Shown piece after piece: positions 1 through 58,979 of a stretch of DNA of 58,979 nucleotides; positions within the stretch are counted from its first letter, which is position 1, and every line of letters begins with the position of its first letter. Location of the stretch: contig JAFXQA010000014.1 in assembly GCA_017527415.1 (NCBI GenBank), forward strand, positions 1 to 58,979. The letters run 5' to 3'. Under the pieces are notes generated by a model. That model saw only the letters and a list, made by a program, of their open reading frames with translations, did no database searches and had not been told where the DNA came from. A program made the position numbers and the translations under genes. This DNA comes from Bacteroidales bacterium. GTDB taxonomy: Bacteria; Bacteroidota; Bacteroidia; Bacteroidales; UBA932.

Positions 1-1
1 G

Positions 2-112
2 CTCCGCCGCCTGAACGCCAAGGTTCGCGGCACACGAAGCGGAGATGCCATAGAAGGCACTCTCACCGCCCCGATGGGCTCTATTACTTTCAACGGAAAT
101 AAGTCGAGATAA
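2..112 (+). CDS. 3' end of an unidentified gene
   Basis: An open frame runs from the left edge of the window to TAA at 110-112. It encodes about 36 residues ending in GSITFNGNKSR. GC-rich third codon positions resemble the neighbouring genes, and the end lies 20 nt from the convergent stop of the flavoprotein gene, a typical tail-to-tail arrangement. Too little is visible to name a family. The other plus frame also stays open to a stop near the same place, so the frame choice is an inference. Confidence 0.4.
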   Translation, partial: LRRLNAKVRGTRSGDAIEGTLTAPMGSITFNGNKSR

Positions 113-132
113 GTGTATGGCAAAATCCCGAT

Positions 133-747
133 TTATCGAATGAAATGCATCCCGTCCCACGGTTCGTCACTTCCAGGCATTGGCTTGCCTCCTGTAGCCT
201 TCAACAGGGCGGCCATGTTGTTCGCCAGTGTGCGCATCGTTTGCATGCCTTCGCGGTCCAGCGCCGCCTGACCGGGCTCACGTCCGTATACAATGTTCCA
301 GTACTGCGAGGTCACAACCGGCATGCTCATCATCTGGAAGGGCATGTTCAGAGTTTCGAACGTCGCAGTAGCTCCTCCTCGGCGGCATACGGCCACAGCC
401 GCTGCCGGCTTGCCCCTGAAGGCAGCCCCGTTCGAATAGAACGCCCGCTGGATTATGGAAAGCACCGCACCGTTCGGCTGTCCCCAGTATACCGGGGATC
501 CTGCGATAAGTGCATCTGACGAATTCATCTTAGCGGAGATGCCGTTGCAGACATCATCATCAAACACGCAAGCACCTGGGTTGTCCTTGCACGTATTGCA
601 GGCGATACAGCCACGGACGGGTTTGTTGCCGATCCAAACAGTTTCACTCTCTATGCCGAGCTTTTCCAGCTGCTTTGCAATCTCAGTCAAAGCGATGGAG
701 GTGTTGCCCTTCTGGCGCGGGCTGCCGTTGATAATTAGTACTTTCAT
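133..747 (-). CDS. NAD(P)H-dependent FMN reductase / flavodoxin-family protein
   Basis: Small flavodoxin-fold protein of 204 residues. The N-terminus MKVLIINGSPRQKGNTS is the phosphate-binding loop for FMN in the NADPH-dependent FMN reductase family. Residues about 47-60 carry a four-cysteine cluster (GCIACNTCKDNPGACVF), as in iron-sulfur flavoproteins. SPVYWGQPNGAV near residue 84 is the flavin-contact loop. Likely a cytoplasmic flavin- or quinone-type reductase; the substrate cannot be told. A TATCTTTG box at 785-792 (minus strand) gives a leader of roughly 30-40 nt. The gene is monocistronic and convergent with the partial gene at the window edge. Confidence 0.85.
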   Translation of the reverse strand: MKVLIINGSPRQKGNTSIALTEIAKQLEKLGIESETVWIGNKPVRGCIACNTCKDNPGACVFDDDVCNGISAKMNSSDALIAGSPVYWGQPNGAVLSIIQRAFYSNGAAFRGKPAAAVAVCRRGGATATFETLNMPFQMMSMPVVTSQYWNIVYGREPGQAALDREGMQTMRTLANNMAALLKATGGKPMPGSDEPWDGMHFIR

Positions 748-880
748 ATCTTACTGATACTTGCAAATCCCGATTTAACGAAGACAAAGATAAGTCTTTT
801 ATAAGAATAGTAGCTATTCGGAGGCCGACAGGTCGACATGGCCTGCAGGCCAGCACCGCCGGTCCCGTCATTCGTTAGAG

Positions 881-1019
881 ACCTGTAGAGTTATTATGCC
901 ATTTTCTCTACAGGTAGGCCGAAAAATGGCCGACCCGTAGAGGTTAGGCCGGAAAACCTTGACGGGTAGGGGGTAAAAAGGGGGTACCTGTATAGAAAAT
1001 GCGGTTTTTCTCTACAGGT
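881..1019. repeat. Family C tandem-hairpin element, intergenic copy 1
   Basis: Three successive hairpins start at 881, 933 and 986 (spacing 52 and 53 nt). Arms are ACCTGTAGAG or close variants, closed by CTCTACAGGT. Loops are rich in A, T and C/G tracts such as AAAATGCGG. A second copy of identical length and spacing lies at 39535-39673. The sequence sits between genes and has no coding potential. Confidence 0.9.
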
Positions 1020-1029
1020 CCCAGAGGAT

Positions 1030-1200
1030 TTTCTCAAAACTGAGGGAACGAAGTCGGTATGTCGGTGGAATATGGAAAAAGAGCGCTTCAGCGCGAACCG
1101 CGGCGGCCGGTCCGAAAACGGATTAGAGGAGCGGAGCGACGAAGTCGGCCTCAGCCGACCGGCCGGGGATCGTACCTGCGCACGGAGTGTCTGGCCCTTA
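1030..1200. repeat. GC-rich palindromic stretch, possible decayed element
   Basis: Contains inverted arms CGGCCGGTC (1104-1112) and GACCGGCCG (1157-1165), a nested GTCGGC/GCCGAC pair (1144-1159), and two CGAAGTCGG motifs near 1040 and 1140. The GAGCGGAGCGACGAAG segment recalls the GAGCGAAGCGAA motif of the MATE-gene insert at 8596-8727. The relationship is inference only. Confidence 0.4.
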
Positions 1201-1256
1201 TCGCGGCTATGAGGGATTCTTTGTTTGTGTTTTCTGGTATCATATGGTGAATTCGT

Positions 1257-2027
1257 TTATTTGATTCCACGCTGTTTCTTGATAGTCTCATACGCCTCCT
1301 GGATCTTTCGGAATTTCTCTTCGGCAGCCTTCTGCACGTCCGGGCCGAGGGATGCCACCTTGTCCGGGTGGTTCTTCATCGCCATGCGCCTGTAGGCCGC
1401 CTTCACCTCATCATCCGTCGCCGAAGGGGAAATCTCCAGCACTGCATAGGCGGAGGTCGTATCCCTGTAGTACATCGCGATGACCGAGGCCGCGTCGGAG
1501 GCGTTCAGCCGTATGGCGGAGGCTATCGCTTCGAGGACGCTCTTCTCGCTGGCGCTGAAGTCCCCGTCCGCGTTCGCTATACCCGCGAGGTAATGGAAGA
1601 GTTGGAGGCGCTGGGAGTAGTTCATGTTGGCGGCTATCTGCCCGCCGACAGAGTAGACGTTTACCTCCTGCAAGGATAGGCCGGAGAGGATGCGCATGGC
1701 CTCGCTCACGGCCGCCTCGCCGAAGTTCTGCCGGACGAATGCCTTCACGTAGTCCAGTTCCGCCTGAAGTGTCTTCCCGTCGGCGCGTATCACCGCGGAC
1801 GAGAGCACCAGAAGGCTCACGAGGAAGCTGTTCCGCTGCTCCGAGGCGCCGTAGCCGCCACGGTAGCTACCACCCTGCGCCCCGCCGGGCGCCGCTCCTC
1901 CGCTAATCTGGTGCGCCGCTTCAACGGCCCCCTCGATCACGCTCCCGGCAATCACGCCCAGCAGTGCGCCAATGGGCCCGAAGGCGACCCATCCCAGGAG
2001 TCCTGCTATCCATTTCGCTGTTCCCAT
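1257..2027 (-). CDS. djlA: DjlA-like membrane-anchored J-domain co-chaperone
   Basis: 256 residues. A glycine-rich hydrophobic N-terminus (residues 5-32) looks like a membrane anchor. A TerB-like helical domain follows (about 68-180, ADGKTLQAELDYV and NADGDFSASE being its two metal-type loops), then a C-terminal J domain (about 190-253) with the DnaK-stimulating HPD motif in MAMKNHPDKV. This order is that of DjlA, which recruits DnaK at the inner membrane. The start ATG at 2027 lies 8 nt from a palindrome containing TAACTTAG, a near match to the Bacteroidetes -7 box. Divergent from the exonuclease gene. Confidence 0.85.
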   Translation of the reverse strand: MGTAKWIAGLLGWVAFGPIGALLGVIAGSVIEGAVEAAHQISGGAAPGGAQGGSYRGGYGASEQRNSFLVSLLVLSSAVIRADGKTLQAELDYVKAFVRQNFGEAAVSEAMRILSGLSLQEVNVYSVGGQIAANMNYSQRLQLFHYLAGIANADGDFSASEKSVLEAIASAIRLNASDAASVIAMYYRDTTSAYAVLEISPSATDDEVKAAYRRMAMKNHPDKVASLGPDVQKAAEEKFRKIQEAYETIKKQRGIK

Positions 2028-2030
2028 ACC

Positions 2031-2073
2031 GTGCTAAGTTAGCACTTTTTTGGCAAATGGTTTCGTATATTTG
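2031..2073. promoter_or_regulatory. Divergent promoter with 15-bp perfect palindrome
   Basis: GTGCTAAGTTAGCAC at 2031-2045 is a perfect odd palindrome. It contains TAACTTAG, close to the TAnnTTTG box, on both strands. TATATTTG at 2066-2073 is a full -7 match for the plus-strand exonuclease gene. The same GCTAAGTTAGCACTTTTTTG string recurs at 5460-5479. It may be an operator or a symmetric promoter. Confidence 0.6.
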
Positions 2074-2093
2074 TACTGTCAATCTTTAAAGCC

Positions 2094-2588
2094 TTGAAAG
2101 ATTTCGCGGCAATAGACTTCGAGACGGCGAACGAGCAGCCCAGCAGCGTCTGCAGCGTGGGCGTGGTGATCGTGCGCGGAGGGCAGATAGTGGACTCTTT
2201 CTATGGCCTCATCCGTCCCGAGCCGGAGTACTACCAGTGGTTCTGCCGGCAGGTGCACGGCCTGGGGCCGGAGGACACTGAAGGCGCTCCGGTGTTCCCC
2301 TACGTATGGGAGAAAATAGCGCCCAGGATCGAGGGCCTGCCGCTTGTGGCACACAACGCCCGCTTCGACGAAGGATGCCTGAAAGCTGCTTTCCAGGTAT
2401 ATCAGATGGACTATCCGGACTACATTTTCTTCGACACCTTAACCGCATCAAGGAGGCATTTCGGCAGAAGCATCCCGAATCACCAGCTCCAGACGGTAGC
2501 CGCCGCCTGCGGCTACGAACTCACAGATCACCACCATGCACTTGCGGATGCCGAAGCTTGTGCGTATATTGCAATGTCAATCCTATAA
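2094..2588 (+). CDS. DEDDh 3'-5' exonuclease (DnaQ/epsilon-like)
   Basis: 164-residue exonuclease domain. Exo I is AAIDFETAN (Asp/Glu metal ligands), Exo II is LVAHNARFDEGCL, and Exo III is HHALADAEA with the DEDDh histidine. There is no polymerase or other domain, so this is a stand-alone proofreading- or repair-type 3'-5' exonuclease of the Bacteroidetes short class. The reading frame opens with TTG at 2094, 20 nt downstream of a TATATTTG box. The next gene starts 3 nt after its stop, giving a likely operon exonuclease - PA14 phosphoesterase - dtd. Confidence 0.9.
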   Translation: MKDFAAIDFETANEQPSSVCSVGVVIVRGGQIVDSFYGLIRPEPEYYQWFCRQVHGLGPEDTEGAPVFPYVWEKIAPRIEGLPLVAHNARFDEGCLKAAFQVYQMDYPDYIFFDTLTASRRHFGRSIPNHQLQTVAAACGYELTDHHHALADAEACAYIAMSIL

Positions 2589-2591
2589 TAT

Positions 2592-4052
2592 ATGAAGAAG
2601 CTCATTATTGCCCTGACCACATTGCTGCTCCTCGCCTCCTGCGGCGACAGGACGGCCCCCGTGAATTACAAGATCTGGTATCACTGGCCGGAGAGGTTCC
2701 TTCCGGATTTCTCGACCCTCGGAGAGCCTGACATCCAGGGAGTCAAGCGCAATCTCGACCTGATGGACATAGTAGATACGATGAACCACTATGCCGCGCT
2801 GTTCGAGACCACCCTGAAAGTCCCCGCAACTGAAGAATATACCTTCAACGTCACCACAGACGACGGTTCCCGGTTCTACATCGACGGGGAACTCCTGATA
2901 GAGAACGACGGCGCACACCGCCCCATTCAGAAGTTCTGCACCAAGACCCTGGAGAAGGGCCGGCACGAGCTCAAGCTGGAGTTTTTCGATTACGACAAGC
3001 TTCAGACGCTGGAGTTCCTGTATTCCACCCCAACCATCGCGGAGCGACAGTTCAACGACAGGATTGTCGTGGAGCAGGACAGGCTTACCAGCAGGAAAGG
3101 ATTTGTCAAACCTCAGGTCAAGGAGGCCTGGAAGCGCTTCGCAGCCTGGAAGGGAGATGACGAGGTGCTGGTCTTCCCCATCCTCACAGACATCCACTCC
3201 AACAACAATTTCCAGTATAAGCACATAGGCTACGCATCCGTCGCCGGCAAGATGTTCAACGCCGACTTCATGGCCCTTCTGGGCGACATCGGCCTCAACT
3301 CTATCCCCACCACCCTTGACAAGAAAGAGGCGAAGAAAATGATAGACAACACCGTTGAGCAGATGCACAAGTGGGACGGGATGTGGCTCTTCGCCCCCGG
3401 CAACCACGACTGGGACGGCGGTGAAGGAGAATGGCTCACGGAGGAGTATCTGACCGATACCTTCCAGCGCCCGTGGGAGCCCCGTGCGGGCGGCAACCTC
3501 CATCTTACCGGAAAGACCTACGGCTGGTACGACATCCCCGGAAAGGGCTTCCGCATCGTCTTCCTCAACAGCTGCTGCACCCGTACGCTCGGAGGCACCT
3601 ACTACCTGGTAGATGAGGAAGAGGAGAACTGGCTGAAGGAGACCCTGGACGCCACCCCCGAGGGCATGCACGTGATCGTGCTCGCGCACTTTATGCCCGA
3701 CCCGATGGGCCGCTGGCAGACAAACATGAACCTCAACTACCTGAAGGAAAACAACGCCCGGGTGATGAAAGTCCTTTCCGACTATGCCGAAAAAGGCACC
3801 CTCGTGGGGATGTTCACCGGCGACAGCCACGTGAACGACTATGACCGCAACGATGGGGTAAACTACTATATCTCACAGGGTTACGGATGGAACGGGCCCG
3901 AAATGCTTCTCCCCACCAACAAGCACGCATACTTCGACTACCGCCAGTGCCTATGCATCGACGTGGTGGCAGTTAAGCCCGCAAAACGTGAGGTACATAC
4001 CTTCCGCATCGGCGCCGGAGGTGAGGAATATGACTATAGCTTCGGGTACTGA
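2592..4052 (+). CDS. Exported PA14-domain metallophosphoesterase lipoprotein
   Basis: 486 residues with a lipoprotein signal (LLLLASCGD). Residues about 45-145 form a PA14 beta-sandwich (ALFETTLKVPATEEYTF, TTDDGSRFYIDGELL), usually a glycan-binding module. The rest is a calcineurin-like phosphoesterase with metal motifs DIHSN, LLGDIG, GNHDWD and FTGDSHVNDY. Probably a surface or periplasmic phosphatase acting on a glycan- or nucleotide-linked phosphate; the substrate is unknown. The following dtd start overlaps the stop by one base, so the two are co-transcribed. Confidence 0.85.
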   Translation: MKKLIIALTTLLLLASCGDRTAPVNYKIWYHWPERFLPDFSTLGEPDIQGVKRNLDLMDIVDTMNHYAALFETTLKVPATEEYTFNVTTDDGSRFYIDGELLIENDGAHRPIQKFCTKTLEKGRHELKLEFFDYDKLQTLEFLYSTPTIAERQFNDRIVVEQDRLTSRKGFVKPQVKEAWKRFAAWKGDDEVLVFPILTDIHSNNNFQYKHIGYASVAGKMFNADFMALLGDIGLNSIPTTLDKKEAKKMIDNTVEQMHKWDGMWLFAPGNHDWDGGEGEWLTEEYLTDTFQRPWEPRAGGNLHLTGKTYGWYDIPGKGFRIVFLNSCCTRTLGGTYYLVDEEEENWLKETLDATPEGMHVIVLAHFMPDPMGRWQTNMNLNYLKENNARVMKVLSDYAEKGTLVGMFTGDSHVNDYDRNDGVNYYISQGYGWNGPEMLLPTNKHAYFDYRQCLCIDVVAVKPAKREVHTFRIGAGGEEYDYSFGY

Positions 4053-4555
4053 TGAGAGTCGTCATTCAAAGGGTATCCTCCGCATCCGTCACGATTGACG
4101 GGGTCGTCCGGTCGCAGATCGGGCCTGGGCTGCTGGTGCTGCTTGGCGTGGGCCACGATGACGATACCGCCGATATCGATTATCTGGTAAAGAAGACCGC
4201 CGGGCTTCGCATCTTCGACGATGAGAACGGCGTGATGAACCGCAGCGTGCTGGATATTGAGGGAGATGTTCTTGTGGTAAGCCAGTTCACCCTGATGGCA
4301 TCCACCAAAAAGGGCAACCGGCCGTCTTACATCGAGGCAGCCGGCCACGAAAAGGCCATCCCCCTGTATGAAGAGTTCTGCCGCAGGATGTCCGCCGCGA
4401 TCGGCAAACCAGTCGGCACCGGCGAATTCGGCGCCGATATGAAAGTCGCCCTGGTCAACGACGGCCCCGTGACCATCTGCATAGATTCAGCGATGGGCAA
4501 ATGTCCCCATTACTCCCCCTGCTCCGGAACCGGTATGCCTTCGGCGCGAAGATAG
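4052..4555 (+). CDS. dtd: D-aminoacyl-tRNA deacylase with atypical C-terminus
   Basis: Removes D-amino acids from mischarged tRNA. The N-terminus MRVVIQRVSSASVTIDG, the SQFTLMAS motif (about residue 77) and NDGPVTICIDS (about 135-145) are the DTD signatures that line the active site of the dimer. The family usually ends a few residues after NDGPVT. Here about 20 further residues (from DSAMGKCPHYSPC on) run antisense into a DUF4143 ATPase remnant, so the native 3' end may have been replaced by rearrangement. The catalytic core appears intact. The start overlaps the preceding stop by 1 nt. Confidence 0.9.
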   Translation: MRVVIQRVSSASVTIDGVVRSQIGPGLLVLLGVGHDDDTADIDYLVKKTAGLRIFDDENGVMNRSVLDIEGDVLVVSQFTLMASTKKGNRPSYIEAAGHEKAIPLYEEFCRRMSAAIGKPVGTGEFGADMKVALVNDGPVTICIDSAMGKCPHYSPCSGTGMPSARR

Positions 4556-4824
4556 GCTTCAATTGCGTAGAGCGGAAGATTCTCCATCCAGCCTTGATCG
4601 ATGTAATTCTTCATCGATACGCGGAGGCCTTTGAGAGCTGGATGCTCGTTGATGTAAGTCTTAAGTGATTTACCCTTGACGTTTTCTTCAGCCTTGGCTT
4701 CTATGGGAATGACACGTTTTTCTGTCTGAATAGCGAAATCTCTCTTTTCAAACAACAAAATTTCGGACGAATATTCAGTCAAAATCAACAAAAATTCGGA
4801 CGATAATCCGTGGCAAATATACAT
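4510..4824 (-). pseudogene. C-terminal remnant of a DUF4143 AAA ATPase
   Basis: The last 75 or so residues (from about FAIQTEKRVIPIEAKAEEN) match the C-terminal nuclease-like part of the DUF4143 ATPase family, whose full members are about 380-430 residues. The ATPase domain is missing. The first 25 codons are low-complexity AT-rich DNA with repeated TTCGGACGA motifs and are unlikely to be native. The stop lies inside the 3' end of dtd on the other strand. Read as a truncated gene left after deletion or rearrangement. Confidence 0.75.
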
Positions 4825-4848
4825 TTATTCCGACGAATAAAGAATAGT

Positions 4849-5430
4849 TTAAACATAATAATACTTTTCCACGCCCCCGTAGCCGACGATCTGCTTGTTT
4901 CTTCTGGTCTTGTCGATAAAGTTGGAGAGCCTGCGCGCGAACTCTTCAGGGCGTTTGCGGGCGGCATCGATGTACGCAACGCGGATCCGCCTGTAGGGCT
5001 CTGGGAAAGAAAGATAGTTCTTCCAGACCGTCACATCTTCCCGAAGAGCGGAGAGGATGTCTTCCGGAAAGATATACGGTGCCCGGATTAGGCCGATGAC
5101 CGAATCCCTCACCTTCGGATGAATCATCCCGTTCGCATCCAGCCAAATGAGCCTCTCGATGTTCGGCCTGGAGTACGGGCTTCCTTTTTTCCTCGGAGTG
5201 AACCGGCGAAGTTGGTGCGTAGGATCCAGGGTACCGGCCGTGCTGTCTATCCAGCCGAAGCAGAGCGCCTCTTCCACCGCGTCGTTGTATGAAACCCCTT
5301 CCTCACCGGAATCCTTGGTAGGAAAAACGAACCAGACCTCGGACTCCGACTCGAAATGCCCGGCGAGCCAGTCCCGCCACTGTCGGCGGCACTCGCAGCG
5401 GACAATCGGGCGATGTGCAGATTCTTTCAT
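4849..5430 (-). CDS. YdeI/OmpD-associated family protein
   Basis: 193 residues. WRDWLAGHFESESEVWFVF, YNDAVEEALCFGWIDS (about residues 49-64) and RRFTPRKKGSPYSRPNIERL are hallmarks of the YdeI/OmpD-associated family, which includes proteins once called bacteriocin-protection proteins. The C-terminal helical region (EFARRLSNFIDKTRRNKQI) is also typical. The biochemical role of the family is not established. Cytoplasmic by sequence. Divergent from the TSCPD gene. Confidence 0.85.
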   Translation of the reverse strand: MKESAHRPIVRCECRRQWRDWLAGHFESESEVWFVFPTKDSGEEGVSYNDAVEEALCFGWIDSTAGTLDPTHQLRRFTPRKKGSPYSRPNIERLIWLDANGMIHPKVRDSVIGLIRAPYIFPEDILSALREDVTVWKNYLSFPEPYRRIRVAYIDAARKRPEEFARRLSNFIDKTRRNKQIVGYGGVEKYYYV

Positions 5431-5454
5431 AGCCTGGTTCTCGACGATTTCTTA

Positions 5455-5488
5455 TTTTGCTAAGTTAGCACTTTTTTGAATATATTTG
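5455..5488 (+). promoter_or_regulatory. Promoter of TSCPD-bcp-HAD operon with GCTAAGTTAGC palindrome
   Basis: TTTTG at 5455-5459 (-33-like) and TATATTTG at 5481-5488 (-7) are 21 nt apart. The palindrome TGCTAAGTTAGCA (5459-5471) lies in the spacer. The ATG at 5493 is only 4 nt past the -7 box, so the transcript should be leaderless or nearly so. Confidence 0.65.
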
Positions 5489-5492
5489 TATC

Positions 5493-5786
5493 ATGTTTGA
5501 AGTAACGAAACTATCCGATACCACGTCCGACGGTATCCGCCGGGCATCCTTCGAGACCTGCGGGGCGGTATGCTCCGTGCAGATAGATATTGAATTGCAA
5601 GGCGACACCGTCCGGTCCGTACGTTATACCGGAGGTTGCCACGGAAATACCCAGGGAGTGGCATCTCTTTGTGCCGGAATGAAGAAGAACGAGGTCATCG
5701 CCCGCCTCGAAAGCATCGACTGCGGAGGCCGCGGCACCAGCTGCCCCGACCAGCTCGCAAAAGCTCTTAGAATGCTCAGTAAATAG
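5493..5786 (+). CDS. TIGR03905-type TSCPD domain protein
   Basis: 97 residues. The family signature is TSCPDQLAKAL near the C-terminus, with conserved Cys at CGAVCS (about residue 24-27), GGCHGNTQG and CGGRGTSCPD. Related domains occur at the C-terminus of some B12-dependent ribonucleotide reductases, where the cysteine pair may bind metal. The stand-alone form has no assigned function. First gene of a tight operon with the peroxiredoxin (4-nt gap) and the HAD phosphatase. Confidence 0.9.
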   Translation: MFEVTKLSDTTSDGIRRASFETCGAVCSVQIDIELQGDTVRSVRYTGGCHGNTQGVASLCAGMKKNEVIARLESIDCGGRGTSCPDQLAKALRMLSK

Positions 5787-5790
5787 AATT

Positions 5791-6246
5791 ATGCTAAAGA
5801 TAGGAGATAAAATGCCTTCTTTCGAGGTCCAGGACCAGGATGGCAACATTGTGAAAAGCGAAGACCTTTTGGGCAACGGGAAAAAGACCATTGTCTACTT
5901 TTACCCTAAAGACAACACCTCCGGCTGCACGGCCGAGGCTTGTTCGTTCAGGGATAATTATGCCGCGCTGACCGCCGCCGGCTACAACGTGGTTGGGGTT
6001 AGCAAGGATAGCGCAAAGTCCCACAGCGGGTTCCGGGCGAAGTATGAATTGCCGTTCAAGTTGTTGGCCGACACCTCCACCCAGATGCTTCAGGCCTTTG
6101 GCGCGTGGGGCGAGAAGAAGATGTATGGCAAGACCGTCCTAGGCACCCTCCGCCGCACCTTCATCTTCGACGAAAACGGCACCCTCGAACGAATCATCGA
6201 AAAGGTCGACACCAAAAATGCCGCCACCCAGATTCTGGAAGGATGA
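5791..6246 (+). CDS. bcp: Thioredoxin-dependent thiol peroxidase (peroxiredoxin Q/BCP)
   Basis: Reduces hydrogen peroxide and organic hydroperoxides with thioredoxin as donor. At 151 residues it is the usual BCP size. The active site is YPKDNTSGCTAEACSFRD (about residues 39-56): the first Cys is peroxidatic and the Cys five residues later is the BCP resolving cysteine. The N-terminus MLKIGDKMPSFEVQDQDG is typical. Cytoplasmic. The stop overlaps the next start by ATGA. Confidence 0.95.
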   Translation: MLKIGDKMPSFEVQDQDGNIVKSEDLLGNGKKTIVYFYPKDNTSGCTAEACSFRDNYAALTAAGYNVVGVSKDSAKSHSGFRAKYELPFKLLADTSTQMLQAFGAWGEKKMYGKTVLGTLRRTFIFDENGTLERIIEKVDTKNAATQILEG

Positions 6247-6887
6247 AACTGATTGTTTTCGACTTCGATGGCACGCTGGGCGACACGCGGGCGAACATCC
6301 TCCTGACCATGAGGATGACCCTTCGCAAACTGGGCCTTCCCGAAAAAGACGACGAGACCATCGCAGCCACCATCGGGATTCCTCTGGGGGCGGGTTTCAG
6401 GCAGATGTTCCCGAATCTTTCAGCAGAAGAGGAAAACCTTTGCGTCAAGACCTACAGGACCATCTTCGAAGAGAACAAAAAGGACCTCGTGCCGACATTA
6501 TTTCCGCACGTAAAAGAGACTTTGGCCGCCCTGAAAAAGAGCGGATACATCCTCACAGTTGCATCTTCCCGCTCATCGTCCTCCCTCAATGGGTTCCTGC
6601 GCGATATGGGCATAGCCGACTGCATCAGTTTCGTGCTTGGGGCAGATAATGTGACCCATGCCAAACCCCACCCAGAACCAGTGCTACGCACGCTCAAAGA
6701 ATTCGGCGTAGATGCCTCGGAGGCCCTGGTGGTGGGAGATATGCCCGTGGATATCCAGATGGGAAAAGCGGCCGGTGCCGCCACCTGCGCAGTTACCTAC
6801 GGAAATGCCTCCCGGGAGGCTCTGGAGGAAGCTGGAGCGGATACTATTATAGATGATTTTTCTAAACTCAAGGTAGAGTTTCACTGA
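6243..6887 (+). CDS. HAD-family phosphatase (phosphoglycolate phosphatase-like)
   Basis: 214 residues from the ATG at 6243, which overlaps the bcp stop. Motif I is VFDFDGTLGDT with the nucleophilic Asp and the acid/base Asp. Motif II lies near VASSRSSSS, motif III is the Lys of THAKPHPEP, and motif IV is VVGDMPVDIQMG. The helical cap between motifs I and II makes it a C1-cap enzyme of the Gph/PGMB group. The substrate is not determined. An upstream in-frame Met inside bcp is rejected because that part only reads the bcp gene out of frame. Overlaps the convergent LMW-PTP gene by 7 nt. Confidence 0.85.
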   Translation: MKLIVFDFDGTLGDTRANILLTMRMTLRKLGLPEKDDETIAATIGIPLGAGFRQMFPNLSAEEENLCVKTYRTIFEENKKDLVPTLFPHVKETLAALKKSGYILTVASSRSSSSLNGFLRDMGIADCISFVLGADNVTHAKPHPEPVLRTLKEFGVDASEALVVGDMPVDIQMGKAAGAATCAVTYGNASREALEEAGADTIIDDFSKLKVEFH

Positions 6888-7333
6888 CAGAGGCACTCGC
6901 AGCCTTCGAGGATGTCCTGGAAGGTGGTTTCGAAATCCCCCGTGTACCAAGGGTCGGCGACGTCGCGGCGGATGCCGGCATAAGACATCAGCAGGCGCAC
7001 TTTCCCTTCCGGATCCTCCGGGATGATCCTCCGCAGGAGCCGGATATTTGATTCATCCATACAGATTATGCGGTCGAAGCGGGCGTAGTCTGCAGGCACG
7101 ACCTTGCGTGCTGTCTTCCCTTCATCGAAGAGCACTCCGTGCTGACGCAGGCAGCGCTTCGCGGGCGGATAGATGGGATTGCCCGTTTCCTCCGAGGACA
7201 CGGCTGCCGACTCGATGTAATACTGCCCTTCCAGGCCTTTCGCCCGCACCAGGGCCTTCATTATAAACTCCGCCATCGGGCTGCGGCAGATGTTGCCGTG
7301 GCAGACGAAAAGGATTCTTTCTAAATTTGCCAT
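6881..7333 (-). CDS. Low-molecular-weight protein tyrosine phosphatase
   Basis: 150 residues, the family's usual length. The P-loop VCHGNICRSPMAEFI (residues 10-24) has the CX5R(S) active site, and the general acid is in the DPWY loop (about 127-130, VADPWYTGDFE). May dephosphorylate protein tyrosines or a capsule kinase, but no kinase gene is adjacent. The start was set at the ATG at 7333 because a TATCTTTG box lies at 7342-7349 just upstream and the P-loop is then near the N-terminus, as in homologues. The longer open frame upstream runs through the divergent promoter. Confidence 0.92.
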   Translation of the reverse strand: MANLERILFVCHGNICRSPMAEFIMKALVRAKGLEGQYYIESAAVSSEETGNPIYPPAKRCLRQHGVLFDEGKTARKVVPADYARFDRIICMDESNIRLLRRIIPEDPEGKVRLLMSYAGIRRDVADPWYTGDFETTFQDILEGCECLCQ

Positions 7334-7341
7334 ACCGGGCA

Positions 7342-7384
7342 CAAAGATAGAAAAAAGGTCGGTGATATTTTTTTTGTACTTTTG
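7342..7384. promoter_or_regulatory. Divergent promoters for LMW-PTP and DUF1295 gene
   Basis: On the minus strand TATCTTTG (7342-7349) is followed after 8 nt by the LMW-PTP ATG. On the plus strand TACTTTTG (7377-7384) precedes the DUF1295 ATG at 7416. Both match TAnnTTTG. Confidence 0.6.
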
Positions 7385-7415
7385 TGTTTTGTTCACAGAT
7401 AGTGAGGTTTTGATT

Positions 7416-8351
7416 ATGAAAATGAACATTCCCCTTATGGGCACACTGCTGGGCCTGTCGCTGATAGTCTGCCCGATCCTGTATTTCACGATCGGACCTG
7501 CGCTGGGGCCGGAGCAGATCGAAACGCTGAAGATTCTGGGATACATCGTCGCGGGCAGCGCAGCCTTCTGCTTCATCGTGGGAGAACTCACAGGCAACAA
7601 TTCCCAGATGGACAAGCTCTGGAGCCTGCTTCCCATTGCATACGTATGGGTGATTGCCATAAAAGGCGGTCTCAGCACGCGCCTCGTGGTTATGGCAATA
7701 CTTGCCACCATCTGGGGTATACGCCTAACCTTCAACTTCGCCCGCAAGGGCGCCTATAGGATCAAATTCTGGGAAGGTACCGAAGATTACCGCTGGAGCG
7801 TGGTCCGTTCCGGCCCTCCTTTCAAAGGCAACAAGATAGCCTGGATGCTCTTCGACCTTTTCTTCATATCCATCTACCAGAATGTGCTGGTGCTGCTGAT
7901 TACCTTCCCTGCACTTGTGTCGATGACCTCCACCGCCCCATTCGGCTGGGTGGATGCAGTCGCCGCTGTCTACACGCTAGGCTTTATCATCTATGAAACC
8001 ATAGCAGACGAGCAGCAGTGGGTCTTCCAGACAGGCAAGTGGGCAATGATAAACGCTGGGCAGAAACTTGAAGATCTGCCGGAGCCCTACAACAAGGGAT
8101 TCAACACCACCGGCCTCTGGAAACTCAGCCGCCACCCCAACTACTTTGCCGAGCAGGGCACTTGGATTTCTTTCTATGTTTTCTCCATTGGTGCTGGAAT
8201 CGGCATCTTCAACTGGAGCGTGATCGGAGCGCTGCTGCTGGTGGTGCTGTTCCTGGGCAGTTCCGCCCTTTCAGAGCAGATCAGCGCGAGCAAGTATCCG
8301 ACATACGACAGCTACTGCAAGTCTGTTTCCAAATTCTTTCCCTGGCGTTAA
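7416..8351 (+). CDS. DUF1295 / steroid 5-alpha-reductase-like membrane protein
   Basis: 311 residues with about seven hydrophobic segments. LSRHPNYFAEQGTWISFYVF (residues about 235-255) is the conserved RHPNY motif of DUF1295 and the related isoprenylcysteine methyltransferase / steroid reductase fold. EQQWVFQTGKW is also typical. Likely an inner-membrane oxidoreductase or methyltransferase with unknown lipid substrate. The start ATG at 7416 is chosen because it gives a charged-then-hydrophobic N-terminus 31 nt after a -7 box. The MATE gene begins with GTG directly after this TAA. Confidence 0.85.
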   Translation: MKMNIPLMGTLLGLSLIVCPILYFTIGPALGPEQIETLKILGYIVAGSAAFCFIVGELTGNNSQMDKLWSLLPIAYVWVIAIKGGLSTRLVVMAILATIWGIRLTFNFARKGAYRIKFWEGTEDYRWSVVRSGPPFKGNKIAWMLFDLFFISIYQNVLVLLITFPALVSMTSTAPFGWVDAVAAVYTLGFIIYETIADEQQWVFQTGKWAMINAGQKLEDLPEPYNKGFNTTGLWKLSRHPNYFAEQGTWISFYVFSIGAGIGIFNWSVIGALLLVVLFLGSSALSEQISASKYPTYDSYCKSVSKFFPWR

Positions 8352-9833
8352 GTGAAGGCTCTCGACCGGGAGATACTGCGGCTGGCGCTGCCCAGCATTC
8401 TGGCGAACATCACCGTTCCGCTGGTGGGGCTGGTGGATACTGCCGTGGCCGGGCATCTGCATTCGGCGGCCGGCAGCAGCGCCGAGTTCATCGGCGGTAT
8501 CTCGGTCGGTGCCCTTATCCTAAACGTCATCTACTGGAACTTCGGCTTCCTCCGCGCCTCGACCGGTGGTTTAACGGCTCAGGCGTATGGAAAAAGCCGC
8601 AGGATACTGCCCTCTGAGGACCTGTCCACCCCCGGACAGGGGCAGGGGGAGGGGCCCGTCGCTTGCGATGGGAGGGGCCGGAGTGAGCGAAGCGAACGGA
8701 GTTCCGAAGAGGGCAGTATCCTGCGGCGGGCCCTGAGACTGGCGCTGACCATATCGGCGATACTGCTGGTGCTGGGATGGCCCTTGTCCAAACTGAGCGT
8801 TCTGTTCCGCAGCGCCAGCACCGGAGTCGCCATCCTCGCAGCGCAATACATCCTCATACGAATCTGGGCAGCCCCTGCGACCCTGAGCCTGATGGCCCTG
8901 AAGGGCTGGTTCATAGGGATGCAGGACAGCTTCAGCAGTATGATTACCGACCTCACTGTCAATCTGGTCAACATCGCCGCCAGCATTATCCTCACCCTCG
9001 GCATAGGCGGCTGGCAGGGGCTGGGCTTCCCCGGGATCGCCCTCGGAACCGTCATCGCCCAGTGGACTGGGTTCATCCTGGCGCTGGCGATCTGCCACTT
9101 CCGTTACCGGGTTCCCGTTTGTTCCGGAAAATGGACGAAAACGGGAACAAGTACCCATAAAAGTGGGGTATTGTTCCGAAAAACGGCCGAAAACGGGAAC
9201 AAATCCTTCTTCCGGATCAACGCCGACCTGTTCGTGCGTTCGCTGTGCATGACAGGCATCTATTTCGGTTACACGGTCCTGGCAGCGCGCTCCGGCGACA
9301 TCCTCCTTGCCTGCGCCAACATAATGATGAACCTGCTGATGATCTTCTCGTATTTCACTGACGGGTTCGCATATGCCGGCGAGGCGCTGACCGGGCGCTT
9401 TATCGGGGAGAGGAATCCCGAGATGCTGCGGAAGGCGGTCGGAGGAACATTCCGCTGGAGTTTCGGGGTGGCGGGCAGTTGGATTGCCATCTACCTGCTG
9501 GCCGGACTGCCTATGCTGCGGCTGATGACGGATGACCCTGTGGTGGTGGATGCGTGCCGGCAGTTCCTGCCCTGGCTGGCGGTGATGCCGCTGATAGGAT
9601 GCGCCGCCTTCACCTGGGACGGCATCTACATAGGCGCGACCGCCTCCAAGGGAATCAGGAATTCCATGATCTGGGCTGTAGTGGCTTTCTTTGCGGTATG
9701 GTTCGCGGGACACATCCTGCCGACCGCCGGAGCGGGGGCCATACACCTGCTTTTGGGCGCATATTTCGCTCACCTGGCAGCGCGCACTGTCTGCCTCAGC
9801 CTCAGGTATAAAAAGGACGTTAAGGCTACTTGA
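8352..9833 (+). CDS. MATE-family efflux transporter carrying two in-frame repeat inserts
   Basis: 493-residue multidrug/Na+ or H+ antiporter of the MATE (DinF/NorM-like) family in the inner membrane. The N-terminus EILRLALPSILANITVPLVGLVDTAVAGHL is diagnostic, and about 12 membrane helices can be traced. Two hydrophilic stretches do not belong to the family. Residues about 82-126 are encoded by a palindromic family A element. Residues about 250-285 (VCSGKWTKTGTSTHKSG...) are encoded by a tandem-hairpin family C element. Without them the protein would be close to 420 residues. Both inserts fall in loops between helices. Starts at GTG 8352 abutting the upstream stop; overlaps the convergent phosphoesterase by 8 nt. 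Confidence 0.9.
   Translation: MKALDREILRLALPSILANITVPLVGLVDTAVAGHLHSAAGSSAEFIGGISVGALILNVIYWNFGFLRASTGGLTAQAYGKSRRILPSEDLSTPGQGQGEGPVACDGRGRSERSERSSEEGSILRRALRLALTISAILLVLGWPLSKLSVLFRSASTGVAILAAQYILIRIWAAPATLSLMALKGWFIGMQDSFSSMITDLTVNLVNIAASIILTLGIGGWQGLGFPGIALGTVIAQWTGFILALAICHFRYRVPVCSGKWTKTGTSTHKSGVLFRKTAENGNKSFFRINADLFVRSLCMTGIYFGYTVLAARSGDILLACANIMMNLLMIFSYFTDGFAYAGEALTGRFIGERNPEMLRKAVGGTFRWSFGVAGSWIAIYLLAGLPMLRLMTDDPVVVDACRQFLPWLAVMPLIGCAAFTWDGIYIGATASKGIRNSMIWAVVAFFAVWFAGHILPTAGAGAIHLLLGAYFAHLAARTVCLSLRYKKDVKAT
8596..8727 (+). repeat. Family A palindromic insert in MATE gene
   Basis: Perfect 20-bp inverted arms, 8596-8615 and 8708-8727, include CAGGATACTGCCCTCT. The core between them holds GGGCCCGTCGCTTGCGATGG, then AGTGAGCGAAGCGAACGG. 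On the opposite strand the core matches the RNase R insert (CCCCTCCCATCG, GGGCCCCTCCC, AGGTCCT next to the arm). The reading frame stays open throughout. Confidence 0.9.
9119..9202 (+). repeat. Family C tandem hairpins inside MATE gene
   Basis: Two 32-nt hairpin units, 9119-9150 and 9171-9202, are spaced exactly 52 nt apart. Each begins TTGTTCCG and ends CGGGAACAA around an A-rich loop with a CGG or TGG centre. The spacer has the form CCCATAAAAGTGGGG. Unit length, period and loop style match the intergenic copies at 881-1019 and 39535-39673, but the arm sequence is different. Read in frame. Confidence 0.8.
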
Positions 9834-11025
9834 CCTTGCAGCTATAGTCGTGAGTCTGCTTACCCTCGGGGCTGAAGGCCTTGAGGGTAATGTCTTTTTT
9901 GCCGGCAGTCACCTCGAGGCGCTCGCAGTTGCTGTTCACTACAACGGGGAAATTGGCATCCGAGACGCTGCCGTCGGGCTCGTAAACCTCCCATCTGTGC
10001 AGATGGCCACTGATCATCAGGCTGATGCCGGCTTTGTTCAGCACAGGCACGAAAAGCTCGTTGATGACTTCATCTCCATGCCATCCGCCCTTGCGGGGAG
10101 GGATGTGGCCGAAGACTATGCGGACGGCGGCGTTCTTGCACTCGGGAGTTTTGATGACCTCCTCCAGCCAGCGGGCCTGGGCCTTGAGATAGGGCTCGGA
10201 GAGCATCGTGCCGGAGTATTCTATGTCGTTGTCGGGTTTATCCTCTCCGGTGTCGAGGAAGATGAAGAAGAACTTGCCGAAGCTGGCGGTGCCGTACTGC
10301 TCGCCGTCGATATAGTCGAACCAGTATTTGGAGTCCTTGCCTCGGAATTCGTGGTTGCCACGCTGTAGGAAGAGGGGCACGCTGCCCTTCAGGTTGGCGG
10401 CACCGGTGGCGAGGAACATCTCGCGGATCTTCTCCTTCCAAGCCATCGAACTCACCATATCGCCGTTGAAGACGGCAAAGTCAAGCTCTTCCGGCTTTGC
10501 GGCCTGCATCAGGACGTTCAGTATGGAATCCTTCTGGTGGATATCGTTGTAGACATCGAAGCGGACCTGGTCGTAGCTCTCCTTGAGGGTGCTGGTGGTG
10601 TAGGGATTCTTCCGGTAGACGTCGCTGCCCCAGGGGCGGGTGTAATCCACGTTAGAAGGGCCGTCGAAACTCTTCACTCCCTTCATCATTATGCGGTAAC
10701 GGTACTTCGTGCCCGGCTTGAGGCCGTCCACACGAACCTTGTGGATATTGCTGATCACCTGGTTGCCATGCCCGCGCAGGTCGTAGAACTTTGTGCGGTC
10801 CCGGTTGTAGAAGTGGGAGCCGTCATCCGGCGCAACCTCCACCCAGCCGATGGCATCCATATTGGTTTCCCAGATCACCGTGAAGCCGGTGGTGGTAGGG
10901 TTTTCTATGATCGGGCCGCAGATCGGGCGCACCTTGTCGGGGGTCTGCTGGGCCTTCTGAGGTTGAGCTTGTGCCGCGAACGCTGCACATATCGTCAAAA
11001 CGATAAATACAATTCTTTTCATCAT
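9826..11025 (-). CDS. Exported metallophosphoesterase (purple acid phosphatase-like)
   Basis: 399 residues with a cleavable signal peptide (IVFIVLTICAAFAAQA). An N-terminal Fn3-like domain (about 35-125, TTTGFTVIWETNMDAIGWVEV) precedes a calcineurin-like phosphoesterase with FDVYNDIHQ, VFNGDMV, LQRGNHEFRG, RIVFGHIPP and MISGHLHRWE motifs. This domain pair is that of purple-acid-phosphatase-type enzymes, so periplasmic or surface phosphomonoesterase activity is likely. TATATTTG at 11041-11048 (minus) gives a 15-nt leader. Convergent with and overlapping the MATE gene. Confidence 0.85.
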   Translation of the reverse strand: MMKRIVFIVLTICAAFAAQAQPQKAQQTPDKVRPICGPIIENPTTTGFTVIWETNMDAIGWVEVAPDDGSHFYNRDRTKFYDLRGHGNQVISNIHKVRVDGLKPGTKYRYRIMMKGVKSFDGPSNVDYTRPWGSDVYRKNPYTTSTLKESYDQVRFDVYNDIHQKDSILNVLMQAAKPEELDFAVFNGDMVSSMAWKEKIREMFLATGAANLKGSVPLFLQRGNHEFRGKDSKYWFDYIDGEQYGTASFGKFFFIFLDTGEDKPDNDIEYSGTMLSEPYLKAQARWLEEVIKTPECKNAAVRIVFGHIPPRKGGWHGDEVINELFVPVLNKAGISLMISGHLHRWEVYEPDGSVSDANFPVVVNSNCERLEVTAGKKDITLKAFSPEGKQTHDYSCKVK

Positions 11026-11058
11026 AACTCAAGTTTAACACAAATATAAGAAAATATA

Positions 11059-11146
11059 TGCTGTTCACGTCCTGAATTTGCGGACGTGAACGGCATTTCA
11101 GCCCTTTTTTGACGTCGACGTCCTTTTTTTTCGGACGTGAACGGCA
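11059..11146. repeat. Tandem hairpin pair upstream of rnr (family C-like)
   Basis: Two hairpins with the same right arm CGGACGTGAACGGCA at 11081 and 11132 (51 nt apart). The left arms are GCTGTTCACGTCC (one mismatch) and GACGTCGACGTCC (more degenerate). The spacer has a T-run. Located between divergent genes, so not a terminator for either. Confidence 0.75.
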
Positions 11147-11174
11147 CTCCAACCTATCTTCCAAAGTTTTTCGC

Positions 11175-11182
11175 TAACTTTG
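11175..11182 (+). promoter_or_regulatory. -7 box of rnr
   Basis: TAACTTTG matches TAnnTTTG. The ATG at 11189 follows after 6 nt, so the mRNA should start at or next to the start codon. Confidence 0.6.
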
Positions 11183-11188
11183 TGTGTT

Positions 11189-13351
11189 ATGACAAAAAGA
11201 AAGAATAAAGGCGGGAGTGGTTCCCGCAGTGGCCGGAGCGGTTCCGGCAAGGTAAGAAAGAGCGTGCCCGTATATGAGGGACGCGTGCAGATGACCCGCG
11301 AGGGGTTCATCTTTGTGATTGTTGACGGGCAGGATGACGACATCTTCGTGAAGGCATCCAAGACCCGCAATGCCCTGGACGGCGACATAGTGAAGGTGGC
11401 CGTCACCAAGCAGGGCGGTGCCAAGGCGGCCCCGAGGGCCGGAGAGAAGGCCGTCCGCAAACGCGAGGGCGAGGTGATAGAGATAGTCCAGCGCAGCGGC
11501 AAGCAGTTCGTGGGCATCTACCACACCGTGGGCGCACAGGCCTGGGTGATGATGCAGAGCAAGAATATGCCCTACGACATAGAGGTGGATGCGGAAGAGG
11601 GGGCCCGTCTCGGCGCTAAGCGCGGGATGAAGGTTTCCGCCGTGGTGGACAGATGGGGCCGAGGGGATTCCTCCCCTATCGGGCACATAGTCGACGTGCT
11701 GGGTATGCCCGGCGAGAACAATGCCGAAATGCACGCCATCCTGGCGGAGTTCAATCTCCCCTATAAATTCGAAAAGGAAGTGGAAGACGCTGCCGACGGC
11801 ATCTCCGAAGAGATTACCGCAGCGGACCTCAAGGGCCGCAAGGATTTCCGCGGCACTTTCACTTTTACCATAGACCCGGCGGATGCCAAGGACTTCGACG
11901 ATGCTCTGTCGTTCCGCAAGTTGAACAATGGCAACTACGAGGTAGGAGTGCATATCGCGGATGTGTCCTGGTACGTGAAGCCCGGTTCGGCGGTAGACAA
12001 AGAGGCCCGCGAGCGCGGCACCAGCGTGTATCTGGTAGACCGCACCGTGCCTATGCTTCCGGAGAAGCTTTGCAACAAGCTTTGCTCCCTGCGTCCCAAC
12101 GAGGATAAACTCACATATTCGGCCGTCTTCGAGATTACTCCTAAGGCGGAGATCAAGAGTCGGTGGATCGGCCGCACGATCATCAATTCGGACTTCCGTC
12201 TGGATTATGATCAGGCGCAGGCCATCATAGAATCAGGGTCTGCGGGGGATGTACCCTCACCGACCGCTCCGCAAAGCTCCGCCCCTCCCATCGAGGGCGA
12301 TGGGCCCCTCCCTCTAAGCCGAGGGTGGCGTAGGTCCTGTGAGGGTACATCCCCCGCAGACCAAACACTATGCGAAGCGATAACCATTCTGAACGGTCTG
12401 GCGGCCAAATTCAAGGAGAAGCGCTTCAAGGCTGGAGCGGTGGATTTCGACCGTCCGGAGATGAAGGTGGAGGTAGATGAGAAAGGCCGGCCGGTGGACG
12501 TCCATCAGAAGATCAGCAAGGAGGCCAACTGGCTGATAGAAGAGTTCATGTTGCTGGCGAACCGCACCGTTGCGGAGTATGTGGCCACGGACGGGCAGAT
12601 GAACGGGGTGGCTTCCAAGAAGGCCAAGACCTTCGTCTACCGTATCCACGATGTGCCTAATACAGAGAAACTTGAGAGCCTGAAGCGCTTTGCCAAGGGC
12701 TTCGGCTACAAGATGGGAGACTCCATCGAAGGCCGGGGCGCGGCAAAGAGCATCAACGCACTTATGAAGGCCGCGGCCGGCAAGCCCGAACTCGCAGCCT
12801 TCGAGGATATCGCTCTGCGCTCGATGGCCAAGGCCTGCTACAGCACAGAGAACATCGGCCACTACGGCCTCGCATTCGACTTCTACACCCACTTCACCTC
12901 CCCCATCCGCCGCTATCCGGATCTGATGGTACACCGCCTCCTTACCCTGTATCTGGCAGGCAAGGAGAGCGCCAACAAGGGTTTCTACGAGATTGAGTGC
13001 CAGCACGCATCCGAGCGCGAAGTGGTGGCCGCCGATGCCGAGCGCACCAGCGTCAAATACAAACTGGTGGAATTTATGCAGGACAAGGTCGGGCAGGAGT
13101 TCGACGGGCGCGTTTCCGGAGTGACAGAGTGGGGAATGTATGTGGAAATCGAACCCACGAAGGTGGAGGGAATGGTGTCGCTGCGCGAGATCCGGTCGGA
13201 CTTCTTCGAATTTGATGAGGAGCGCTACCGCCTGGTTGGCAAGCGCACGCACAAAATCTACCGCCTGGGAGATCCGGTCCGCATCCGCGTCAAGAACGCC
13301 AACCTCGAGCAGAGGCTGCTGGATTACGAATTAATCGAAAACCTACAATAA
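11189..13351 (+). CDS. rnr: Ribonuclease R with in-frame palindromic insert
   Basis: 720-residue processive 3'-5' exoribonuclease of the RNB family, acting on structured RNA in decay and rRNA quality control. Basic N-terminal tail, cold-shock-type OB domains (about 25-200), RNB catalytic domain (about 215-560) with the metal-binding DPADAKDFDDALS motif, then a C-terminal S1 domain (EFDGRVSGVTEWGMYVEIE). Residues about 350-392 are an insert encoded by a family A element between AQAIIESG and LCEAITILNG, a variable loop in homologues. The ATG at 11189 is preferred to an upstream TTG because the -7 box ends at 11182. First gene of an operon with YtxH, holin-like and manA genes. Confidence 0.95.
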   Translation: MTKRKNKGGSGSRSGRSGSGKVRKSVPVYEGRVQMTREGFIFVIVDGQDDDIFVKASKTRNALDGDIVKVAVTKQGGAKAAPRAGEKAVRKREGEVIEIVQRSGKQFVGIYHTVGAQAWVMMQSKNMPYDIEVDAEEGARLGAKRGMKVSAVVDRWGRGDSSPIGHIVDVLGMPGENNAEMHAILAEFNLPYKFEKEVEDAADGISEEITAADLKGRKDFRGTFTFTIDPADAKDFDDALSFRKLNNGNYEVGVHIADVSWYVKPGSAVDKEARERGTSVYLVDRTVPMLPEKLCNKLCSLRPNEDKLTYSAVFEITPKAEIKSRWIGRTIINSDFRLDYDQAQAIIESGSAGDVPSPTAPQSSAPPIEGDGPLPLSRGWRRSCEGTSPADQTLCEAITILNGLAAKFKEKRFKAGAVDFDRPEMKVEVDEKGRPVDVHQKISKEANWLIEEFMLLANRTVAEYVATDGQMNGVASKKAKTFVYRIHDVPNTEKLESLKRFAKGFGYKMGDSIEGRGAAKSINALMKAAAGKPELAAFEDIALRSMAKACYSTENIGHYGLAFDFYTHFTSPIRRYPDLMVHRLLTLYLAGKESANKGFYEIECQHASEREVVAADAERTSVKYKLVEFMQDKVGQEFDGRVSGVTEWGMYVEIEPTKVEGMVSLREIRSDFFEFDEERYRLVGKRTHKIYRLGDPVRIRVKNANLEQRLLDYELIENLQ
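12237..12362 (+). repeat. Family A palindromic insert in rnr
   Basis: Perfect 24-bp inverted arms, 12237-12260 and 12339-12362 (containing GGGGATGTACCCTCAC). The core GCTCCGCCCCTCCCATCG...GATGGGCCCCTCCC...GAGGGTGG..AGGTCCT aligns with the MATE insert read in the opposite orientation. The arm sequences at the two loci are unrelated. Open reading frame is maintained. Confidence 0.92.
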
Positions 13352-13352
13352 T

Positions 13353-13610
13353 ATGGCAAACAATTCTTTCTTTGGATTTCTGGCAGGAGCCGCCATCGGG
13401 GCCCTTGCCGCCGCATATCTCCTCTCAGATAAGGGCAAGGAGGACGCCGAACGACTGAAGCAGGCTGCGGGAGACCTTGCCGAGAAGGCTAAGAACAAGG
13501 CCGGCGAAGTGGCCGACACCGTTATGGATACTGTCTCGAAAGGGCTTGACGAACTGGAGAATGCACTGAATAAAAAGGATAAGCCGGCAGAGGAGCCGGA
13601 AACGGTATGA
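13353..13610 (+). CDS. YtxH domain small membrane protein
   Basis: 85 residues. An N-terminal glycine-zipper membrane segment (FFGFLAGAAIGALAAAYLL) is followed by a charged amphipathic helix (KGKEDAERLKQAAGDLAEKAKNK). This is the YtxH pattern, often linked to envelope or general stress, but no biochemical role is known. Starts 1 nt after rnr and overlaps the next gene by ATGA, so it is translationally coupled. Confidence 0.85.
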   Translation: MANNSFFGFLAGAAIGALAAAYLLSDKGKEDAERLKQAAGDLAEKAKNKAGEVADTVMDTVSKGLDELENALNKKDKPAEEPETV

Positions 13611-14038
13611 ATACACGCGATTACGTCGACCTGCGTATCGAACAGCTCAAGCTGAAAGGCAGCGACACCGCATCCAAAGCACTCGGCGCCGTTCTCTCCT
13701 GGTTCCTGATCATTGCCGTCGCCCTTCTGTTCCTTACCATGCTGGTGCTGGCAGGCACCCTGTTCCTGGGTAAGTGGCTGGATAATTATGCCCTCGGGGC
13801 TTTGATTGTCTGCGGGGCACTGCTACTGATTCTGCTTATTCTTTTCTGCTGCCGTAAAAAGATGTTCCGCGACGAGTTTGCACACAATCTAAGCGGCAAA
13901 AAGGACTACAAGGATCTGGTGCATAGCGAGGAACTGCTGGATGTCCGCCTTCAGGACAACAACACCGATTTCCTGGGCTGGGGCAGCCTCGGCCTCCGTT
14001 TCGTGCGCATTCTGCTTCGCGTTTTAGTACGTAAATAG
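13607..14038 (+). CDS. Putative Actinobacterial Holin-X / phage-holin-III-like membrane protein
   Basis: 143 residues with two adjacent transmembrane helices (about 28-53 and 60-83, LSWFLIIAVALLFLTMLVLAG and ALIVCGALLLILLILF) and charged ends. This layout and the N-terminal YVDLRIEQLKLKGS resemble the family annotated as phage holin III, which in Bacteroidetes is chromosomal and normally sits beside YtxH genes. No phage genes are nearby, so a lytic role is not implied. Confidence 0.7.
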   Translation: MNTRDYVDLRIEQLKLKGSDTASKALGAVLSWFLIIAVALLFLTMLVLAGTLFLGKWLDNYALGALIVCGALLLILLILFCCRKKMFRDEFAHNLSGKKDYKDLVHSEELLDVRLQDNNTDFLGWGSLGLRFVRILLRVLVRK

Positions 14039-14041
14039 ATT

Positions 14042-14905
14042 ATGATTTACAAATTCCAACCAATACTGAAGACGCTGGTGTGGGGCAGCGAGAACTGGGT
14101 GCTGTCCGGCGTGAAGGGCAACGAAACAAAGGTGGTCGGCGGGCCGGAGGATGGCAAGACGCTGAACGAGCTTTATGGCAAGGAGTTCCCGCTGCTGATC
14201 AAGTTCATCGATGCGAAGCAGGACCTGAGCATCCAGGTGCACCCGAACGATGAAGTGGCGAAGCAGCGCCACGGCTGCCGGGGCAAAACCGAGATGTGGT
14301 ACATCATCGGGGCGGCCGAGGGTGCGCATCTGCTGGCCGGGCTCTCCAAGGAAATCACTCCGGAAGATTATGTTAAGCTGGTGGGCGAAGGCCGCATCAC
14401 CGAGGTGCTTGCAGATCACAAGGTGGCTCCGGGAGATGTCTTTTTTCTGCCCGCAGGGCGCATCCATGCCATCTGCGGAGGATGCTATCTGGCGGAGATC
14501 CAGGAGACATCCGACATCACTTACCGCATTTTCGACTACAACCGTCCCGGGCTGGACGGCAAGCCGCGCCAGCTGCACACGCAGGAGGCTAAGGATGTGA
14601 TAGACTACAAGGTGTATCCGGAATACAGGACTCCCTATGAGCGCAAGCAGGATGCCGGAGTGGAAGTGGCCAGGTGCCAGTACTTTACCACTGATGTCTA
14701 CGAACTTACCAAGCCCATGACAGTAAACCTCGAAGGGCTTGCCGCAGTACCGGACAACTTCTACATAGTGATGGGCCTCGAGGGCGAAGGATGCATCGGC
14801 GGAACGCCCATCAAGGCCGGCGAGGCGGTGCTGGTTCTGGGCGAAAAGGAGATCAGCTTCGAGCCGGCGGAAGGCGGGTTGAAACTTCTCACCACTCATC
14901 TATAG
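14042..14905 (+). CDS. manA: Mannose-6-phosphate isomerase, class I
   Basis: 287 residues. Interconverts mannose-6-P and fructose-6-P. The zinc site is in the cupin motif SIQVHPNDEVA (His and neighbours) and EMWYIIGAAEGAHL. HAICGGCYLAEIQETSDITYRIFDYNR is the conserved central block. Somewhat shorter than the 315-330 residues I expect for relatives, mostly at the C-terminus, which still ends in the cupin strand GEAVLVLGEKEISFEP. Follows the holin-like gene after 3 nt. Confidence 0.93.
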   Translation: MIYKFQPILKTLVWGSENWVLSGVKGNETKVVGGPEDGKTLNELYGKEFPLLIKFIDAKQDLSIQVHPNDEVAKQRHGCRGKTEMWYIIGAAEGAHLLAGLSKEITPEDYVKLVGEGRITEVLADHKVAPGDVFFLPAGRIHAICGGCYLAEIQETSDITYRIFDYNRPGLDGKPRQLHTQEAKDVIDYKVYPEYRTPYERKQDAGVEVARCQYFTTDVYELTKPMTVNLEGLAAVPDNFYIVMGLEGEGCIGGTPIKAGEAVLVLGEKEISFEPAEGGLKLLTTHL

Positions 14906-14909
14906 CGCC

Positions 14910-16463
14910 TTGAAAGCGAAACTCCTTATCCCCCTGCTGCTGAGCATCTTCTGCGCTTGCTCCCAGACGAAGCCCGTGCAGGAAGGCTGGTGGCAGATGC
15001 GCGGGCTGGTGCTATCTACAAAAGAACTTGCGGAGGTGGACTGGCCGGAGCTGGCGAAACGTTCAGGCATAAACACCATCGGCACCCACATCACTCCGTC
15101 CGAAGTTGCTGCTTTCATGGCCAGCCCGGAGGGAAAGGCCTTCCAGCGCAAGTGTCACAAATACGGGATAACGGTGGAGCACCAGCTTCACGCGATGGGA
15201 GAACTCCTCCCCCGCGAGTTGTTCGCGGAGGATTCCACCATGTTCCGGATGGACTCCTGCGGCCGCCGTACGGCCGATTTCAACTGCTGCGTGCATTCAA
15301 AGAAGGCCCTGGGAATCATCGCATCCAACGCCGCAAAGTTCGCAAAGATCCTGCGGCCGGACAACCATCGCTACTACTTCTGGCTGGACGACAACGCCCC
15401 GGTCTGCCGCTGCCCTCTCTGCGCGGAGCTCTCCCCCAGCGAACAGGCACTGACGGTGGAAAACCGAATGCTCCGGGAAATCCGCAAGCAGGATCCCAAG
15501 GCAAAACTTGCGCATCTGGCTTACTCCTTCTTCATGCCCGCGCCGAGGAAAGTCACCCCCGACGAAGGAATCTTCCTGGAATTCGCGCCCATCTACCGTT
15601 CCTGGGATGTGCCTCTGACTCAAGAAAATGCGCTCTGCCCCCGCGGCTATCCGATTTCAAACGGCGACAATCTCCGCTGGCTGGAAGAGAATCTGGAGGT
15701 CTTCCCGGCAGATGATGCGGTGGTGCTGGAGTATTGGGTGGATGCGTCGCTTTTCAGCCGCTGGAAACGGCCCGCCGTGGAACTTCCCTGGCACCCGGAC
15801 GTCTGCGCCAGCGACCTCGCGACCTACGCCGGCTATGGCCTGCGGAACGTCACTTCCTTCGCGGTCTATATGGACGCCGAATACTTCGAGCGTTTCCCTT
15901 CGACTGCGCCCATCGAAGAATACGGACAGATGCTGGAATCTTTCCGTCACTTTCCCCATCTGAACGACCCCTGGTTTGGTTGGGAAGATGCCACAAAGGT
16001 TTCTTTCTGCCGCAGCGACGATGCGCTCAACTTCCGTTTCGATGTGAAGGATTCAACGCTTACGGTATGCTGGGGCGAGGGTGAACGGACCGTAGATAAC
16101 AGCGACCGGGCGGAGCTTTTCATCAGCTGCGACCCGGAGATGAAACGGTATTACGGCTTCGAGATGGATCCGGAAGGGAAGATGATGGACTATCGGAATT
16201 CTTTCTACCGCCAGTTTGACTATGGCTGGGATTCGGGCATCAAGCCTGTTTCCACCATCCTGCCGGAAGGCTACCGCGTGGAAGTATCCTTCCCTTACAG
16301 TTTTTTACGCTCTGCCGACATCGAGCCGGACGGGCCCCTGCACATAGGCCTCTACCGTGCGGATGCAACGGGCTCCGGCGACATACACTGGTTCACTCTG
16401 GCGGACCCGCATACTCCGGAGCCGGATTTTCACGTGCCGGCTTCGCTGTTCGACTATTTTTGA
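14910..16463 (+). CDS. Exported lipoprotein with glycosidase-like and C-terminal CBM9-like domains
   Basis: 517 residues with a lipobox (LLSIFCACSQ). The N-terminal half looks like a TIM-barrel of the DUF4838 / GH20-related kind (INTIGTHITPSE, HYYFWLDDNAPVCRCPLC, YSFFMPAPRK). The C-terminal part (about 355-515) has the beta-sandwich pattern of CBM9-like sugar-binding domains (DNSDRAELFISCDPEMKRYYG, YRVEVSFPYSFL). Likely acts on a polysaccharide or glycoside at the cell surface; the substrate cannot be inferred. The frame opens with TTG at 14910, 4 nt after manA, matching the TTG start of the exonuclease gene. Confidence 0.7.
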   Translation: MKAKLLIPLLLSIFCACSQTKPVQEGWWQMRGLVLSTKELAEVDWPELAKRSGINTIGTHITPSEVAAFMASPEGKAFQRKCHKYGITVEHQLHAMGELLPRELFAEDSTMFRMDSCGRRTADFNCCVHSKKALGIIASNAAKFAKILRPDNHRYYFWLDDNAPVCRCPLCAELSPSEQALTVENRMLREIRKQDPKAKLAHLAYSFFMPAPRKVTPDEGIFLEFAPIYRSWDVPLTQENALCPRGYPISNGDNLRWLEENLEVFPADDAVVLEYWVDASLFSRWKRPAVELPWHPDVCASDLATYAGYGLRNVTSFAVYMDAEYFERFPSTAPIEEYGQMLESFRHFPHLNDPWFGWEDATKVSFCRSDDALNFRFDVKDSTLTVCWGEGERTVDNSDRAELFISCDPEMKRYYGFEMDPEGKMMDYRNSFYRQFDYGWDSGIKPVSTILPEGYRVEVSFPYSFLRSADIEPDGPLHIGLYRADATGSGDIHWFTLADPHTPEPDFHVPASLFDYF

Positions 16464-16464
16464 C

Positions 16465-16472
16465 TATCTTTG
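16465..16472 (+). promoter_or_regulatory. -7 box of gpmA
   Basis: TATCTTTG directly after the preceding stop, 32 nt before the gpmA ATG. Confidence 0.6.
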
Positions 16473-16504
16473 CGCTGCAATTTGATTATTAATCTCATTC
16501 ATAT

Positions 16505-17251
16505 ATGAAAAATATCGTACTAGTGCGCCACGGCGAGAGCCAGTGGAACAAAGAGAACCGATTCACCGGTTGGACCAATGTTGATTTAAGCGAGAAGGGC
16601 CTTCAGGAAGCCCTCGATGCCGGAAAGGCTTTGAAAGAAGCAGGATTCAAATTCGATATTGCCTACACTTCATACCTGAAGAGGGCAGTCAAGACCTTGA
16701 ACAATGTGCTGGATGCAATGGATCTCGACTGGATTCCCGTAGAGAAGACCTGGCGCCTGAACGAGAAGCACTACGGTATGCTTCAGGGCCTCAACAAGGC
16801 CGAGACCGCTGCCAAGTACGGTGACGAGCAGGTGCTCATCTGGCGCCGCAGCTACGATGTGGAGCCCCTCCCTCTCCCCGATACCGATCCCAACTCCGCA
16901 ACGCAGGATCCCCGCTACGCCGACGTTCCCGACCAGTATGTGCCCCGCACCGAGGCTCTCAAGCAGTGCATCGAGCGCGTAATGCCTTTCTGGGAGTGCG
17001 AAATCTTCCCCAAGCTCAAGACTGTCGACAACATCATCGTAGTCGCCCACGGCAACAGCCTCCGCGGTGTGGTCAAGCACCTCAAAGGCATCTCCGATGC
17101 AGATATCGTTAAGTTGAACATCCCTACGGCTACCCCGTATGTGTTCGAGTTCGACGATGACCTTAATCTCGTACGCGACTACTACCTTGCAGACCCCGAG
17201 GAACTCGCCGCAAAGCAGGCCGCAGTCGCCAACCAGGGAAAAGCGAAGTAA
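16505..17251 (+). CDS. gpmA: 2,3-bisphosphoglycerate-dependent phosphoglycerate mutase
   Basis: 248 residues, the standard dPGM size. Glycolytic interconversion of 3- and 2-phosphoglycerate. The phosphohistidine motif is [18 protein letters not shown] (residues 5-22), and the second catalytic His is in [32 protein letters not shown] is the substrate-binding segment. Own promoter (TATCTTTG) and a terminator hairpin 7 nt after the stop, so monocistronic. Confidence 0.97.
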
Positions 17252-17257
17252 TCAAGA

Positions 17258-17281
17258 ACGCCGCTACTTAGGGCGTTTTTG
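17258..17281 (+). terminator. Rho-independent terminator of gpmA
   Basis: Stem AACGCC / GGCGTT around GCTACTTAG with a T-run. The 3' half, GGCGTTTTTGG, is also the outer end of the RAYT element, so element and terminator overlap. Confidence 0.7.
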
Positions 17282-17305
17282 GCAAATCGTTGATATTCAA
17301 TTAAT

Positions 17306-17346
17306 TACAGAATCAGGTCGGCAAAATGTGCCGACCTGATTCTGTA
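17306..17346. repeat. REP-like palindrome, left of RAYT
   Basis: Perfect 17-bp arms (TACAGAATCAGGTCGGC and its complement) around AAAATGT. Confidence 0.9.
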
Positions 17347-17449
17347 TATCCTTATTATTCAACGACTTACATATAACGGAACTATTGATTCAGTTTTTAC
17401 CCCCTATCGTACCTACAACAATTACAATAACAATGCGTATTTTGCCCGT

Positions 17450-18367
17450 ATGAAAACGATATTACCCGGGCAGCCGCACCACGTGTACCAGAGATCATTC
17501 GACAGAGGGCTGCTCTTCTATACTGCAGCGGATGTCCTCACATACTTCACAATCTATATGACGTATGCGCGTCTATTCAAGATAACTGTATTGGGTGTCT
17601 GCCCTATGCGCGACCACGTACATGGTATGATTATTCCGCCAAGTAAAGAAATGATGGCGAAATTCGAAGGTGCGACCAACAGGGCTTACGCAGTGGAATT
17701 CAATATCGATACGGGAACGAAGGGCCCAGTGTTTGAGCATTCATATAGTTTTGCCGCAAGAAAAGACTTGAAAAAGATACGTTCCAGCTTAATATATCTA
17801 TACAATAATCCTGTAGAAAAGCATCTATGCAACAAGGCAATAGACGCCCGATGGAATTTCCTCGCATATGGTTTCAGTCCAAATCCGTTTTCAGAGCCAT
17901 TGGTGATCAGGAAAGCATCCAGGTCTATGAATAAATGCATCGAAGAGGTAAAATATATGAGGTCGCAGAACAAATACCTGAATCAGAGAATGATACACAG
18001 GTTGTTCAAGAGTCTTGACAGCCGGGAACGGGCGCAACTAGCAGACTATATTGTAATCACATACTCTGCCATCGACTACAAGAAACTGTTTTCGTATTGG
18101 AAAACTCCAGAAATAATGCTGCTAGCTATGGATTCGACGACCGGAGCAGAATACGATATCGGCGAAAAAGTGAACAAGGCTCTCTCCGATAAGGCCTATT
18201 CTACAATCGCACATTTTCTTGAAAAGGATTATGGATACAAACGGGCAAAGGATGTCTTGATACTTCCTGAAAGGAACAGGATGAATCTTTTGACTGAACT
18301 CATTATCCATACAGATGTCAGCGAGTACCAGATTAAGAAGTTCCTACATCTTGATGTCGGATTGTAA
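17450..18367 (+). CDS. REP-associated tyrosine transposase (Y1 HUH family)
   Basis: 305 residues. The N-terminal half is a TnpA_REP/IS200-like HUH endonuclease: HHVYQRSFDRGLLF at residue 8, the HUH metal motif in MRDHVHGMI (about 51-59), and the catalytic-tyrosine helix SLIYLYNNPVEKHLC (about 110-124). The extra C-terminal 150 residues are unassigned but are usual for long Bacteroidetes RAYTs. Such proteins nick single-stranded REP hairpins and are thought to spread REP sequences. Codons are clearly more AT-rich than the flanking gpmA and M3 peptidase genes, which suggests acquisition. Confidence 0.88.
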   Translation: MKTILPGQPHHVYQRSFDRGLLFYTAADVLTYFTIYMTYARLFKITVLGVCPMRDHVHGMIIPPSKEMMAKFEGATNRAYAVEFNIDTGTKGPVFEHSYSFAARKDLKKIRSSLIYLYNNPVEKHLCNKAIDARWNFLAYGFSPNPFSEPLVIRKASRSMNKCIEEVKYMRSQNKYLNQRMIHRLFKSLDSRERAQLADYIVITYSAIDYKKLFSYWKTPEIMLLAMDSTTGAEYDIGEKVNKALSDKAYSTIAHFLEKDYGYKRAKDVLILPERNRMNLLTELIIHTDVSEYQIKKFLHLDVGL

Positions 18368-18400
18368 GCGTTTTTCACAACTATTTGAATTATAGTAGTT

Positions 18401-18441
18401 TACAGAATCAGGTCAGCAAAATTTACTGACCTGATTCTGTA
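18401..18441. repeat. REP-like palindrome, right of RAYT
   Basis: Perfect arms of at least 16 bp (TACAGAATCAGGTCAG) around CAAAATTTA. Compared with the left copy, base changes in the stem are compensated on both sides (GGC/GCC versus AG/CT). Confidence 0.9.
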
Positions 18442-18546
18442 AAATATTGAATGTCAATTGATTACCAAAAACGCCTCTTCAACACCTGGCAAAAAACCGT
18501 AAATCGCAAACGATTCAGCCGCGAAGCGCGTCAGGTGCTGGCCAGG

Positions 18547-20571
18547 TTACAGCAGGCCGCGGCCGACGAGGAATGCGTGGGAGTCGGGTTCGCGGCCGGC
18601 GAAGGCCTTGAAGAGGGTCATTGGCTCTTCGCTGCCACCCTTCTCGAGGAAGGTTTCTTTGAACTTCTTGGCAAGCTCGAGGTCAAAAGGTCCGTTCGGG
18701 GATGCCTCGAAGATGCTGAAGGCGTCCTTGTCGAGCACTTCGCTCCAGAGGTAGCCGTAGTAACCGGTATTGTATCCGCTGGAGAAGATGTGATTGAAGT
18801 ACGTGGTGCGGTAGCGGTAGGTAATCTCGGGGTTCAGGCCGATAAGGTCGGCGAGCTTGGCCTCGAATGCGTCGATGAACGCCGTTGCCTGCTCGCGGGT
18901 GTCCAGCCCCTCGGGAATGTCGGCCAGCTCATGCCACTTAAGATCAAGGATCGATGCTGCGGCAAGCTCGGTGGTCATGAATCCCTGGTTGAACTTGAGG
19001 GAGTTATTTATCTTGTCTACAAGCGCTGCAGGTATTACCTCACCTTCCGCGTTCTTGGCATACTGGGCCAGCAGTTCAGGCTGGAAAGCCCAGTTCTCGT
19101 TGAACTGGCTGAACATCTCCACGAAGTCCCGGGTGACGTTGGTGCCGCTCACGGAAGGGTAATGGCACTTGGTCAGGAGCCCGTGCAGGGCGTGGCCGAA
19201 TTCATGGAAGACGGTCTGCACCTGGTCTACGTTCATATTCTCGGCAAGGTTTCCGACGTTCACGATGATGGGGCGGATGTCGTTGCCCGAGGCATCGACA
19301 TACTGCTCGCGGATATTGTTCATCCACGCGCCACCGCGCTTGCTGTCGCGGGGAAGATAGTCGGTGGTGAAGATGCCGATCAGCGAACCGTCATCGTAGG
19401 TAAGCTTCCAGGTATCCACGCAGTCCTCATTGTAGGCGGGCACACCCTCAAGCTTTTCGAAGTTCACTCCGTAGAGCCACTTGGCGGCCTTGAAGATACC
19501 GTTGCGCACAGAATCCTTCTGGAAATAAGGCTTCACTTCCTCGTCGTCGAGGTCGTACTTGACCTTGCGGACCTTCTCGGCATAGTACCACCAGTCCCAG
19601 GGCTCGATCTTGGAGCCGGCAGGCAGCACGCCTGCGGCGATATCCTCGTCCATCACCTTCTGCATGTCGGCGATTTCCTCGCGGGCCTTGGCGGTGGAGG
19701 CCTTGATTATGCCGCGCAGGAACCCATCGACCGTTGCAGGGTCGTGGGCCATCTTGTTGTCGAGGGTATAGGCAGCGGAGTTGGGGAATCCCAGCATCTT
19801 CGCCTTCTCCTGACGCAGGCGCAGCACCTCAAGCACCAGCAGGGCGTTGTCGTTCTCGTTGCCGTGATGGCCGCGGGTGGTGTAGGCCTCATAATACTGC
19901 TTGCGGAGTTCGCGGTCGGCGGTGGCGGTCATCTTGTCGGGATATGCGCTCACACTGAATCCGAACTTCTCCTTGAAGGCGTTGCTCTCGGCGAGAATGT
20001 TGTTGCCTATCTTCTGCGTCTTGGCGGCGATGTCGGAATTAATCTCGCGAAGGCGGTTCTGCTGCTCTTCGGGCAGGCCGATACCCTCACGCTCGAAACT
20101 CTCATAGTGCTTCTTGAGCACCATCTGCTGCTCGCGGGTGAGGCCGCTCTGGTCGCCATTCCAGATGGCGGCGATGCGCTCGTAGAGGGCCTTGTTGAAG
20201 GAGATGTTGGCCTCGTGTTCGCTCACGAGCGGGATGGACTCCTCGACCACCTTGTCGAGGGCATCGCTGCGGTCGGTCTCGGCCACATTGTATAGCACAC
20301 CGCTGACCTTGGAGAGGATGCGTCCGGAAAGCTCCAGGGGCGCGATAGTGTTCTCGAAAGTGGGAGCATCCTCACATGCAGTAATGGCATCTATCTCCGC
20401 CTGCTGCTCAGCTATGCCGGCCTTGATGGCAGGGATGTAGTCGGAGGTCTTTATCTTGTCGAAAGGAGGAATCCCATAAGGGGTGTCCCACTCCGTGAGG
20501 AATGGATTGGTGTGGCAGGATGCAAGCATAAGCAATGTTGCAAATACAAAAACTAAATTCTTTTTCATCAT
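18547..20571 (-). CDS. dcp: M3-family peptidyl-dipeptidase, lipoprotein
   Basis: 674 residues, the typical Dcp/oligopeptidase A length. The zinc motif is VFHEFGHALHG (near residue 460) with a downstream Glu in DFVEMFSQF. A lipoprotein signal (ATLLMLASCHT) places it in the periplasm or outer membrane rather than the cytoplasm, as for many Bacteroidetes M3 peptidases. It would trim short peptides. The start codon overlaps the upstream DUF5689 stop, so it is the last gene of the nuclease/TonB operon. A 614-codon open frame on the other strand is a GC-driven shadow. Confidence 0.93.
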   Translation of the reverse strand: MMKKNLVFVFATLLMLASCHTNPFLTEWDTPYGIPPFDKIKTSDYIPAIKAGIAEQQAEIDAITACEDAPTFENTIAPLELSGRILSKVSGVLYNVAETDRSDALDKVVEESIPLVSEHEANISFNKALYERIAAIWNGDQSGLTREQQMVLKKHYESFEREGIGLPEEQQNRLREINSDIAAKTQKIGNNILAESNAFKEKFGFSVSAYPDKMTATADRELRKQYYEAYTTRGHHGNENDNALLVLEVLRLRQEKAKMLGFPNSAAYTLDNKMAHDPATVDGFLRGIIKASTAKAREEIADMQKVMDEDIAAGVLPAGSKIEPWDWWYYAEKVRKVKYDLDDEEVKPYFQKDSVRNGIFKAAKWLYGVNFEKLEGVPAYNEDCVDTWKLTYDDGSLIGIFTTDYLPRDSKRGGAWMNNIREQYVDASGNDIRPIIVNVGNLAENMNVDQVQTVFHEFGHALHGLLTKCHYPSVSGTNVTRDFVEMFSQFNENWAFQPELLAQYAKNAEGEVIPAALVDKINNSLKFNQGFMTTELAAASILDLKWHELADIPEGLDTREQATAFIDAFEAKLADLIGLNPEITYRYRTTYFNHIFSSGYNTGYYGYLWSEVLDKDAFSIFEASPNGPFDLELAKKFKETFLEKGGSEEPMTLFKAFAGREPDSHAFLVGRGLL

Positions 20572-21953
20572 TCTACTCTCCCATGATTGGTTCCGTTCAC
20601 GTCCTTGCGGTCGTAAGAGAGGACCCTGTTAACTTTTACGGTCTGGTAGCCCTCTTTGAGGGTATAGTCGGCATTCACATAAGTGGCCGGGACGTATGAC
20701 ATTTCTTCTGACAGCTCTTCGTTAGGATCTTCCACAAAAGTAATCTGTGGAGTGCTGCCCGAAGAAGCAACATATAAATTGATCAGGCCCAGGGCGCAGG
20801 CAGGGTTCTTCGCATACTCGATAGTGGGATCGTCGTAGTCTTTGCGCCCAAGGATCGCAGCGGGGATGAGTTTGTCGGCGAATCGGCCATAGCCGCTCGA
20901 ACGTATGGCAATGTCCTGGTTGTTCGGCAGCAGGAAGTATTGGCTAATGGACTGTGCTCCCGCGTTGCGAACGACCTCATCGCGCACAGACTGGCGATAA
21001 GCCTCCTTTTCGGCTTCGGTAAGAGTGTGTCCCATGCTCTGCTGCTCTTCGGCATAAGCCTTGAGATTGGCCTCGATGCCCTCGCCCAGCGGATCGTCGT
21101 AACGGTCGGAATGGAGAGCTCCGTCGGCGGCCCAGTCGAATCCCTTGTCCAGCCTTCCTTCCTTGAGATAAATACCCATGCGGTTCTTGGTAATGGCCCA
21201 ACGGTTTATGCTGTAGGTGCCGTCGGAGAAGAAGAAGCGGTTGGTGGAGGCTTTCTTGTCTTTGGCGTTAGGATCTTTGTAGATGAAGAAGAAAACTTTT
21301 TCATCCACATGGGTGTAATAATCCTTGTTGCAACCATAGGTAAGGTCCTTCACATACACATAGCGGCCCCAGAGCGGAGACTGCTTGCCTTCGCTTACGG
21401 CCGCTTTGATCTGCTCGGGAGTAACCTCGATGGGAAGTATCCTTTCTGCCATCGCACCCTTGAAGATATGGGTATCGATGAGAAGCTGGGTATCGATGTA
21501 TGCCACCTCGTAGTCGGCATTGGGGCCGCTGGTATCGGCCTTCACGCCCAACTGGAGAGTGCCGTCATACTCGCCGAGCGTGAGCCCAGTGGCGTAAATG
21601 TATATCCACTGGCCCAGATGGTAGTCTGAATACATGGAACTGCGACCTACCTTGACATCGAGCACTCCGGACCCATCCTGGATGTAGAGTTCGCGATACA
21701 CGTTGCCGGTGCGGTCGGAAGATATGACCTGGCCTTTGATCCAGACGCTCTCCTCTATCTTAACCGGGTTCTTGGACGTTGTGTACATGGCCTTGAGCTG
21801 GGCGATGGTGTGGGTGACACGGGAATCGTAGTTCACAAGGACCTCGTCGGCGGGTTCACTGGCACTGCCGAGCACAGGCTGCCATTCCTCAATCAGACTC
21901 TGGCAGGAAACGGCTGCGGCAAGTGCCGCTATTGCAATAATAAACTTTTTCAT
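20568..21953 (-). CDS. DUF5689-type OB-fold-like surface lipoprotein
   Basis: 461 residues from the ATG at 21953, which gives a signal with lipobox (IAALAAAVSCQSL). Residues about 60-165 are a DUF5689-type module (VWIKGQVISSDRTGNVYRE, LYIQDGSGVLDVKV, GQWIYIYATGL) with the strand pattern of an OB fold. The rest is not recognised. It follows the TonB receptor gene after 4 nt, the position usually taken by a receptor-partner lipoprotein, so it may bind the imported ligand at the surface. Confidence 0.7.
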   Translation of the reverse strand: MKKFIIAIAALAAAVSCQSLIEEWQPVLGSASEPADEVLVNYDSRVTHTIAQLKAMYTTSKNPVKIEESVWIKGQVISSDRTGNVYRELYIQDGSGVLDVKVGRSSMYSDYHLGQWIYIYATGLTLGEYDGTLQLGVKADTSGPNADYEVAYIDTQLLIDTHIFKGAMAERILPIEVTPEQIKAAVSEGKQSPLWGRYVYVKDLTYGCNKDYYTHVDEKVFFFIYKDPNAKDKKASTNRFFFSDGTYSINRWAITKNRMGIYLKEGRLDKGFDWAADGALHSDRYDDPLGEGIEANLKAYAEEQQSMGHTLTEAEKEAYRQSVRDEVVRNAGAQSISQYFLLPNNQDIAIRSSGYGRFADKLIPAAILGRKDYDDPTIEYAKNPACALGLINLYVASSGSTPQITFVEDPNEELSEEMSYVPATYVNADYTLKEGYQTVKVNRVLSYDRKDVNGTNHGRVE

Positions 21954-21957
21954 GGCC

Positions 21958-24909
21958 TTAGAATCTGAAATAAACGTTAAGCATGTAATTGAATCCCGCC
22001 ATATAGAAGTACTTGGGATCGAACTTATAGTACTGTTCTTTGGAAACAGTGTTGTCCACCATGCGGGTCTGCTCATAGCCGCCGGTCTTTACCGTAGTGT
22101 TGTTGAGCAGGTTGCGGGCATTTAGCGAGAAGCCGAGCTGGTATTTGTAGCGGATGAACCAGCTCTTGCCTACAGAAATGTTCATCAGGAATACCGGGTC
22201 GAACTTCTCCTGGCTGGTCATGTATTCTATCTCCTTCGGAGTGATGATTCCATCGGGACCGGCTGTAGCGAAATCTGTGCGGTAGAGTGGATTCATGTCG
22301 AGATAGGATTCTCCGAAATACTGGCAGTCAGCCTCGATGAACCAATAATTGATATTGTAGTTCAAACCTATCGATGCTGCAATCTGAGGAGTAGAAGGCA
22401 CATAGTGTTTCTGGTACCGCTCCACCTGGGTTGTCGGATTGCCTGCAGCATCTTTCGCATAGACCGGACTCTGCGACCAGTAGCTCACGGGAATCATGGT
22501 CTGGCCGCCGAAACTCACAGGCTCGGCGCTGTTGTCGATGGTCTGAGTCATCATAGGTGTTGATGTGTACTCAGCCCTTCCTGCCGACAACGCACCCTGC
22601 ACAAAGAGATTAGGAAGGGGGGTAGGGACCTTGAATCCGAGCTCGATGCCATAATGCTGTTCGTCGATACCAGTAAGTACATAGTTGGAGAAGGCATTCT
22701 GGATGTCGTCGTAGGCACTCATAACCTTGCTCTGGTCCCAGATCTTAGTGTAGTATGCAGAAACGCGGGCGTTGTAGCCGCCGCCTGAATACTGCCAGTT
22801 GATATCGGAAGACAGGGACTTGATGCTGGTCAGGCCGGGCGTGACCGTATTGCGGGTACGGGCCGACACGAAGGACTGGTTGAAGGTAGGCGCATCGCGG
22901 AAATATCCAACGTTCGCGTACACCCTCATGTTACCCCCGATGACGTAGTTGAGATTGGCCTTGACCGCGCCGGTGGGCTTGATGACGGTCCTTGACCTGC
23001 CGAAAGAAGTAACCTCCCTGCCGGTGACCGGGTCGATGACAGGAGTCATGGACGTGCCGTAGCGCTTGTTCAGGTCATCCAGCTCGCTCTTGGTGCCCGG
23101 GAAGAGGCCCTTGCGCACGAGACCTTCCCTCCAGAGCCCGGAGACGCCGATGCGTCCGCCGAAGCTGGCGCTGAGGTTGCCGAACGAGAGGATCATGTTG
23201 CCCCAGGTGTTGAGCGAACGCACGTTGGCCATGTAATCATAGCCGTAGACATCCCCTTCGTGAAGGATCTCGGACTTGCCGCCGTGGGAGAGATAGTAGT
23301 CGAGGTCGTTCTGGAGCTTATATGCTTCGGAGCCGAACTCCCTCTCGGCGAAATTGTCGATGTTCACATAGTATTCTCCGCCGAGCAGGTCGGCCAACTG
23401 CTTGTAATAGTGAGTGCGGTTGACCTTTATCTGGCCGCCGCCGACCAGCGTCATCCAATTGAAGGGACGCCATTTGCCGTCGAGCACGAAGTTGAGGTCG
23501 CGCTGGTCCACGTGGCGTTCCTCCTGCACATATTTTGAACGGGCGCCGTTGGATTCGATATTTTGGCGGTTTACGTTGTAGAGACGGTCCCAGTTGACGT
23601 GGACGGCATTAGGATAATCTGCAGGATGTGTCCAGACCTCCTGAGCCGCGGCATACTTCACAAAATTGGCCCGGCCGTAGTCGGAGTTGGTCATGAAGAA
23701 GTATGACGGCAGGTTACGGTAGTAGTCCGGCCTGGGATCCTGGGCGTCGTACCAGTCGAGGGCCGTGTATCCGTTTTTACCGAAACGGTAAAGCAGGGTG
23801 GCCGTCAGCGAGAACCTGTCGGAAGGGTTGTAGTCATACTTCAGGAAAGCGATGGGCTCGTTTGTCTTACGGACGCGGGCATTGCGCACCGTGCCATTCT
23901 GATATCCCCAGTTGGAATTGTACATGTTGGTACCCACCAGGTCGTAGACTTCCTGGGTGGATGCGTTCTGCGCTCCCCTCTGGCCCGGAGTGGCGAAGAA
24001 CGCCGCGCTTAGCTTATGACCATCGCCGAAGTACTTGTCGGCCGCGAAATAATAAGCGAAGGAGCGGTAGTACACTCCGTCGATCCAGTCGTTGCCGCCG
24101 AGACGGGCGGAGACGTTCGCCGCAAAGGCCCATCCGTTGTCCATGATTCCAGTGGCGTACGAGGCCATCAGGCGCAGGCGGTAGAGGGTGCTGTTTGTAA
24201 GAACGCTGCCGCGCATGCCCTTGCGTACCGCCGATGCGGTGCCGTCGATGTTGGTGGTGCCGTTGTACCCGCCTATGGTATAGTCTGTGGCATCCAGGCC
24301 AACGGAAGAATCCTTGCTGCGCATCGCCTCGTTCAGGCCGCTCCAGAGGGAGAACGGGCCGTATCCCGTAAGGGCATCGTTAAGCTTGACACCCGCGAGA
24401 TAGACTTCCTGGGACTCGCTGTTGTAGCCCCTCTGTTTGAAGCGCACGGAGGAGAAACCAAAGCCGACGATATTGGAGAAGATGTCGTTGGAGTCGAACA
24501 GGACGGCTGAGTTGTCGTTGAACCCGCTGTCGTCCATATCGAACTCATTACTGGCGGCATCATCGAGTTCTTCGGCCTTCTGCGCTCCGGAGAGAGAAAG
24601 ATTGAACATATTCTTGACGTATCCGTCGTTCACGGTGACACCCACCTGCTGCTGCAGGTAATCGGGTGCCTCGATAACGAGGGAATACATGCCGTCGGCA
24701 AGATTCTCAATAAGGAATGTGCCGTCGGCAGCAGTGGTGGCAACTGCCACCTGGGCCGCTCCGCGATACAGTATCAGCTTCGCGTTCTCGACCGGCTGGC
24801 GGTCGTTACGGCTGATGACCGTACCCTTTACTCCTCCGGTAGGGTCCTCTTTTGCAAAGAGGGCTGCCGAAGCGAGGAGCGCGGTAATGAGGAATATCAG
24901 TTTACGCAT
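21958..24909 (-). CDS. TonB-dependent outer-membrane receptor
   Basis: 983 residues. Signal peptide (LIFLITALLASAALFAK), carboxypeptidase-regulatory-like domain (about 25-110, GGVKGTVISRNDRQPVENAKL), plug domain with FGFSSVRFKQRGYNSESQEVYLAGVKLND (shown in part by homologues), then a long beta-barrel ending in NYMLNVYFRF with the terminal Phe. Imports a ligand using TonB-ExbBD energy. Operon context (two nucleases upstream, OB-fold lipoprotein downstream) points to nucleic-acid fragments or nucleotides as a possible cargo, by inference only. Confidence 0.88.
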   Translation of the reverse strand: MRKLIFLITALLASAALFAKEDPTGGVKGTVISRNDRQPVENAKLILYRGAAQVAVATTAADGTFLIENLADGMYSLVIEAPDYLQQQVGVTVNDGYVKNMFNLSLSGAQKAEELDDAASNEFDMDDSGFNDNSAVLFDSNDIFSNIVGFGFSSVRFKQRGYNSESQEVYLAGVKLNDALTGYGPFSLWSGLNEAMRSKDSSVGLDATDYTIGGYNGTTNIDGTASAVRKGMRGSVLTNSTLYRLRLMASYATGIMDNGWAFAANVSARLGGNDWIDGVYYRSFAYYFAADKYFGDGHKLSAAFFATPGQRGAQNASTQEVYDLVGTNMYNSNWGYQNGTVRNARVRKTNEPIAFLKYDYNPSDRFSLTATLLYRFGKNGYTALDWYDAQDPRPDYYRNLPSYFFMTNSDYGRANFVKYAAAQEVWTHPADYPNAVHVNWDRLYNVNRQNIESNGARSKYVQEERHVDQRDLNFVLDGKWRPFNWMTLVGGGQIKVNRTHYYKQLADLLGGEYYVNIDNFAEREFGSEAYKLQNDLDYYLSHGGKSEILHEGDVYGYDYMANVRSLNTWGNMILSFGNLSASFGGRIGVSGLWREGLVRKGLFPGTKSELDDLNKRYGTSMTPVIDPVTGREVTSFGRSRTVIKPTGAVKANLNYVIGGNMRVYANVGYFRDAPTFNQSFVSARTRNTVTPGLTSIKSLSSDINWQYSGGGYNARVSAYYTKIWDQSKVMSAYDDIQNAFSNYVLTGIDEQHYGIELGFKVPTPLPNLFVQGALSAGRAEYTSTPMMTQTIDNSAEPVSFGGQTMIPVSYWSQSPVYAKDAAGNPTTQVERYQKHYVPSTPQIAASIGLNYNINYWFIEADCQYFGESYLDMNPLYRTDFATAGPDGIITPKEIEYMTSQEKFDPVFLMNISVGKSWFIRYKYQLGFSLNARNLLNNTTVKTGGYEQTRMVDNTVSKEQYYKFDPKYFYMAGFNYMLNVYFRF

Positions 24910-24922
24910 AATGCAGTGATTA

Positions 24923-25999
24923 CTACTTGGTAACTACTATGTATGTAGGATAGTGGTCGGAATAGCCTCCGACAAATGCGCCTCCGGAGAAGGTGCGGAA
25001 CGGCGTACCCTTGTACTGGCCCTTTTGCTGGGTCATGAACGGCTTGCGGAAAATGCGGCCATAAAACTTGTTTTTCACTATGGGCCTGATTGCGTATGAT
25101 CCATCCTTCACGTTCACAAGGTTGCTGTTCACGAGGATGATGTCGTAGATGTTCGTTTCGCCGCGATAGTAAAGCGAACTGTAGCCGGCCTTAAGCATGC
25201 TCAGGAATGGTGAGAAGAAATCCTCCGGGCCCACCTCATCTGTCTTCTCCATACCATGCATGAACTTGACCATGCTGGGGTCGGAAGGGTTGTCATTCAT
25301 GTCACCCATAACGACTATCTTTATGCCAGGAAACTCGTTCTGGATCTCTATCGCTCTCTTGTAGATGATTTCCGCTCCGCGGGGACGAAGATCGGCGCCC
25401 TTTCCGCCGAGACGGGAGGGCAGGTGGGCGACGAAGATGGCGAACATCTCACCGTCCAGGAGCCCCCTCACCATGAGAACGTCACGGGTACGGAAATTGT
25501 CTTTTTCCTCCTGCGTCCAGGCGCTGAAGTCAATCTCGGAACCATCGAAGGTGAAAGGAATGGCTTCGCTGGCAAGCATCTTGAACAGTTCCGGCTTGTA
25601 GAACAGGGCGACATCAACGCCGCGGCGGTCCGGACTGTCATAGTGGACGATCTGGTAGTTGGCTTCCGCGATCTCGGGCTGGTTTACCAGGTCGTCGAGC
25701 ACATGGCGGTTTTCCACCTCACTCACGCCCAGGATGGCATGCCAGCATCCGTTATCTTCCTTCATGGCCTTGATCACGCTTGCCATGTTATGGAGTTTCT
25801 TTGTGTATTTAGCCTCGGTCCACTGGTTCTGACCGTCGGGCAGGTACTGATAATCGTTTTTCCCTTCATCGTGATAGGTGTCGAACAGGTTCTCCAGATT
25901 GTAGAACCCTATCACCCGGCTCGTACGCCCCTTTCCCTGGGCAAATGCGGCCGTTACGGCAAGAACGACGAAAAGTACTGTCAAAAGACGCTTTTTCAT
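24923..25999 (-). CDS. Exported endonuclease/exonuclease/phosphatase family protein
   Basis: 358 residues with a signal peptide (LLTVLFVVLAVTAAFAQG). The EEP fold is marked by VIGFYNLENLFDTYHD (Asn/Glu metal site), GVSEVENRHVLDDLV, VVMGDMNDNPSDPS and the final GGYSDHYPTYIVV (catalytic Asp-His). Members include exported DNases and phosphodiesterases. Placed 12 nt after the NUC1 nuclease gene and 13 nt before the TonB receptor, so probably one transcript. Confidence 0.88.
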   Translation of the reverse strand: MKKRLLTVLFVVLAVTAAFAQGKGRTSRVIGFYNLENLFDTYHDEGKNDYQYLPDGQNQWTEAKYTKKLHNMASVIKAMKEDNGCWHAILGVSEVENRHVLDDLVNQPEIAEANYQIVHYDSPDRRGVDVALFYKPELFKMLASEAIPFTFDGSEIDFSAWTQEEKDNFRTRDVLMVRGLLDGEMFAIFVAHLPSRLGGKGADLRPRGAEIIYKRAIEIQNEFPGIKIVVMGDMNDNPSDPSMVKFMHGMEKTDEVGPEDFFSPFLSMLKAGYSSLYYRGETNIYDIILVNSNLVNVKDGSYAIRPIVKNKFYGRIFRKPFMTQQKGQYKGTPFRTFSGGAFVGGYSDHYPTYIVVTK

Positions 26000-26011
26000 A
26001 TCAATTTGTTT

Positions 26012-27229
26012 TTAATTTGTTGACCACCAGTAAGACAATGCCGTGGGATCTTCCGTTTCGATGGTTTCCGCCACCGAAGCGCCCACGAGCGCCGGGAGGT
26101 TTACGAAGAAATCTATTCCGGTCTTACGCTCAAGTTCCCGGATGGACATCGCCATGCTGCGGTTGACCGCCCGGCTGGCATTTTCGGCATTATGTTCAAG
26201 GAAGACAGCACATGCATTATAACCGGAATGCCCGAAGGTGCCGTTCCTGTTATAACGAAGAACAGCTTTAAAGTATGCGTAAGGGGCCACTACCCTCTTA
26301 CCCATATTGTCCGAAGCCACTCCGTAATGGGGTTCAGGAACGCATCCGGTTACCACATACAGGGTATCGCAGGATTTCGCCCATGCCCGTACCCGGTCTT
26401 CCAGTTTCGCCCACACCCCGGAATTGAACGAGCCAAGCTGCGGGGTCATGTTGGTACCGTAGAAGGTTTCCCTGTTCGCCAAGGGGCGGTAGCGGTCGGC
26501 CGACGGAATCTGATGCCCGCGGTTCATGCCCTTCAATCCATTATAGTTGCCATTGGAGATGATGGCCTGGTCGGATGCAGGCATCAAAGGGTCAACGCCC
26601 CAGGCATTGCTCCGTTCTCCTGTTCCCCCGATCAGGACGCTGTTGAGCGGATATGCCACCCAGATTGCAAGACGGGAGGAATAATCGTAATAATAAGAGT
26701 AATTGCGGGTCTTCTTCCCGTCGACAGTCATGGGATGATGATAGAAATCCATGCCGTCGGATGCATCCGTCGCGGGCAGTTCAAGCCATTTTGGGGATGC
26801 GGTGGGAGTACCCTTGCGCACATCTGCAGGCTGGTCACTCTTTGTACCCTTCTGGAAGATATCGATGGAAGCAACGCCGTACTTATCGTACACAGTGAGT
26901 GTTACGGCCCTTTCCGTCTCCTTGGGATTGGCCTTGCACGTGAGGAGTTGGGCCCCGGAATCACCGGTGCCGGAATAGTTGGTAAGCGACGCCCACTCGG
27001 CAGTTTCGCCGTCGTAGCTGAGTTTCAGTTCCCAGTCGGTTTTGGATGTCACGAAAATGAAGACATCCTCTCCCTGCTGGCTAAGGTATTCCTTGCCCTC
27101 CTCGACCATTACAGAAGGCGGGCTGACGGCATCTTTCTGTCCCAGGCCTCCACACGAAGCAACTGAGAGTGACAGCGCCAGAAGCGCTGCCACCCACAGA
27201 AGGATATGCCTGGCCGAAAGATTCAGCAT
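26012..27229 (-). CDS. DNA/RNA non-specific endonuclease (NUC1) with BACON domain, lipoprotein
   Basis: 405 residues. Lipobox in LSLSVASCGG, a BACON-like beta domain (about 40-130, DVFIFVTSKTDWELKLSYDG), then the beta-beta-alpha-metal nuclease domain with MNRGHQIPSADR (the DRGH-type motif, His as general base) and TNMTPQLGSFNSGVWAKLE with the metal-binding Asn. Such enzymes cut single- and double-stranded DNA and RNA. A surface-anchored nuclease beside a TonB receptor suggests extracellular nucleic-acid digestion. Starts immediately after the upstream BACON gene's stop. Confidence 0.9.
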   Translation of the reverse strand: MLNLSARHILLWVAALLALSLSVASCGGLGQKDAVSPPSVMVEEGKEYLSQQGEDVFIFVTSKTDWELKLSYDGETAEWASLTNYSGTGDSGAQLLTCKANPKETERAVTLTVYDKYGVASIDIFQKGTKSDQPADVRKGTPTASPKWLELPATDASDGMDFYHHPMTVDGKKTRNYSYYYDYSSRLAIWVAYPLNSVLIGGTGERSNAWGVDPLMPASDQAIISNGNYNGLKGMNRGHQIPSADRYRPLANRETFYGTNMTPQLGSFNSGVWAKLEDRVRAWAKSCDTLYVVTGCVPEPHYGVASDNMGKRVVAPYAYFKAVLRYNRNGTFGHSGYNACAVFLEHNAENASRAVNRSMAMSIRELERKTGIDFFVNLPALVGASVAETIETEDPTALSYWWSTN

Positions 27230-30200
27230 TTATTTATAGATAATTGTAACGGCTGTCATTTTAACCTGGCCATTTGTGGCTCCGGTTGTTGAAGTTACGG
27301 AGAATTTTGCCGTTGATCCGCTAAGACTCACTTCGCTGCCGGATGCCACGGTAGATCCAGATGCATCAACAAGACTTCCGCCATTTGACTGGCCATAAGT
27401 GAACTTCACGGAAACGAGCTGATTTGATTCAGGAACACTGATCTGAACAATCGGATTATTGGTCTGGTACAAACGCCATTCGGCACCATTGCTATAGAAC
27501 TTTCCGTTGTTTCCATCAGTATTGACAGACATCACGACACCCGCAGCAAGTTCAAGAGTGCCGACCTGAGTTCCATTGGTGGTTACTGAATACTTGGTGG
27601 CCATATCTGACATACTTACCGATACCGTGACAGGATCCCCCGGCTGGGAATTCACCTTCTTCGCCTGAGTGATGGTAACCACCACATTATCTACACTCTC
27701 GCCGGAGATGGTTACAGTGTATGTCTTGGCGTTCTCCGTGTCATCGTTGGCAGCGAAACCAATCATGAAGCGGCCGTCACCGTTTCCGGTTACAGAAGTA
27801 CCGGTCTTGCCGTCTGCGCCTGCGAGTTCCGCAGTGCCGGAGGTGAGAGTTGCAGTCCAGGCAACGTTTGAAGTAACATTGACTGTTGCACTGGTGACTG
27901 TTGAGGCTACTTCAATCTCGGTCTTGTCTACCTTAAGGCTGGGTGCGGCTTCACCGATCTTCTCGGCAGAAACATATACTATCTGATGATATGCGGAAGC
28001 CTTTCCGGTATAGAAACCGGTGATCTTGTACTTGGCGCCAAGTTCGATGCTGTCATAAAGGCTGCCTGCAGCATTTACGAAAGAAGCATACGGGGTGTCG
28101 CCGCCTTCGAAGTACAGGTTGGTGTAATTGCCCGACTTCTTGGGAGTGGCAACGAAAGTGACATAAGCTGCGTGTTTGTTGGCGTTGGAATAGGTGGCGT
28201 AAGTCTCGCTTATATCTGTGGGAGTTCCATAGACCGGGGTGCCGGCACCTGTCTTGGTGATAGTGGGACTGCTAATCTGCTTGCCGCTATTGTAAGAACC
28301 GATCTTGCCGGTTACATTGACAATATCTCCAATCTCCACTCCGGGAGCGCCGTTCTTGTAGACATAAACATGGTTGGTACCGTCGGAGAGGATGCATCCC
28401 TTGGTAGTCACCGCTGCAACAGTAGCACCGACGATGCTGACATCGGCACCATCAGTAACCATCGCCGTGATGGTAGAAAGGTCGGTTGCCTGGCTCGCAT
28501 CTACAGCTTTGGCCTGGGTGAGAGTAACCACTACATCCTGAACCGAAGTCGCGGAGATGGTGAATTTGGCCACAACCTCATTCTCAGTCGAGGTATTCTT
28601 CGGGAAGGAAACGGTGATTTCTGCATCGCCTTCACCTGAAGCAGGACTTGCCACGAAGCCTTCTTTGTCGCTTGTAATAGTCCACGCCACATTGGACTGC
28701 ACGTTGAACTTGGCGGAGACATCTTCAGAAGTAGCGCTAAGAGTAAGAGGCGTGGCGGAAAGACGAGGCTCGACATCCTGCCCATATGTAACGCCTATCT
28801 GCTGGAAGCGATAGTGTCCGGACGTAAGAGGATAAGCAAGGACAACTTCCATGGCCTTTCCTGTCCAGGTGAGAATATTCTTGGTTCCATCGAAACTGTA
28901 TGAACCAACTGTGAAAAGCTTCTCAAGGTCAGCCTCGGCGGGATGATAGGAGCCATCCTTGTCATCGGCAGCAAACAGATACTCAACCTTCACTATAGGT
29001 TTGTTGGAGGAGACGGTGAGGGTGCTGTTTTTGTAAACACGCATGGCCTCTCCCTTGTCGTAATACTTGCCGGTGTTGCTGTCTCCGTCGAAAGATACGG
29101 ATGCAGAGCCTATCACAATCGGCTTCGGGAACTGTGCCTGATTGGCGACTTTAAGGTCATGGGCGGCATTCTTGGCGATGAACACATCGTCACCTGCAAC
29201 AGCAGCCTCGACCGGAGTATATGTGGCCTGGCCGGTAACCTTGACTGCGATGAACTGGTGATAGCTGTTCTTGCTTTCCCAGCCGGTGTAGTAACCGAGA
29301 ACATCAACTGTATTTCCTTCACCCCAGCTGGTGCCGGACTCATCTGCAAACATTGCAGAGGGAGCGCTTACGAAGGAAAGATAACCGTCGTAGCCCTCAA
29401 CCTTGAACTGGGTATAATTGCCATCCTTGTGGACGGTGGCAGTCATATGGGCATACTTGGGATACCAGATGCCGCCGTAGTTGGTGGATTCTTCGTCGGT
29501 TGCGGCTGCGGTGACGCACCTGGTAAGGAAGTCTTTGTTTATCTCCACAGGTGTAGGATACTCGGGAGTGGCAGTGCCTGTCTTCTTCTCACTGGCATCG
29601 GTGATTTCGTATTCACCCCAGTAGTACTTGAATGTACCTATAAGCGAGACCTTGTCACCTACCGCAAGTTTCGGGTCGGCGTTCTTATAAACATAGATGG
29701 CCTTGTCGCCCTTGCCGATGACATAACCCTTGGTGGTGACGGCAGTAACGGTGGCGTTCAGGACAGTGACATTGCTGCCTGCAGGCTTGGCAATGATGGT
29801 CGCAAGGTCGGTGACCTCATCGCTGTCGGGGATGTTGCCGGACTGGTCGAGACCGAGACTGACGGCTGCATTCAGGTCGAGAAGGTCTCCGCCGGAAGCA
29901 GCTGCGAGCTGTAGGTCATCTAAACGATATACGCCGCCGGTGCTCGTTGTCTTGAGATTGGCGCACTTGAACACTACGGTAACGGCTTCCGTTCCCGTGG
30001 GCACGGCAAACTTGACCGTTGCGAGATTCCATGTACCCACGGGGACGGTGCCGTCCTTGAATGTGGGAACCAGTTCCACACCCTTGACGCCGTCTATACT
30101 TACGAAGACCTTGAACTCTTCGGGGTTGTAGGTATTGTCGGTGTCGTCCTGGGTGTAACGCTCGCCTCCGAAAGACAGAGCGATGTTGGTCTTTCCGTTA

Positions 30201-30832
30201 AGGGCGATGTTCTTTACGGCGAAAGAAGCTGTTTTTCCAAAGAACAGGAAGTTCTTTCCGGAACCGGGATACAGCGACTTCTCATGGTCGGATGTCTGCC
30301 CGTTGTTCCTCACGGACATGCCGGTGAACTCATAGGCGACATTGGCGATGCCGTTGCCGGTTTCGTTGCGCCAGTGGTCCACCTGGTCGAGATAAGGCCA
30401 TCCGGAAGAGGGCTTCTCAAAGGTGGTCTTGTCAAAGTCGTTCTTGTAAAGGAGGGCATCGGCCACCGTTCCGGCTTCACCGGACTGCTTCACCTTCAGC
30501 ACGGCATCAGAGAAGCCGATGGTAAAGGTTATGTTGGCATCGCGATCGATGTCGGGATTGGATTTGGCGGTAATGGTTACCGTCTGTTTTTCATTTGACC
30601 CCTGACCGGAATTCGGAGTGACAGTAATCCAGTCGGGAACGTTGTTCACCGTCCACTGCCGGGTTGCAGTGATATTTACTGTAGCATGGGCACCTGCCTC
30701 GGAAGTCAGGTTTACCTCAGTTGGATCGAGGGAGATGCTCGCAGCTCCCAGAGGTTTTTCCTTTTCTTCACAGGAGGAAAGCGTTGCAAGAGCTGCAATT
30801 GCAGCGATTGCCAGAATTTTTGAGAATTTCAT
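27230..30832 (-). CDS. Large surface lipoprotein: BACON, anchor-J-like and OB-fold-like modules
   Basis: 1200 residues from the ATG at 30832 (lipobox ATLSSCEEK); upstream in-frame residues lie in promoter DNA. Modules in order, by eye: BACON (about 35-115); a jelly-roll resembling choice-of-anchor J (about 125-315, YKNDFDKTTFEKPSSGWPYLD); OB-like repeat with YVIGKGDKAIYVYK (about 325-545); a beta domain (565-695); second BACON (700-790); second OB-like repeat with CILSDGTNHVYVYK (795-990); third BACON (995-1080); and a final beta domain repeating the 565-695 type. No catalytic motif is seen. Likely a surface binding protein; it heads the nuclease operon. Confidence 0.75.
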   Translation of the reverse strand: MKFSKILAIAAIAALATLSSCEEKEKPLGAASISLDPTEVNLTSEAGAHATVNITATRQWTVNNVPDWITVTPNSGQGSNEKQTVTITAKSNPDIDRDANITFTIGFSDAVLKVKQSGEAGTVADALLYKNDFDKTTFEKPSSGWPYLDQVDHWRNETGNGIANVAYEFTGMSVRNNGQTSDHEKSLYPGSGKNFLFFGKTASFAVKNIALNGKTNIALSFGGERYTQDDTDNTYNPEEFKVFVSIDGVKGVELVPTFKDGTVPVGTWNLATVKFAVPTGTEAVTVVFKCANLKTTSTGGVYRLDDLQLAAASGGDLLDLNAAVSLGLDQSGNIPDSDEVTDLATIIAKPAGSNVTVLNATVTAVTTKGYVIGKGDKAIYVYKNADPKLAVGDKVSLIGTFKYYWGEYEITDASEKKTGTATPEYPTPVEINKDFLTRCVTAAATDEESTNYGGIWYPKYAHMTATVHKDGNYTQFKVEGYDGYLSFVSAPSAMFADESGTSWGEGNTVDVLGYYTGWESKNSYHQFIAVKVTGQATYTPVEAAVAGDDVFIAKNAAHDLKVANQAQFPKPIVIGSASVSFDGDSNTGKYYDKGEAMRVYKNSTLTVSSNKPIVKVEYLFAADDKDGSYHPAEADLEKLFTVGSYSFDGTKNILTWTGKAMEVVLAYPLTSGHYRFQQIGVTYGQDVEPRLSATPLTLSATSEDVSAKFNVQSNVAWTITSDKEGFVASPASGEGDAEITVSFPKNTSTENEVVAKFTISATSVQDVVVTLTQAKAVDASQATDLSTITAMVTDGADVSIVGATVAAVTTKGCILSDGTNHVYVYKNGAPGVEIGDIVNVTGKIGSYNSGKQISSPTITKTGAGTPVYGTPTDISETYATYSNANKHAAYVTFVATPKKSGNYTNLYFEGGDTPYASFVNAAGSLYDSIELGAKYKITGFYTGKASAYHQIVYVSAEKIGEAAPSLKVDKTEIEVASTVTSATVNVTSNVAWTATLTSGTAELAGADGKTGTSVTGNGDGRFMIGFAANDDTENAKTYTVTISGESVDNVVVTITQAKKVNSQPGDPVTVSVSMSDMATKYSVTTNGTQVGTLELAAGVVMSVNTDGNNGKFYSNGAEWRLYQTNNPIVQISVPESNQLVSVKFTYGQSNGGSLVDASGSTVASGSEVSLSGSTAKFSVTSTTGATNGQVKMTAVTIIYK

Positions 30833-30879
30833 GATGTTATTGTTTTGTGTTCTAATTTTGTTTTGCGCTTTATAGTCTT

Positions 30880-30887
30880 CAAATATA
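30880..30887 (-). promoter_or_regulatory. -7 box of the nuclease/TonB operon
   Basis: TATATTTG on the minus strand, 47 nt before the ATG at 30832. A TTTG about 20 nt upstream, in the terminator U-tract of the preceding gene, could serve as the -33 element. Confidence 0.6.
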
Positions 30888-30903
30888 AGTATTCCTTTGG
30901 AAT

Positions 30904-30943
30904 AAAACAAAAAAAGAGCGCAGCTCCTTTCGGGCTGCGCTCT
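30904..30943 (-). terminator. Rho-independent terminator
   Basis: Minus-strand stem AGAGCGCAGC / GCTGCGCTCT (10 bp, perfect) with a CCGAAAGGA loop, then a run of T. It ends the upstream BACON/OB-fold gene 20 nt after its stop. Confidence 0.9.
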
Positions 30944-30964
30944 CATGATAAAGGTATAGCTTAC

Positions 30965-33499
30965 TTAGTTCTTGGGAACGTAAACTGCGAATGCTGCTAT
31001 GACGGCATCCCTTTCGGCTGCGGTAGTCATGTTGGGGTTGCCGAACTTGGCGAGATTGAATCCGCGATAGTTGAAGTTGCCCCACCATGCATCGTCCACA
31101 ACCACGATATTGTTGCCGACATTGGCAGGACGGGCGGCGGTATTCTTCGCGCCAAGGGTCTGCCATCCTTCCGGACGATACTGGAATCCGTAGTTGACCA
31201 CGATGACCGAGCCGTTGGGGATCTGGGCTTTCTCGACTATGCTGGTGGCCACGAACTGTACCACATTGCCGCCTGTAGTAACCAGATTGGAGTTGGTGTC
31301 AGAAGTGGAGTTGTAGAAAGCGTCCTTGGTGTAGGTGAATTCCAGCTTGGTGAAGTTGGCAGGGTCGTAACCTTTCTTGCGGAGCATTTCGTCGGTCGAA
31401 GCAAGAGGTTTGGGGATGAATATGCCGAATATGTGTTCCAGTTCTTCCTGCTGTGCTTCGGTAAGGTTGGGATTGCCTCTTCTGGCCACGTTGAAGGCCC
31501 TGTAATTGAAGGAAGTTCCCCACCAGGCATCGTCCACCACGACTACAGGATTGCTGTCACCAGTAACGTTGTCGGGGCGCTTGCCAGAGTTCTTCTTACC
31601 CTTCTCCTGCCAGGCATCGGGACGATACATCCATCCGTTGGCCACCTCCGCGGTGCCGCCCTGGACAACCAGTACCGTACCAACGGGAAGCGCAGACCTG
31701 TGATACTGAGGAGTAGCCGCAAACTGCGTGAGATTGGTAGCGCTTGGACTGACTTCCTTGGTAATAATCTTTGAATGGTTGGTTCCATCCGTAGAGTTCC
31801 AGTATCCGTTGTGAGTCCAGTCTATTTCCTTACGGGTGTAATCATCCATCTTGTAACCTGCATCCACAAATATCTGCTCGCAGATGTCGAGGGTGGCAGC
31901 AGGAGCGACATACTTACTGATCAAGATTGGCTGGCAGTTGCAGATTTCGTTATATGTTATATCGTCGATCTTCTTGGTGTATGTATCATTGTTACCATAG
32001 ATGGTCACGGTGTCATTAACTGCAAGTCCGAGCTCGTCGAATTTCTTCTTTTCGCCTTCCCAGTTAAAGAAGGTGTAGGTGTACAAGGTTTCGGTGCCGT
32101 CGGTAATGAGGCAGTTGCCATACTGGTTGTTGTCAATCAGTGTAATTGCTCCGCGGACAACATATTTCTTCGTCTTGTCGACCTCCTTGGCCTTGAATTC
32201 AGCCATAGTAAGAGACTCATAGTGATTCAGATACCAGGCATTCTTGCCCTGATGCTGGCTCTTGTCGGCATAGTAGTTATGAGGAGCTGCGACAGTGATG
32301 AAGTCACCTTCCTTGATTCCGTTGGCTGCAAGGACATCCTGTCCGCTCTCACCACCCTTGGCGGGGAGCAGACCGTAGATATAAACCTTTCCGGTGCGGT
32401 CTTCAATCCAGAAGTTACCGTACTTATTGTATTTGGTATTGTCGTTCTTATCCATCACGATATCGCGGACGATACCGGAAAGCTCGTAAGTCTTCGCATT
32501 GTCGTTGGGCAACGCATTGAATTCGGCGCAGGTGAGAACGGCAACATCAGCACGTGTGATCTTCCCAGTGACGGACTCCAGACCCGTAGCGGACAGGGTT
32601 ACGGTGGCTTCTCCACCTTCACCGGCATCCACGGTTACCTTGACTGCGGCAGAAGCATTACCGGTAGCAGGATCGAAGTGTACCCAGGTCTGATCTGCAG
32701 AAATAGTCCATGTTACAACGTTGGAAGAGACGTTAATGGTGAACTCTTCGCCCTTGGCGGAAGCCTCATATTCGGTAAGGTCGAAAGCTATGCTGGGAGT
32801 CTTGGACTTCTCGTGGCTCACGTAGTAGGCATTTCCGGCCTGAGGCTGTCCGTTATAAGCGGAACGGGTTGCGCGCATGGTGAGGATATCGCCTTCGCGA
32901 ATGTCCATCTGCTGCATGTAGTTGTTGATACGGGCAGCTCCCTTCTCCTGGAAGAGACCATAGACATAGACGCCATCTCCCTCCACGGAACCATCGTTGA
33001 TCCAGAAGTCGTTGTAGTACTCGTCAGTAATCTTGATAACGGTACCCGTGATTTCATAGAAGACGCTGGCATCGACTTCCTTCTCGAGGAATTCCTTGAC
33101 AGTCACCTGCATGATCCTTTCACCTTCGGCACCTTCCTGAGTGATGGTTGCAGCTGCAGAAAGAGTCTTTCCAATGAAGGAGACGGTGGCCGCGCGGTTG
33201 TATCCCGTATTTGCAGGGAAATTAACTTTAACTTCGACAGGATCGTCAGAAGCTTTTCCGGTGGCGGGCTCTACAGTGATGCCCTTGACATCGTCAAGAG
33301 AGGTGGCAGGAGCTACCTCAGCCTTCCAGTCTTCGCTGGAAAGGACCTTTACGATCACGGCTCCACCTGCCTGAGGAGCGGTGTAGCTACCTTTGTCGGT
33401 CGCTATCAGCGCCGGTTTCTCGCTCATTCCCTGTTCGCAGGAAATGAATGCGCATGCCGCAAGGGCCAATGCAATGAAAATATTGTGTTTCATACTCAT
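30965..33499 (-). CDS. Surface lipoprotein with BACON, OB-fold-like repeats and a duplicated C-terminal domain
   Basis: 844 residues. Lipobox in ACAFISCEQ. BACON-like domains at about 30-125 and 230-320. Three OB-like DUF5689-type modules (FWINDGSVEGDGVYVYGLF, GNFWIEDRTGKVYIYGLL, GNCLITDGTETLYTYTFF). Two copies of an unrecognised domain of about 140-160 residues follow (538-700 and 703-844), each with YRPDxWQ, VVVDDAWWG, FNYRxFN and GNPN motifs. Start is either of two Mets (33499 or 33493). Lies 6 nt after the large TonB receptor gene, so it is probably its surface partner. Confidence 0.72.
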   Translation of the reverse strand: MSMKHNIFIALALAACAFISCEQGMSEKPALIATDKGSYTAPQAGGAVIVKVLSSEDWKAEVAPATSLDDVKGITVEPATGKASDDPVEVKVNFPANTGYNRAATVSFIGKTLSAAATITQEGAEGERIMQVTVKEFLEKEVDASVFYEITGTVIKITDEYYNDFWINDGSVEGDGVYVYGLFQEKGAARINNYMQQMDIREGDILTMRATRSAYNGQPQAGNAYYVSHEKSKTPSIAFDLTEYEASAKGEEFTINVSSNVVTWTISADQTWVHFDPATGNASAAVKVTVDAGEGGEATVTLSATGLESVTGKITRADVAVLTCAEFNALPNDNAKTYELSGIVRDIVMDKNDNTKYNKYGNFWIEDRTGKVYIYGLLPAKGGESGQDVLAANGIKEGDFITVAAPHNYYADKSQHQGKNAWYLNHYESLTMAEFKAKEVDKTKKYVVRGAITLIDNNQYGNCLITDGTETLYTYTFFNWEGEKKKFDELGLAVNDTVTIYGNNDTYTKKIDDITYNEICNCQPILISKYVAPAATLDICEQIFVDAGYKMDDYTRKEIDWTHNGYWNSTDGTNHSKIITKEVSPSATNLTQFAATPQYHRSALPVGTVLVVQGGTAEVANGWMYRPDAWQEKGKKNSGKRPDNVTGDSNPVVVVDDAWWGTSFNYRAFNVARRGNPNLTEAQQEELEHIFGIFIPKPLASTDEMLRKKGYDPANFTKLEFTYTKDAFYNSTSDTNSNLVTTGGNVVQFVATSIVEKAQIPNGSVIVVNYGFQYRPEGWQTLGAKNTAARPANVGNNIVVVDDAWWGNFNYRGFNLAKFGNPNMTTAAERDAVIAAFAVYVPKN

Positions 33500-33505
33500 A
33501 ATCTG

Positions 33506-36500
33506 TTAGAAGATGTAACGGAGGCTGAAAATCATTTCCCAGGTGGAAGCGAGGGAATTGGAGATGGAGAAGGTGTTCTTCAGGATCTCCGAGCCGTCCT
33601 TCTGGAACTGGAACACAGGCTTTACGCCGGTGGTATAGACTGCAGATGCGTTGGTCAGGTCGATAGGAATGGCGTTGCCATATCCATCATCGGCATTGGT
33701 CTTCCAGACATTGCCCCATGCGGGATTCAGCAGGTTGCCGACATTCATGATATCGACACCGAGCTGGATGGTGTGCTTGTGACCTGCTGCATTGACATAG
33801 AAGTTCTGGTTGACCTTGAGGTCGAACTTATGTACCCAGGGAGCCACAAGGGAGTTGCGCTCAGCAATCTGGCCGGTGTGGGTGCGGAGATAAGGATCCT
33901 GCTGGATATAGTTCCAGAAATCCTTCTTCTGATCGTCTGCGGAATAGGTGACATTGTTTTCCTTATCCTTGAAATCCTTGAAGGTCCAGCTGGCGAGCTG
34001 ATCCTCGGTAGGGATGTCGATGAGGCTGTAGTTGTATGCACCATCGCCGAAAACGTTCTGCACATAGTCGATGTTGGCACGGGTGGTAGGACCTCCGTAG
34101 TAGGAGAGGGATACGGTAGTGCCGAACATCTTCGCGTAGTCGCGGGAGTAGCTCACGTTGGCAATTACCCGGTGAGGCATCACGTAGCTGGCATATCCGA
34201 GTTCAGGATGGTTGGTGCCATACTTGGAGATGATTCCCTTCCATGCGGAACCGGGCTGGTCGCCGACACCGTCGATGATAACCCTGGCATGGCTGTAGGT
34301 GTAGGATGCGTTTGCGCTCAGCCCGTGCCAGTTGTTCTTCTCGAGTTTGAAGGTTACGGATTTGTAGTTACCCGCCTTTCCGAGGCCGCTCACGTTGTTG
34401 ATGAGGTAAGCGTCGGTAATCTGGCTGTCGTAACGTCCGTTGTTATAGTAAGGACGGGCTGCAATATCAGGAACGCTTATCAAAGTGGTAGGCGCTTTCA
34501 TGCCGATATTGCTCAGGGTGACAACGTGGATGTCTTCCTTGAGGATACCTTCGACAGAAGCCTTGATATCTCCGGGAAGCAGGAAGTCGACTGCGAGTGA
34601 GCTCTTCCATGTGGTAGGATTCTTGAGCTTCGGATCCATCAGGGTGATGGAAGTCAGGTTGAGACCTGCCGCGCTGGCATTATATCCGGAAGGATAAAGC
34701 TGCTTGAGGATGGCATTGCGATCGTTGCTGATGGCGGGAATTCCGGTGTCTTTCTTGGTGACAGTGGTCTGGAGGACACCCGCATCACCCGACTGACCGA
34801 CAATCCATACGAATGGGATACGTCCTACGAACACGCCGGTACCGCCACGCACGACAACCTTGCGATTTCCGAAGACATCCCAGTTGAAGCCGATACGGGG
34901 CGAAACGGTGAGCCTTGCCTCAGGAGTATCGACCGTGGAATATTTGCCGCTGGGATTGCTGACTGTAGAGGCGAAGGTAGCCTCTTCTACACGGGTATTG
35001 CGGTTGAAATCAAGTGAAGGATAAACAGGCATCTCGAAACGCACACCTGCGGTGAGCTTCAGATTGTCGTTCACGTTGTAGTTGTCCTGGAGATAAAAAG
35101 CGAACTGGTTGAACGTGAAGTGGGGATATTCCTGGGCAAAGGTTGCATTATTGCCGTGAGTGATTGCGAACTGTGAAGGTTTCGCGAACAAGGTCTTATT
35201 CTGGATGGCATCATAGATCGCCTGCTCATCTGCAAACTCGAAGACATAAGCACCGGCACCCATACGCTGGAAACCGTTCTTGGTCTCGTCGGTCTCGTAA
35301 GATATACCTGCGAGCACAGAGTGCTTGCCGAGGCTGATGTTAACTTCATCGGTGGCAGTAAGAGTAGTCACGTCGCGAAGGTTCCCATATGAGAAGGCTT
35401 CATAACCGAAGGTAGTGTAGATATGATTCTTTCCGTCGCCGTTGACATCGTTCACAACGAGATCTACGAAGGGGAAATATCCGCCGTCCGTAGAACGGGG
35501 CTCGAACTGATGAGAATAGGCAACCCTGAGAGTATTGGCGATCTTTCCGTCCCAGAAACGGGAGTTCAGCTCACCTGCGATGGAAGAGAAGTTCTGTTCC
35601 TGATAGAACCTTGCATTCTGGAAATACTGCGCATACCAGGAAGTGCACTTGGTGGTGGAGTAGCCGGAATCTGCAAAACCTGTCCTGGAGGTGGAAGGTG
35701 CAGAGGCATACTTGCTGTTCACCATGTTGTAGCGGATGTTGAACCTGTGATTCTTGTTGATGTTCCAGTCCAGGCGGCCGAGGAGTTTCAACGAAGGAGT
35801 TTCGGTGTTGTATCCAAGGTATGCACCGGGATTGTAGTTGTAATTGTCCACCATATAGTCGTGCAGGGCATCCATTACCACATAGGAAGGGTATGCGATG
35901 CGGTCGTCACCGTTGGTGAAAACTTTGCCGGCCACGTCCTGGAGTTTGCCGCTGGCGTCCACGGTGCGCTCGGAGAGCATTCCGGTGGGGCCGGGAGCGA
36001 TGGAACGGTCTGCTTCTACATTGAAGAAGAAGAAGAGTTTGTCCTTGATGATGGGGCCGCCTACGGATGCACCGTAAATCATGTAGCGGCTATCCGTCTT
36101 GTTAATCTTCTTGAGGTCCGCGACCTGATAGCCCTGCATATCCTGATTCTGGAAGGATCCGTAAACAGTAGCCTCAAGCTTGTTGGTGCCGGACTTTGTG
36201 GTGGCATTGATGCCGCCGCCGGTGAAGCCGGACTGACGCACGTCGAAAGGAGTGATGGAGATTGCCATCTGATCGAGGGCGTCAAGGGAAATCGGGCTTC
36301 CGCCTGCAGGCAGGTTGGAACCGATACCGAAGGCGTTGTTCATCGCGGCGCCATCGACGGTCACGTAGGAGTCGCGGTAGGATCCGCCGCCAATGAATGT
36401 TTTGGTACCGGACACATAAGCCTGGGGAGTCTGCTTCAAAATATCGTTCATGCTCCTGTTGACGGTAGGGACTTTCATCATCTGCTTTGAATCCAAAGCG

Positions 36501-36916
36501 GTGAGAGCTCCGGCGCGGTCTGAACGCATGTTCGATGTGGTGCTTTCCACCGCAACAACCGCCGCATCAAGGCTGAGGGACTGCTCGCTCATCTCAGCAT
36601 TGATGACGAAGTTGTCGGACAGGGCGACATTCACATCCGTGTAATTGACATCGGTATAGCCGAGGCAGGTGAAGGTCACCTTATACGGGCCGCCGGCCAC
36701 GATGTTGTTGATGTAATACCGGCCACCCGCATCGGTAATGGCATAGAATTGGGAGCCGGTGGGCTGGTGGATGGCCACCACCGCGACGCCGGCGACGGGG
36801 CCGGAGGCATCGGTAACCTTACCGCTCATGGAAGATGTCGTCACCTGCGCATATGCAGAAACGACAAAAAGCGCCGCTAAGAGGCTCAGCGACAATCTTT
36901 TAAAAATACTTTTCAT
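33506..36916 (-). CDS. Oar-like TonB-dependent receptor
   Basis: 1136 residues from the ATG at 36916 (signal LSLLAALFVVSAYAQ); the longer upstream frame crosses the promoter region shared with metK. A carboxypeptidase-regulatory domain (about 25-110, SGKVTDASGPVAGVAVVAI), plug (AGALTALDSKQMMKVPTVNRS) and a large barrel ending SLRYIF. The repeated mention of FFFFNVEADRS and NTRVEEATF-type segments and the overall size fit Oar-type receptors. Pairs with the next gene downstream, the BACON/OB lipoprotein, as a receptor and surface-lipoprotein couple. Confidence 0.85.
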   Translation of the reverse strand: MKSIFKRLSLSLLAALFVVSAYAQVTTSSMSGKVTDASGPVAGVAVVAIHQPTGSQFYAITDAGGRYYINNIVAGGPYKVTFTCLGYTDVNYTDVNVALSDNFVINAEMSEQSLSLDAAVVAVESTTSNMRSDRAGALTALDSKQMMKVPTVNRSMNDILKQTPQAYVSGTKTFIGGGSYRDSYVTVDGAAMNNAFGIGSNLPAGGSPISLDALDQMAISITPFDVRQSGFTGGGINATTKSGTNKLEATVYGSFQNQDMQGYQVADLKKINKTDSRYMIYGASVGGPIIKDKLFFFFNVEADRSIAPGPTGMLSERTVDASGKLQDVAGKVFTNGDDRIAYPSYVVMDALHDYMVDNYNYNPGAYLGYNTETPSLKLLGRLDWNINKNHRFNIRYNMVNSKYASAPSTSRTGFADSGYSTTKCTSWYAQYFQNARFYQEQNFSSIAGELNSRFWDGKIANTLRVAYSHQFEPRSTDGGYFPFVDLVVNDVNGDGKNHIYTTFGYEAFSYGNLRDVTTLTATDEVNISLGKHSVLAGISYETDETKNGFQRMGAGAYVFEFADEQAIYDAIQNKTLFAKPSQFAITHGNNATFAQEYPHFTFNQFAFYLQDNYNVNDNLKLTAGVRFEMPVYPSLDFNRNTRVEEATFASTVSNPSGKYSTVDTPEARLTVSPRIGFNWDVFGNRKVVVRGGTGVFVGRIPFVWIVGQSGDAGVLQTTVTKKDTGIPAISNDRNAILKQLYPSGYNASAAGLNLTSITLMDPKLKNPTTWKSSLAVDFLLPGDIKASVEGILKEDIHVVTLSNIGMKAPTTLISVPDIAARPYYNNGRYDSQITDAYLINNVSGLGKAGNYKSVTFKLEKNNWHGLSANASYTYSHARVIIDGVGDQPGSAWKGIISKYGTNHPELGYASYVMPHRVIANVSYSRDYAKMFGTTVSLSYYGGPTTRANIDYVQNVFGDGAYNYSLIDIPTEDQLASWTFKDFKDKENNVTYSADDQKKDFWNYIQQDPYLRTHTGQIAERNSLVAPWVHKFDLKVNQNFYVNAAGHKHTIQLGVDIMNVGNLLNPAWGNVWKTNADDGYGNAIPIDLTNASAVYTTGVKPVFQFQKDGSEILKNTFSISNSLASTWEMIFSLRYIF

Positions 36917-36950
36917 ATACTTTATTGTGTGAATATATTTATTCGTGGTG

Positions 36951-36979
36951 CGAAGATAATATAATTTCTTGTATCTTTG
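36951..36979. promoter_or_regulatory. Divergent promoters of Oar-like receptor and metK
   Basis: Plus strand TATCTTTG (36972-36979) for metK, 60 nt before its ATG. Minus strand TATCTTCG (36951-36958), one mismatch from the -7 consensus, for the receptor gene. No SAM riboswitch structure was recognised in the 60-nt metK leader. Confidence 0.5.
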
Positions 36980-37039
36980 CACCCCGAAGGGGAAAGATTT
37001 GACTGATTGCAACCCCTGTAATTTTAAAAAAATGCTAAA

Positions 37040-38329
37040 ATGAATTATCTCTTCACATCCGAGAGTGTCTCGGAAGGGCATCCCGACAAGGTTGCCGACC
37101 AGATTTCAGATTCCATTCTAGATGAGTTCCTCCGCCAGGATCCGGAGGCGAAAGTCGCGTGCGAGACCTTCTGCACCGCCGGCTTGGTGGTAGTTGGAGG
37201 CGAGGTCCAGTCCAGCGCGTATGTAGACATAGACCAAGTCGCACGCGAAACCATTGCCCGCATAGGTTATACCAAGGCAGAATACGGCTTCGACGCTTCT
37301 TCCTGCGGGATTATTTCTACCATCCATGGCCAGAGCGCGGACATCAACCGCGGCGTCGTGCGTTCCAACGAAATGGATCAGGGCGCCGGCGACCAGGGAA
37401 TGATGTTCGGCTATGCCTGCAAGAATACGCCCGAGTATATGCCGCTGGCACTGTCGCTATCGCACCGGTTGCTGAAGGTGCTGGCAGATATACGGCATAA
37501 CAATTCATCCGCGACGGGCAAAAGGCCCGTCAGTGACCCACAAGGGGCCGACTGTACGGGCATTGCCCGTCCGCAGGCCACTGCAGTTATGCCATATCTG
37601 CGGCCGGATGCCAAGGCGCAATTTTCGGTGGAATTCGACGGGCAGACTCATCGCCCGTTGCGCGTCCACACCATAGTTCTGAGCACCCAGCACGATGAGT
37701 TCGATACGGACGAAACTATGCACGCCAGGATCGAGAAGGACGTCCGCGAGATAGTGCTGCCCCGCCTGATCGCCAGTCTGCCGCCGCAATTGGCCGCCCT
37801 GTTCGACGACAAGTTTATCCTTCACGTCAACCCCACCGGCAAGTTCGTGATCGGCGGCCCTGCCGGAGACACCGGCCTCACCGGACGTAAGATCATCGTG
37901 GATACTTATGGCGGACGCGGAGCCCACGGCGGTGGCGCCTTCTCCGGAAAGGATCCTTCGAAAGTAGACCGCAGCGCAGCATACGCAGCCCGCTGGCTCG
38001 CCAAGAACCTGGTCGCCGCCGGCGTGGCCTCCGAATGCCTCGTGCAGCTAGCCTATGCCATCGGCGTGGCCGAGCCAGTGAGCGTCTACGTAAACTCTTA
38101 TGGTACAGGCGCTTGCAGCGATGCCGAGATAGCAGTCCGCCTGCGTGAACTCTTCGATCTCCGCCCCGCCGCCATCGTTCGCCGCTTCGGCCTCAAGAAC
38201 CCCATCTACGCCCCCACCGCCGCCTACGGTCACTTCGGCCGCGAGCCCTACGTGAAAGACGGCATCCAGTTCTTCGGCTGGGAAAAACTCGACGCGGTGG
38301 ACTTGCTCCGCTCCGCCTTCGAGCTGTAG
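37040..38329 (+). CDS. metK: S-adenosylmethionine synthase with in-frame palindromic insert
   Basis: 429 residues. Makes SAM from methionine and [24 protein letters not shown] (start), [12 protein letters not shown] (ATP-binding signature 1) and [22 protein letters not shown] (signature 2) are all present. Between ADIR (about residue 149) and PYLRPDAK (about 185) there are about 28 unexpected residues ([17 protein letters not shown]...), encoded by a family B element, where relatives have a turn of only a few residues. As MetK is usually essential, the insert is presumably tolerated. Followed by a strong hairpin shared with the convergent gene. Confidence 0.95.
37484..37601 (+). repeat. Family B palindromic insert in metK
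   Basis: Outer arms GCAGATAT(AC)GGCATAAC at 37484-37501 and GTTATGCCATATCTGC at 37586-37601 (2-nt bulge). Inner arms GACGGGCAA (37513-37521) and TTGCCCGTC (37563-37571). The core TGACCCACAAGGGGCCGACT matches the miaA insert (TGGCCCACAAGGGGCCGCC). The encoded peptide matches the miaA insert in the same frame. Confidence 0.88.
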
Positions 38330-38362
38330 CCGTTCCAGGCAGAACCCTGATTATCAACTATT

Positions 38363-38406
38363 TAGCTAAAATGGGTTGCCCGTTTTTGGGCAACCCATTT
38401 TAGCTA
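38363..38406. terminator. Bidirectional terminator hairpin, metK / threonine aldolase
   Basis: Perfect 19-bp arms TAGCTAAAATGGGTTGCCC and complement around GTTTTT, between convergent genes. Preceded by TGATTATCAAC, a motif also next to the REP-like remnant at 43108-43215, so it may be repeat-derived. Confidence 0.75.
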
Positions 38407-38426
38407 TTATTCTTATTACCAATATG

Positions 38427-39458
38427 TTACAAGGAACGGCAAGAAATGAGAAAATCAATTGCCTCCTGCTTGGTTGCCCAGGAAGTGGCGAAGCGGGTGA
38501 CAAATCGGCCGTCCGGGAGTTTCTCCCAAACCTCGAAAGCAACCTTTCCCTCCAGTTCAGCCATCTGCTCGGCCGTAAGGATGGGAAACTGCTGATTTGT
38601 TGGCGAATTGATATAAAAAGGCACTCCAGCTTGTTCAAAAACAGCTTTGAGCTTTGTGGCCATTTCAATTGCGTGCTTGCTTAACTTCAGGTAAAGATTG
38701 TTCGTAAATAACGTGGCGAACTGAATGCCCAGCAGGCGGCCTTTTGCCAGAAGGGCTCCGTGCATCTTGATATGGGTAAAGAAGTGCCTGGGAGCGTTTC
38801 CATTCGGAAAGATGACAGCCTCACCACAAAGAGCACCCACTTTCGTGCCGCCGATATAGAACACATCACAAAGGTGGGCAATACCTTCCATATCCACATC
38901 CGCCGCCGGGCTGGCGAGACCATACCCGAGACGGGCGCCATCAATGAACAGGGGGAGTTTATATTTCTGGCAAATGGTGTGTATGGATTCCAATTCGGCG
39001 CGGGTGTAGATGGTGCCGTATTCGGTTGGAAATGAGATATATACCATCCCCGGCTGCACCATATGGGGATAAGTTTCATCGGCATAAAAACCCTCAAGCC
39101 AGGCCTCCAGATCCCCGGCATCCATCTTTCCTTCGTGCTGGGGCAGGGTCAAGACCTTGTGTCCGCTGAACTCGATGGCGCCTGCTTCGTGGACTGCGAT
39201 GTGTCCGGTTTGCACCGCAAGAACACCCTGACATCTCTCCAGCATCCCGTCAATGACAGTACTGTTGGTCTGGGTTCCGCCCACAAGAAAGAATATATCT
39301 GCATTGGGGCAGCCTATGGCCTCTCTGATTCTTGTTTTGGCCTCCGTGCAGAAAGAATCCTCTCCATAACCGGGCTCCTGCTGCATATTGGTCTCCGCAA
39401 GGCGCTTCAGGATTTCCGGATGCGCCCCTTCGGTATAGTCGCAAGTGAATGAATACAT
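38427..39458 (-). CDS. Low-specificity L-threonine aldolase-type PLP enzyme
   Basis: 343 residues, the beta-eliminating lyase/threonine aldolase family: cleaves L-threonine or allo-threonine to glycine and acetaldehyde with PLP. VGGTQTNSTVIDGML (cofactor phosphate), FIDGARLGYGLASP (Asp pairing with PLP) and DVFYIGGTKVGALCGEA with the Schiff-base Lys are visible. The TACTTTTG box at 39463-39470 lies 4 nt before the ATG, implying a leaderless transcript. Confidence 0.85.
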   Translation of the reverse strand: MYSFTCDYTEGAHPEILKRLAETNMQQEPGYGEDSFCTEAKTRIREAIGCPNADIFFLVGGTQTNSTVIDGMLERCQGVLAVQTGHIAVHEAGAIEFSGHKVLTLPQHEGKMDAGDLEAWLEGFYADETYPHMVQPGMVYISFPTEYGTIYTRAELESIHTICQKYKLPLFIDGARLGYGLASPAADVDMEGIAHLCDVFYIGGTKVGALCGEAVIFPNGNAPRHFFTHIKMHGALLAKGRLLGIQFATLFTNNLYLKLSKHAIEMATKLKAVFEQAGVPFYINSPTNQQFPILTAEQMAELEGKVAFEVWEKLPDGRFVTRFATSWATKQEAIDFLISCRSL

Positions 39459-39462
39459 AGTG

Positions 39463-39470
39463 CAAAAGTA
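39463..39470 (-). promoter_or_regulatory. -7 box of threonine aldolase gene
   Basis: TACTTTTG on the minus strand, 4 nt from the start codon. Confidence 0.6.
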
Positions 39471-39534
39471 AATAAATGTCTTGATTATCCAAAAAAACGC
39501 CTGGAATTATGGATAGCTATCGATATTCAATGGG

Positions 39535-39673
39535 ACCTGTAGAGGTTTTGCCGGGTTTCCTCGACGGGTAGGGAGAAAAATGGCCGACCTGTAGAGGTTT
39601 TGCGGGTTTTTCTCGACAGGTAGGGGGCTTTTGGGCGGCACCTGTATAGAAAATGCGGTTATTCTCTACAGGT
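39535..39673. repeat. Family C tandem-hairpin element, intergenic copy 2
   Basis: Three hairpins at 39535, 39587 and 39640 (spacing 52 and 53 nt, total 139 nt), with arms ACCTGTAGAG or ACCTGTATAG and CTCGACAGGT or CTCTACAGGT. Aligned unit by unit with 881-1019. The upstream flank has CCAAAAAAACGCC and CGATATTCAA, similar to the RAYT element's end sequences. Confidence 0.9.
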
Positions 39674-39714
39674 ACGACTGGAGATGGCCGCATTGCTGTA
39701 GCCAAAAACGGAAT

Positions 39715-40767
39715 TTACAGCAGCCGGCAGATTTTTTCGAGCCAGAGGGCGTCGGTGGCATCGAATGTGGCGAGGGAGGTGCTGTCGATGTCCAGCACGG
39801 CGGAGACCTGCGGACTGGCAATGGCGGTCACGGAAGTTTTTTGAGCGAGCCTGTGCGTGGCGGTAGCGGAGTGACCGCCATCGCCAGTCGCGGAAAGCCC
39901 GGTGGGTGCAGTGCTGGCAAAGACAGGCACCACGATCTCCGAGCGGGAGAGGCTGCTGCAGGCGATGTGACCTGGGAAGGCTTCGACGTCGGGAACGACC
40001 ACGGTACGCGCCTCTTTCCAGGCAGTGCCGCAAACCCCGCGGCCATAGGCGATGCGAAGACAGGCGGGCGGCCCCTGGAAAGGCCCCAACACCAATTCAC
40101 GACCAAGACCAGAACCATTGCCAACGGCATCCCGGACTACATAGAATCCAACCCAGAAGAACTTCATCCTTTCATAGATGAGCGCAGCGGTCTCAGCCAT
40201 TCGGGCAACAGGATCCGGTTCATCCTCAATAAGAGCCGCAAGATCCTGATACAGACGCAGATACTTAAAAACGCGTGCAGGCAGATGGCAGTATCCGTCA
40301 GGATTCTTGTCCAGATACAGCTGGTGCCTCTCCTCAGCCTCGAAGAAGTTCCGGAGGAGCTCCAACTCAACCACCAGCGGTTGGCCGATACGGGCCTCGA
40401 CGGCAGAGTAAACTCCCTGAAGCACAGGCAGATCCGCAGGATCAGAATAATAGATTCCAGTGCGATAACGGGTGCCTTCATCGTGCCCCTGCCGGTTCAT
40501 GCTGAGGGGATCGATGATGCTGAAAAAGAGGTCCGCCAGAGTCTCCAGGGAGATGCGCTCAGGCCTATAGCACACGCGCACGGTTTCGGCAAAGCCGGTG
40601 GTGTCGGTGTAAACCTGCTCATACGAAGGGCGTCCGTCAAATTCGGGTGAGCCCTGGGCATAGCCGCTCGTTGCCGAAACTACGCCGTCTACACCGGAAA
40701 AGAAGTGCTCGGTACCCCAGAAGCATCCTCCTGCGAAATATATCAATTTTGTATCTGCCATAGTCAT
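39715..40767 (-). CDS. msrA: MsrA - free-methionine-(R)-sulfoxide reductase fusion with in-frame insert
   Basis: 350 residues. Residues about 8-165 are MsrA, reducing methionine-S-sulfoxide (catalytic Cys in FAGGCFWGTEH; GYAQG, HDEGTRYRTGIYY). Residues about 175-350 are a GAF-type fRMsr domain with its three cysteines in GPFQGPPACLRI, GRGVCGTAW and HIACSSLSRSEIVVP, then VLDIDS. Together they would reduce both diastereomers, the R form as free methionine sulfoxide. Residues about 284-326 interrupt the fRMsr domain between PVFAS and VSAVLDIDS and derive from a family B element. Start is either of two Mets (40767 or 40761). Confidence 0.88.
   Translation of the reverse strand: MTMADTKLIYFAGGCFWGTEHFFSGVDGVVSATSGYAQGSPEFDGRPSYEQVYTDTTGFAETVRVCYRPERISLETLADLFFSIIDPLSMNRQGHDEGTRYRTGIYYSDPADLPVLQGVYSAVEARIGQPLVVELELLRNFFEAEERHQLYLDKNPDGYCHLPARVFKYLRLYQDLAALIEDEPDPVARMAETAALIYERMKFFWVGFYVVRDAVGNGSGLGRELVLGPFQGPPACLRIAYGRGVCGTAWKEARTVVVPDVEAFPGHIACSSLSRSEIVVPVFASTAPTGLSATGDGGHSATATHRLAQKTSVTAIASPQVSAVLDIDSTSLATFDATDALWLEKICRLL
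39792..39917 (-). repeat. Family B palindromic insert in msrA fusion
   Basis: Inner arms GACTGGCAATGGCGGTCAC (39813-39831) and its complement at 39871-39889 (18 of 19 pairs). Outer CCAGCAC/GTGCTGG (39792-39798, 39911-39917). Edge sequences CTTTCCGCGA and TCCGCAGGTC (coding strand) match the metK and miaA inserts; the central loop is different. Confidence 0.85.
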
Positions 40768-40773
40768 AATGAG

Positions 40774-41649
40774 TTAGACCTCCACCCAGTGGATGATGAC
40801 CCCGCTGCGCTCCATCCCGCGGAACCAGGTCATCTGCCGCTTCGCGAACTGATGGATGGCAGTGGAGAGTTTATCGTACAGTTCCTGCTCGGTCAGTTCG
40901 CCCCGCAGGAACAAGGTAACATATTTATACTCAAGGCCGTAGCCTATCAGCGTTTCGGCCGGCACGCCGCGTTCCAGCAAGCCCCGGATCTCGTCTATCA
41001 TCCCCTCCTCCAGACGCGCCTTCAGACGCGCATCGATGCGGGCGTTGCGGACCTCACGGCTGACAAGGGTGCCGATATAGAATGTCAGTGGGGAGGCCGT
41101 CGGAGAAGCAATGCCCGTACTGGCGGCCCCTTGTGGGCCACAGACGGGCCCTTTGCTTCTCGCGGAAAGCCCCTCCGACACCGGCATACTCAGCGGCTTC
41201 CTTGAGCGGAAGTCATAACCCGCGGTAACGGCGTTGATATACAGCCCGGTGCCGCCGCAGAGAATGGCCACTTTGCCACGGGCGCGGATATCCGAAAAAA
41301 CCACCCGGAAATCCTGCACGAAATCGTAAACATTATATTGAGTGCCAGCCTCGCGGATATCTATCAGATGATACGGAATCTCCTGATACTCAGAAAGATC
41401 CTTTCCCGTACCTATATCCATCCCACGGTAAACCTGCCGCGAATCCGCGGAGATGATTTCCGCCGGAAGCCCAAGGGCAGCCAGATTCCGCGCAAGGCGC
41501 ACCGCATACTTTGTCTTGCCCGAAGCCGTCGGCCCCAGCACGCATACCAGATCCACCGCCCCCGAACGAAGGTCGGCGGCAAGCGCATCCAGGTTAATTA
41601 TTTCCGGCTCCGGCAACTCGGCCGGCAGGGGTTTACGGAACTTCGGCAT
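40774..41649 (-). CDS. miaA: tRNA dimethylallyltransferase-like protein with in-frame insert
   Basis: 291 residues. Adds dimethylallyl to A37 of tRNAs reading U-starting codons. P-loop VLGPTASGKTKYAVRLA (about residue 38), ISADSRQVYRGMDIGTGK, the catalytic Asp/Thr region, and LIGYGLEYKYVTLFLRGEL with KRQMTWFRGM near the C-terminus are MiaA motifs. The segment from about 157 to 189 (PVSEGLSARSKGPVCGPQGA...) is encoded by a family B element. The region around it is shorter than in canonical MiaA, so part of the DMAPP/tRNA-contact domain may be reduced. Start ATG 41649 lies 6 nt after a TATATTTG box. Confidence 0.82.
   Translation of the reverse strand: MPKFRKPLPAELPEPEIINLDALAADLRSGAVDLVCVLGPTASGKTKYAVRLARNLAALGLPAEIISADSRQVYRGMDIGTGKDLSEYQEIPYHLIDIREAGTQYNVYDFVQDFRVVFSDIRARGKVAILCGGTGLYINAVTAGYDFRSRKPLSMPVSEGLSARSKGPVCGPQGAASTGIASPTASPLTFYIGTLVSREVRNARIDARLKARLEEGMIDEIRGLLERGVPAETLIGYGLEYKYVTLFLRGELTEQELYDKLSTAIHQFAKRQMTWFRGMERSGVIIHWVEV
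41085..41180 (-). repeat. Family B palindromic insert in miaA
   Basis: Inner arms GAGAAGCAA (41103-41111) and TTGCTTCTC (41153-41161), with ATGCCCGT/ACGGGC extending inward. Imperfect outer arms GTCAGTGGGG (41085-41094) and CCCCTCCGAC (41171-41180). Core GGCCCCTTGTGGGCCACAGA matches metK. Length 96 nt, a multiple of three. Confidence 0.85.
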
Positions 41650-41655
41650 ATTCTA

Positions 41656-41737
41656 CAAATATAGTGATTCTGAGCAAAGGGGATGGTACTCTTAAGTTGC
41701 AAAGTTAGAAATTCGCGAGAAATTTCTAACTTTGCAA
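41656..41737. promoter_or_regulatory. Divergent miaA/smpB promoter with 17-bp perfect inverted repeat
   Basis: TATATTTG (minus, 41656-41663) precedes the miaA ATG by 6 nt. TAACTTTG (plus, 41727-41734) precedes the smpB ATG by 12 nt. That box lies in one arm of a perfect inverted repeat TTGCAAAGTTAGAAATT (41697-41713) and its complement (41721-41737), so a second TAACTTTG points the other way. Confidence 0.7.
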
Positions 41738-41746
41738 CCCCTAATT

Positions 41747-42196
41747 ATGCCGAAAGCGAAGAGTTCCATACAGATACGCAACAAGCGCGCAAGTTTCGAC
41801 TACGAATTCATCGAGACTTACGACGCAGGCATAGTGCTGGTCGGCACCGAAATCAAGAGCCTGCGCGCCGGCAAGGCATCCCTTCAGGACGCGTTCTGCT
41901 ACTTTGTGAACGGGGAGCTCTATGTGAAGGGGATGAACATCGCCACCTACTTCTGGGGCAGCTGGAACGGCCACGAACCGATGCGGGACCGCAAGCTCCT
42001 CCTCACCAAGCGCGAACTCAGGCACCTTGCCCAGGCGGTTAAAACCAAAGGCCTTACCATCGTGGCGGTGCGCCTCTACATCGCCGACAACGGCTACGCC
42101 AAACTCCACATCGCCCTCGCCCGGGGCAAGAAGGAATACGACAAGCGCCAGTCCATCAAGGAGAAGGACGCTCGCAGGGAGATGGAGAGAGGATAA
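41747..42196 (+). CDS. smpB: SsrA-binding protein SmpB
   Basis: 149 residues. Partner of tmRNA in rescuing stalled ribosomes. [22 protein letters not shown] is the conserved N-terminal barrel, [17 protein letters not shown] the tmRNA-contact block, and the basic C-terminal tail [22 protein letters not shown] is the part that enters the mRNA channel. The start is the ATG at 41747; an upstream in-frame Met would begin inside the promoter. The tmRNA gene is not in this window. Confidence 0.95.
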
Positions 42197-42203
42197 AAAA
42201 CAG

Positions 42204-42230
42204 AACGCAGGCCTTTCGGTCTGCGTTTTT
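42204..42230 (+). terminator. Rho-independent terminator of smpB
   Basis: Stem AACGCAGGCC / GGTCTGCGTT with loop TTTC and a terminal T-run. It lies directly before the 3' end of the convergent tRNA gene. Confidence 0.88.
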
Positions 42231-42231
42231 G

Positions 42232-42304
<73 letters not shown>

Positions 42305-42335
42305 GATTGGGACTGCAAAGATAGAAATAATTTTT

Positions 42336-43070
42336 CTAAAACAAATACCCCAGCCCGAAATTCATGGAAAACAGCCAGCGGATGGGGGTGTCCTGCGGAT
42401 GGACGGTGGTTTCGTTGGCGCTGTAGATGCGATAGTTCTCGGTGAAATTGTAGTGGACTACCGGGCTCATATTGATGGTGAAGCGCCATATACGCCAGGA
42501 GAAATTCACGCCTGCATCTGCCGAGCAGAAGAAACTCCCGGCTTTGCGGATGCCGTGGTATTCCTTATAGGTGTTGCCGTCAAGGCCAGTATACCAGGCA
42601 GTATGGATATTGTCTCCCCCGGAGATGAATCCCGGAGTGATGCCGACATAGAATTCCGCACGGCTGATCAGACTCAGCAGGAACACCGCGAACATATCCA
42701 CCACCAGATTGTCGCTGTCCCATACAAACGCATCGATCAGGTCGATGGCGGCCAGGGCTCCGTAGGTGTAGGCCTCGTTTGGAGTGCGCATACCGGTGCG
42801 GACCGACAAAGCCAAAGGAAAACGAACAAAGTCTTCAACTCCCAGATATTCAGGCATATACTGAACACCGAAACGAGCGCCCATATGAGGGCTATAGTAC
42901 TTACTATAGTTCAACCAGTAATTTGCATCGGACCCAATGTGGTTGTCGAAAGTCGCCCCAGCCCCGATGCCGAAACTCAGCTCCTGGGTAAAGGCGTTCG
43001 GGTTGATGCGCTGCCCCGCTGCAGGCAAAGCAAAGACCAATATAATGAGTGCAAATAATACTCTTTTCAT
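42336..43070 (-). CDS. Putative outer-membrane beta-barrel protein, unknown function
   Basis: 244 residues from the ATG at 43070, giving a signal peptide (VLFALIILVFALPAAGQ). Alternating hydrophobic strands, high Tyr/Phe/Gly content and a C-terminal aromatic (MNFGLGYLF) fit an outer-membrane barrel. No family is recognised with confidence. The upstream Met (43091) is rejected because a TAACTTTG box at 43079-43086 overlaps it. Monocistronic, downstream of a REP-like remnant on the other side. Confidence 0.6.
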   Translation of the reverse strand: MKRVLFALIILVFALPAAGQRINPNAFTQELSFGIGAGATFDNHIGSDANYWLNYSKYYSPHMGARFGVQYMPEYLGVEDFVRFPLALSVRTGMRTPNEAYTYGALAAIDLIDAFVWDSDNLVVDMFAVFLLSLISRAEFYVGITPGFISGGDNIHTAWYTGLDGNTYKEYHGIRKAGSFFCSADAGVNFSWRIWRFTINMSPVVHYNFTENYRIYSANETTVHPQDTPIRWLFSMNFGLGYLF

Positions 43071-43078
43071 ATCGACCG

Positions 43079-43086
43079 CAAAGTTA
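43079..43086 (-). promoter_or_regulatory. -7 box of outer-membrane protein gene
   Basis: TAACTTTG on the minus strand, 8 nt before the ATG at 43070. It decides the start by lying within the longer open frame. Confidence 0.55.
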
Positions 43087-43107
43087 GCCATTTTTTATAA
43101 TAAAAAT

Positions 43108-43215
43108 GCGTTGCAGCCAAGTGCCTGAATATCAATATTTTCCTGAAACAGGTCGTCATTTCTTGTCGACCAGTTTTAGATAATCGCCTGATTATCAACC
43201 TGTTAAACAAAACGC
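43108..43215. repeat. Diverged REP-like copy resembling RAYT flanks
   Basis: Order GCGTT...CTGAATATCAATATTTT...AACAGGTCG then a small hairpin AGGTCG/CGACC, then TGATTATCAACC and AAAACGC. The same order and several of the same words occur at both ends of the RAYT unit (GGCGTT, TTGATATTCAAT, AATCAGGTCGGC). No transposase gene is present here. Confidence 0.6.
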
Positions 43216-43226
43216 ACCAGACAGGA

Positions 43227-44111
43227 CTACTGCCGTTGCCGGACGGCTTCGTAAAGAAGGATGGCGGCGGAGACGCTGACGTTGAGCGAATCGAGGCGGC
43301 CGAGCATAGGAATGAGGATGTGGGCGTCGGCGGCGCTTCGCCAGACGGGGGTGAGGCCGGTGGCCTCGGTGCCCATTACCAGGGCTGTGCCGCAGGTCAT
43401 ATCCACATCATAGTAGGGAGATGAATCCTGGAGTTGGGCGGTGAGGATGCGTATGCCACGGGCCTTGAGGAAGGCGATGGCCTCCTCGGATGAGCAGCAG
43501 ACGACGGGGACGGTGAAGATTGCGCCGATGCTGGCGCGGATGAGGTTGGGGTTGTAGAGGTCGGTGAGGGGGTCGCAGATGATGACTGCATCGGCTCCAG
43601 CGGCATCGGCGCTGCGAAGGACGGCGCCCAGATTTCCGGGTTTCTCCACCCCTTCCAGCACCATCACGAGGGGATTATCCTTCAGTGCCAGATCGTCCAG
43701 TGTCAGATATTTCGCCTTTACCTCTGCGATTATCCCCTCCGTACTCCCCCGGTACGCCACTTTTTCGTATAGATCTTTACTGATGTGAAACTCCCTCGCT
43801 GCAGGGTAGTGATATACCCCCTGAGGGAGTTCGCCCTTTGGGCTCACCCCACCATCCCTTCGGGACGGTCCCCCCGCTATCGAACCGCGGGTGTTACGTC
43901 CCTCAGGGGGTATATCACTACCTGCAGCAGCAATTTCCGGGCAAATGAATACCGATTCCACGGCAAACCCGGCGGCAACGCAATGCTCCAACTCGCGGCG
44001 CCCTTCAACCACGAAAACCCCTTCCGAACGGCGCAGACGGGACTTTTCCTGAAGTGCTAGGAGGCGCTTCAGCTTGGGATTCTGGGCAGATGTGATCAGT
44101 TCCGGGGTCAT
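43227..44111 (-). CDS. TrmH/SpoU-family RNA 2'-O-methyltransferase with in-frame insert
   Basis: 294 residues. An N-terminal substrate-binding domain (ELITSAQNPKLKRLLAL, GVFVVEGRRELEHCV) is followed by the SPOUT knot: VMVLEGVEKPGNLGAVLRSAD (motif 1), VMGTEATGLTPVW (motif 2), IPMLGRLDSLNVSVSAAI (motif 3), the SAM and catalytic Arg/Asn region. Probably methylates rRNA or tRNA ribose. Residues about 61-105 (GSDIPPEGRNTRGSIAGG...) are a family A insert in the linker between the two domains; without it the length is close to the family's 250. Overlaps the upstream gene by 4 nt. Confidence 0.9.
   Translation of the reverse strand: MTPELITSAQNPKLKRLLALQEKSRLRRSEGVFVVEGRRELEHCVAAGFAVESVFICPEIAAAGSDIPPEGRNTRGSIAGGPSRRDGGVSPKGELPQGVYHYPAAREFHISKDLYEKVAYRGSTEGIIAEVKAKYLTLDDLALKDNPLVMVLEGVEKPGNLGAVLRSADAAGADAVIICDPLTDLYNPNLIRASIGAIFTVPVVCCSSEEAIAFLKARGIRILTAQLQDSSPYYDVDMTCGTALVMGTEATGLTPVWRSAADAHILIPMLGRLDSLNVSVSAAILLYEAVRQRQ
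43799..43928 (-). repeat. Family A palindromic insert in trmH-family gene
   Basis: Perfect 24-bp arms at 43805-43828 and 43899-43922 (containing GATATACCCCCTGAGGGA), extended by GCTGCAG on both sides after a one-base bulge. The core (GTTCGCCC..GGGCTCACCCC...GGGACGG..CCGCGGGTG) aligns in order with the MATE core, more diverged than RNase R. Confidence 0.88.
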
Positions 44112-45043
44112 TCGTATTCGATTACGGCCTTGACCAATTTATAGCGGCTGACCATACCAGTTTCGCTGGTCTCGTGGGAACGGGTGCGGGAATTATAGGC
44201 AAGATACCTTTCGCCGCCAATGATGACAAAACCCGGGCAGGCGAGCACCCAGTGCTCATCAGCCTCAACCCAGCGGTTCAACTCGCAGGGGAACTCACGG
44301 ATGAAGGGGCCGTCTGTCAGATAACAGCGGAAAAAGCAGGCATCAGTAGTGCCGCCGTGGGTATTATAATATGTAGGGAACAGCAGATCGTGGCGCTTGT
44401 CCACCTTGCATGCTGCGTTGTTATAGAGGAAATCTCCTGCCAGTATTTCAGTATCGCTCAGCTGCTCTCCCCTCTTGTTGAATTCCGCCACGGTCATACG
44501 ACGGTTCTTGTAGTGCTCCTGGGTTATCCTGGAGTAGAGTTTCCAACGGTTGCCCTGGGTGACCATCACATTCTGGGTGTCGTGAATCTTGTCGTAGAGC
44601 ATCTTGCGGTCGGTGAACTCGATTCCATCCTTCGACTTCCAGAGGAACACGCCGCGTTCCCAGCTCTTTTCGCCTATCCACTGGCAGCCGACCAGACGGT
44701 AGGGATACTCCTTGTCTTTCACCATAAATACCGACTGCTCGATCACGGTGTCCATCACCTTGCACTTCAACTCATAATGGAAGCCGTCGGTGGATTCTGC
44801 AAGATAGAGGTTCTGGTTCCTCTCACTCTCGGCCACCCCGTCGAGGGGATTGCCGGAGAAATACATCCTATAGGTGCCATCTGGCAACTGAATAATATTG
44901 TAGTAGTTGATTAGTTCCATCCCGAAATCCGCATTCGTGGCAAACTGAATGGGCGCTTCGGGGAAGCTGACGCCGATGATGGTCTTGCGCCCGCAGCCCA
45001 GGAAAGCCATGGAGAGCAGGCAGAGCAGCAATATATTTCTCAT
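44108..45043 (-). CDS. Lipoprotein with five-bladed beta-propeller (GH43-like)
   Basis: 311 residues. Lipobox in SMAFLGCGRK. Repeated blade-like segments (GTYRMYFSGNPLDG, NLYLAESTDGFHYEL, GVFLWKSKDGIEFTD, NRWKLYSRIT, ERYLAYNSRTRS) suggest a five-bladed propeller of the GH32/43/68 clan or related sugar-binding type. The three acidic catalytic residues of GH43 could not be placed with confidence, so enzyme activity is uncertain. The start overlaps the asnA stop; probably co-transcribed with asnA. Confidence 0.55.
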   Translation of the reverse strand: MRNILLLCLLSMAFLGCGRKTIIGVSFPEAPIQFATNADFGMELINYYNIIQLPDGTYRMYFSGNPLDGVAESERNQNLYLAESTDGFHYELKCKVMDTVIEQSVFMVKDKEYPYRLVGCQWIGEKSWERGVFLWKSKDGIEFTDRKMLYDKIHDTQNVMVTQGNRWKLYSRITQEHYKNRRMTVAEFNKRGEQLSDTEILAGDFLYNNAACKVDKRHDLLFPTYYNTHGGTTDACFFRCYLTDGPFIREFPCELNRWVEADEHWVLACPGFVIIGGERYLAYNSRTRSHETSETGMVSRYKLVKAVIEYE

Positions 45044-46083
45044 ATGAGGGGGATGTTGTTTTCGGAGCAGGAGGCGATCATCTCTGCAGGCCAGACGGAA
45101 GCCTGGATCTCGCCGATGTGTGCCTTGCGCAGGAAGAACATGCAGAGGCGGCTCTGTCCGATGCCGCCGCCGATGCTCTGGGGCAGGCGGCCGGAAAGCA
45201 GTTCCTGATGGAAGTAGAGCTCGGCCTTCTTCTCTTCCCCGGCGATGGAGAGCTGGCGCAGAAGCGCGGCGCGGTCCACCCGGATGCCCATGGAGGACAG
45301 CTCGAAGCTATGCCCGAGCACAGGATTCCAGACCAGGATATCCCCGTTCAGGCCGGGCAGCATCTCCCCATCCCACTGGGCGGGAGTGCTCCAGTCGTCG
45401 TAGTCGGCGGAACGCCCGTCGTGCTTGAGCCCGTCGCCAAGAGCGCAGCCGATTCCGGCCACGAACACTGCTCCGAACTCTTTGCAGATAGCATCCTCCC
45501 TCTCCTTAGGGCTCATATCCGGATACATCCTCCGCAGGTGCTCTGCGTGGATGAAGTGGATTTCCTCGGGAAGGAAGGGGGTGATGACGGGGTATTTCTC
45601 GCACACCATAAACTCTGTGCGGACGATGGCAGACCAGATGTGGCGGACTATATCTTTCAGATACTCCTGATTCCTTTCTCCCGGAAGCATAACGCGCTCC
45701 CAGTCCCACTGGTCCACGTAGAGAGAGTGGACGTTGTCCAGCTCCTCATCCGCGCGGATGGCGTTCATATCGGTGTAGATGCCATAGCCGGGCTCGATGC
45801 CGTACTCCGCCAGGGTGAGGCGTTTCCACTTGGCCAGCGAATGCACTATCTCGCACACCTGCCCCTCCATATCTTTAACAGGGAAGCTCACCGCACGCTC
45901 AACGCCGTTAAGGTCGTCGTTGATGCCAGTGCCCCTGCGCACGAAAAGGGGCGCGGTCACGCGGCGCAGGCGCAGCTCGGAGGCCAGGTTCATCTGGAAG
46001 AAGTCCTTGATCTCCTTGATGGCGCCCTCCGTCTGCCGCGGGTTCAGCAGGGGGGAGTAGTTATTCGGTATCTGCAGTTTCAT
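45040..46083 (-). CDS. asnA: Aspartate-ammonia ligase (asparagine synthetase A)
   Basis: 347 residues. ATP- and ammonia-dependent asparagine synthesis; a fold related to class II aspartyl-tRNA synthetase. The conserved blocks include SFPVKDMEGQVCEIVHSLAKWKR, YVDQWDWE, DDWSTPAQWDGEMLPGLNGDI and the C-terminal GGGIGQSRLCMFFLRKAHIGE (class II motif 3-like Arg). Length is normal. Downstream of lysS on the same strand with a short spacer containing a dispersed repeat. Confidence 0.96.
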   Translation of the reverse strand: MKLQIPNNYSPLLNPRQTEGAIKEIKDFFQMNLASELRLRRVTAPLFVRRGTGINDDLNGVERAVSFPVKDMEGQVCEIVHSLAKWKRLTLAEYGIEPGYGIYTDMNAIRADEELDNVHSLYVDQWDWERVMLPGERNQEYLKDIVRHIWSAIVRTEFMVCEKYPVITPFLPEEIHFIHAEHLRRMYPDMSPKEREDAICKEFGAVFVAGIGCALGDGLKHDGRSADYDDWSTPAQWDGEMLPGLNGDILVWNPVLGHSFELSSMGIRVDRAALLRQLSIAGEEKKAELYFHQELLSGRLPQSIGGGIGQSRLCMFFLRKAHIGEIQASVWPAEMIASCSENNIPLI

Positions 46084-46084
46084 A

Positions 46085-46111
46085 GATTCCTTCGCTTCGC
46101 TCGGAATGACA
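46085..46111. repeat. Short dispersed TTCGCTTCGCTCGGAATGAC repeat
   Basis: The sequence GATTCC TTCGCTTCGCTCGGAATGACA sits between lysS and asnA. Strings of this type (TCATTCCGAGCGAAGCGAAGG on the other strand) recur between genes in many bacteria. Only one full copy is seen here, but the GAGCGAAGCGAA core also occurs in the MATE insert. Confidence 0.55.
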
Positions 46112-46114
46112 AGT

Positions 46115-47653
46115 TTATTCTTCCGTTTTACTGTCCTTTAATATTTTTTCGGGCTTCATCTGAGGGAAGAAGAGCACGTCCTGGATGGCGGTCTGGCCGG
46201 TCATGAACATTGTGAGGCGGTCGATACCCATTCCGAGGCCGGAGGTGGGAGGCATACCGTATTCGAGGGCGCGCACGAAGTCGAAGTCGATGAACATCGC
46301 CTCGTCGTCGCCCTTGCTCTTGAGGCGGGCCTGCTCCTCGAAGCGCTCCAGCTGGTCGATAGGATCGTTCAGCTCGGAATATGCGTTCGCAAGTTCCTTT
46401 CCGCACACAAAGAGTTCGAATCTCTCGGTGAGGGCGGGATTGCTGCGGTGGCGCTTGGTGAGAGGGCTCATCTCCACAGGATAATCGATGATGAAGGTGG
46501 GCTGGATGAGGTTCTTCTCGGCGAACTCTCCGAAGATGGCATCTATCAGCTTGCCCTTGCCCATGGAGGGCTCGACCTCCACGTTCAGCTTCTTGCAGGT
46601 CGCGCGGAGCTCATCCTCGTCCATTCCGCTCACATCCACTCCGGCGTATTCCTTGATGGCATCGAGGATTGGCAGGCGGCGGTACTCTCCGCCGAAGTCC
46701 ACCTCGTTCTCTCCTATCTTCACCTTGGTGGTGCCGTTCACGGCCATCGAGACCTTCGCAAGCATCTTCTCCACGAACTCCATCATCCAGATGTAGTCCT
46801 TGTAGGCCACGTAAATCTCCATGCAGGTGAATTCCGGGTTGTGGGTCTTGTCCATGCCCTCGTTGCGGAAATCCTTTGCGAACTCATACACTCCGTTGAA
46901 GCCGCCCACGATGAGGCGCTTGAGGTAGAGCTCGTTGGCTATACGCAGATACAGGGGGATGTCCAGGGCGTTATGATGGGTGATGAAGGGGCGTGCGGTA
47001 GCACCTCCTGGGATGCTCTGGAGGATGGGGGTCTCCACCTCGAGGCAGCCGGCGGCGTTGAAATACTCGCGCATGGTGGCCACGATCTTGGCGCGCTTGA
47101 TGAAGGTGTCCTTTACCTGTGGATTGACGATGAGGTCTACATAACGCTGGCGGTAGCGCATCTCAGGGTCGGTGAACGCGTCGTGCACCACGCCGTCCAC
47201 TTCCTTCACTATAGGGAGCACGCGGAGGCTCTTGCTGAGCACCGTAAGTTCCTTGACGTGGATGCTGAGCTGGCCAGTCTGGGTGATGAAGGCATAACCC
47301 TTGACGCCAACCACGTCGCCGATGTCGAGCAGCTTCTTCCACACGGTGTTGTACATGGTCTTGTCTTCGCCGGGGCAGATTTCGTCGCGCTTGACGTAGA
47401 TCTGGATGCGGCCGCTCTCGTCCTGCAGTTCGCCGAACGATGCCGCGCCCATAATGCGGCGGCTCATGATGCGGCCCGCGAGGCACACGTCCGCGAAGTT
47501 ACCCTTCTCGGGATCGAAGTTTTCCGCTATGTTTTTGGTGTTATCGTTTACCGGATATAATGCTGCCGGATAGGGCTCTATGCCAAGTTCACGTAATTTA
47601 GCAAGGGACTCCCTGCGTATCAGTTCCTGTTCGCTGTACTCGATGTTTGCCAT
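46115..47653 (-). CDS. lysS: Lysyl-tRNA synthetase, class II
   Basis: 512 residues. An N-terminal OB-fold anticodon domain (about 55-165, [21 protein letters not shown]) precedes the class II catalytic core: motif 2 [21 protein letters not shown] and motif 3 [36 protein letters not shown] is the lysine-binding region. The C-terminus ends soon after motif 3 without the long extension seen in some Bacteroidetes LysS. Start ATG 47653 is chosen as it follows a TAAATTTG box by 18 nt; the longer frame would start inside the promoter. Confidence 0.96.
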
Positions 47654-47662
47654 TATATAAAT

Positions 47663-47697
47663 ATTTGTCCGCAAATTTAAGAAATCTGCGGACAAAT
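47663..47697. promoter_or_regulatory. lysS promoter inside an inverted repeat
   Basis: TAAATTTG (minus, 47672-47679) lies within arms ATTTGTCCGCA (47663-47673) and TGCGGACAAAT (47687-47697), extended by ATTT/AAAT with one mismatch. Architecture resembles the smpB promoter palindrome with different sequence. Confidence 0.6.
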
Positions 47698-47715
47698 AAC
47701 AAGTTGACTATTTTT

Positions 47716-48306
47716 CTAGAAGTTGACTCGCAGCGACATCCCGGCGGCGGGAGTCAGGGATGAACCGACCGGAGTGACGGGAGAAGGAGTGAAGGAGAAG
47801 TACGGCTCCAGGCCGACGTTCAGGGATGCACGGGCTCCGTACATATCCTGATAATACATGTTCTTAACCTTGGCAATCTTTCCTGCATCGATGCAGGCCC
47901 AGATGCTGGTTGCCAGCGTACCGGCCAGACCAACGAGAACCCCGGTAATATGCTTCCCGGCAGCGTCCCTGTCGGAGAAACCAGTCACTGTGCCATTCCC
48001 ATCATAGACAAGATACGGCTTGAGACCATCCCAGGAATCACGGATAATCGAGGTGCAAACTGCCTCCGCTCCGACGAAAATGAATCCACGACCCACTTCG
48101 CCCATCATAATATGGCCGAGGCCGGGGGTAAAGAAGGAGAAGAACTTGGTCCAGCCAACACGATAGGGATCGATTGCCTGCTGCACATACTCTTTGGTAT
48201 CGTACATCCCCTTAAGATCTTTGTACTTCATCCCGGGAGCCACCTGGGCATTTGCCGACGCCATTGCAACCAGCGCCACCACTACAGCTATCAGAATCTT
48301 TTTCAT
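47716..48306 (-). CDS. DUF5683-like exported membrane protein
   Basis: 196 residues with a signal peptide (ILIAVVVALVAMASANAQ). FFSFFTPGLGHIMMGEVGRGFIF (about 55-77) is the proline/glycine-rich turn typical of DUF5683-type proteins, and ITGVLVGLAGTLATSIWACIDAGKIAKVKN forms a second hydrophobic helix. Function unknown. It has its own -7 box (TATATTTG, minus, 48326-48333) in the short gap after the transporter gene. Confidence 0.65.
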   Translation of the reverse strand: MKKILIAVVVALVAMASANAQVAPGMKYKDLKGMYDTKEYVQQAIDPYRVGWTKFFSFFTPGLGHIMMGEVGRGFIFVGAEAVCTSIIRDSWDGLKPYLVYDGNGTVTGFSDRDAAGKHITGVLVGLAGTLATSIWACIDAGKIAKVKNMYYQDMYGARASLNVGLEPYFSFTPSPVTPVGSSLTPAAGMSLRVNF

Positions 48307-48325
48307 AGTATGAACAATTATTCTG

Positions 48326-48333
48326 CAAATATA
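48326..48333 (-). promoter_or_regulatory. -7 box of DUF5683-like gene
   Basis: TATATTTG on the minus strand, 19 nt before the ATG at 48306. It separates this gene from the uronate operon upstream. Confidence 0.55.
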
Positions 48334-48340
48334 GCAATTT

Positions 48341-49792
48341 TTATAGTTCTATCGGCTTGTACTTGGGCACAAGGCTCTTCATGATGCTCCAGGCAAGCAG
48401 GTATGCGATGCCGCAGAAGCAGAACATGATGAAGTATCCGGCGGGTTTGCCGCTGAAGCCGAGGAAGGTAAAGGCATCGCCCATCTGCTCAGACCAAGTA
48501 AAGAGCCGGCCGGCGATCTTCTGGATGAACATCGATCCCACACCTCCGGCCATAGCGCCGATTCCGGTGACGGTCGCGATCGCGCTCTTGGGGAACATAT
48601 CGCCGATTGTGGAGAAGAGGTTCGCGCTCCATGCCTGATGCCCTGCGGCTGCGAGGCCGATCAGGATAGCAGGAATCCAAGCGGAATCGAACTTCATTCC
48701 CAAAGGCTGCGCAAGCAGGGCGCAGAGCGGGAAGAAGGCGAAGATCAGCATTGCCAGCATACGCCCGGGATAGGGGTGCATTCCCTTCTTTTCCACGAAA
48801 ATCTTGGGAAGATATCCTCCGAAGATGGAAACCACCGTAACTATCAGATACAGAGTGAATATCAGCCACTGGCCAAGGGGCGTGGTGACGGGAGCGTTGA
48901 ACTGGTTGCTGAAGTAGGAAGGAGCCCAGAAGAGGAAGAACCACCATACGCCGTCGGTGAAGAACTTGCCGGTGATGAACTGCCAGGTCTGCTTGAAAGA
49001 GAAGCACTTCCAGAGGGAGATCTGCTTTTCTTCGGTGGCGGGTTTGGCAGATGCGGCGGCCTCGGAGGCATCATCCTGATGGATGTATTCCAGCTCGGCC
49101 TCGTTCACGTGATTGCTCTTCTCAGGCTTTTCGTACATGAATGCCCAGAAGAACATCCAGATGAAGCCCAGGGCACCGATGATGATGAATGCCATCTCCC
49201 AGCCGAACTTCATAGCGAGCGGGGGTATGCAGAGAGGTGCTGCGAGAGCGCCCACGGATGCGCCTGCATTGAAGATGGAAGTCGCGAACGCACGATCCTT
49301 CTTAGGGAAGTATTCGGCCGTCACCTTGATGGCCGCGGGGAAGTTTCCGGCCTCACCGAGAGCAAGTATGCCTCGGCAGAGAAGGAAGAGATAGACGGAT
49401 GTAGTGGATATCGCCAGGGCGACGTTGGATGCCACCTCCATGCCCCTCAGGGCTACGAGGTTCTCACCCACGATCAGGCCGGTAGCCCAGCCGCAGGCGG
49501 CGTGCAGGCAGGCGCCCGCAGACCATACTCCGATGGCGATGAGATAACCCTTCTTGGTACCCATCCAGTCCACGAACTTGCCCGCGAACAGGCATGCGAT
49601 GGCGTAGAAAATGGAGAAGAAGGCGGTAATAGTGCCGTAGTTGTCGTCTGTCCAGTGGAACTCGGGTTTGATGAAGTTCTCGTAGGTCAGCGAAAGCACC
49701 TGGCGGTCGAGGTAGTTGACGGTCGTCGCCACGAACAGCAGCGAGCAAAGCCACCAGCGCCAGTTGGTCATCAGTTTGGATTGTGTACTCAT
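48341..49792 (-). CDS. exuT: MFS hexuronate transporter (ExuT-like)
   Basis: 483 residues, 12 predicted helices. Anion:cation symporter subfamily, with NYLDRQVLSLTYENFIK after helix 1, FVDWMGTKKGYLIAIGVWS in loop 2-3, and GEAGNFPAAIKVTAEYFPKKDRAFATSIFNAGASVGA in helix 4-5, all close to ExuT/GudP transporters. Predicted to import galacturonate and/or glucuronate. It shares its first base with the KDPG aldolase stop region, so it is the distal gene of the uronate operon. Confidence 0.88.
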   Translation of the reverse strand: MSTQSKLMTNWRWWLCSLLFVATTVNYLDRQVLSLTYENFIKPEFHWTDDNYGTITAFFSIFYAIACLFAGKFVDWMGTKKGYLIAIGVWSAGACLHAACGWATGLIVGENLVALRGMEVASNVALAISTTSVYLFLLCRGILALGEAGNFPAAIKVTAEYFPKKDRAFATSIFNAGASVGALAAPLCIPPLAMKFGWEMAFIIIGALGFIWMFFWAFMYEKPEKSNHVNEAELEYIHQDDASEAAASAKPATEEKQISLWKCFSFKQTWQFITGKFFTDGVWWFFLFWAPSYFSNQFNAPVTTPLGQWLIFTLYLIVTVVSIFGGYLPKIFVEKKGMHPYPGRMLAMLIFAFFPLCALLAQPLGMKFDSAWIPAILIGLAAAGHQAWSANLFSTIGDMFPKSAIATVTGIGAMAGGVGSMFIQKIAGRLFTWSEQMGDAFTFLGFSGKPAGYFIMFCFCGIAYLLAWSIMKSLVPKYKPIEL

Positions 49793-50457
49793 TATCTAAC
49801 TTCTTTAACTATTTTCAATGCATCTGCGCAGAGCGCGGAAATCTTGTCCCAGTCGCCGGCGGCGATGGCATCTTTGGGGAAGAGGTTGCTGCCCATTCCG
49901 ACGCAGTAAACGCCGGCCTTGAACCAGCCTTCGAGGTTCTCGAGGGTGGGTTTCACGCCGCCGGTGACCATCAGCTTGCTCCAGGGCATGGGGGCACGGA
50001 GGCCCTTCACGAAGGCAGGCCCGAGCACATCGCCGGGGAAGACCTTGCAAAGGTCGCAGCCGGCTTCCTGGGCCGCACCCACCTCACTCACGCTGCCGCA
50101 ACCGGGAGCATAGGGAATGTTCCTGCGGTTGCAGATGGGAGCGATGGCGGGATTGAAGAGAGGCCCTACCACGAAGTTCGCACCCAGTTGGATGTATATC
50201 GATGCCGTGCCGGGATCCACCACAGAACCGGCTCCCAGAATCATCCCGGGAAGTTCTGCGACGGCATATTTCGACAATTCCTTGAACACTTCCTGTGCGT
50301 GGTCGCCGCGATTGGCGAATTCGAAAGCGCGGATACCGCCTTCGTAGCAGGCTTTCAGCACATTCTTGGAAACCTCAACGTCGCCATTGTAGAAAACGGG
50401 CACAATCCCGGTTTCCCCAATAGCTGTCAGCACCTGTATTTTATCGTACTTTGCCAT
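49792..50457 (-). CDS. kdgA: KDPG / 4-hydroxy-2-oxoglutarate aldolase
   Basis: 221 residues. Cleaves 2-keto-3-deoxy-6-phosphogluconate to pyruvate and glyceraldehyde-3-P. The Schiff-base Lys is in [10 protein letters not shown], the catalytic Glu in [13 protein letters not shown], and [13 protein letters not shown] is the substrate-phosphate loop region. The ATG at 50457 is used; an upstream Met lies in the preceding gene's end. Last metabolic step of the cluster. Confidence 0.93.
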
Positions 50458-50458
50458 A

Positions 50459-51298
50459 CTAAACACCCCCGAATGCACTGTAACCGCCGTCTACCGGAAT
50501 CACGATGCCGGTAACGAAAGATGAGATATCGCTGAGCAGGTAGAGCATGGTCCCCACCAGGTCTTCGGGCTCGCCGAATTTGTGGGTAGGAGTGTTGGCG
50601 ATGATCTTCTTTCCGCGGGGTTTAAGCGCACCTGTAGCTTCGTCGGTAAGCAGGAAACGGTTCTGGTCGGTGAGGAAGAAACCGGGCGCAATGGCGTTGC
50701 AGCGTATGCCGAGCTGGGCCACGTGCACTGCATACCACTGGGTGAAGTTGTTGATGGAACCCTTGGCTGCGGAATATGCGGGAATCTTCGTCAGGGGGCG
50801 GAAAGCGTTCATCGAAGAGATGTTCAGCACCACGCCCTTCTTAGCCTCGATCATATCGGTGGTGAACACCATTGTCGCGAGCAGCGTGCCCTTGAAATTC
50901 AGGTCATAGACGAACTGGAAGCCCTCCATGTCGAGCCCGTAGAAGCTCTGGGCCAGGTCGGTGTCGGCATCCATCTGCTCCACGGCGCAGGTCGCCTTGG
51001 GAGAGTTGCCTCCGGCGCAATTGATGAGGATGTCGATCTTGCCGAGTTCCTTGTGGATAAGGTCGCGTGCGGCAACCAATGCCTCTTTGTCGAGGGTGCT
51101 GGCGCTGATGCCGAGGCACTTCACACCAAATTCCTTCGCTATTTCCTCGCCTTTGGCGGGGTTGTCCTTGCTGCGGCTGATGACCGCGAGGTTGACTCCG
51201 GCTTCCGCAAGACCACGGGTGAGGGCCATGCCCAGCACACCGAATCCTCCGGTGATGACGCAGTTGCGTCCTTTCAGGTCTTCGAATGAATATTTCAT
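50459..51298 (-). CDS. SDR-family D-mannonate oxidoreductase (fructuronate reductase)
   Basis: 279 residues. The short-chain dehydrogenase signature is [19 protein letters not shown] (NAD(P) loop), [10 protein letters not shown], and the YSAAKGS active site Tyr-X3-Lys with ISSMNAF serine. In Bacteroidetes and Thermotoga this SDR type stands in for UxuB, reducing D-fructuronate to D-mannonate; that substrate is inferred from context. Two nt from kdgA and 3 nt from uxaE. Confidence 0.82.
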
Positions 51299-51301
51299 AA
51301 C

Positions 51302-52444
51302 TTACTTACTGAATAATCTGGCAATGTGGCGGTCGCAGAGGTTTGCGGTGATCTGCTCGCCTATCACGTCGGTATGCTTCTCCAGAGCCGGTAGGAATTC
51401 GTCCGCGAGCTCCGCCGCGATCTTGTAGCTCACATGGATGAGCTGGCGGAAAGAAGGATTGTAGAGGGGATCCTCCTGGTTGTGGCGCATGGTGCGGGCG
51501 TAAGTGTCCGCATCCCACTTCGCAACTTCTTCAGGAGTAGGGAGTTTGGTGGTGTCCACGTCGATGACGGTGGCATATGGAACAGTGAGTTCCGCCATAC
51601 GCCCAAGGGCGTTCACATATATCTTCTTGGCAAGCTCCAGCGCTGCGGGATCAGCAACCGCGAGGCCGATGTTCTCTTCCAGCCAGGTGGTGCCTGCGGT
51701 CTTGATGTGTATGCCCTTGTCGTGCTTGCGGATCAGGCGGCCCATGATGGGATAGATGCTGAACTTGTCCGATCCGGAGTGGATGGAAAGCTTCAGGTTC
51801 TCGGGAAGGCCGTATTCGCGGACGGCCTCTTCAATTACCAGCAGGTCCTGCTCGAACTCACGCTCGAAACGTGCGAGGTCCCCCCGGTAGTCCACACCCT
51901 TGTTGAAACGGCCGGTGAACTTAGGAGCAATGGTCTGCACGGGGATACCCTCACGGGCGATCTCGCGGAGGATGTACCTCAACTCCTCGGGGGTCTGGGC
52001 CTCGTCCACCTCGTCCATCGATACCTCGGTCACGAAGTTGTCCGCGCCCTTCTTCTCCGCGATGTGGCGGTAGATGCGGCCGGCCTCCTTGATTGCAGGG
52101 AGGAACCTTTCTTCCATGCTGCCGCTCTTGCCGATGTAGTCGGCCACGTCGATGGTGAAGAAGTCGGATGAGTCGATGAAACGGTCGACATTGGTGAGGT
52201 TGATGTGGTCTGCGTCCACGAAGTACTGGCCCTTGTAGTTCAGGGCCTTGACGGCCGCGTCGGCCTCGGCACGGGTCTCGGCGGGCTCGGTGCCCACGAT
52301 CTGGTGCTCGCGGTTGCTCTTGTTCCAAACGGGCACGAAGTGCACTCCGAAGCGCTCTTCCGCCTCGATGAGGGCCTTCAGCTGGTTGATGCCTTCATGG
52401 GCGAAACGGTCGCCCACTCCGAATGAGTATTTTCCTATTGTCAT
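51302..52444 (-). CDS. uxaE: Tagaturonate epimerase UxaE
   Basis: 380 residues. Family of tagaturonate/fructuronate epimerases: MTIGKYSFGVGDRFAHEGINQ at the N-terminus, YFVDADHINLTNVDRF, TEVSMDEVDEAQTPEE and LKLSIHSGSDKFSIYPIMGR are the conserved blocks with His/Asp/Glu metal ligands. It converts D-tagaturonate (from galacturonate) to D-fructuronate, so both uronates can share one downstream route. The ATG at 52444 is taken since the conserved N-terminus begins there. Confidence 0.85.
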   Translation of the reverse strand: MTIGKYSFGVGDRFAHEGINQLKALIEAEERFGVHFVPVWNKSNREHQIVGTEPAETRAEADAAVKALNYKGQYFVDADHINLTNVDRFIDSSDFFTIDVADYIGKSGSMEERFLPAIKEAGRIYRHIAEKKGADNFVTEVSMDEVDEAQTPEELRYILREIAREGIPVQTIAPKFTGRFNKGVDYRGDLARFEREFEQDLLVIEEAVREYGLPENLKLSIHSGSDKFSIYPIMGRLIRKHDKGIHIKTAGTTWLEENIGLAVADPAALELAKKIYVNALGRMAELTVPYATVIDVDTTKLPTPEEVAKWDADTYARTMRHNQEDPLYNPSFRQLIHVSYKIAAELADEFLPALEKHTDVIGEQITANLCDRHIARLFSK

Positions 52445-52448
52445 GATT

Positions 52449-53906
52449 CTATGCGTTATATGTGGTTGAAATCGTATCTCCGCCGTGGCCAGTCCAGTTG
52501 GTGTGGAAGAATTCTCCGCGGGGTTTGTCGGTACGCTCATAGGTATGGGCGCCGAAGAAGTCGCGCTGCGCCTGGAGAAGGTTCGCGGGCAGGCGATCGG
52601 TGCGGTATCCGTCGTAGTACTGCAGACCTGCGGTCATGCAGGGGGCGGGCACGCCGTTCTGCATAGCAGTGCAGAGCACGTTGCGCCATCCCTGTTGGGC
52701 TTCTGCGAGCTTGCCGCTGAAATAAGGATCGAGCAGGATGTTGGCGATGGCGGGATTCTTGTCGAATGCCTCCTTGATCTTGCCGAGGAACACGCTGCGG
52801 ATGATGCATCCGCCCCTCCACATGAGGGCGATTCCACCGTAGTTAAGATTCCAGCCGTATTCTTTTGCAGCGGCGCGCATCAGGGCATAACCCTGGGCGT
52901 AAGAGACCACCTTGGCAGCAAACAGGGCCTTGCGGAGATCTTCCAGGAAAGCGGCACGGTTCCCGGTGAACTTTGCAGGTTTGGGGCCTTCAAGTATCCT
53001 GGATGCGGCCACGCGTTCCTCCTTCTGTGCTGAGAGGCAGCGGGCAAACACAGACTCCCCTATCAGCGTGAGCGGCACGCCCTGGTCGAGGGCGGCGATG
53101 GCGGTCCATTTGCCGGTGCCTTTCTGGCCGGCAGTGTCGAGAATATAGTCCAGCACATAGCGGCCGTCCTCATCCTTTTTGGCAAGGATGTCGCGGGTAA
53201 TCTCCACCAGGTAGCTGTCCAGATCGCCCTTGTTCCACTCTGCGAAGGTCTCGTGCATCTCTTCGTTACTCATGCCCAGGATGTCTTTCATTATCTGGTA
53301 GCATTCGCAGATGAGCTGTATGTCTCCGTATTCGATGCCGTTGTGAACCATCTTCACAAAGTGGCCGGCGCCGCCTTCTCCCACCCAGTCGCAGCAGGGG
53401 GAACCATCCGCCACCTTGGCGCAGATGCCCTGGAAGATGGGTTTGACGTGGGGCCATGCAGCGGGAGATCCGCCGGGCATCATCGAAGGACCCTTGAGGG
53501 CGCCTTCCTCACCGCCGGAAACACCGGTGCCTATGTAGAGGAGGCCTTTGCTCTCCACGTACGCAGTGCGACGGGCGGTATCCGGGAAGTGGGAATTGCC
53601 GCCGTCGATGATGATGTCGCCGGAATCCAGCACGGGAATGAGTTTCTCAATGAAATCATCCACAGCCTGGCCTGCCTTCACCATCAGGAACACCCTGCGA
53701 GGAGCTTTCAGCGAGCCAACGAAATCCTCCAGGGAACGGGCTCCGTAGATGTTCTTGTCCTTTCCGCGGCCTTCCATGAATTTATCCACCTTTTCTACGG
53801 TACGGTTGAAAACGCTGACGCGGAAGCCTTTGCTTTCCATATTCAGCACAAGGTTCTCGCCCATTACGGCGAGGCCTATAAGTCCAATATCTGACAATTG
53901 TTTCAT
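52449..53906 (-). CDS. gnd: 6-phosphogluconate dehydrogenase, decarboxylating
   Basis: 485 residues, standard for the dimeric enzyme. NADP loop IGLAVMGENLVLNMES, substrate motif GVSGGEEGALKGPSMMPGG, catalytic block GGAGHFVKMVHNGIEYGDIQ (Lys, Asn) and the C-terminal TYERTDKPRGEFFHTNWTG. It makes ribulose-5-P in the pentose phosphate pathway. Its place inside a uronate operon suggests it is co-induced with uronate use, giving NADPH. Four nt from uxaE and 6 nt from the kinase gene. Confidence 0.96.
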   Translation of the reverse strand: MKQLSDIGLIGLAVMGENLVLNMESKGFRVSVFNRTVEKVDKFMEGRGKDKNIYGARSLEDFVGSLKAPRRVFLMVKAGQAVDDFIEKLIPVLDSGDIIIDGGNSHFPDTARRTAYVESKGLLYIGTGVSGGEEGALKGPSMMPGGSPAAWPHVKPIFQGICAKVADGSPCCDWVGEGGAGHFVKMVHNGIEYGDIQLICECYQIMKDILGMSNEEMHETFAEWNKGDLDSYLVEITRDILAKKDEDGRYVLDYILDTAGQKGTGKWTAIAALDQGVPLTLIGESVFARCLSAQKEERVAASRILEGPKPAKFTGNRAAFLEDLRKALFAAKVVSYAQGYALMRAAAKEYGWNLNYGGIALMWRGGCIIRSVFLGKIKEAFDKNPAIANILLDPYFSGKLAEAQQGWRNVLCTAMQNGVPAPCMTAGLQYYDGYRTDRLPANLLQAQRDFFGAHTYERTDKPRGEFFHTNWTGHGGDTISTTYNA

Positions 53907-53912
53907 ATCTGT

Positions 53913-54986
53913 TTACCTTTTAACTCTTGCATTGCCCTTCCAGACACTCCAGACCTGATCTTCGTCGGCAGGCTGGGCATAGTCGGTAAGGAAAGTGGTG
54001 GCCAGTGCGCCGGTGGCCCATCCGAACTGTATCCATTTCTCGCTCTCCCAGCCCTTGAGGATGGAGTAGAGCAAACCTCCCACAAAACCATCGCCGCCGC
54101 CGATGCGGTCCAGGACGTGGATTTCGCGGGGCTCGACCACATGCCATGTGTCACCTTCGAGCATGATGGCGCCCCAGTTGTGGCTGTTGGTATTGTTGAC
54201 CTGACGCAGAGTGGTGGCGAACACCTGGGCGTTAGGATACTGCTTCTTCACGCGGCGGATCATCTCCTTGAAGCCCTCGATCTTGGCTGCTATATCCTTA
54301 CCGCCGGCCTCGGGACCTTCGATGCCCAGGCAAAGCTGGAAGTCCTCTTCGTTGCCGATCAGGATATCCGCCACCGAGCATATCTCGGAGAAAATGTCGT
54401 GGAGTTCCTTCTCACGGCCCTCCCAGAAGGATGCACGGAAGTTGAGGTCGAAGCTGATGCGCGAGCCATACTTTTTGGCGGCGCGGGCGATTTCGAGGCA
54501 GAAGCGTCCGGTATCGGGGCTGAGGGCTGCGATGAGGCCGGACATATGAACTATCTGCACTCCCTCCTGGCCGAAGATGCGGTCGAGGTCGAAATCTTTC
54601 ACATTCAGCAGCCTGCCCACCTCACCGGCACGGTCGTTCCACACGCGAGGGCCGCGGGAACCGTATCCGCTGTCAGCGATGTTGATCTGATGCCTGTATC
54701 CCCAGGGGCCTCCCTGAGGCACTTCAGGGCCTTCGAAATCCATTCCGCGGGAGCGGAGATTGTTCTTGATGAATGTTGCGAAGGGATTGCCCTGCACGAA
54801 GGCAGTGAGCACCTTCACGGGCATCCCCAGATATGATGCGATGCTGGCAACGTTGGTCTCGGCGCTGGTGGCGTAGAGATGCAGCACATCGCTGCACTGA
54901 ACGGGCTGGCCGCTCTCAGGGGTCACGCGCAGGCCCATACTGGTGGGCACGAGGAGCGCATACTTGCAATTCTGCTTAAGTTCCAT
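53913..54986 (-). CDS. PfkB-family sugar kinase 1 (KDG kinase candidate)
   Basis: 357 residues. Ribokinase fold with catalytic motif RIGGGDGFVGGLLYSIL (the Asp base), nucleotide-binding VFATTLRQVNNTNSHNWGA and ISFDLNFRASFWEGREKEL. Phosphorylates a sugar acid, with 2-keto-3-deoxygluconate the obvious candidate in this operon. It lacks the usual clean N-terminal GEIMLRL signature seen in its neighbour and starts MELKQNCKYALLVPTSMGLRVTPE, so its substrate could differ. Confidence 0.8.
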   Translation of the reverse strand: MELKQNCKYALLVPTSMGLRVTPESGQPVQCSDVLHLYATSAETNVASIASYLGMPVKVLTAFVQGNPFATFIKNNLRSRGMDFEGPEVPQGGPWGYRHQINIADSGYGSRGPRVWNDRAGEVGRLLNVKDFDLDRIFGQEGVQIVHMSGLIAALSPDTGRFCLEIARAAKKYGSRISFDLNFRASFWEGREKELHDIFSEICSVADILIGNEEDFQLCLGIEGPEAGGKDIAAKIEGFKEMIRRVKKQYPNAQVFATTLRQVNNTNSHNWGAIMLEGDTWHVVEPREIHVLDRIGGGDGFVGGLLYSILKGWESEKWIQFGWATGALATTFLTDYAQPADEDQVWSVWKGNARVKR

Positions 54987-54992
54987 ATTTTG

Positions 54993-56030
54993 TTATCTTG
55001 ATACTCTTCCGGATCCGTCGCCCTTCATCAGGTTCTCCACCTCGGCGACGGTGACGAGGTTGAAGTCTCCGTAAATCGTGTGCTTGAGACAGGAGGCAGC
55101 GACAGCAAAGTCCAGGGCCTTCTGGTCGTCTTTATAGGTGAGCAGGCCGTAGATGAGCCCGCCCATAAAGGAATCTCCGCCGCCTACCCGGTCCACTATG
55201 TGAGTGATGTCGTAGCGGGGGGATTCATAAAGAGTGGTGCCGTTCCAAAGCACTCCTCCCCAGGTATTGTGGTTGGCATTGATGCTTCCGCGAAGGGTGA
55301 TGATCACTTTCTTCGCACGGGAGAAGCGCGCCATGAGCTGCTCTCCCACGCTCTGGAACCGGGCCTGGTCGATGGCACCGCCCGTTGCAGTTACGTCGAA
55401 ACCCTCCGGCTTGATACCGAACACTTTTTCAGCATCTTCTTCGTTGCCGAGGATGATGTCGGAGCATGCGACGAGTTCGGGCATGACCTCGCCGGCCTTC
55501 TTGCCGTATTTCCAGAGGTTCTTGCGGTAGTTGAGGTCGCAAGAGACGGTGACGCCAAGACGGTTGGCGGCCCTGCATGCCTCAAGGCAGACTTCAGCAG
55601 CGCCCCGACTGATGGCGGGAGTAATGCCGGTCCAATGAAACCAATCGGCACCCTCGAACACCTTGTCCCAGTCTATCATTCCCGGTTCAATTTCGGAGAT
55701 GGCGGAATGGGCGCGGTCGTAAACGACCTTGCTGGGGCGCGCCACGGCGCCGGTCTCAAGGAAATAAATGCCGAGGCGCTCACCTCCCGTGATGCTGAAC
55801 CCCGTGCCGACCCCGTACTTGTGAAGAGTCGAAATGCAAGCACGTGCAATGTCGTTGTCGGGAAAACGGCTGACGAATTCGACATCCAAACCATAGTTGG
55901 CGAGAGAAACCGCAACGTTGGCCTCACCGCCTCCGAAATTAACGTTCAGGGAATCTGCCTGGCCGAAGCGAAGATAGCCCGGAGTGGAGAGCCGGAGCAT
56001 GATCTCGCCGAAAGTGATTATTCTGGGCAT
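54993..56030 (-). CDS. kdgK: PfkB-family sugar kinase 2 (2-dehydro-3-deoxygluconokinase)
   Basis: 345 residues from the ATG at 56030. ITFGEIMLRLSTPGYLRFGQ and NFGGGEANVAVSLANYG are KdgK-type N-terminal motifs; DRVGGGDSFMGGLIYGLL carries the catalytic Asp. More canonical as KDG kinase than its neighbour. First gene of the minus-strand uronate operon; its promoter (TAAATTTG, minus, 56052-56059) faces the divergent LacI regulator. Confidence 0.85.
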   Translation of the reverse strand: MPRIITFGEIMLRLSTPGYLRFGQADSLNVNFGGGEANVAVSLANYGLDVEFVSRFPDNDIARACISTLHKYGVGTGFSITGGERLGIYFLETGAVARPSKVVYDRAHSAISEIEPGMIDWDKVFEGADWFHWTGITPAISRGAAEVCLEACRAANRLGVTVSCDLNYRKNLWKYGKKAGEVMPELVACSDIILGNEEDAEKVFGIKPEGFDVTATGGAIDQARFQSVGEQLMARFSRAKKVIITLRGSINANHNTWGGVLWNGTTLYESPRYDITHIVDRVGGGDSFMGGLIYGLLTYKDDQKALDFAVAASCLKHTIYGDFNLVTVAEVENLMKGDGSGRVSR

Positions 56031-56051
56031 GATACTATTAATAATAACGTA

Positions 56052-56111
56052 CAAATTTAACATTTTTTTTCTTTTCCGTGCACGGTAACGGAAAAAATAT
56101 TACTATATTTG
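56052..56111. promoter_or_regulatory. Divergent kdgK/LacI promoter with candidate operator
   Basis: Minus -7 box TAAATTTG (56052-56059), plus -7 box TATATTTG (56104-56111). Between them lies CCGTGCACGG (56076-56085), a perfect palindrome, within TTTTCCGT...ACGGAAAA. Its position and symmetry suit binding by the adjacent LacI-family regulator. Confidence 0.6.
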
Positions 56112-56138
56112 AAAACAATTATAGAAGCACATAGAATC

Positions 56139-57191
56139 ATGGAAAACAAGCAGAAAATCACCATCAAGGATATTGCCCGTATGACCGGCCTTTCCAAAGG
56201 CACGGTGGACCGTGTGCTGCACAACCGCGAGGGTGTGTCCAGGAAAAGTTACTCAAAGGTGATGAAGGTCATAGAAGAACTCGGTTATGAGCCCAATATC
56301 TATGCCTCGCTGCTTGCGCAGAAAAAAGAGCGGATAGTTTTGGTGCTTCTGCCCAAATATGAACCCGGTGAGTTCTGGGAACTGACGGAAGAGGGTATCA
56401 CCGAGAGTTCGGAAAGCGCCGGCAATCTTGGCGTAAAAGTTGAGAAAGTGGACTACGACCAGTATGACATCGAATCTTTCCGCAACGCATGCAAGAAGGC
56501 CCTTTCACTGAAACCATCCGGCGTAGTGCTCGCGCCCATGTTCAGGAACGAGACTCTGGTCTTCGTGGACAAGCTAAACACCCTGGGCATTCCGTTCGTC
56601 TATATCGACACTAAACTGGAGTCCAATTCCTACCTTGCCTATTTCGGCATGCCAACCTATCAGAGCGGATACCTCTGCGCCCACATATTGACCGATGAGC
56701 AAGATCCAAAGGAAGTGGCGATAGTCCGCATCCAACGGGATAAATTCGGCAAATCAGACCCTACGATCAACCGCCGTGAGGGCTTCATGGACTATATAGC
56801 AGAGCACTTCCCCGCATGCACTCCCTATAATATCTTCATCAATCCCAACAAACCTGAAGAGATTGATTCCACACTTGAGCAGTTCTTCTCCGAACATCCG
56901 GACGTACGTCATATAGCGATGTTCAATTCCCGAATCTACCTGATTACTTCCTTCCTTGGCAAACATCCGGAAAAGAAATACCGCGTGGTTGGATTTGACA
57001 ACCTCGCGGCAAATATTAAAGCTCTTAAGGACGGACTTGTTACCTGCCTCATCGCCCAGCGCCCGGGAGACCAGGCCCACAGGGCTATCAGCGCCCTCAC
57101 AGATCTGCTGGTTTTCGGCCGTGAGCCATCCGGACGGGACAATTTCATGCCCATGGATGTGCTCACACGCTATAACGCAGAGTACTACTAG
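56139..57191 (+). CDS. LacI-family transcriptional regulator of uronate genes
   Basis: 350 residues. N-terminal helix-turn-helix TIKDIARMTGLSKGTVDRVL with hinge GYEPNIYASLLAQKK, then a periplasmic-binding-protein-like effector domain (IVLVLLPKYEPGEFWEL ... YRVVGFDNLAANIKALKDGLVTCLIAQRPG). Probably senses a uronate intermediate and controls the divergent kdgK operon and itself. The ATG at 56139 (MENKQKIT) is chosen because the HTH follows directly. Its TAG overlaps the stop of the convergent uxaC gene. Confidence 0.87.
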   Translation: MENKQKITIKDIARMTGLSKGTVDRVLHNREGVSRKSYSKVMKVIEELGYEPNIYASLLAQKKERIVLVLLPKYEPGEFWELTEEGITESSESAGNLGVKVEKVDYDQYDIESFRNACKKALSLKPSGVVLAPMFRNETLVFVDKLNTLGIPFVYIDTKLESNSYLAYFGMPTYQSGYLCAHILTDEQDPKEVAIVRIQRDKFGKSDPTINRREGFMDYIAEHFPACTPYNIFINPNKPEEIDSTLEQFFSEHPDVRHIAMFNSRIYLITSFLGKHPEKKYRVVGFDNLAANIKALKDGLVTCLIAQRPGDQAHRAISALTDLLVFGREPSGRDNFMPMDVLTRYNAEYY

Positions 57192-58606
57192 AATCCGAAG
57201 TAACGGTCTGCGTTGTTGTAGCAGATATCCTCCACCATCTTGCCGATGAAATCCATCTCGGAGGCGGGCAGGCGCCCTTCTTCGATATCCTTTCCGAGCA
57301 CGTCGCAGAGAATGCGGCGGAAGTACTCGTGACGGGGATAGCTGATGAAGGAGCGGCTGTCGGTGAGCATGCCCACGAAACGGCTCAGGAGCCCGAGAGC
57401 GCTGAGGGCGTTCAGCTGCTTGCGCATGCCATCTTCCTGATCCAGGAACCACCAGCCGGAACCGAACTGCATCTTGCCGGGGAAGGTGCCGTCGTTGAAG
57501 GTGTAGGCCATCACCGTCATCACCTCGTTATCCTTAGGATTGAGGCAATAGAGGATGGTCTTGGCGAGCTTGTCCTCGGATGCAAGGCGGTCGAAGAACT
57601 TATGGCCGGCGGCTGCGGTGGGCAGGTCGTGTATGGCATCGAAACCAGTGTCGGGGCCTACTAGGTTGAACATCTTGGAGTTGTTGTTGCGGATGGCTCC
57701 GACGTGGAACTGCTGTGCCCAGCCGGACTCTGCGTCCATAACCGCCATATCGTGCAGGAAGGCGCTGCGGAACTTCAGAAGCTCTCCCTCCGAAGGGCGC
57801 TTTCCGAGGAGCACCATCTTGAAGATGGCCTCAATCTCGATCTGCTTGTAATCGGCGGCATAGAAGGTCTCCAGGCCGTGGTCGGAGAGCTTGCAGCCGT
57901 TGGCGGCAAAGAAATCGTGCCTCTTCTGCAGAGCCTCGATGAGATCCGCGTAGGAATCTATCTCCTTGTCAGCGGCCTCGCCGAGTTTCTTCAGGTATTC
58001 CTTGTAGGACTTGGGATCCTCGATTGCCATCGCCTTGTCCGGACGCCATGCAGGCAGCACCTTGGTGCCGAAAGGATGCTCGGCGATCATCTTGTGCCAG
58101 CGGAGGTCGTCGGCAGGATCGTCGGTGGTGCAGACAACTTTCACGTTGAACTTGCGGATGAGGGCCTGGCCGCGGAATTCCTCCGTGGCGAGCTTGGCGT
58201 TGCACTCTTCGTAGATCTCGCGGGCGGTCTTGGGGCTCAGCACCTTGTCGATGCCAAAAACGCGGCTGAGTTCGAGATGGGTCCAGTGGTAGAGGGGGTT
58301 CCTCATCAGGTAAGGAACAGTCTCCGCCCACTTCTCGAAGGTCTCCCAGGAGCTCTTGGTGCCTCCGGTGAGATACTCTTCGCTCACGCCGTTACCGCGC
58401 ATCGCGCGCCATTTGTAATGGTCGCCATAGTGGCCGTCCACCAGCCAGAGCTGGGTGATGTCCCGGAACTGGATGTTCTCTGCAATCTGCTGTGGTACGA
58501 GGTGACAATGATAATCTATAATGGGCATACCCTCGGCGTGCCCGTGATAGAGTTCACGGGCCGCGCCGTTGGTAAGCATGAAATCTTTATTGATAAACTC
58601 TTTCAT
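57188..58606 (-). CDS. uxaC: Glucuronate/galacturonate isomerase
   Basis: 472 residues. Amidohydrolase-fold uronate isomerase: IIDYHCHLVPQQIAENIQF holds the metal HxH, VVCTTDDPADDLRWH and the C-terminal SFISYPRHEYFRRILC are conserved. It converts glucuronate to fructuronate and galacturonate to tagaturonate, the first step of the pathway. Starts 2 nt after the exported-protein gene at the window edge, so the two are likely co-transcribed. Confidence 0.96.
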   Translation of the reverse strand: MKEFINKDFMLTNGAARELYHGHAEGMPIIDYHCHLVPQQIAENIQFRDITQLWLVDGHYGDHYKWRAMRGNGVSEEYLTGGTKSSWETFEKWAETVPYLMRNPLYHWTHLELSRVFGIDKVLSPKTAREIYEECNAKLATEEFRGQALIRKFNVKVVCTTDDPADDLRWHKMIAEHPFGTKVLPAWRPDKAMAIEDPKSYKEYLKKLGEAADKEIDSYADLIEALQKRHDFFAANGCKLSDHGLETFYAADYKQIEIEAIFKMVLLGKRPSEGELLKFRSAFLHDMAVMDAESGWAQQFHVGAIRNNNSKMFNLVGPDTGFDAIHDLPTAAAGHKFFDRLASEDKLAKTILYCLNPKDNEVMTVMAYTFNDGTFPGKMQFGSGWWFLDQEDGMRKQLNALSALGLLSRFVGMLTDSRSFISYPRHEYFRRILCDVLGKDIEEGRLPASEMDFIGKMVEDICYNNADRYFGF

Positions 58607-58607
58607 A

Positions 58608-58979
58608 TTAGTTGCTGTGGAATTCTATCTTGTAGTAGCAGATACCTCCATCCGCGCCATAGATTAACACATCTCCAGCAGGGACATTCTCGAATGTTGC
58701 GGCAACAGGAACCTTGCTGGTGCTGGTAACCGTAGATTTAACAGCCTCCGAATCTCCCGCCTTGACAGTTACACCACGGGCGGCATTGTTGCCGGAATTG
58801 GAGAATAACACAGTGAGCGTACCTTCCGCAGGGGCAGTGAACTTGAGATAATGGTTGCTGGTCTTTCCGGTCCCACCGGCCTGGATGTAGTAGTAGGTGT
58901 CATCCTCGACTTTCACATCGTTGTTCCACTTGCTCTTTTCGGTGGAGTACCACTGCAGGCCATCCACGGTCATATTCCA
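58608..58979 (-). CDS. 3' part of an exported beta-rich protein, cut by the window edge
   Basis: About 124 residues are visible; the frame continues beyond 58979 (Trp-Asn before the first Met). The visible part is a beta-sandwich-like domain (WYSTEKSKWNNDVKVEDDTYYYI, GTLTVLFSNSGNNAARGVTV, ATFENVPAGDVLIYG) of the kind found at the C-terminus of Bacteroidetes pectate lyases and related polysaccharide enzymes. Placement before uxaC would fit a pectin-degrading enzyme, but the catalytic part lies outside the window. Confidence 0.55.
   Translation of the reverse strand, partial: WNMTVDGLQWYSTEKSKWNNDVKVEDDTYYYIQAGGTGKTSNHYLKFTAPAEGTLTVLFSNSGNNAARGVTVKAGDSEAVKSTVTSTSKVPVAATFENVPAGDVLIYGADGGICYYKIEFHSN

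Follow-up and report, generated by a model that had tools for sequence, protein, structure and literature searches.

To our knowledge, palindromes that are read in-frame within coding genes are best known from Rickettsia, and we know of no mechanism for them. The Rickettsia palindromic elements (RPE) are described as palindromic repeats of ~150 bp, inserted in-frame in unrelated protein genes, with several families per genome and a conserved peptide (PMC10969869), and as repeats that lose their repeat identity over time (PMC6649704). MITEs are presented as small, non-autonomous, high-copy elements with intergenic and intragenic copies (PMC10969869). REP/REPIN sequences are described as hairpins that occur in high copy and show compensatory changes, and are presumed to be moved as single-stranded DNA (ssDNA) by a genome-encoded RAYT (PMC3116915, PMC6006769); RAYT subclass 2.6 is reported mostly from Bacteroidetes, with atypical flanking structures (PMC6006769). 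In Nematomorpha mitochondria, translated genes contain perfect inverted repeats whose arms fall in conserved coding sequence and which are gained and lost dynamically, and template switching was proposed for them; in Magnusiomyces mitochondria, palindromic, translationally bypassed elements interrupt genes (PMC6649704).

The window, that is, the whole 58,979-nt stretch of DNA analysed, came from a relative of rumen Bacteroidales. An initial annotation had reported in-frame palindromic inserts in six of its genes, and all six were found, in-frame, in the genes for a MATE-family protein, rnr, metK, an msrA fusion, miaA and an rlmB/trmH-family protein. The MATE element (8596-8727, plus strand; host gene 8352-9833, plus) had perfect arms of 20 bp. 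The rnr element (12237-12362; host gene 11180-13351, plus) had perfect arms of 24 bp, and its structured strand was the minus strand. The rlmB/trmH-family element (43805-43922, minus; host gene 43227-44111, minus) had perfect 24 bp arms, with an extra GCTGCA/TGCAGC pairing outside them across a 1-nt bulge. The perfect arms of 20-24 bp claimed for family A were thus confirmed in three of the four copies assigned to it, while the msrA element (39792-39917, minus; host gene 39715-40767, minus) had arms of 19 bp with one mismatch (39813-39831/39871-39889). The metK element (37484-37601, plus; host gene 37040-38329, plus) had arms of 16 pairs with a 2-nt bulge, plus an inner 9-bp stem. The miaA element (41085-41180, minus; host gene 40774-41649, minus) had an inner 9-bp stem (GAGAAGCAA/TTGCTTCTC) and imperfect outer pairing.

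Comparison of the cores distinguished at least three families (A, B and C), where two had first been proposed. Core A was common to MATE and rnr (85% over 40 bp). The covariance model of core A (R1) matched both, at 8615-8704 (plus) and 12260-12339 (minus), and both copies belonged to its training sequences. Of the other two copies first assigned to family A, rlmB had a divergent A-like core, with a possible pseudoknot (CCCGC/GCGGG) and no R1 match at E<=0.01, and msrA had core C (39 nt), which was also found in the miaA gene of the sister genome G069. The common core of family B was upheld, metK and miaA being 82% identical over 72 bp.

Covariation analysis, which covered core A, showed that this core covaries as a pseudoknotted structure with 91.1% of cells paired; one of the tested sequences had served to draw the structure. 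The covariation score was 0.223, compared with 0.100 after shuffling, and was reached by none of 500 shuffles. Of the five measures, that of further pair types was unexceptional, with 88 of the 500 shuffles reaching it. In stem P2, pairs switched between C-G and U-A. The variable pseudoknot pair was T-A in 82 of 88 copies, C-G in 4, G-C in 1 and a mismatch in 1. Hairpin P3 had 149 Watson-Crick, 16 G.U and 0 A.C pairs, and the outer part of stem P4 was only 61.8% paired. In Rfam 15, the window at gathering cut-offs matched only tRNA and SAM-II, with no insert matched, and the six insert loci at E<=1 matched only a tRNA.

The initial annotation had proposed comparing the cores with other genomes, and this was done with the covariance model of core A, since an order-wide BLAST with a 60-nt core from genome G019 gave no match even in the genome of the window. 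The model gave 744 matches, of which at most 31 were training copies, in 51 of the 61 species of the genus. In the class search, run with Infernal's stricter filters, which may lose weak matches, the 394 genomes from elsewhere in the class gave no match, and the genome of the window gave 10, 8 of them non-training copies. One 100-bp element used as query had no match in plasmid and phage collections. The main family also occurred outside genes and outside the window, and many copies were intergenic, so that the elements do not form a system of coding genes. Among 68 listed long hairpins, some of them of other families, 15 were scored as read-through; this fraction is a lower bound, because the hexamer gene-caller overlooks coding copies such as those in msrA and rlmB of the window. 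In 7 of the 12 coding copies checked, the core had the direction of the host gene, and in 5 the opposite one.

Eight gene sites were compared across relatives. All 20 filled sites, scored by eye from printed DNA, held an insert that was a multiple of 3 nt and free of stops. Two of the 20 (MATE in G069 and metK in G009) carried an unclassified insert type, and the rnr gene of G008 (L126, 75 nt), scored as not filled, may hold a relic. At the miaB site, the core was forward in G019 and G062 and reverse in G028, G034, G078 and G081, and the insert peptides differed between the copies. The metK site was empty in 19 of 22 rows and filled in the window, G069 and G009; in one alignment the metK insert was absent from all 13 relatives. 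In sister G069, the insert was absent from rnr, msrA (18 nt at this site) and rlmB. Its other three sites carried something different or inverted: an insert of ~120 nt of another kind in MATE, core B in the opposite orientation in metK (80% over 71 bp, on the strand opposite to the gene alignment), and core C in miaA where the window has core B. It is thus very improbable that the inserts are ancestral loops of the host proteins with no relation to one another, the explanation for which sister genomes had been named as the check. The sites are linkers of variable length in many relatives, as that explanation would have it, but DNA cores are common to unrelated genes, G069 lacks three of the inserts, and different cores occupy one site.

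When rnr and rlmB were compared with the empty G069 sites, one arm aligned to the host and the other contained its inverted copy. The two flanking alignments overlapped by 6 nt (one mismatch) in rnr and by 1 nt in rlmB, and no direct target-site duplication was present at these two readable sites. The evidence for target copying consists of these two clean DNA-level filled/empty pairs. The empty rnr site of G069 was GGTCTGCGGG-7nt-CCCGCAGACC; according to the rnr gene tree its emptiness could be loss, so this short hairpin may have been left by a deletion and may not represent the target. In metK, the outer arms (37484-37501/37586-37601) fell within codons that specify conserved residues (ADIRHN and VMPYL), so neither arm is a plain insertion there. 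When the metK flanks were randomised among synonymous codons, 2 of 20,000 trials paired as well as the real sequence. The msrA and MATE comparisons gave no clear picture on target copying. In an intergenic pair (L163/L017), divergence was too great for a filled/empty reading, and L004 was rejected as a clean comparison with G069, which carries another insert there.

The closing arms, ~20-30 bp long, were 94% Watson-Crick paired and differed in sequence in each copy. For the pairing counts, 85 distinct core matches were reduced to 49 by exclusions (arm score under 28, locus L010, five near-identical-arm loci of G016, and the rlmB copy of the window, whose divergent core was matched out of register) and to 46 by de-duplication. 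On the R strand, these 46 elements had 1,243 Watson-Crick, 35 G.U, 12 A.C and 28 other arm pairs. G.U exceeded A.C (p=0.001), with wobble counts that are not independent between related copies, and this preference held on one strand whatever the direction of the host gene, suggesting a strand-specific ssDNA or RNA form. Arm G+C correlated with that of the local flank (rho 0.45, p=0.002, n=45), and core G+C did not (rho 0.19, p=0.21). The arm profile was pyrimidine-rich at positions 7-9 and purine-rich at 16-18, with an unconstrained stretch between, a pattern that could be explained by target preference. The four core-proximal bases had up to 0.89 bits of information and the remaining positions 0.04-0.69 bits, and inner arm sequence was partly common to copies. 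Two copies in G019 (L156 and L157) had nearly identical cores and different arms, and such copies fit poorly with the idea that the arms are a constant component of the element. The near-identical arms in G016 were rejected as arm inheritance, since their flanks were also common, and probably belong to a larger repeat. In G014, L166 and L168 had common arms, and two copies in L168 lay 200 bp apart.

The likeness to RPE put forward in the initial annotation was borne out in placement: palindromic elements of about 100-150 bp lie in-frame in unrelated, conserved genes, here genus-wide. However, both core directions are read through here, with no family-conserved peptide from one frame; a constant core with pseudoknot covariation stands between variable arms; and the arms change yet stay matched, whereas RPE repeats are described as losing identity (PMC6649704). 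In a comparison by models, the matches of the six host proteins in NCBIfam, a collection with an RPE model, included no RPE model, and Pfam gave no match for the six inserts. As with MITEs, the elements are small, non-autonomous, in high copy and placed inside and between genes, but they are without conserved terminal inverted repeats, and the two readable sites are without direct target duplication. The Nematomorpha palindromes are mitochondrial, and the account of them in PMC6649704 describes no common core or mobile family. Palindromic elements interrupt genes here as in Magnusiomyces, but the frames are open at 20 of 20 filled sites, which makes bypass unnecessary.

A core that stays constant while its complementary arms change with the locus speaks for an intermediate of structured ssDNA or RNA, which the initial annotation did not consider. 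We put it at about an even chance that the inserts are mobile non-autonomous hairpins that build their outer arms from target DNA. The arm/core contrast, the filled/empty pairs, the covariation and the co-occurrence with RAYT genes given below were counted as support for this reading. The element would move in single-stranded, folded form (with core A, this would be the strand with GCCACCCTC...GAGGGAGGGGCCC) and would insert in linkers that tolerate it, in many cases at a small inverted repeat of the host or close to one. Of each arm, only the inner end (~10 nt beside the core) would travel along. The outer arm would be made by snap-back or gap-filling synthesis, one target flank being copied to the other side, and the target would as a result be duplicated in inverted and not in direct orientation. 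The best candidate enzyme, a REP-type HUH transposase (RAYT), may act in trans, and frame-keeping inserts would survive as added linker residues. More tentatively, and with some doubt, the elements may form a new mobile class in which only the folded core moves, enters as a single strand and copies one flank in inverted form as its closing arms. If so, each insertion would be sealed in a custom perfect hairpin, either direction would be possible, the host protein would gain a linker, and the core could be exchanged for another at the same site. Inverted target copying is not known to us as the insertion outcome of any described transposon. One genus offers hundreds of copies, sites with and without an insert, cores in either orientation and a structure that covaries, and with these the mechanism by which coding palindromes spread becomes testable.

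A different account, possible though on the unlikely side, is that MITE-like coding palindromes of the Rickettsia type bring their arms, and that template switching during replication keeps the quickly diverging arms matched, by transferring each change from one arm to the other, and slowly extends the palindrome into the flanks. Near-identical cores with unrelated outer arms in one genome would then require a far higher rate of change in the arms than in the core; moreover, arm composition tracks the flank, and template switching alone predicts no one-strand preference of G.U over A.C. On the other hand, symmetric changes between same-site sister copies, as template switching would produce, were seen in rnr (G015/G082), upstream of a mutL-like gene (G019/G005) and in miaB (G019/G062). 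The two metK arms in conserved codons, with their rare synonymous fit, are as outward extension would give, and the partly common inner arm sequence also agrees with this account.

It is improbable that the inserts are functional RNA elements in transcripts (regulatory, self-cleaving or ribosome-bypassed) whose structure is selected at each site. The pseudoknotted covarying core and the one-strand G.U preference are consistent with such a role, but the core direction varies relative to the gene, even at the single miaB site, the host genes are scattered and unrelated, and neither the window nor the six loci gave an Rfam match to an insert. A spliced or bypassed insert, furthermore, would not need to be in-frame and stop-free, as all 20 filled coding sites were. 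Inverted chimeras from assembly or amplification, already considered unlikely in the initial annotation, appear extremely unlikely: in relatives, some copies are placed at the end of a contig (L010 and L170/L171, for example), but matches occur in 51 species, many of them inside long contigs, and sister species have different but matched arms at the same sites.

The window encoded a RAYT-like HUH (Y1) transposase of 305 aa (17450-18367, plus strand) with the motifs DHVH and YLYNNP, which matched NF047646 REP_Tyr_transpos (E=6.8e-5) and Y1_Tnp (E=0.0044), both below cut-off (curated for NF047646). A RAYT gene in the same genome as the elements is a likeness to the REP/REPIN system, but here the RAYT genes are not flanked by element copies. 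REPIN ends are conserved, with a less conserved spacer and mainly extragenic copies, whereas here the ends vary, the middle is constant and copies lie within genes; the GTAG/GTGG foot of REP was absent from the arm profile. Among the 61 genomes, Y1 matches and elements were associated (45/1/6/9, Fisher p=2.6e-6, a test that ignores phylogeny), as they were among the 31 genomes at least 85% complete (22/0/3/6, p=1e-4). Six genomes had elements without a Y1 match, in a search that overlooked at least one divergent RAYT, that of the window itself, which PF01797 misses. The 127.7 kb of DNA around 25 distinct Y1 matches (26 loci) contained just 2 matches to the element, both of them in the genome of the window. 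The RAYT flanks were therefore unsupported as the source of the core, which was not concentrated around RAYT genes. In 20 Y1 neighbourhoods read for hairpins, 17 had hairpins of other sequence, 2 had none and 1 had an element. RAYT is the best candidate enzyme by co-occurrence; the proximity evidence is negative, and the link is weak. The RAYT-like gene of the window lay between two REP-like hairpins (17274-17378 upstream and 18368-18474 downstream), of which the upstream one bore no relation to the insert cores by eye; both contained ACAGAATCAGGTC. Its product was 41% identical to a second RAYT-like protein in the same genome.

The palindromic inserts of the window belong to a real, genus-wide family of inserts that are tolerated in frame. 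All six claimed in the initial annotation were found in place; by NCBIfam, their hosts were a MATE-family transporter, RNase R (rnr), methionine adenosyltransferase (metK), an MsrA-domain gene (msrA), MiaA and an RlmB/TrmH-family methyltransferase (rlmB), with several matches below the curated cut-offs. The cores were of family A (MATE, rnr and, in divergent form, rlmB), B (metK, miaA) or C (msrA). The perfect arms of 20–24 bp claimed there for one family of inserts were confirmed in MATE (20 bp), rnr (24 bp) and rlmB (24 bp); the msrA arms had 19 bp with one mismatch, and those of metK and miaA were bulged or shorter. These inserts are almost certainly related dispersed elements and not artefacts, and very probably they are, or once were, mobile.

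Alignment to solved MetK structures placed the extra segment of MetK between query residues 155 and 183, and the insert was missing in all 13 aligned relatives. The metK arms occupied conserved codons on either side, and equal pairing was obtained in 2 of 20,000 synonymous randomisations. A SAM-II riboswitch (Rfam RF01726, 60.6 bits) was located at the metK start (36983–37048, + strand), and a tRNA gene at 42232–42304 (− strand). Two further in-frame copies in the same genome lay in linkers, one (L205, 5671–5751) of what we take from its sequence to be a dihydrolipoamide-acyltransferase-like protein, the other (L202, 4878–5008) of a presumed ComEA-like helix-hairpin-helix protein.

The sister species G069 was the nearest rnr relative of the window among the genomes searched, with protein identity of 90–91% on both sides of the site, and its sites were compared with those of the window as DNA. 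The G069 rnr site was empty and had a 10-bp hairpin, GGTCTGCGGG-ggatgta-CCCGCAGACC. The left arm of the window insert aligned with this hairpin over 17 to 23 nt (two alignments), and the hairpin loop recurred, inverted, in the right arm. The insertion amounted to 99 bp net (141 vs 42 nt). At rlmB, also empty in G069, the left arm matched host DNA as far as ..GGTATA; the right-arm TATATCACTACC, an inverted copy of the left arm, was missing from G069. The msrA site was empty as well, with 18 nt where the window has 111. Three sites were filled in both genomes: metK with B cores in opposite orientations, miaA with a B core in the window vs a C core in G069, and MATE with unrelated inserts; thus, one site can take different cores in either direction. 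The G069 MATE site (L154) and a ComEA-like gene (L243) both carried CCCCTAAwGTACCCyGCGGCTC; they represent another family of inserts in this species.

The rnr site was examined in 30 species (31 rows, G069 twice). A-type or A-like elements were present in four (the window, G009, G015 and G082), and none was seen on reading the remaining species, among which G069 kept the short hairpin, G006 had another palindromic insert and G008 may hold an element relic. Gene names other than rnr in this comparison are those we take the sequences to indicate. Among the miaB sites examined, six were filled, with the core forward in G019 and G062 and reverse in G028, G034, G078 and G081. The RlmI-like gene was filled in G008 and empty in G082, where the site was a short hairpin (TCCAGGC-gtc-GCCTGGA). 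All 20 sites scored as filled (eight genes) had lengths that were a multiple of three, with no stops. The G006 rnr (L129) and G005 miaB (L261) sites held other repeats with GCGAAGCGAAGG / TGCTGAGCGAAGTGAAGCATC, so these tolerant linkers seem to be hot spots for insertion in general. In G017 miaB (L170/L171), two tandem elements were found in one gene, and the contigs overlapped at the repeat.

Copies within G019, such as L156 and L157, had near-identical cores and unrelated arms. Arm information peaked beside the core (0.3–0.89 bits over the first four bases); a pyrimidine block at positions 7–9 and a purine block at 16–18 reached up to 0.69 bits, with 0.04–0.10 bits between them. Flank composition was tracked by the arms and not by the core. 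Paired arm changes were seen at the same sites in sister species (rnr in G015/G082, upstream of a mutL-like gene in G019/G005, miaB in G019/G062). At insertion, the target flank would be copied inverted to form an arm; afterwards, template switching between the two arms would correct them. The arm data fit both processes, and both may act. The full mechanism proposed, in which the element moves as a folded single strand and forms its outer arms by inverted copying of the target flank, stands at even chances. Six G016 loci (L180, L182–L185, L188) had near-identical arms, several also with common flanks, and apparently belong to a larger repeat.

Core alignments gave family A, on its structured (R) strand, as GCCACCCTCGGC-nn-TAAGAGGGAGGGGCCC-hairpin-GGGAGGG-hairpin. 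The fold consisted of P2, P3 and P4 and a pseudoknot (CCCTC with GAGGG) that the P2 loop forms, and was 91.1% paired with strong covariation (30 distinct sequences). Because one of these sequences served to draw the structure, the slide control is biased towards it; further pair types were unexceptional in number, and the outer P4 was just 61.8% paired. One varying pseudoknot pair was mostly compensatory (82 T-A, 4 C-G, 1 G-C, 1 mismatch), and the pseudoknot read CCCGC/GCGGG in the window rlmB and G009 rnr copies. G.U was favoured over A.C on the R strand, in P3 and the arms. Among 12 coding copies, the core-forward strand ran with the gene in seven and against it in five. We read the element as being under selection as a folded single strand, either ssDNA or a separate RNA, and not as mRNA as such.

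Of the 61 genus genomes, 46 had HUH Y1 transposases, whose presence went with that of the elements (45/1/6/9, Fisher p = 2.6e-6, kinship ignored). In a partial rnr tree of the 30 species, those with neither element nor Y1 fell in at least two places. The window has a gene resembling a RAYT (REP-type Y1 transposase) at 17450–18367 (+ strand), which scored below the Y1 search (PF01797) threshold; REP-like hairpins on both sides of it both contained ACAGAATCAGGTC, and 17274–18474 is likely a REPtron. The elements showed no concentration around Y1/RAYT genes in the neighbourhoods searched, which leaves this enzyme a candidate and not a result; that a RAYT moves the elements is possible, though we lean against it.

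Like Rickettsia palindromic elements, these are palindromic inserts tolerated in frame; unlike them, they are without the conserved-peptide feature, and the usual anatomy is reversed. Among the open-licence PMC papers that the literature searches listed, none described elements of this kind in Bacteroidales; the papers drawn on were PMC6649704, PMC10969869, PMC2635572, PMC3116915, PMC6006769 and PMC1525189.

R1, a covariance model of core A, gave 744 matches, training copies included, in 51 of 61 genus genomes (maximum 48 per genome), with 12 in the window's own genome (10 under stricter scoring). Class-wide, that genome was the one matched out of 395; the other 394 may include members of its genus or family. 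With the rnr element as BLAST query, hits came from 18 of the 36 other genomes searched in the genus and from none of 24 in the same order. Against 33 named loci, R1 had one match, at a contig end (L047, uncultured Bacteroidales). The nearest named metK relatives were rumen and gut MAGs.
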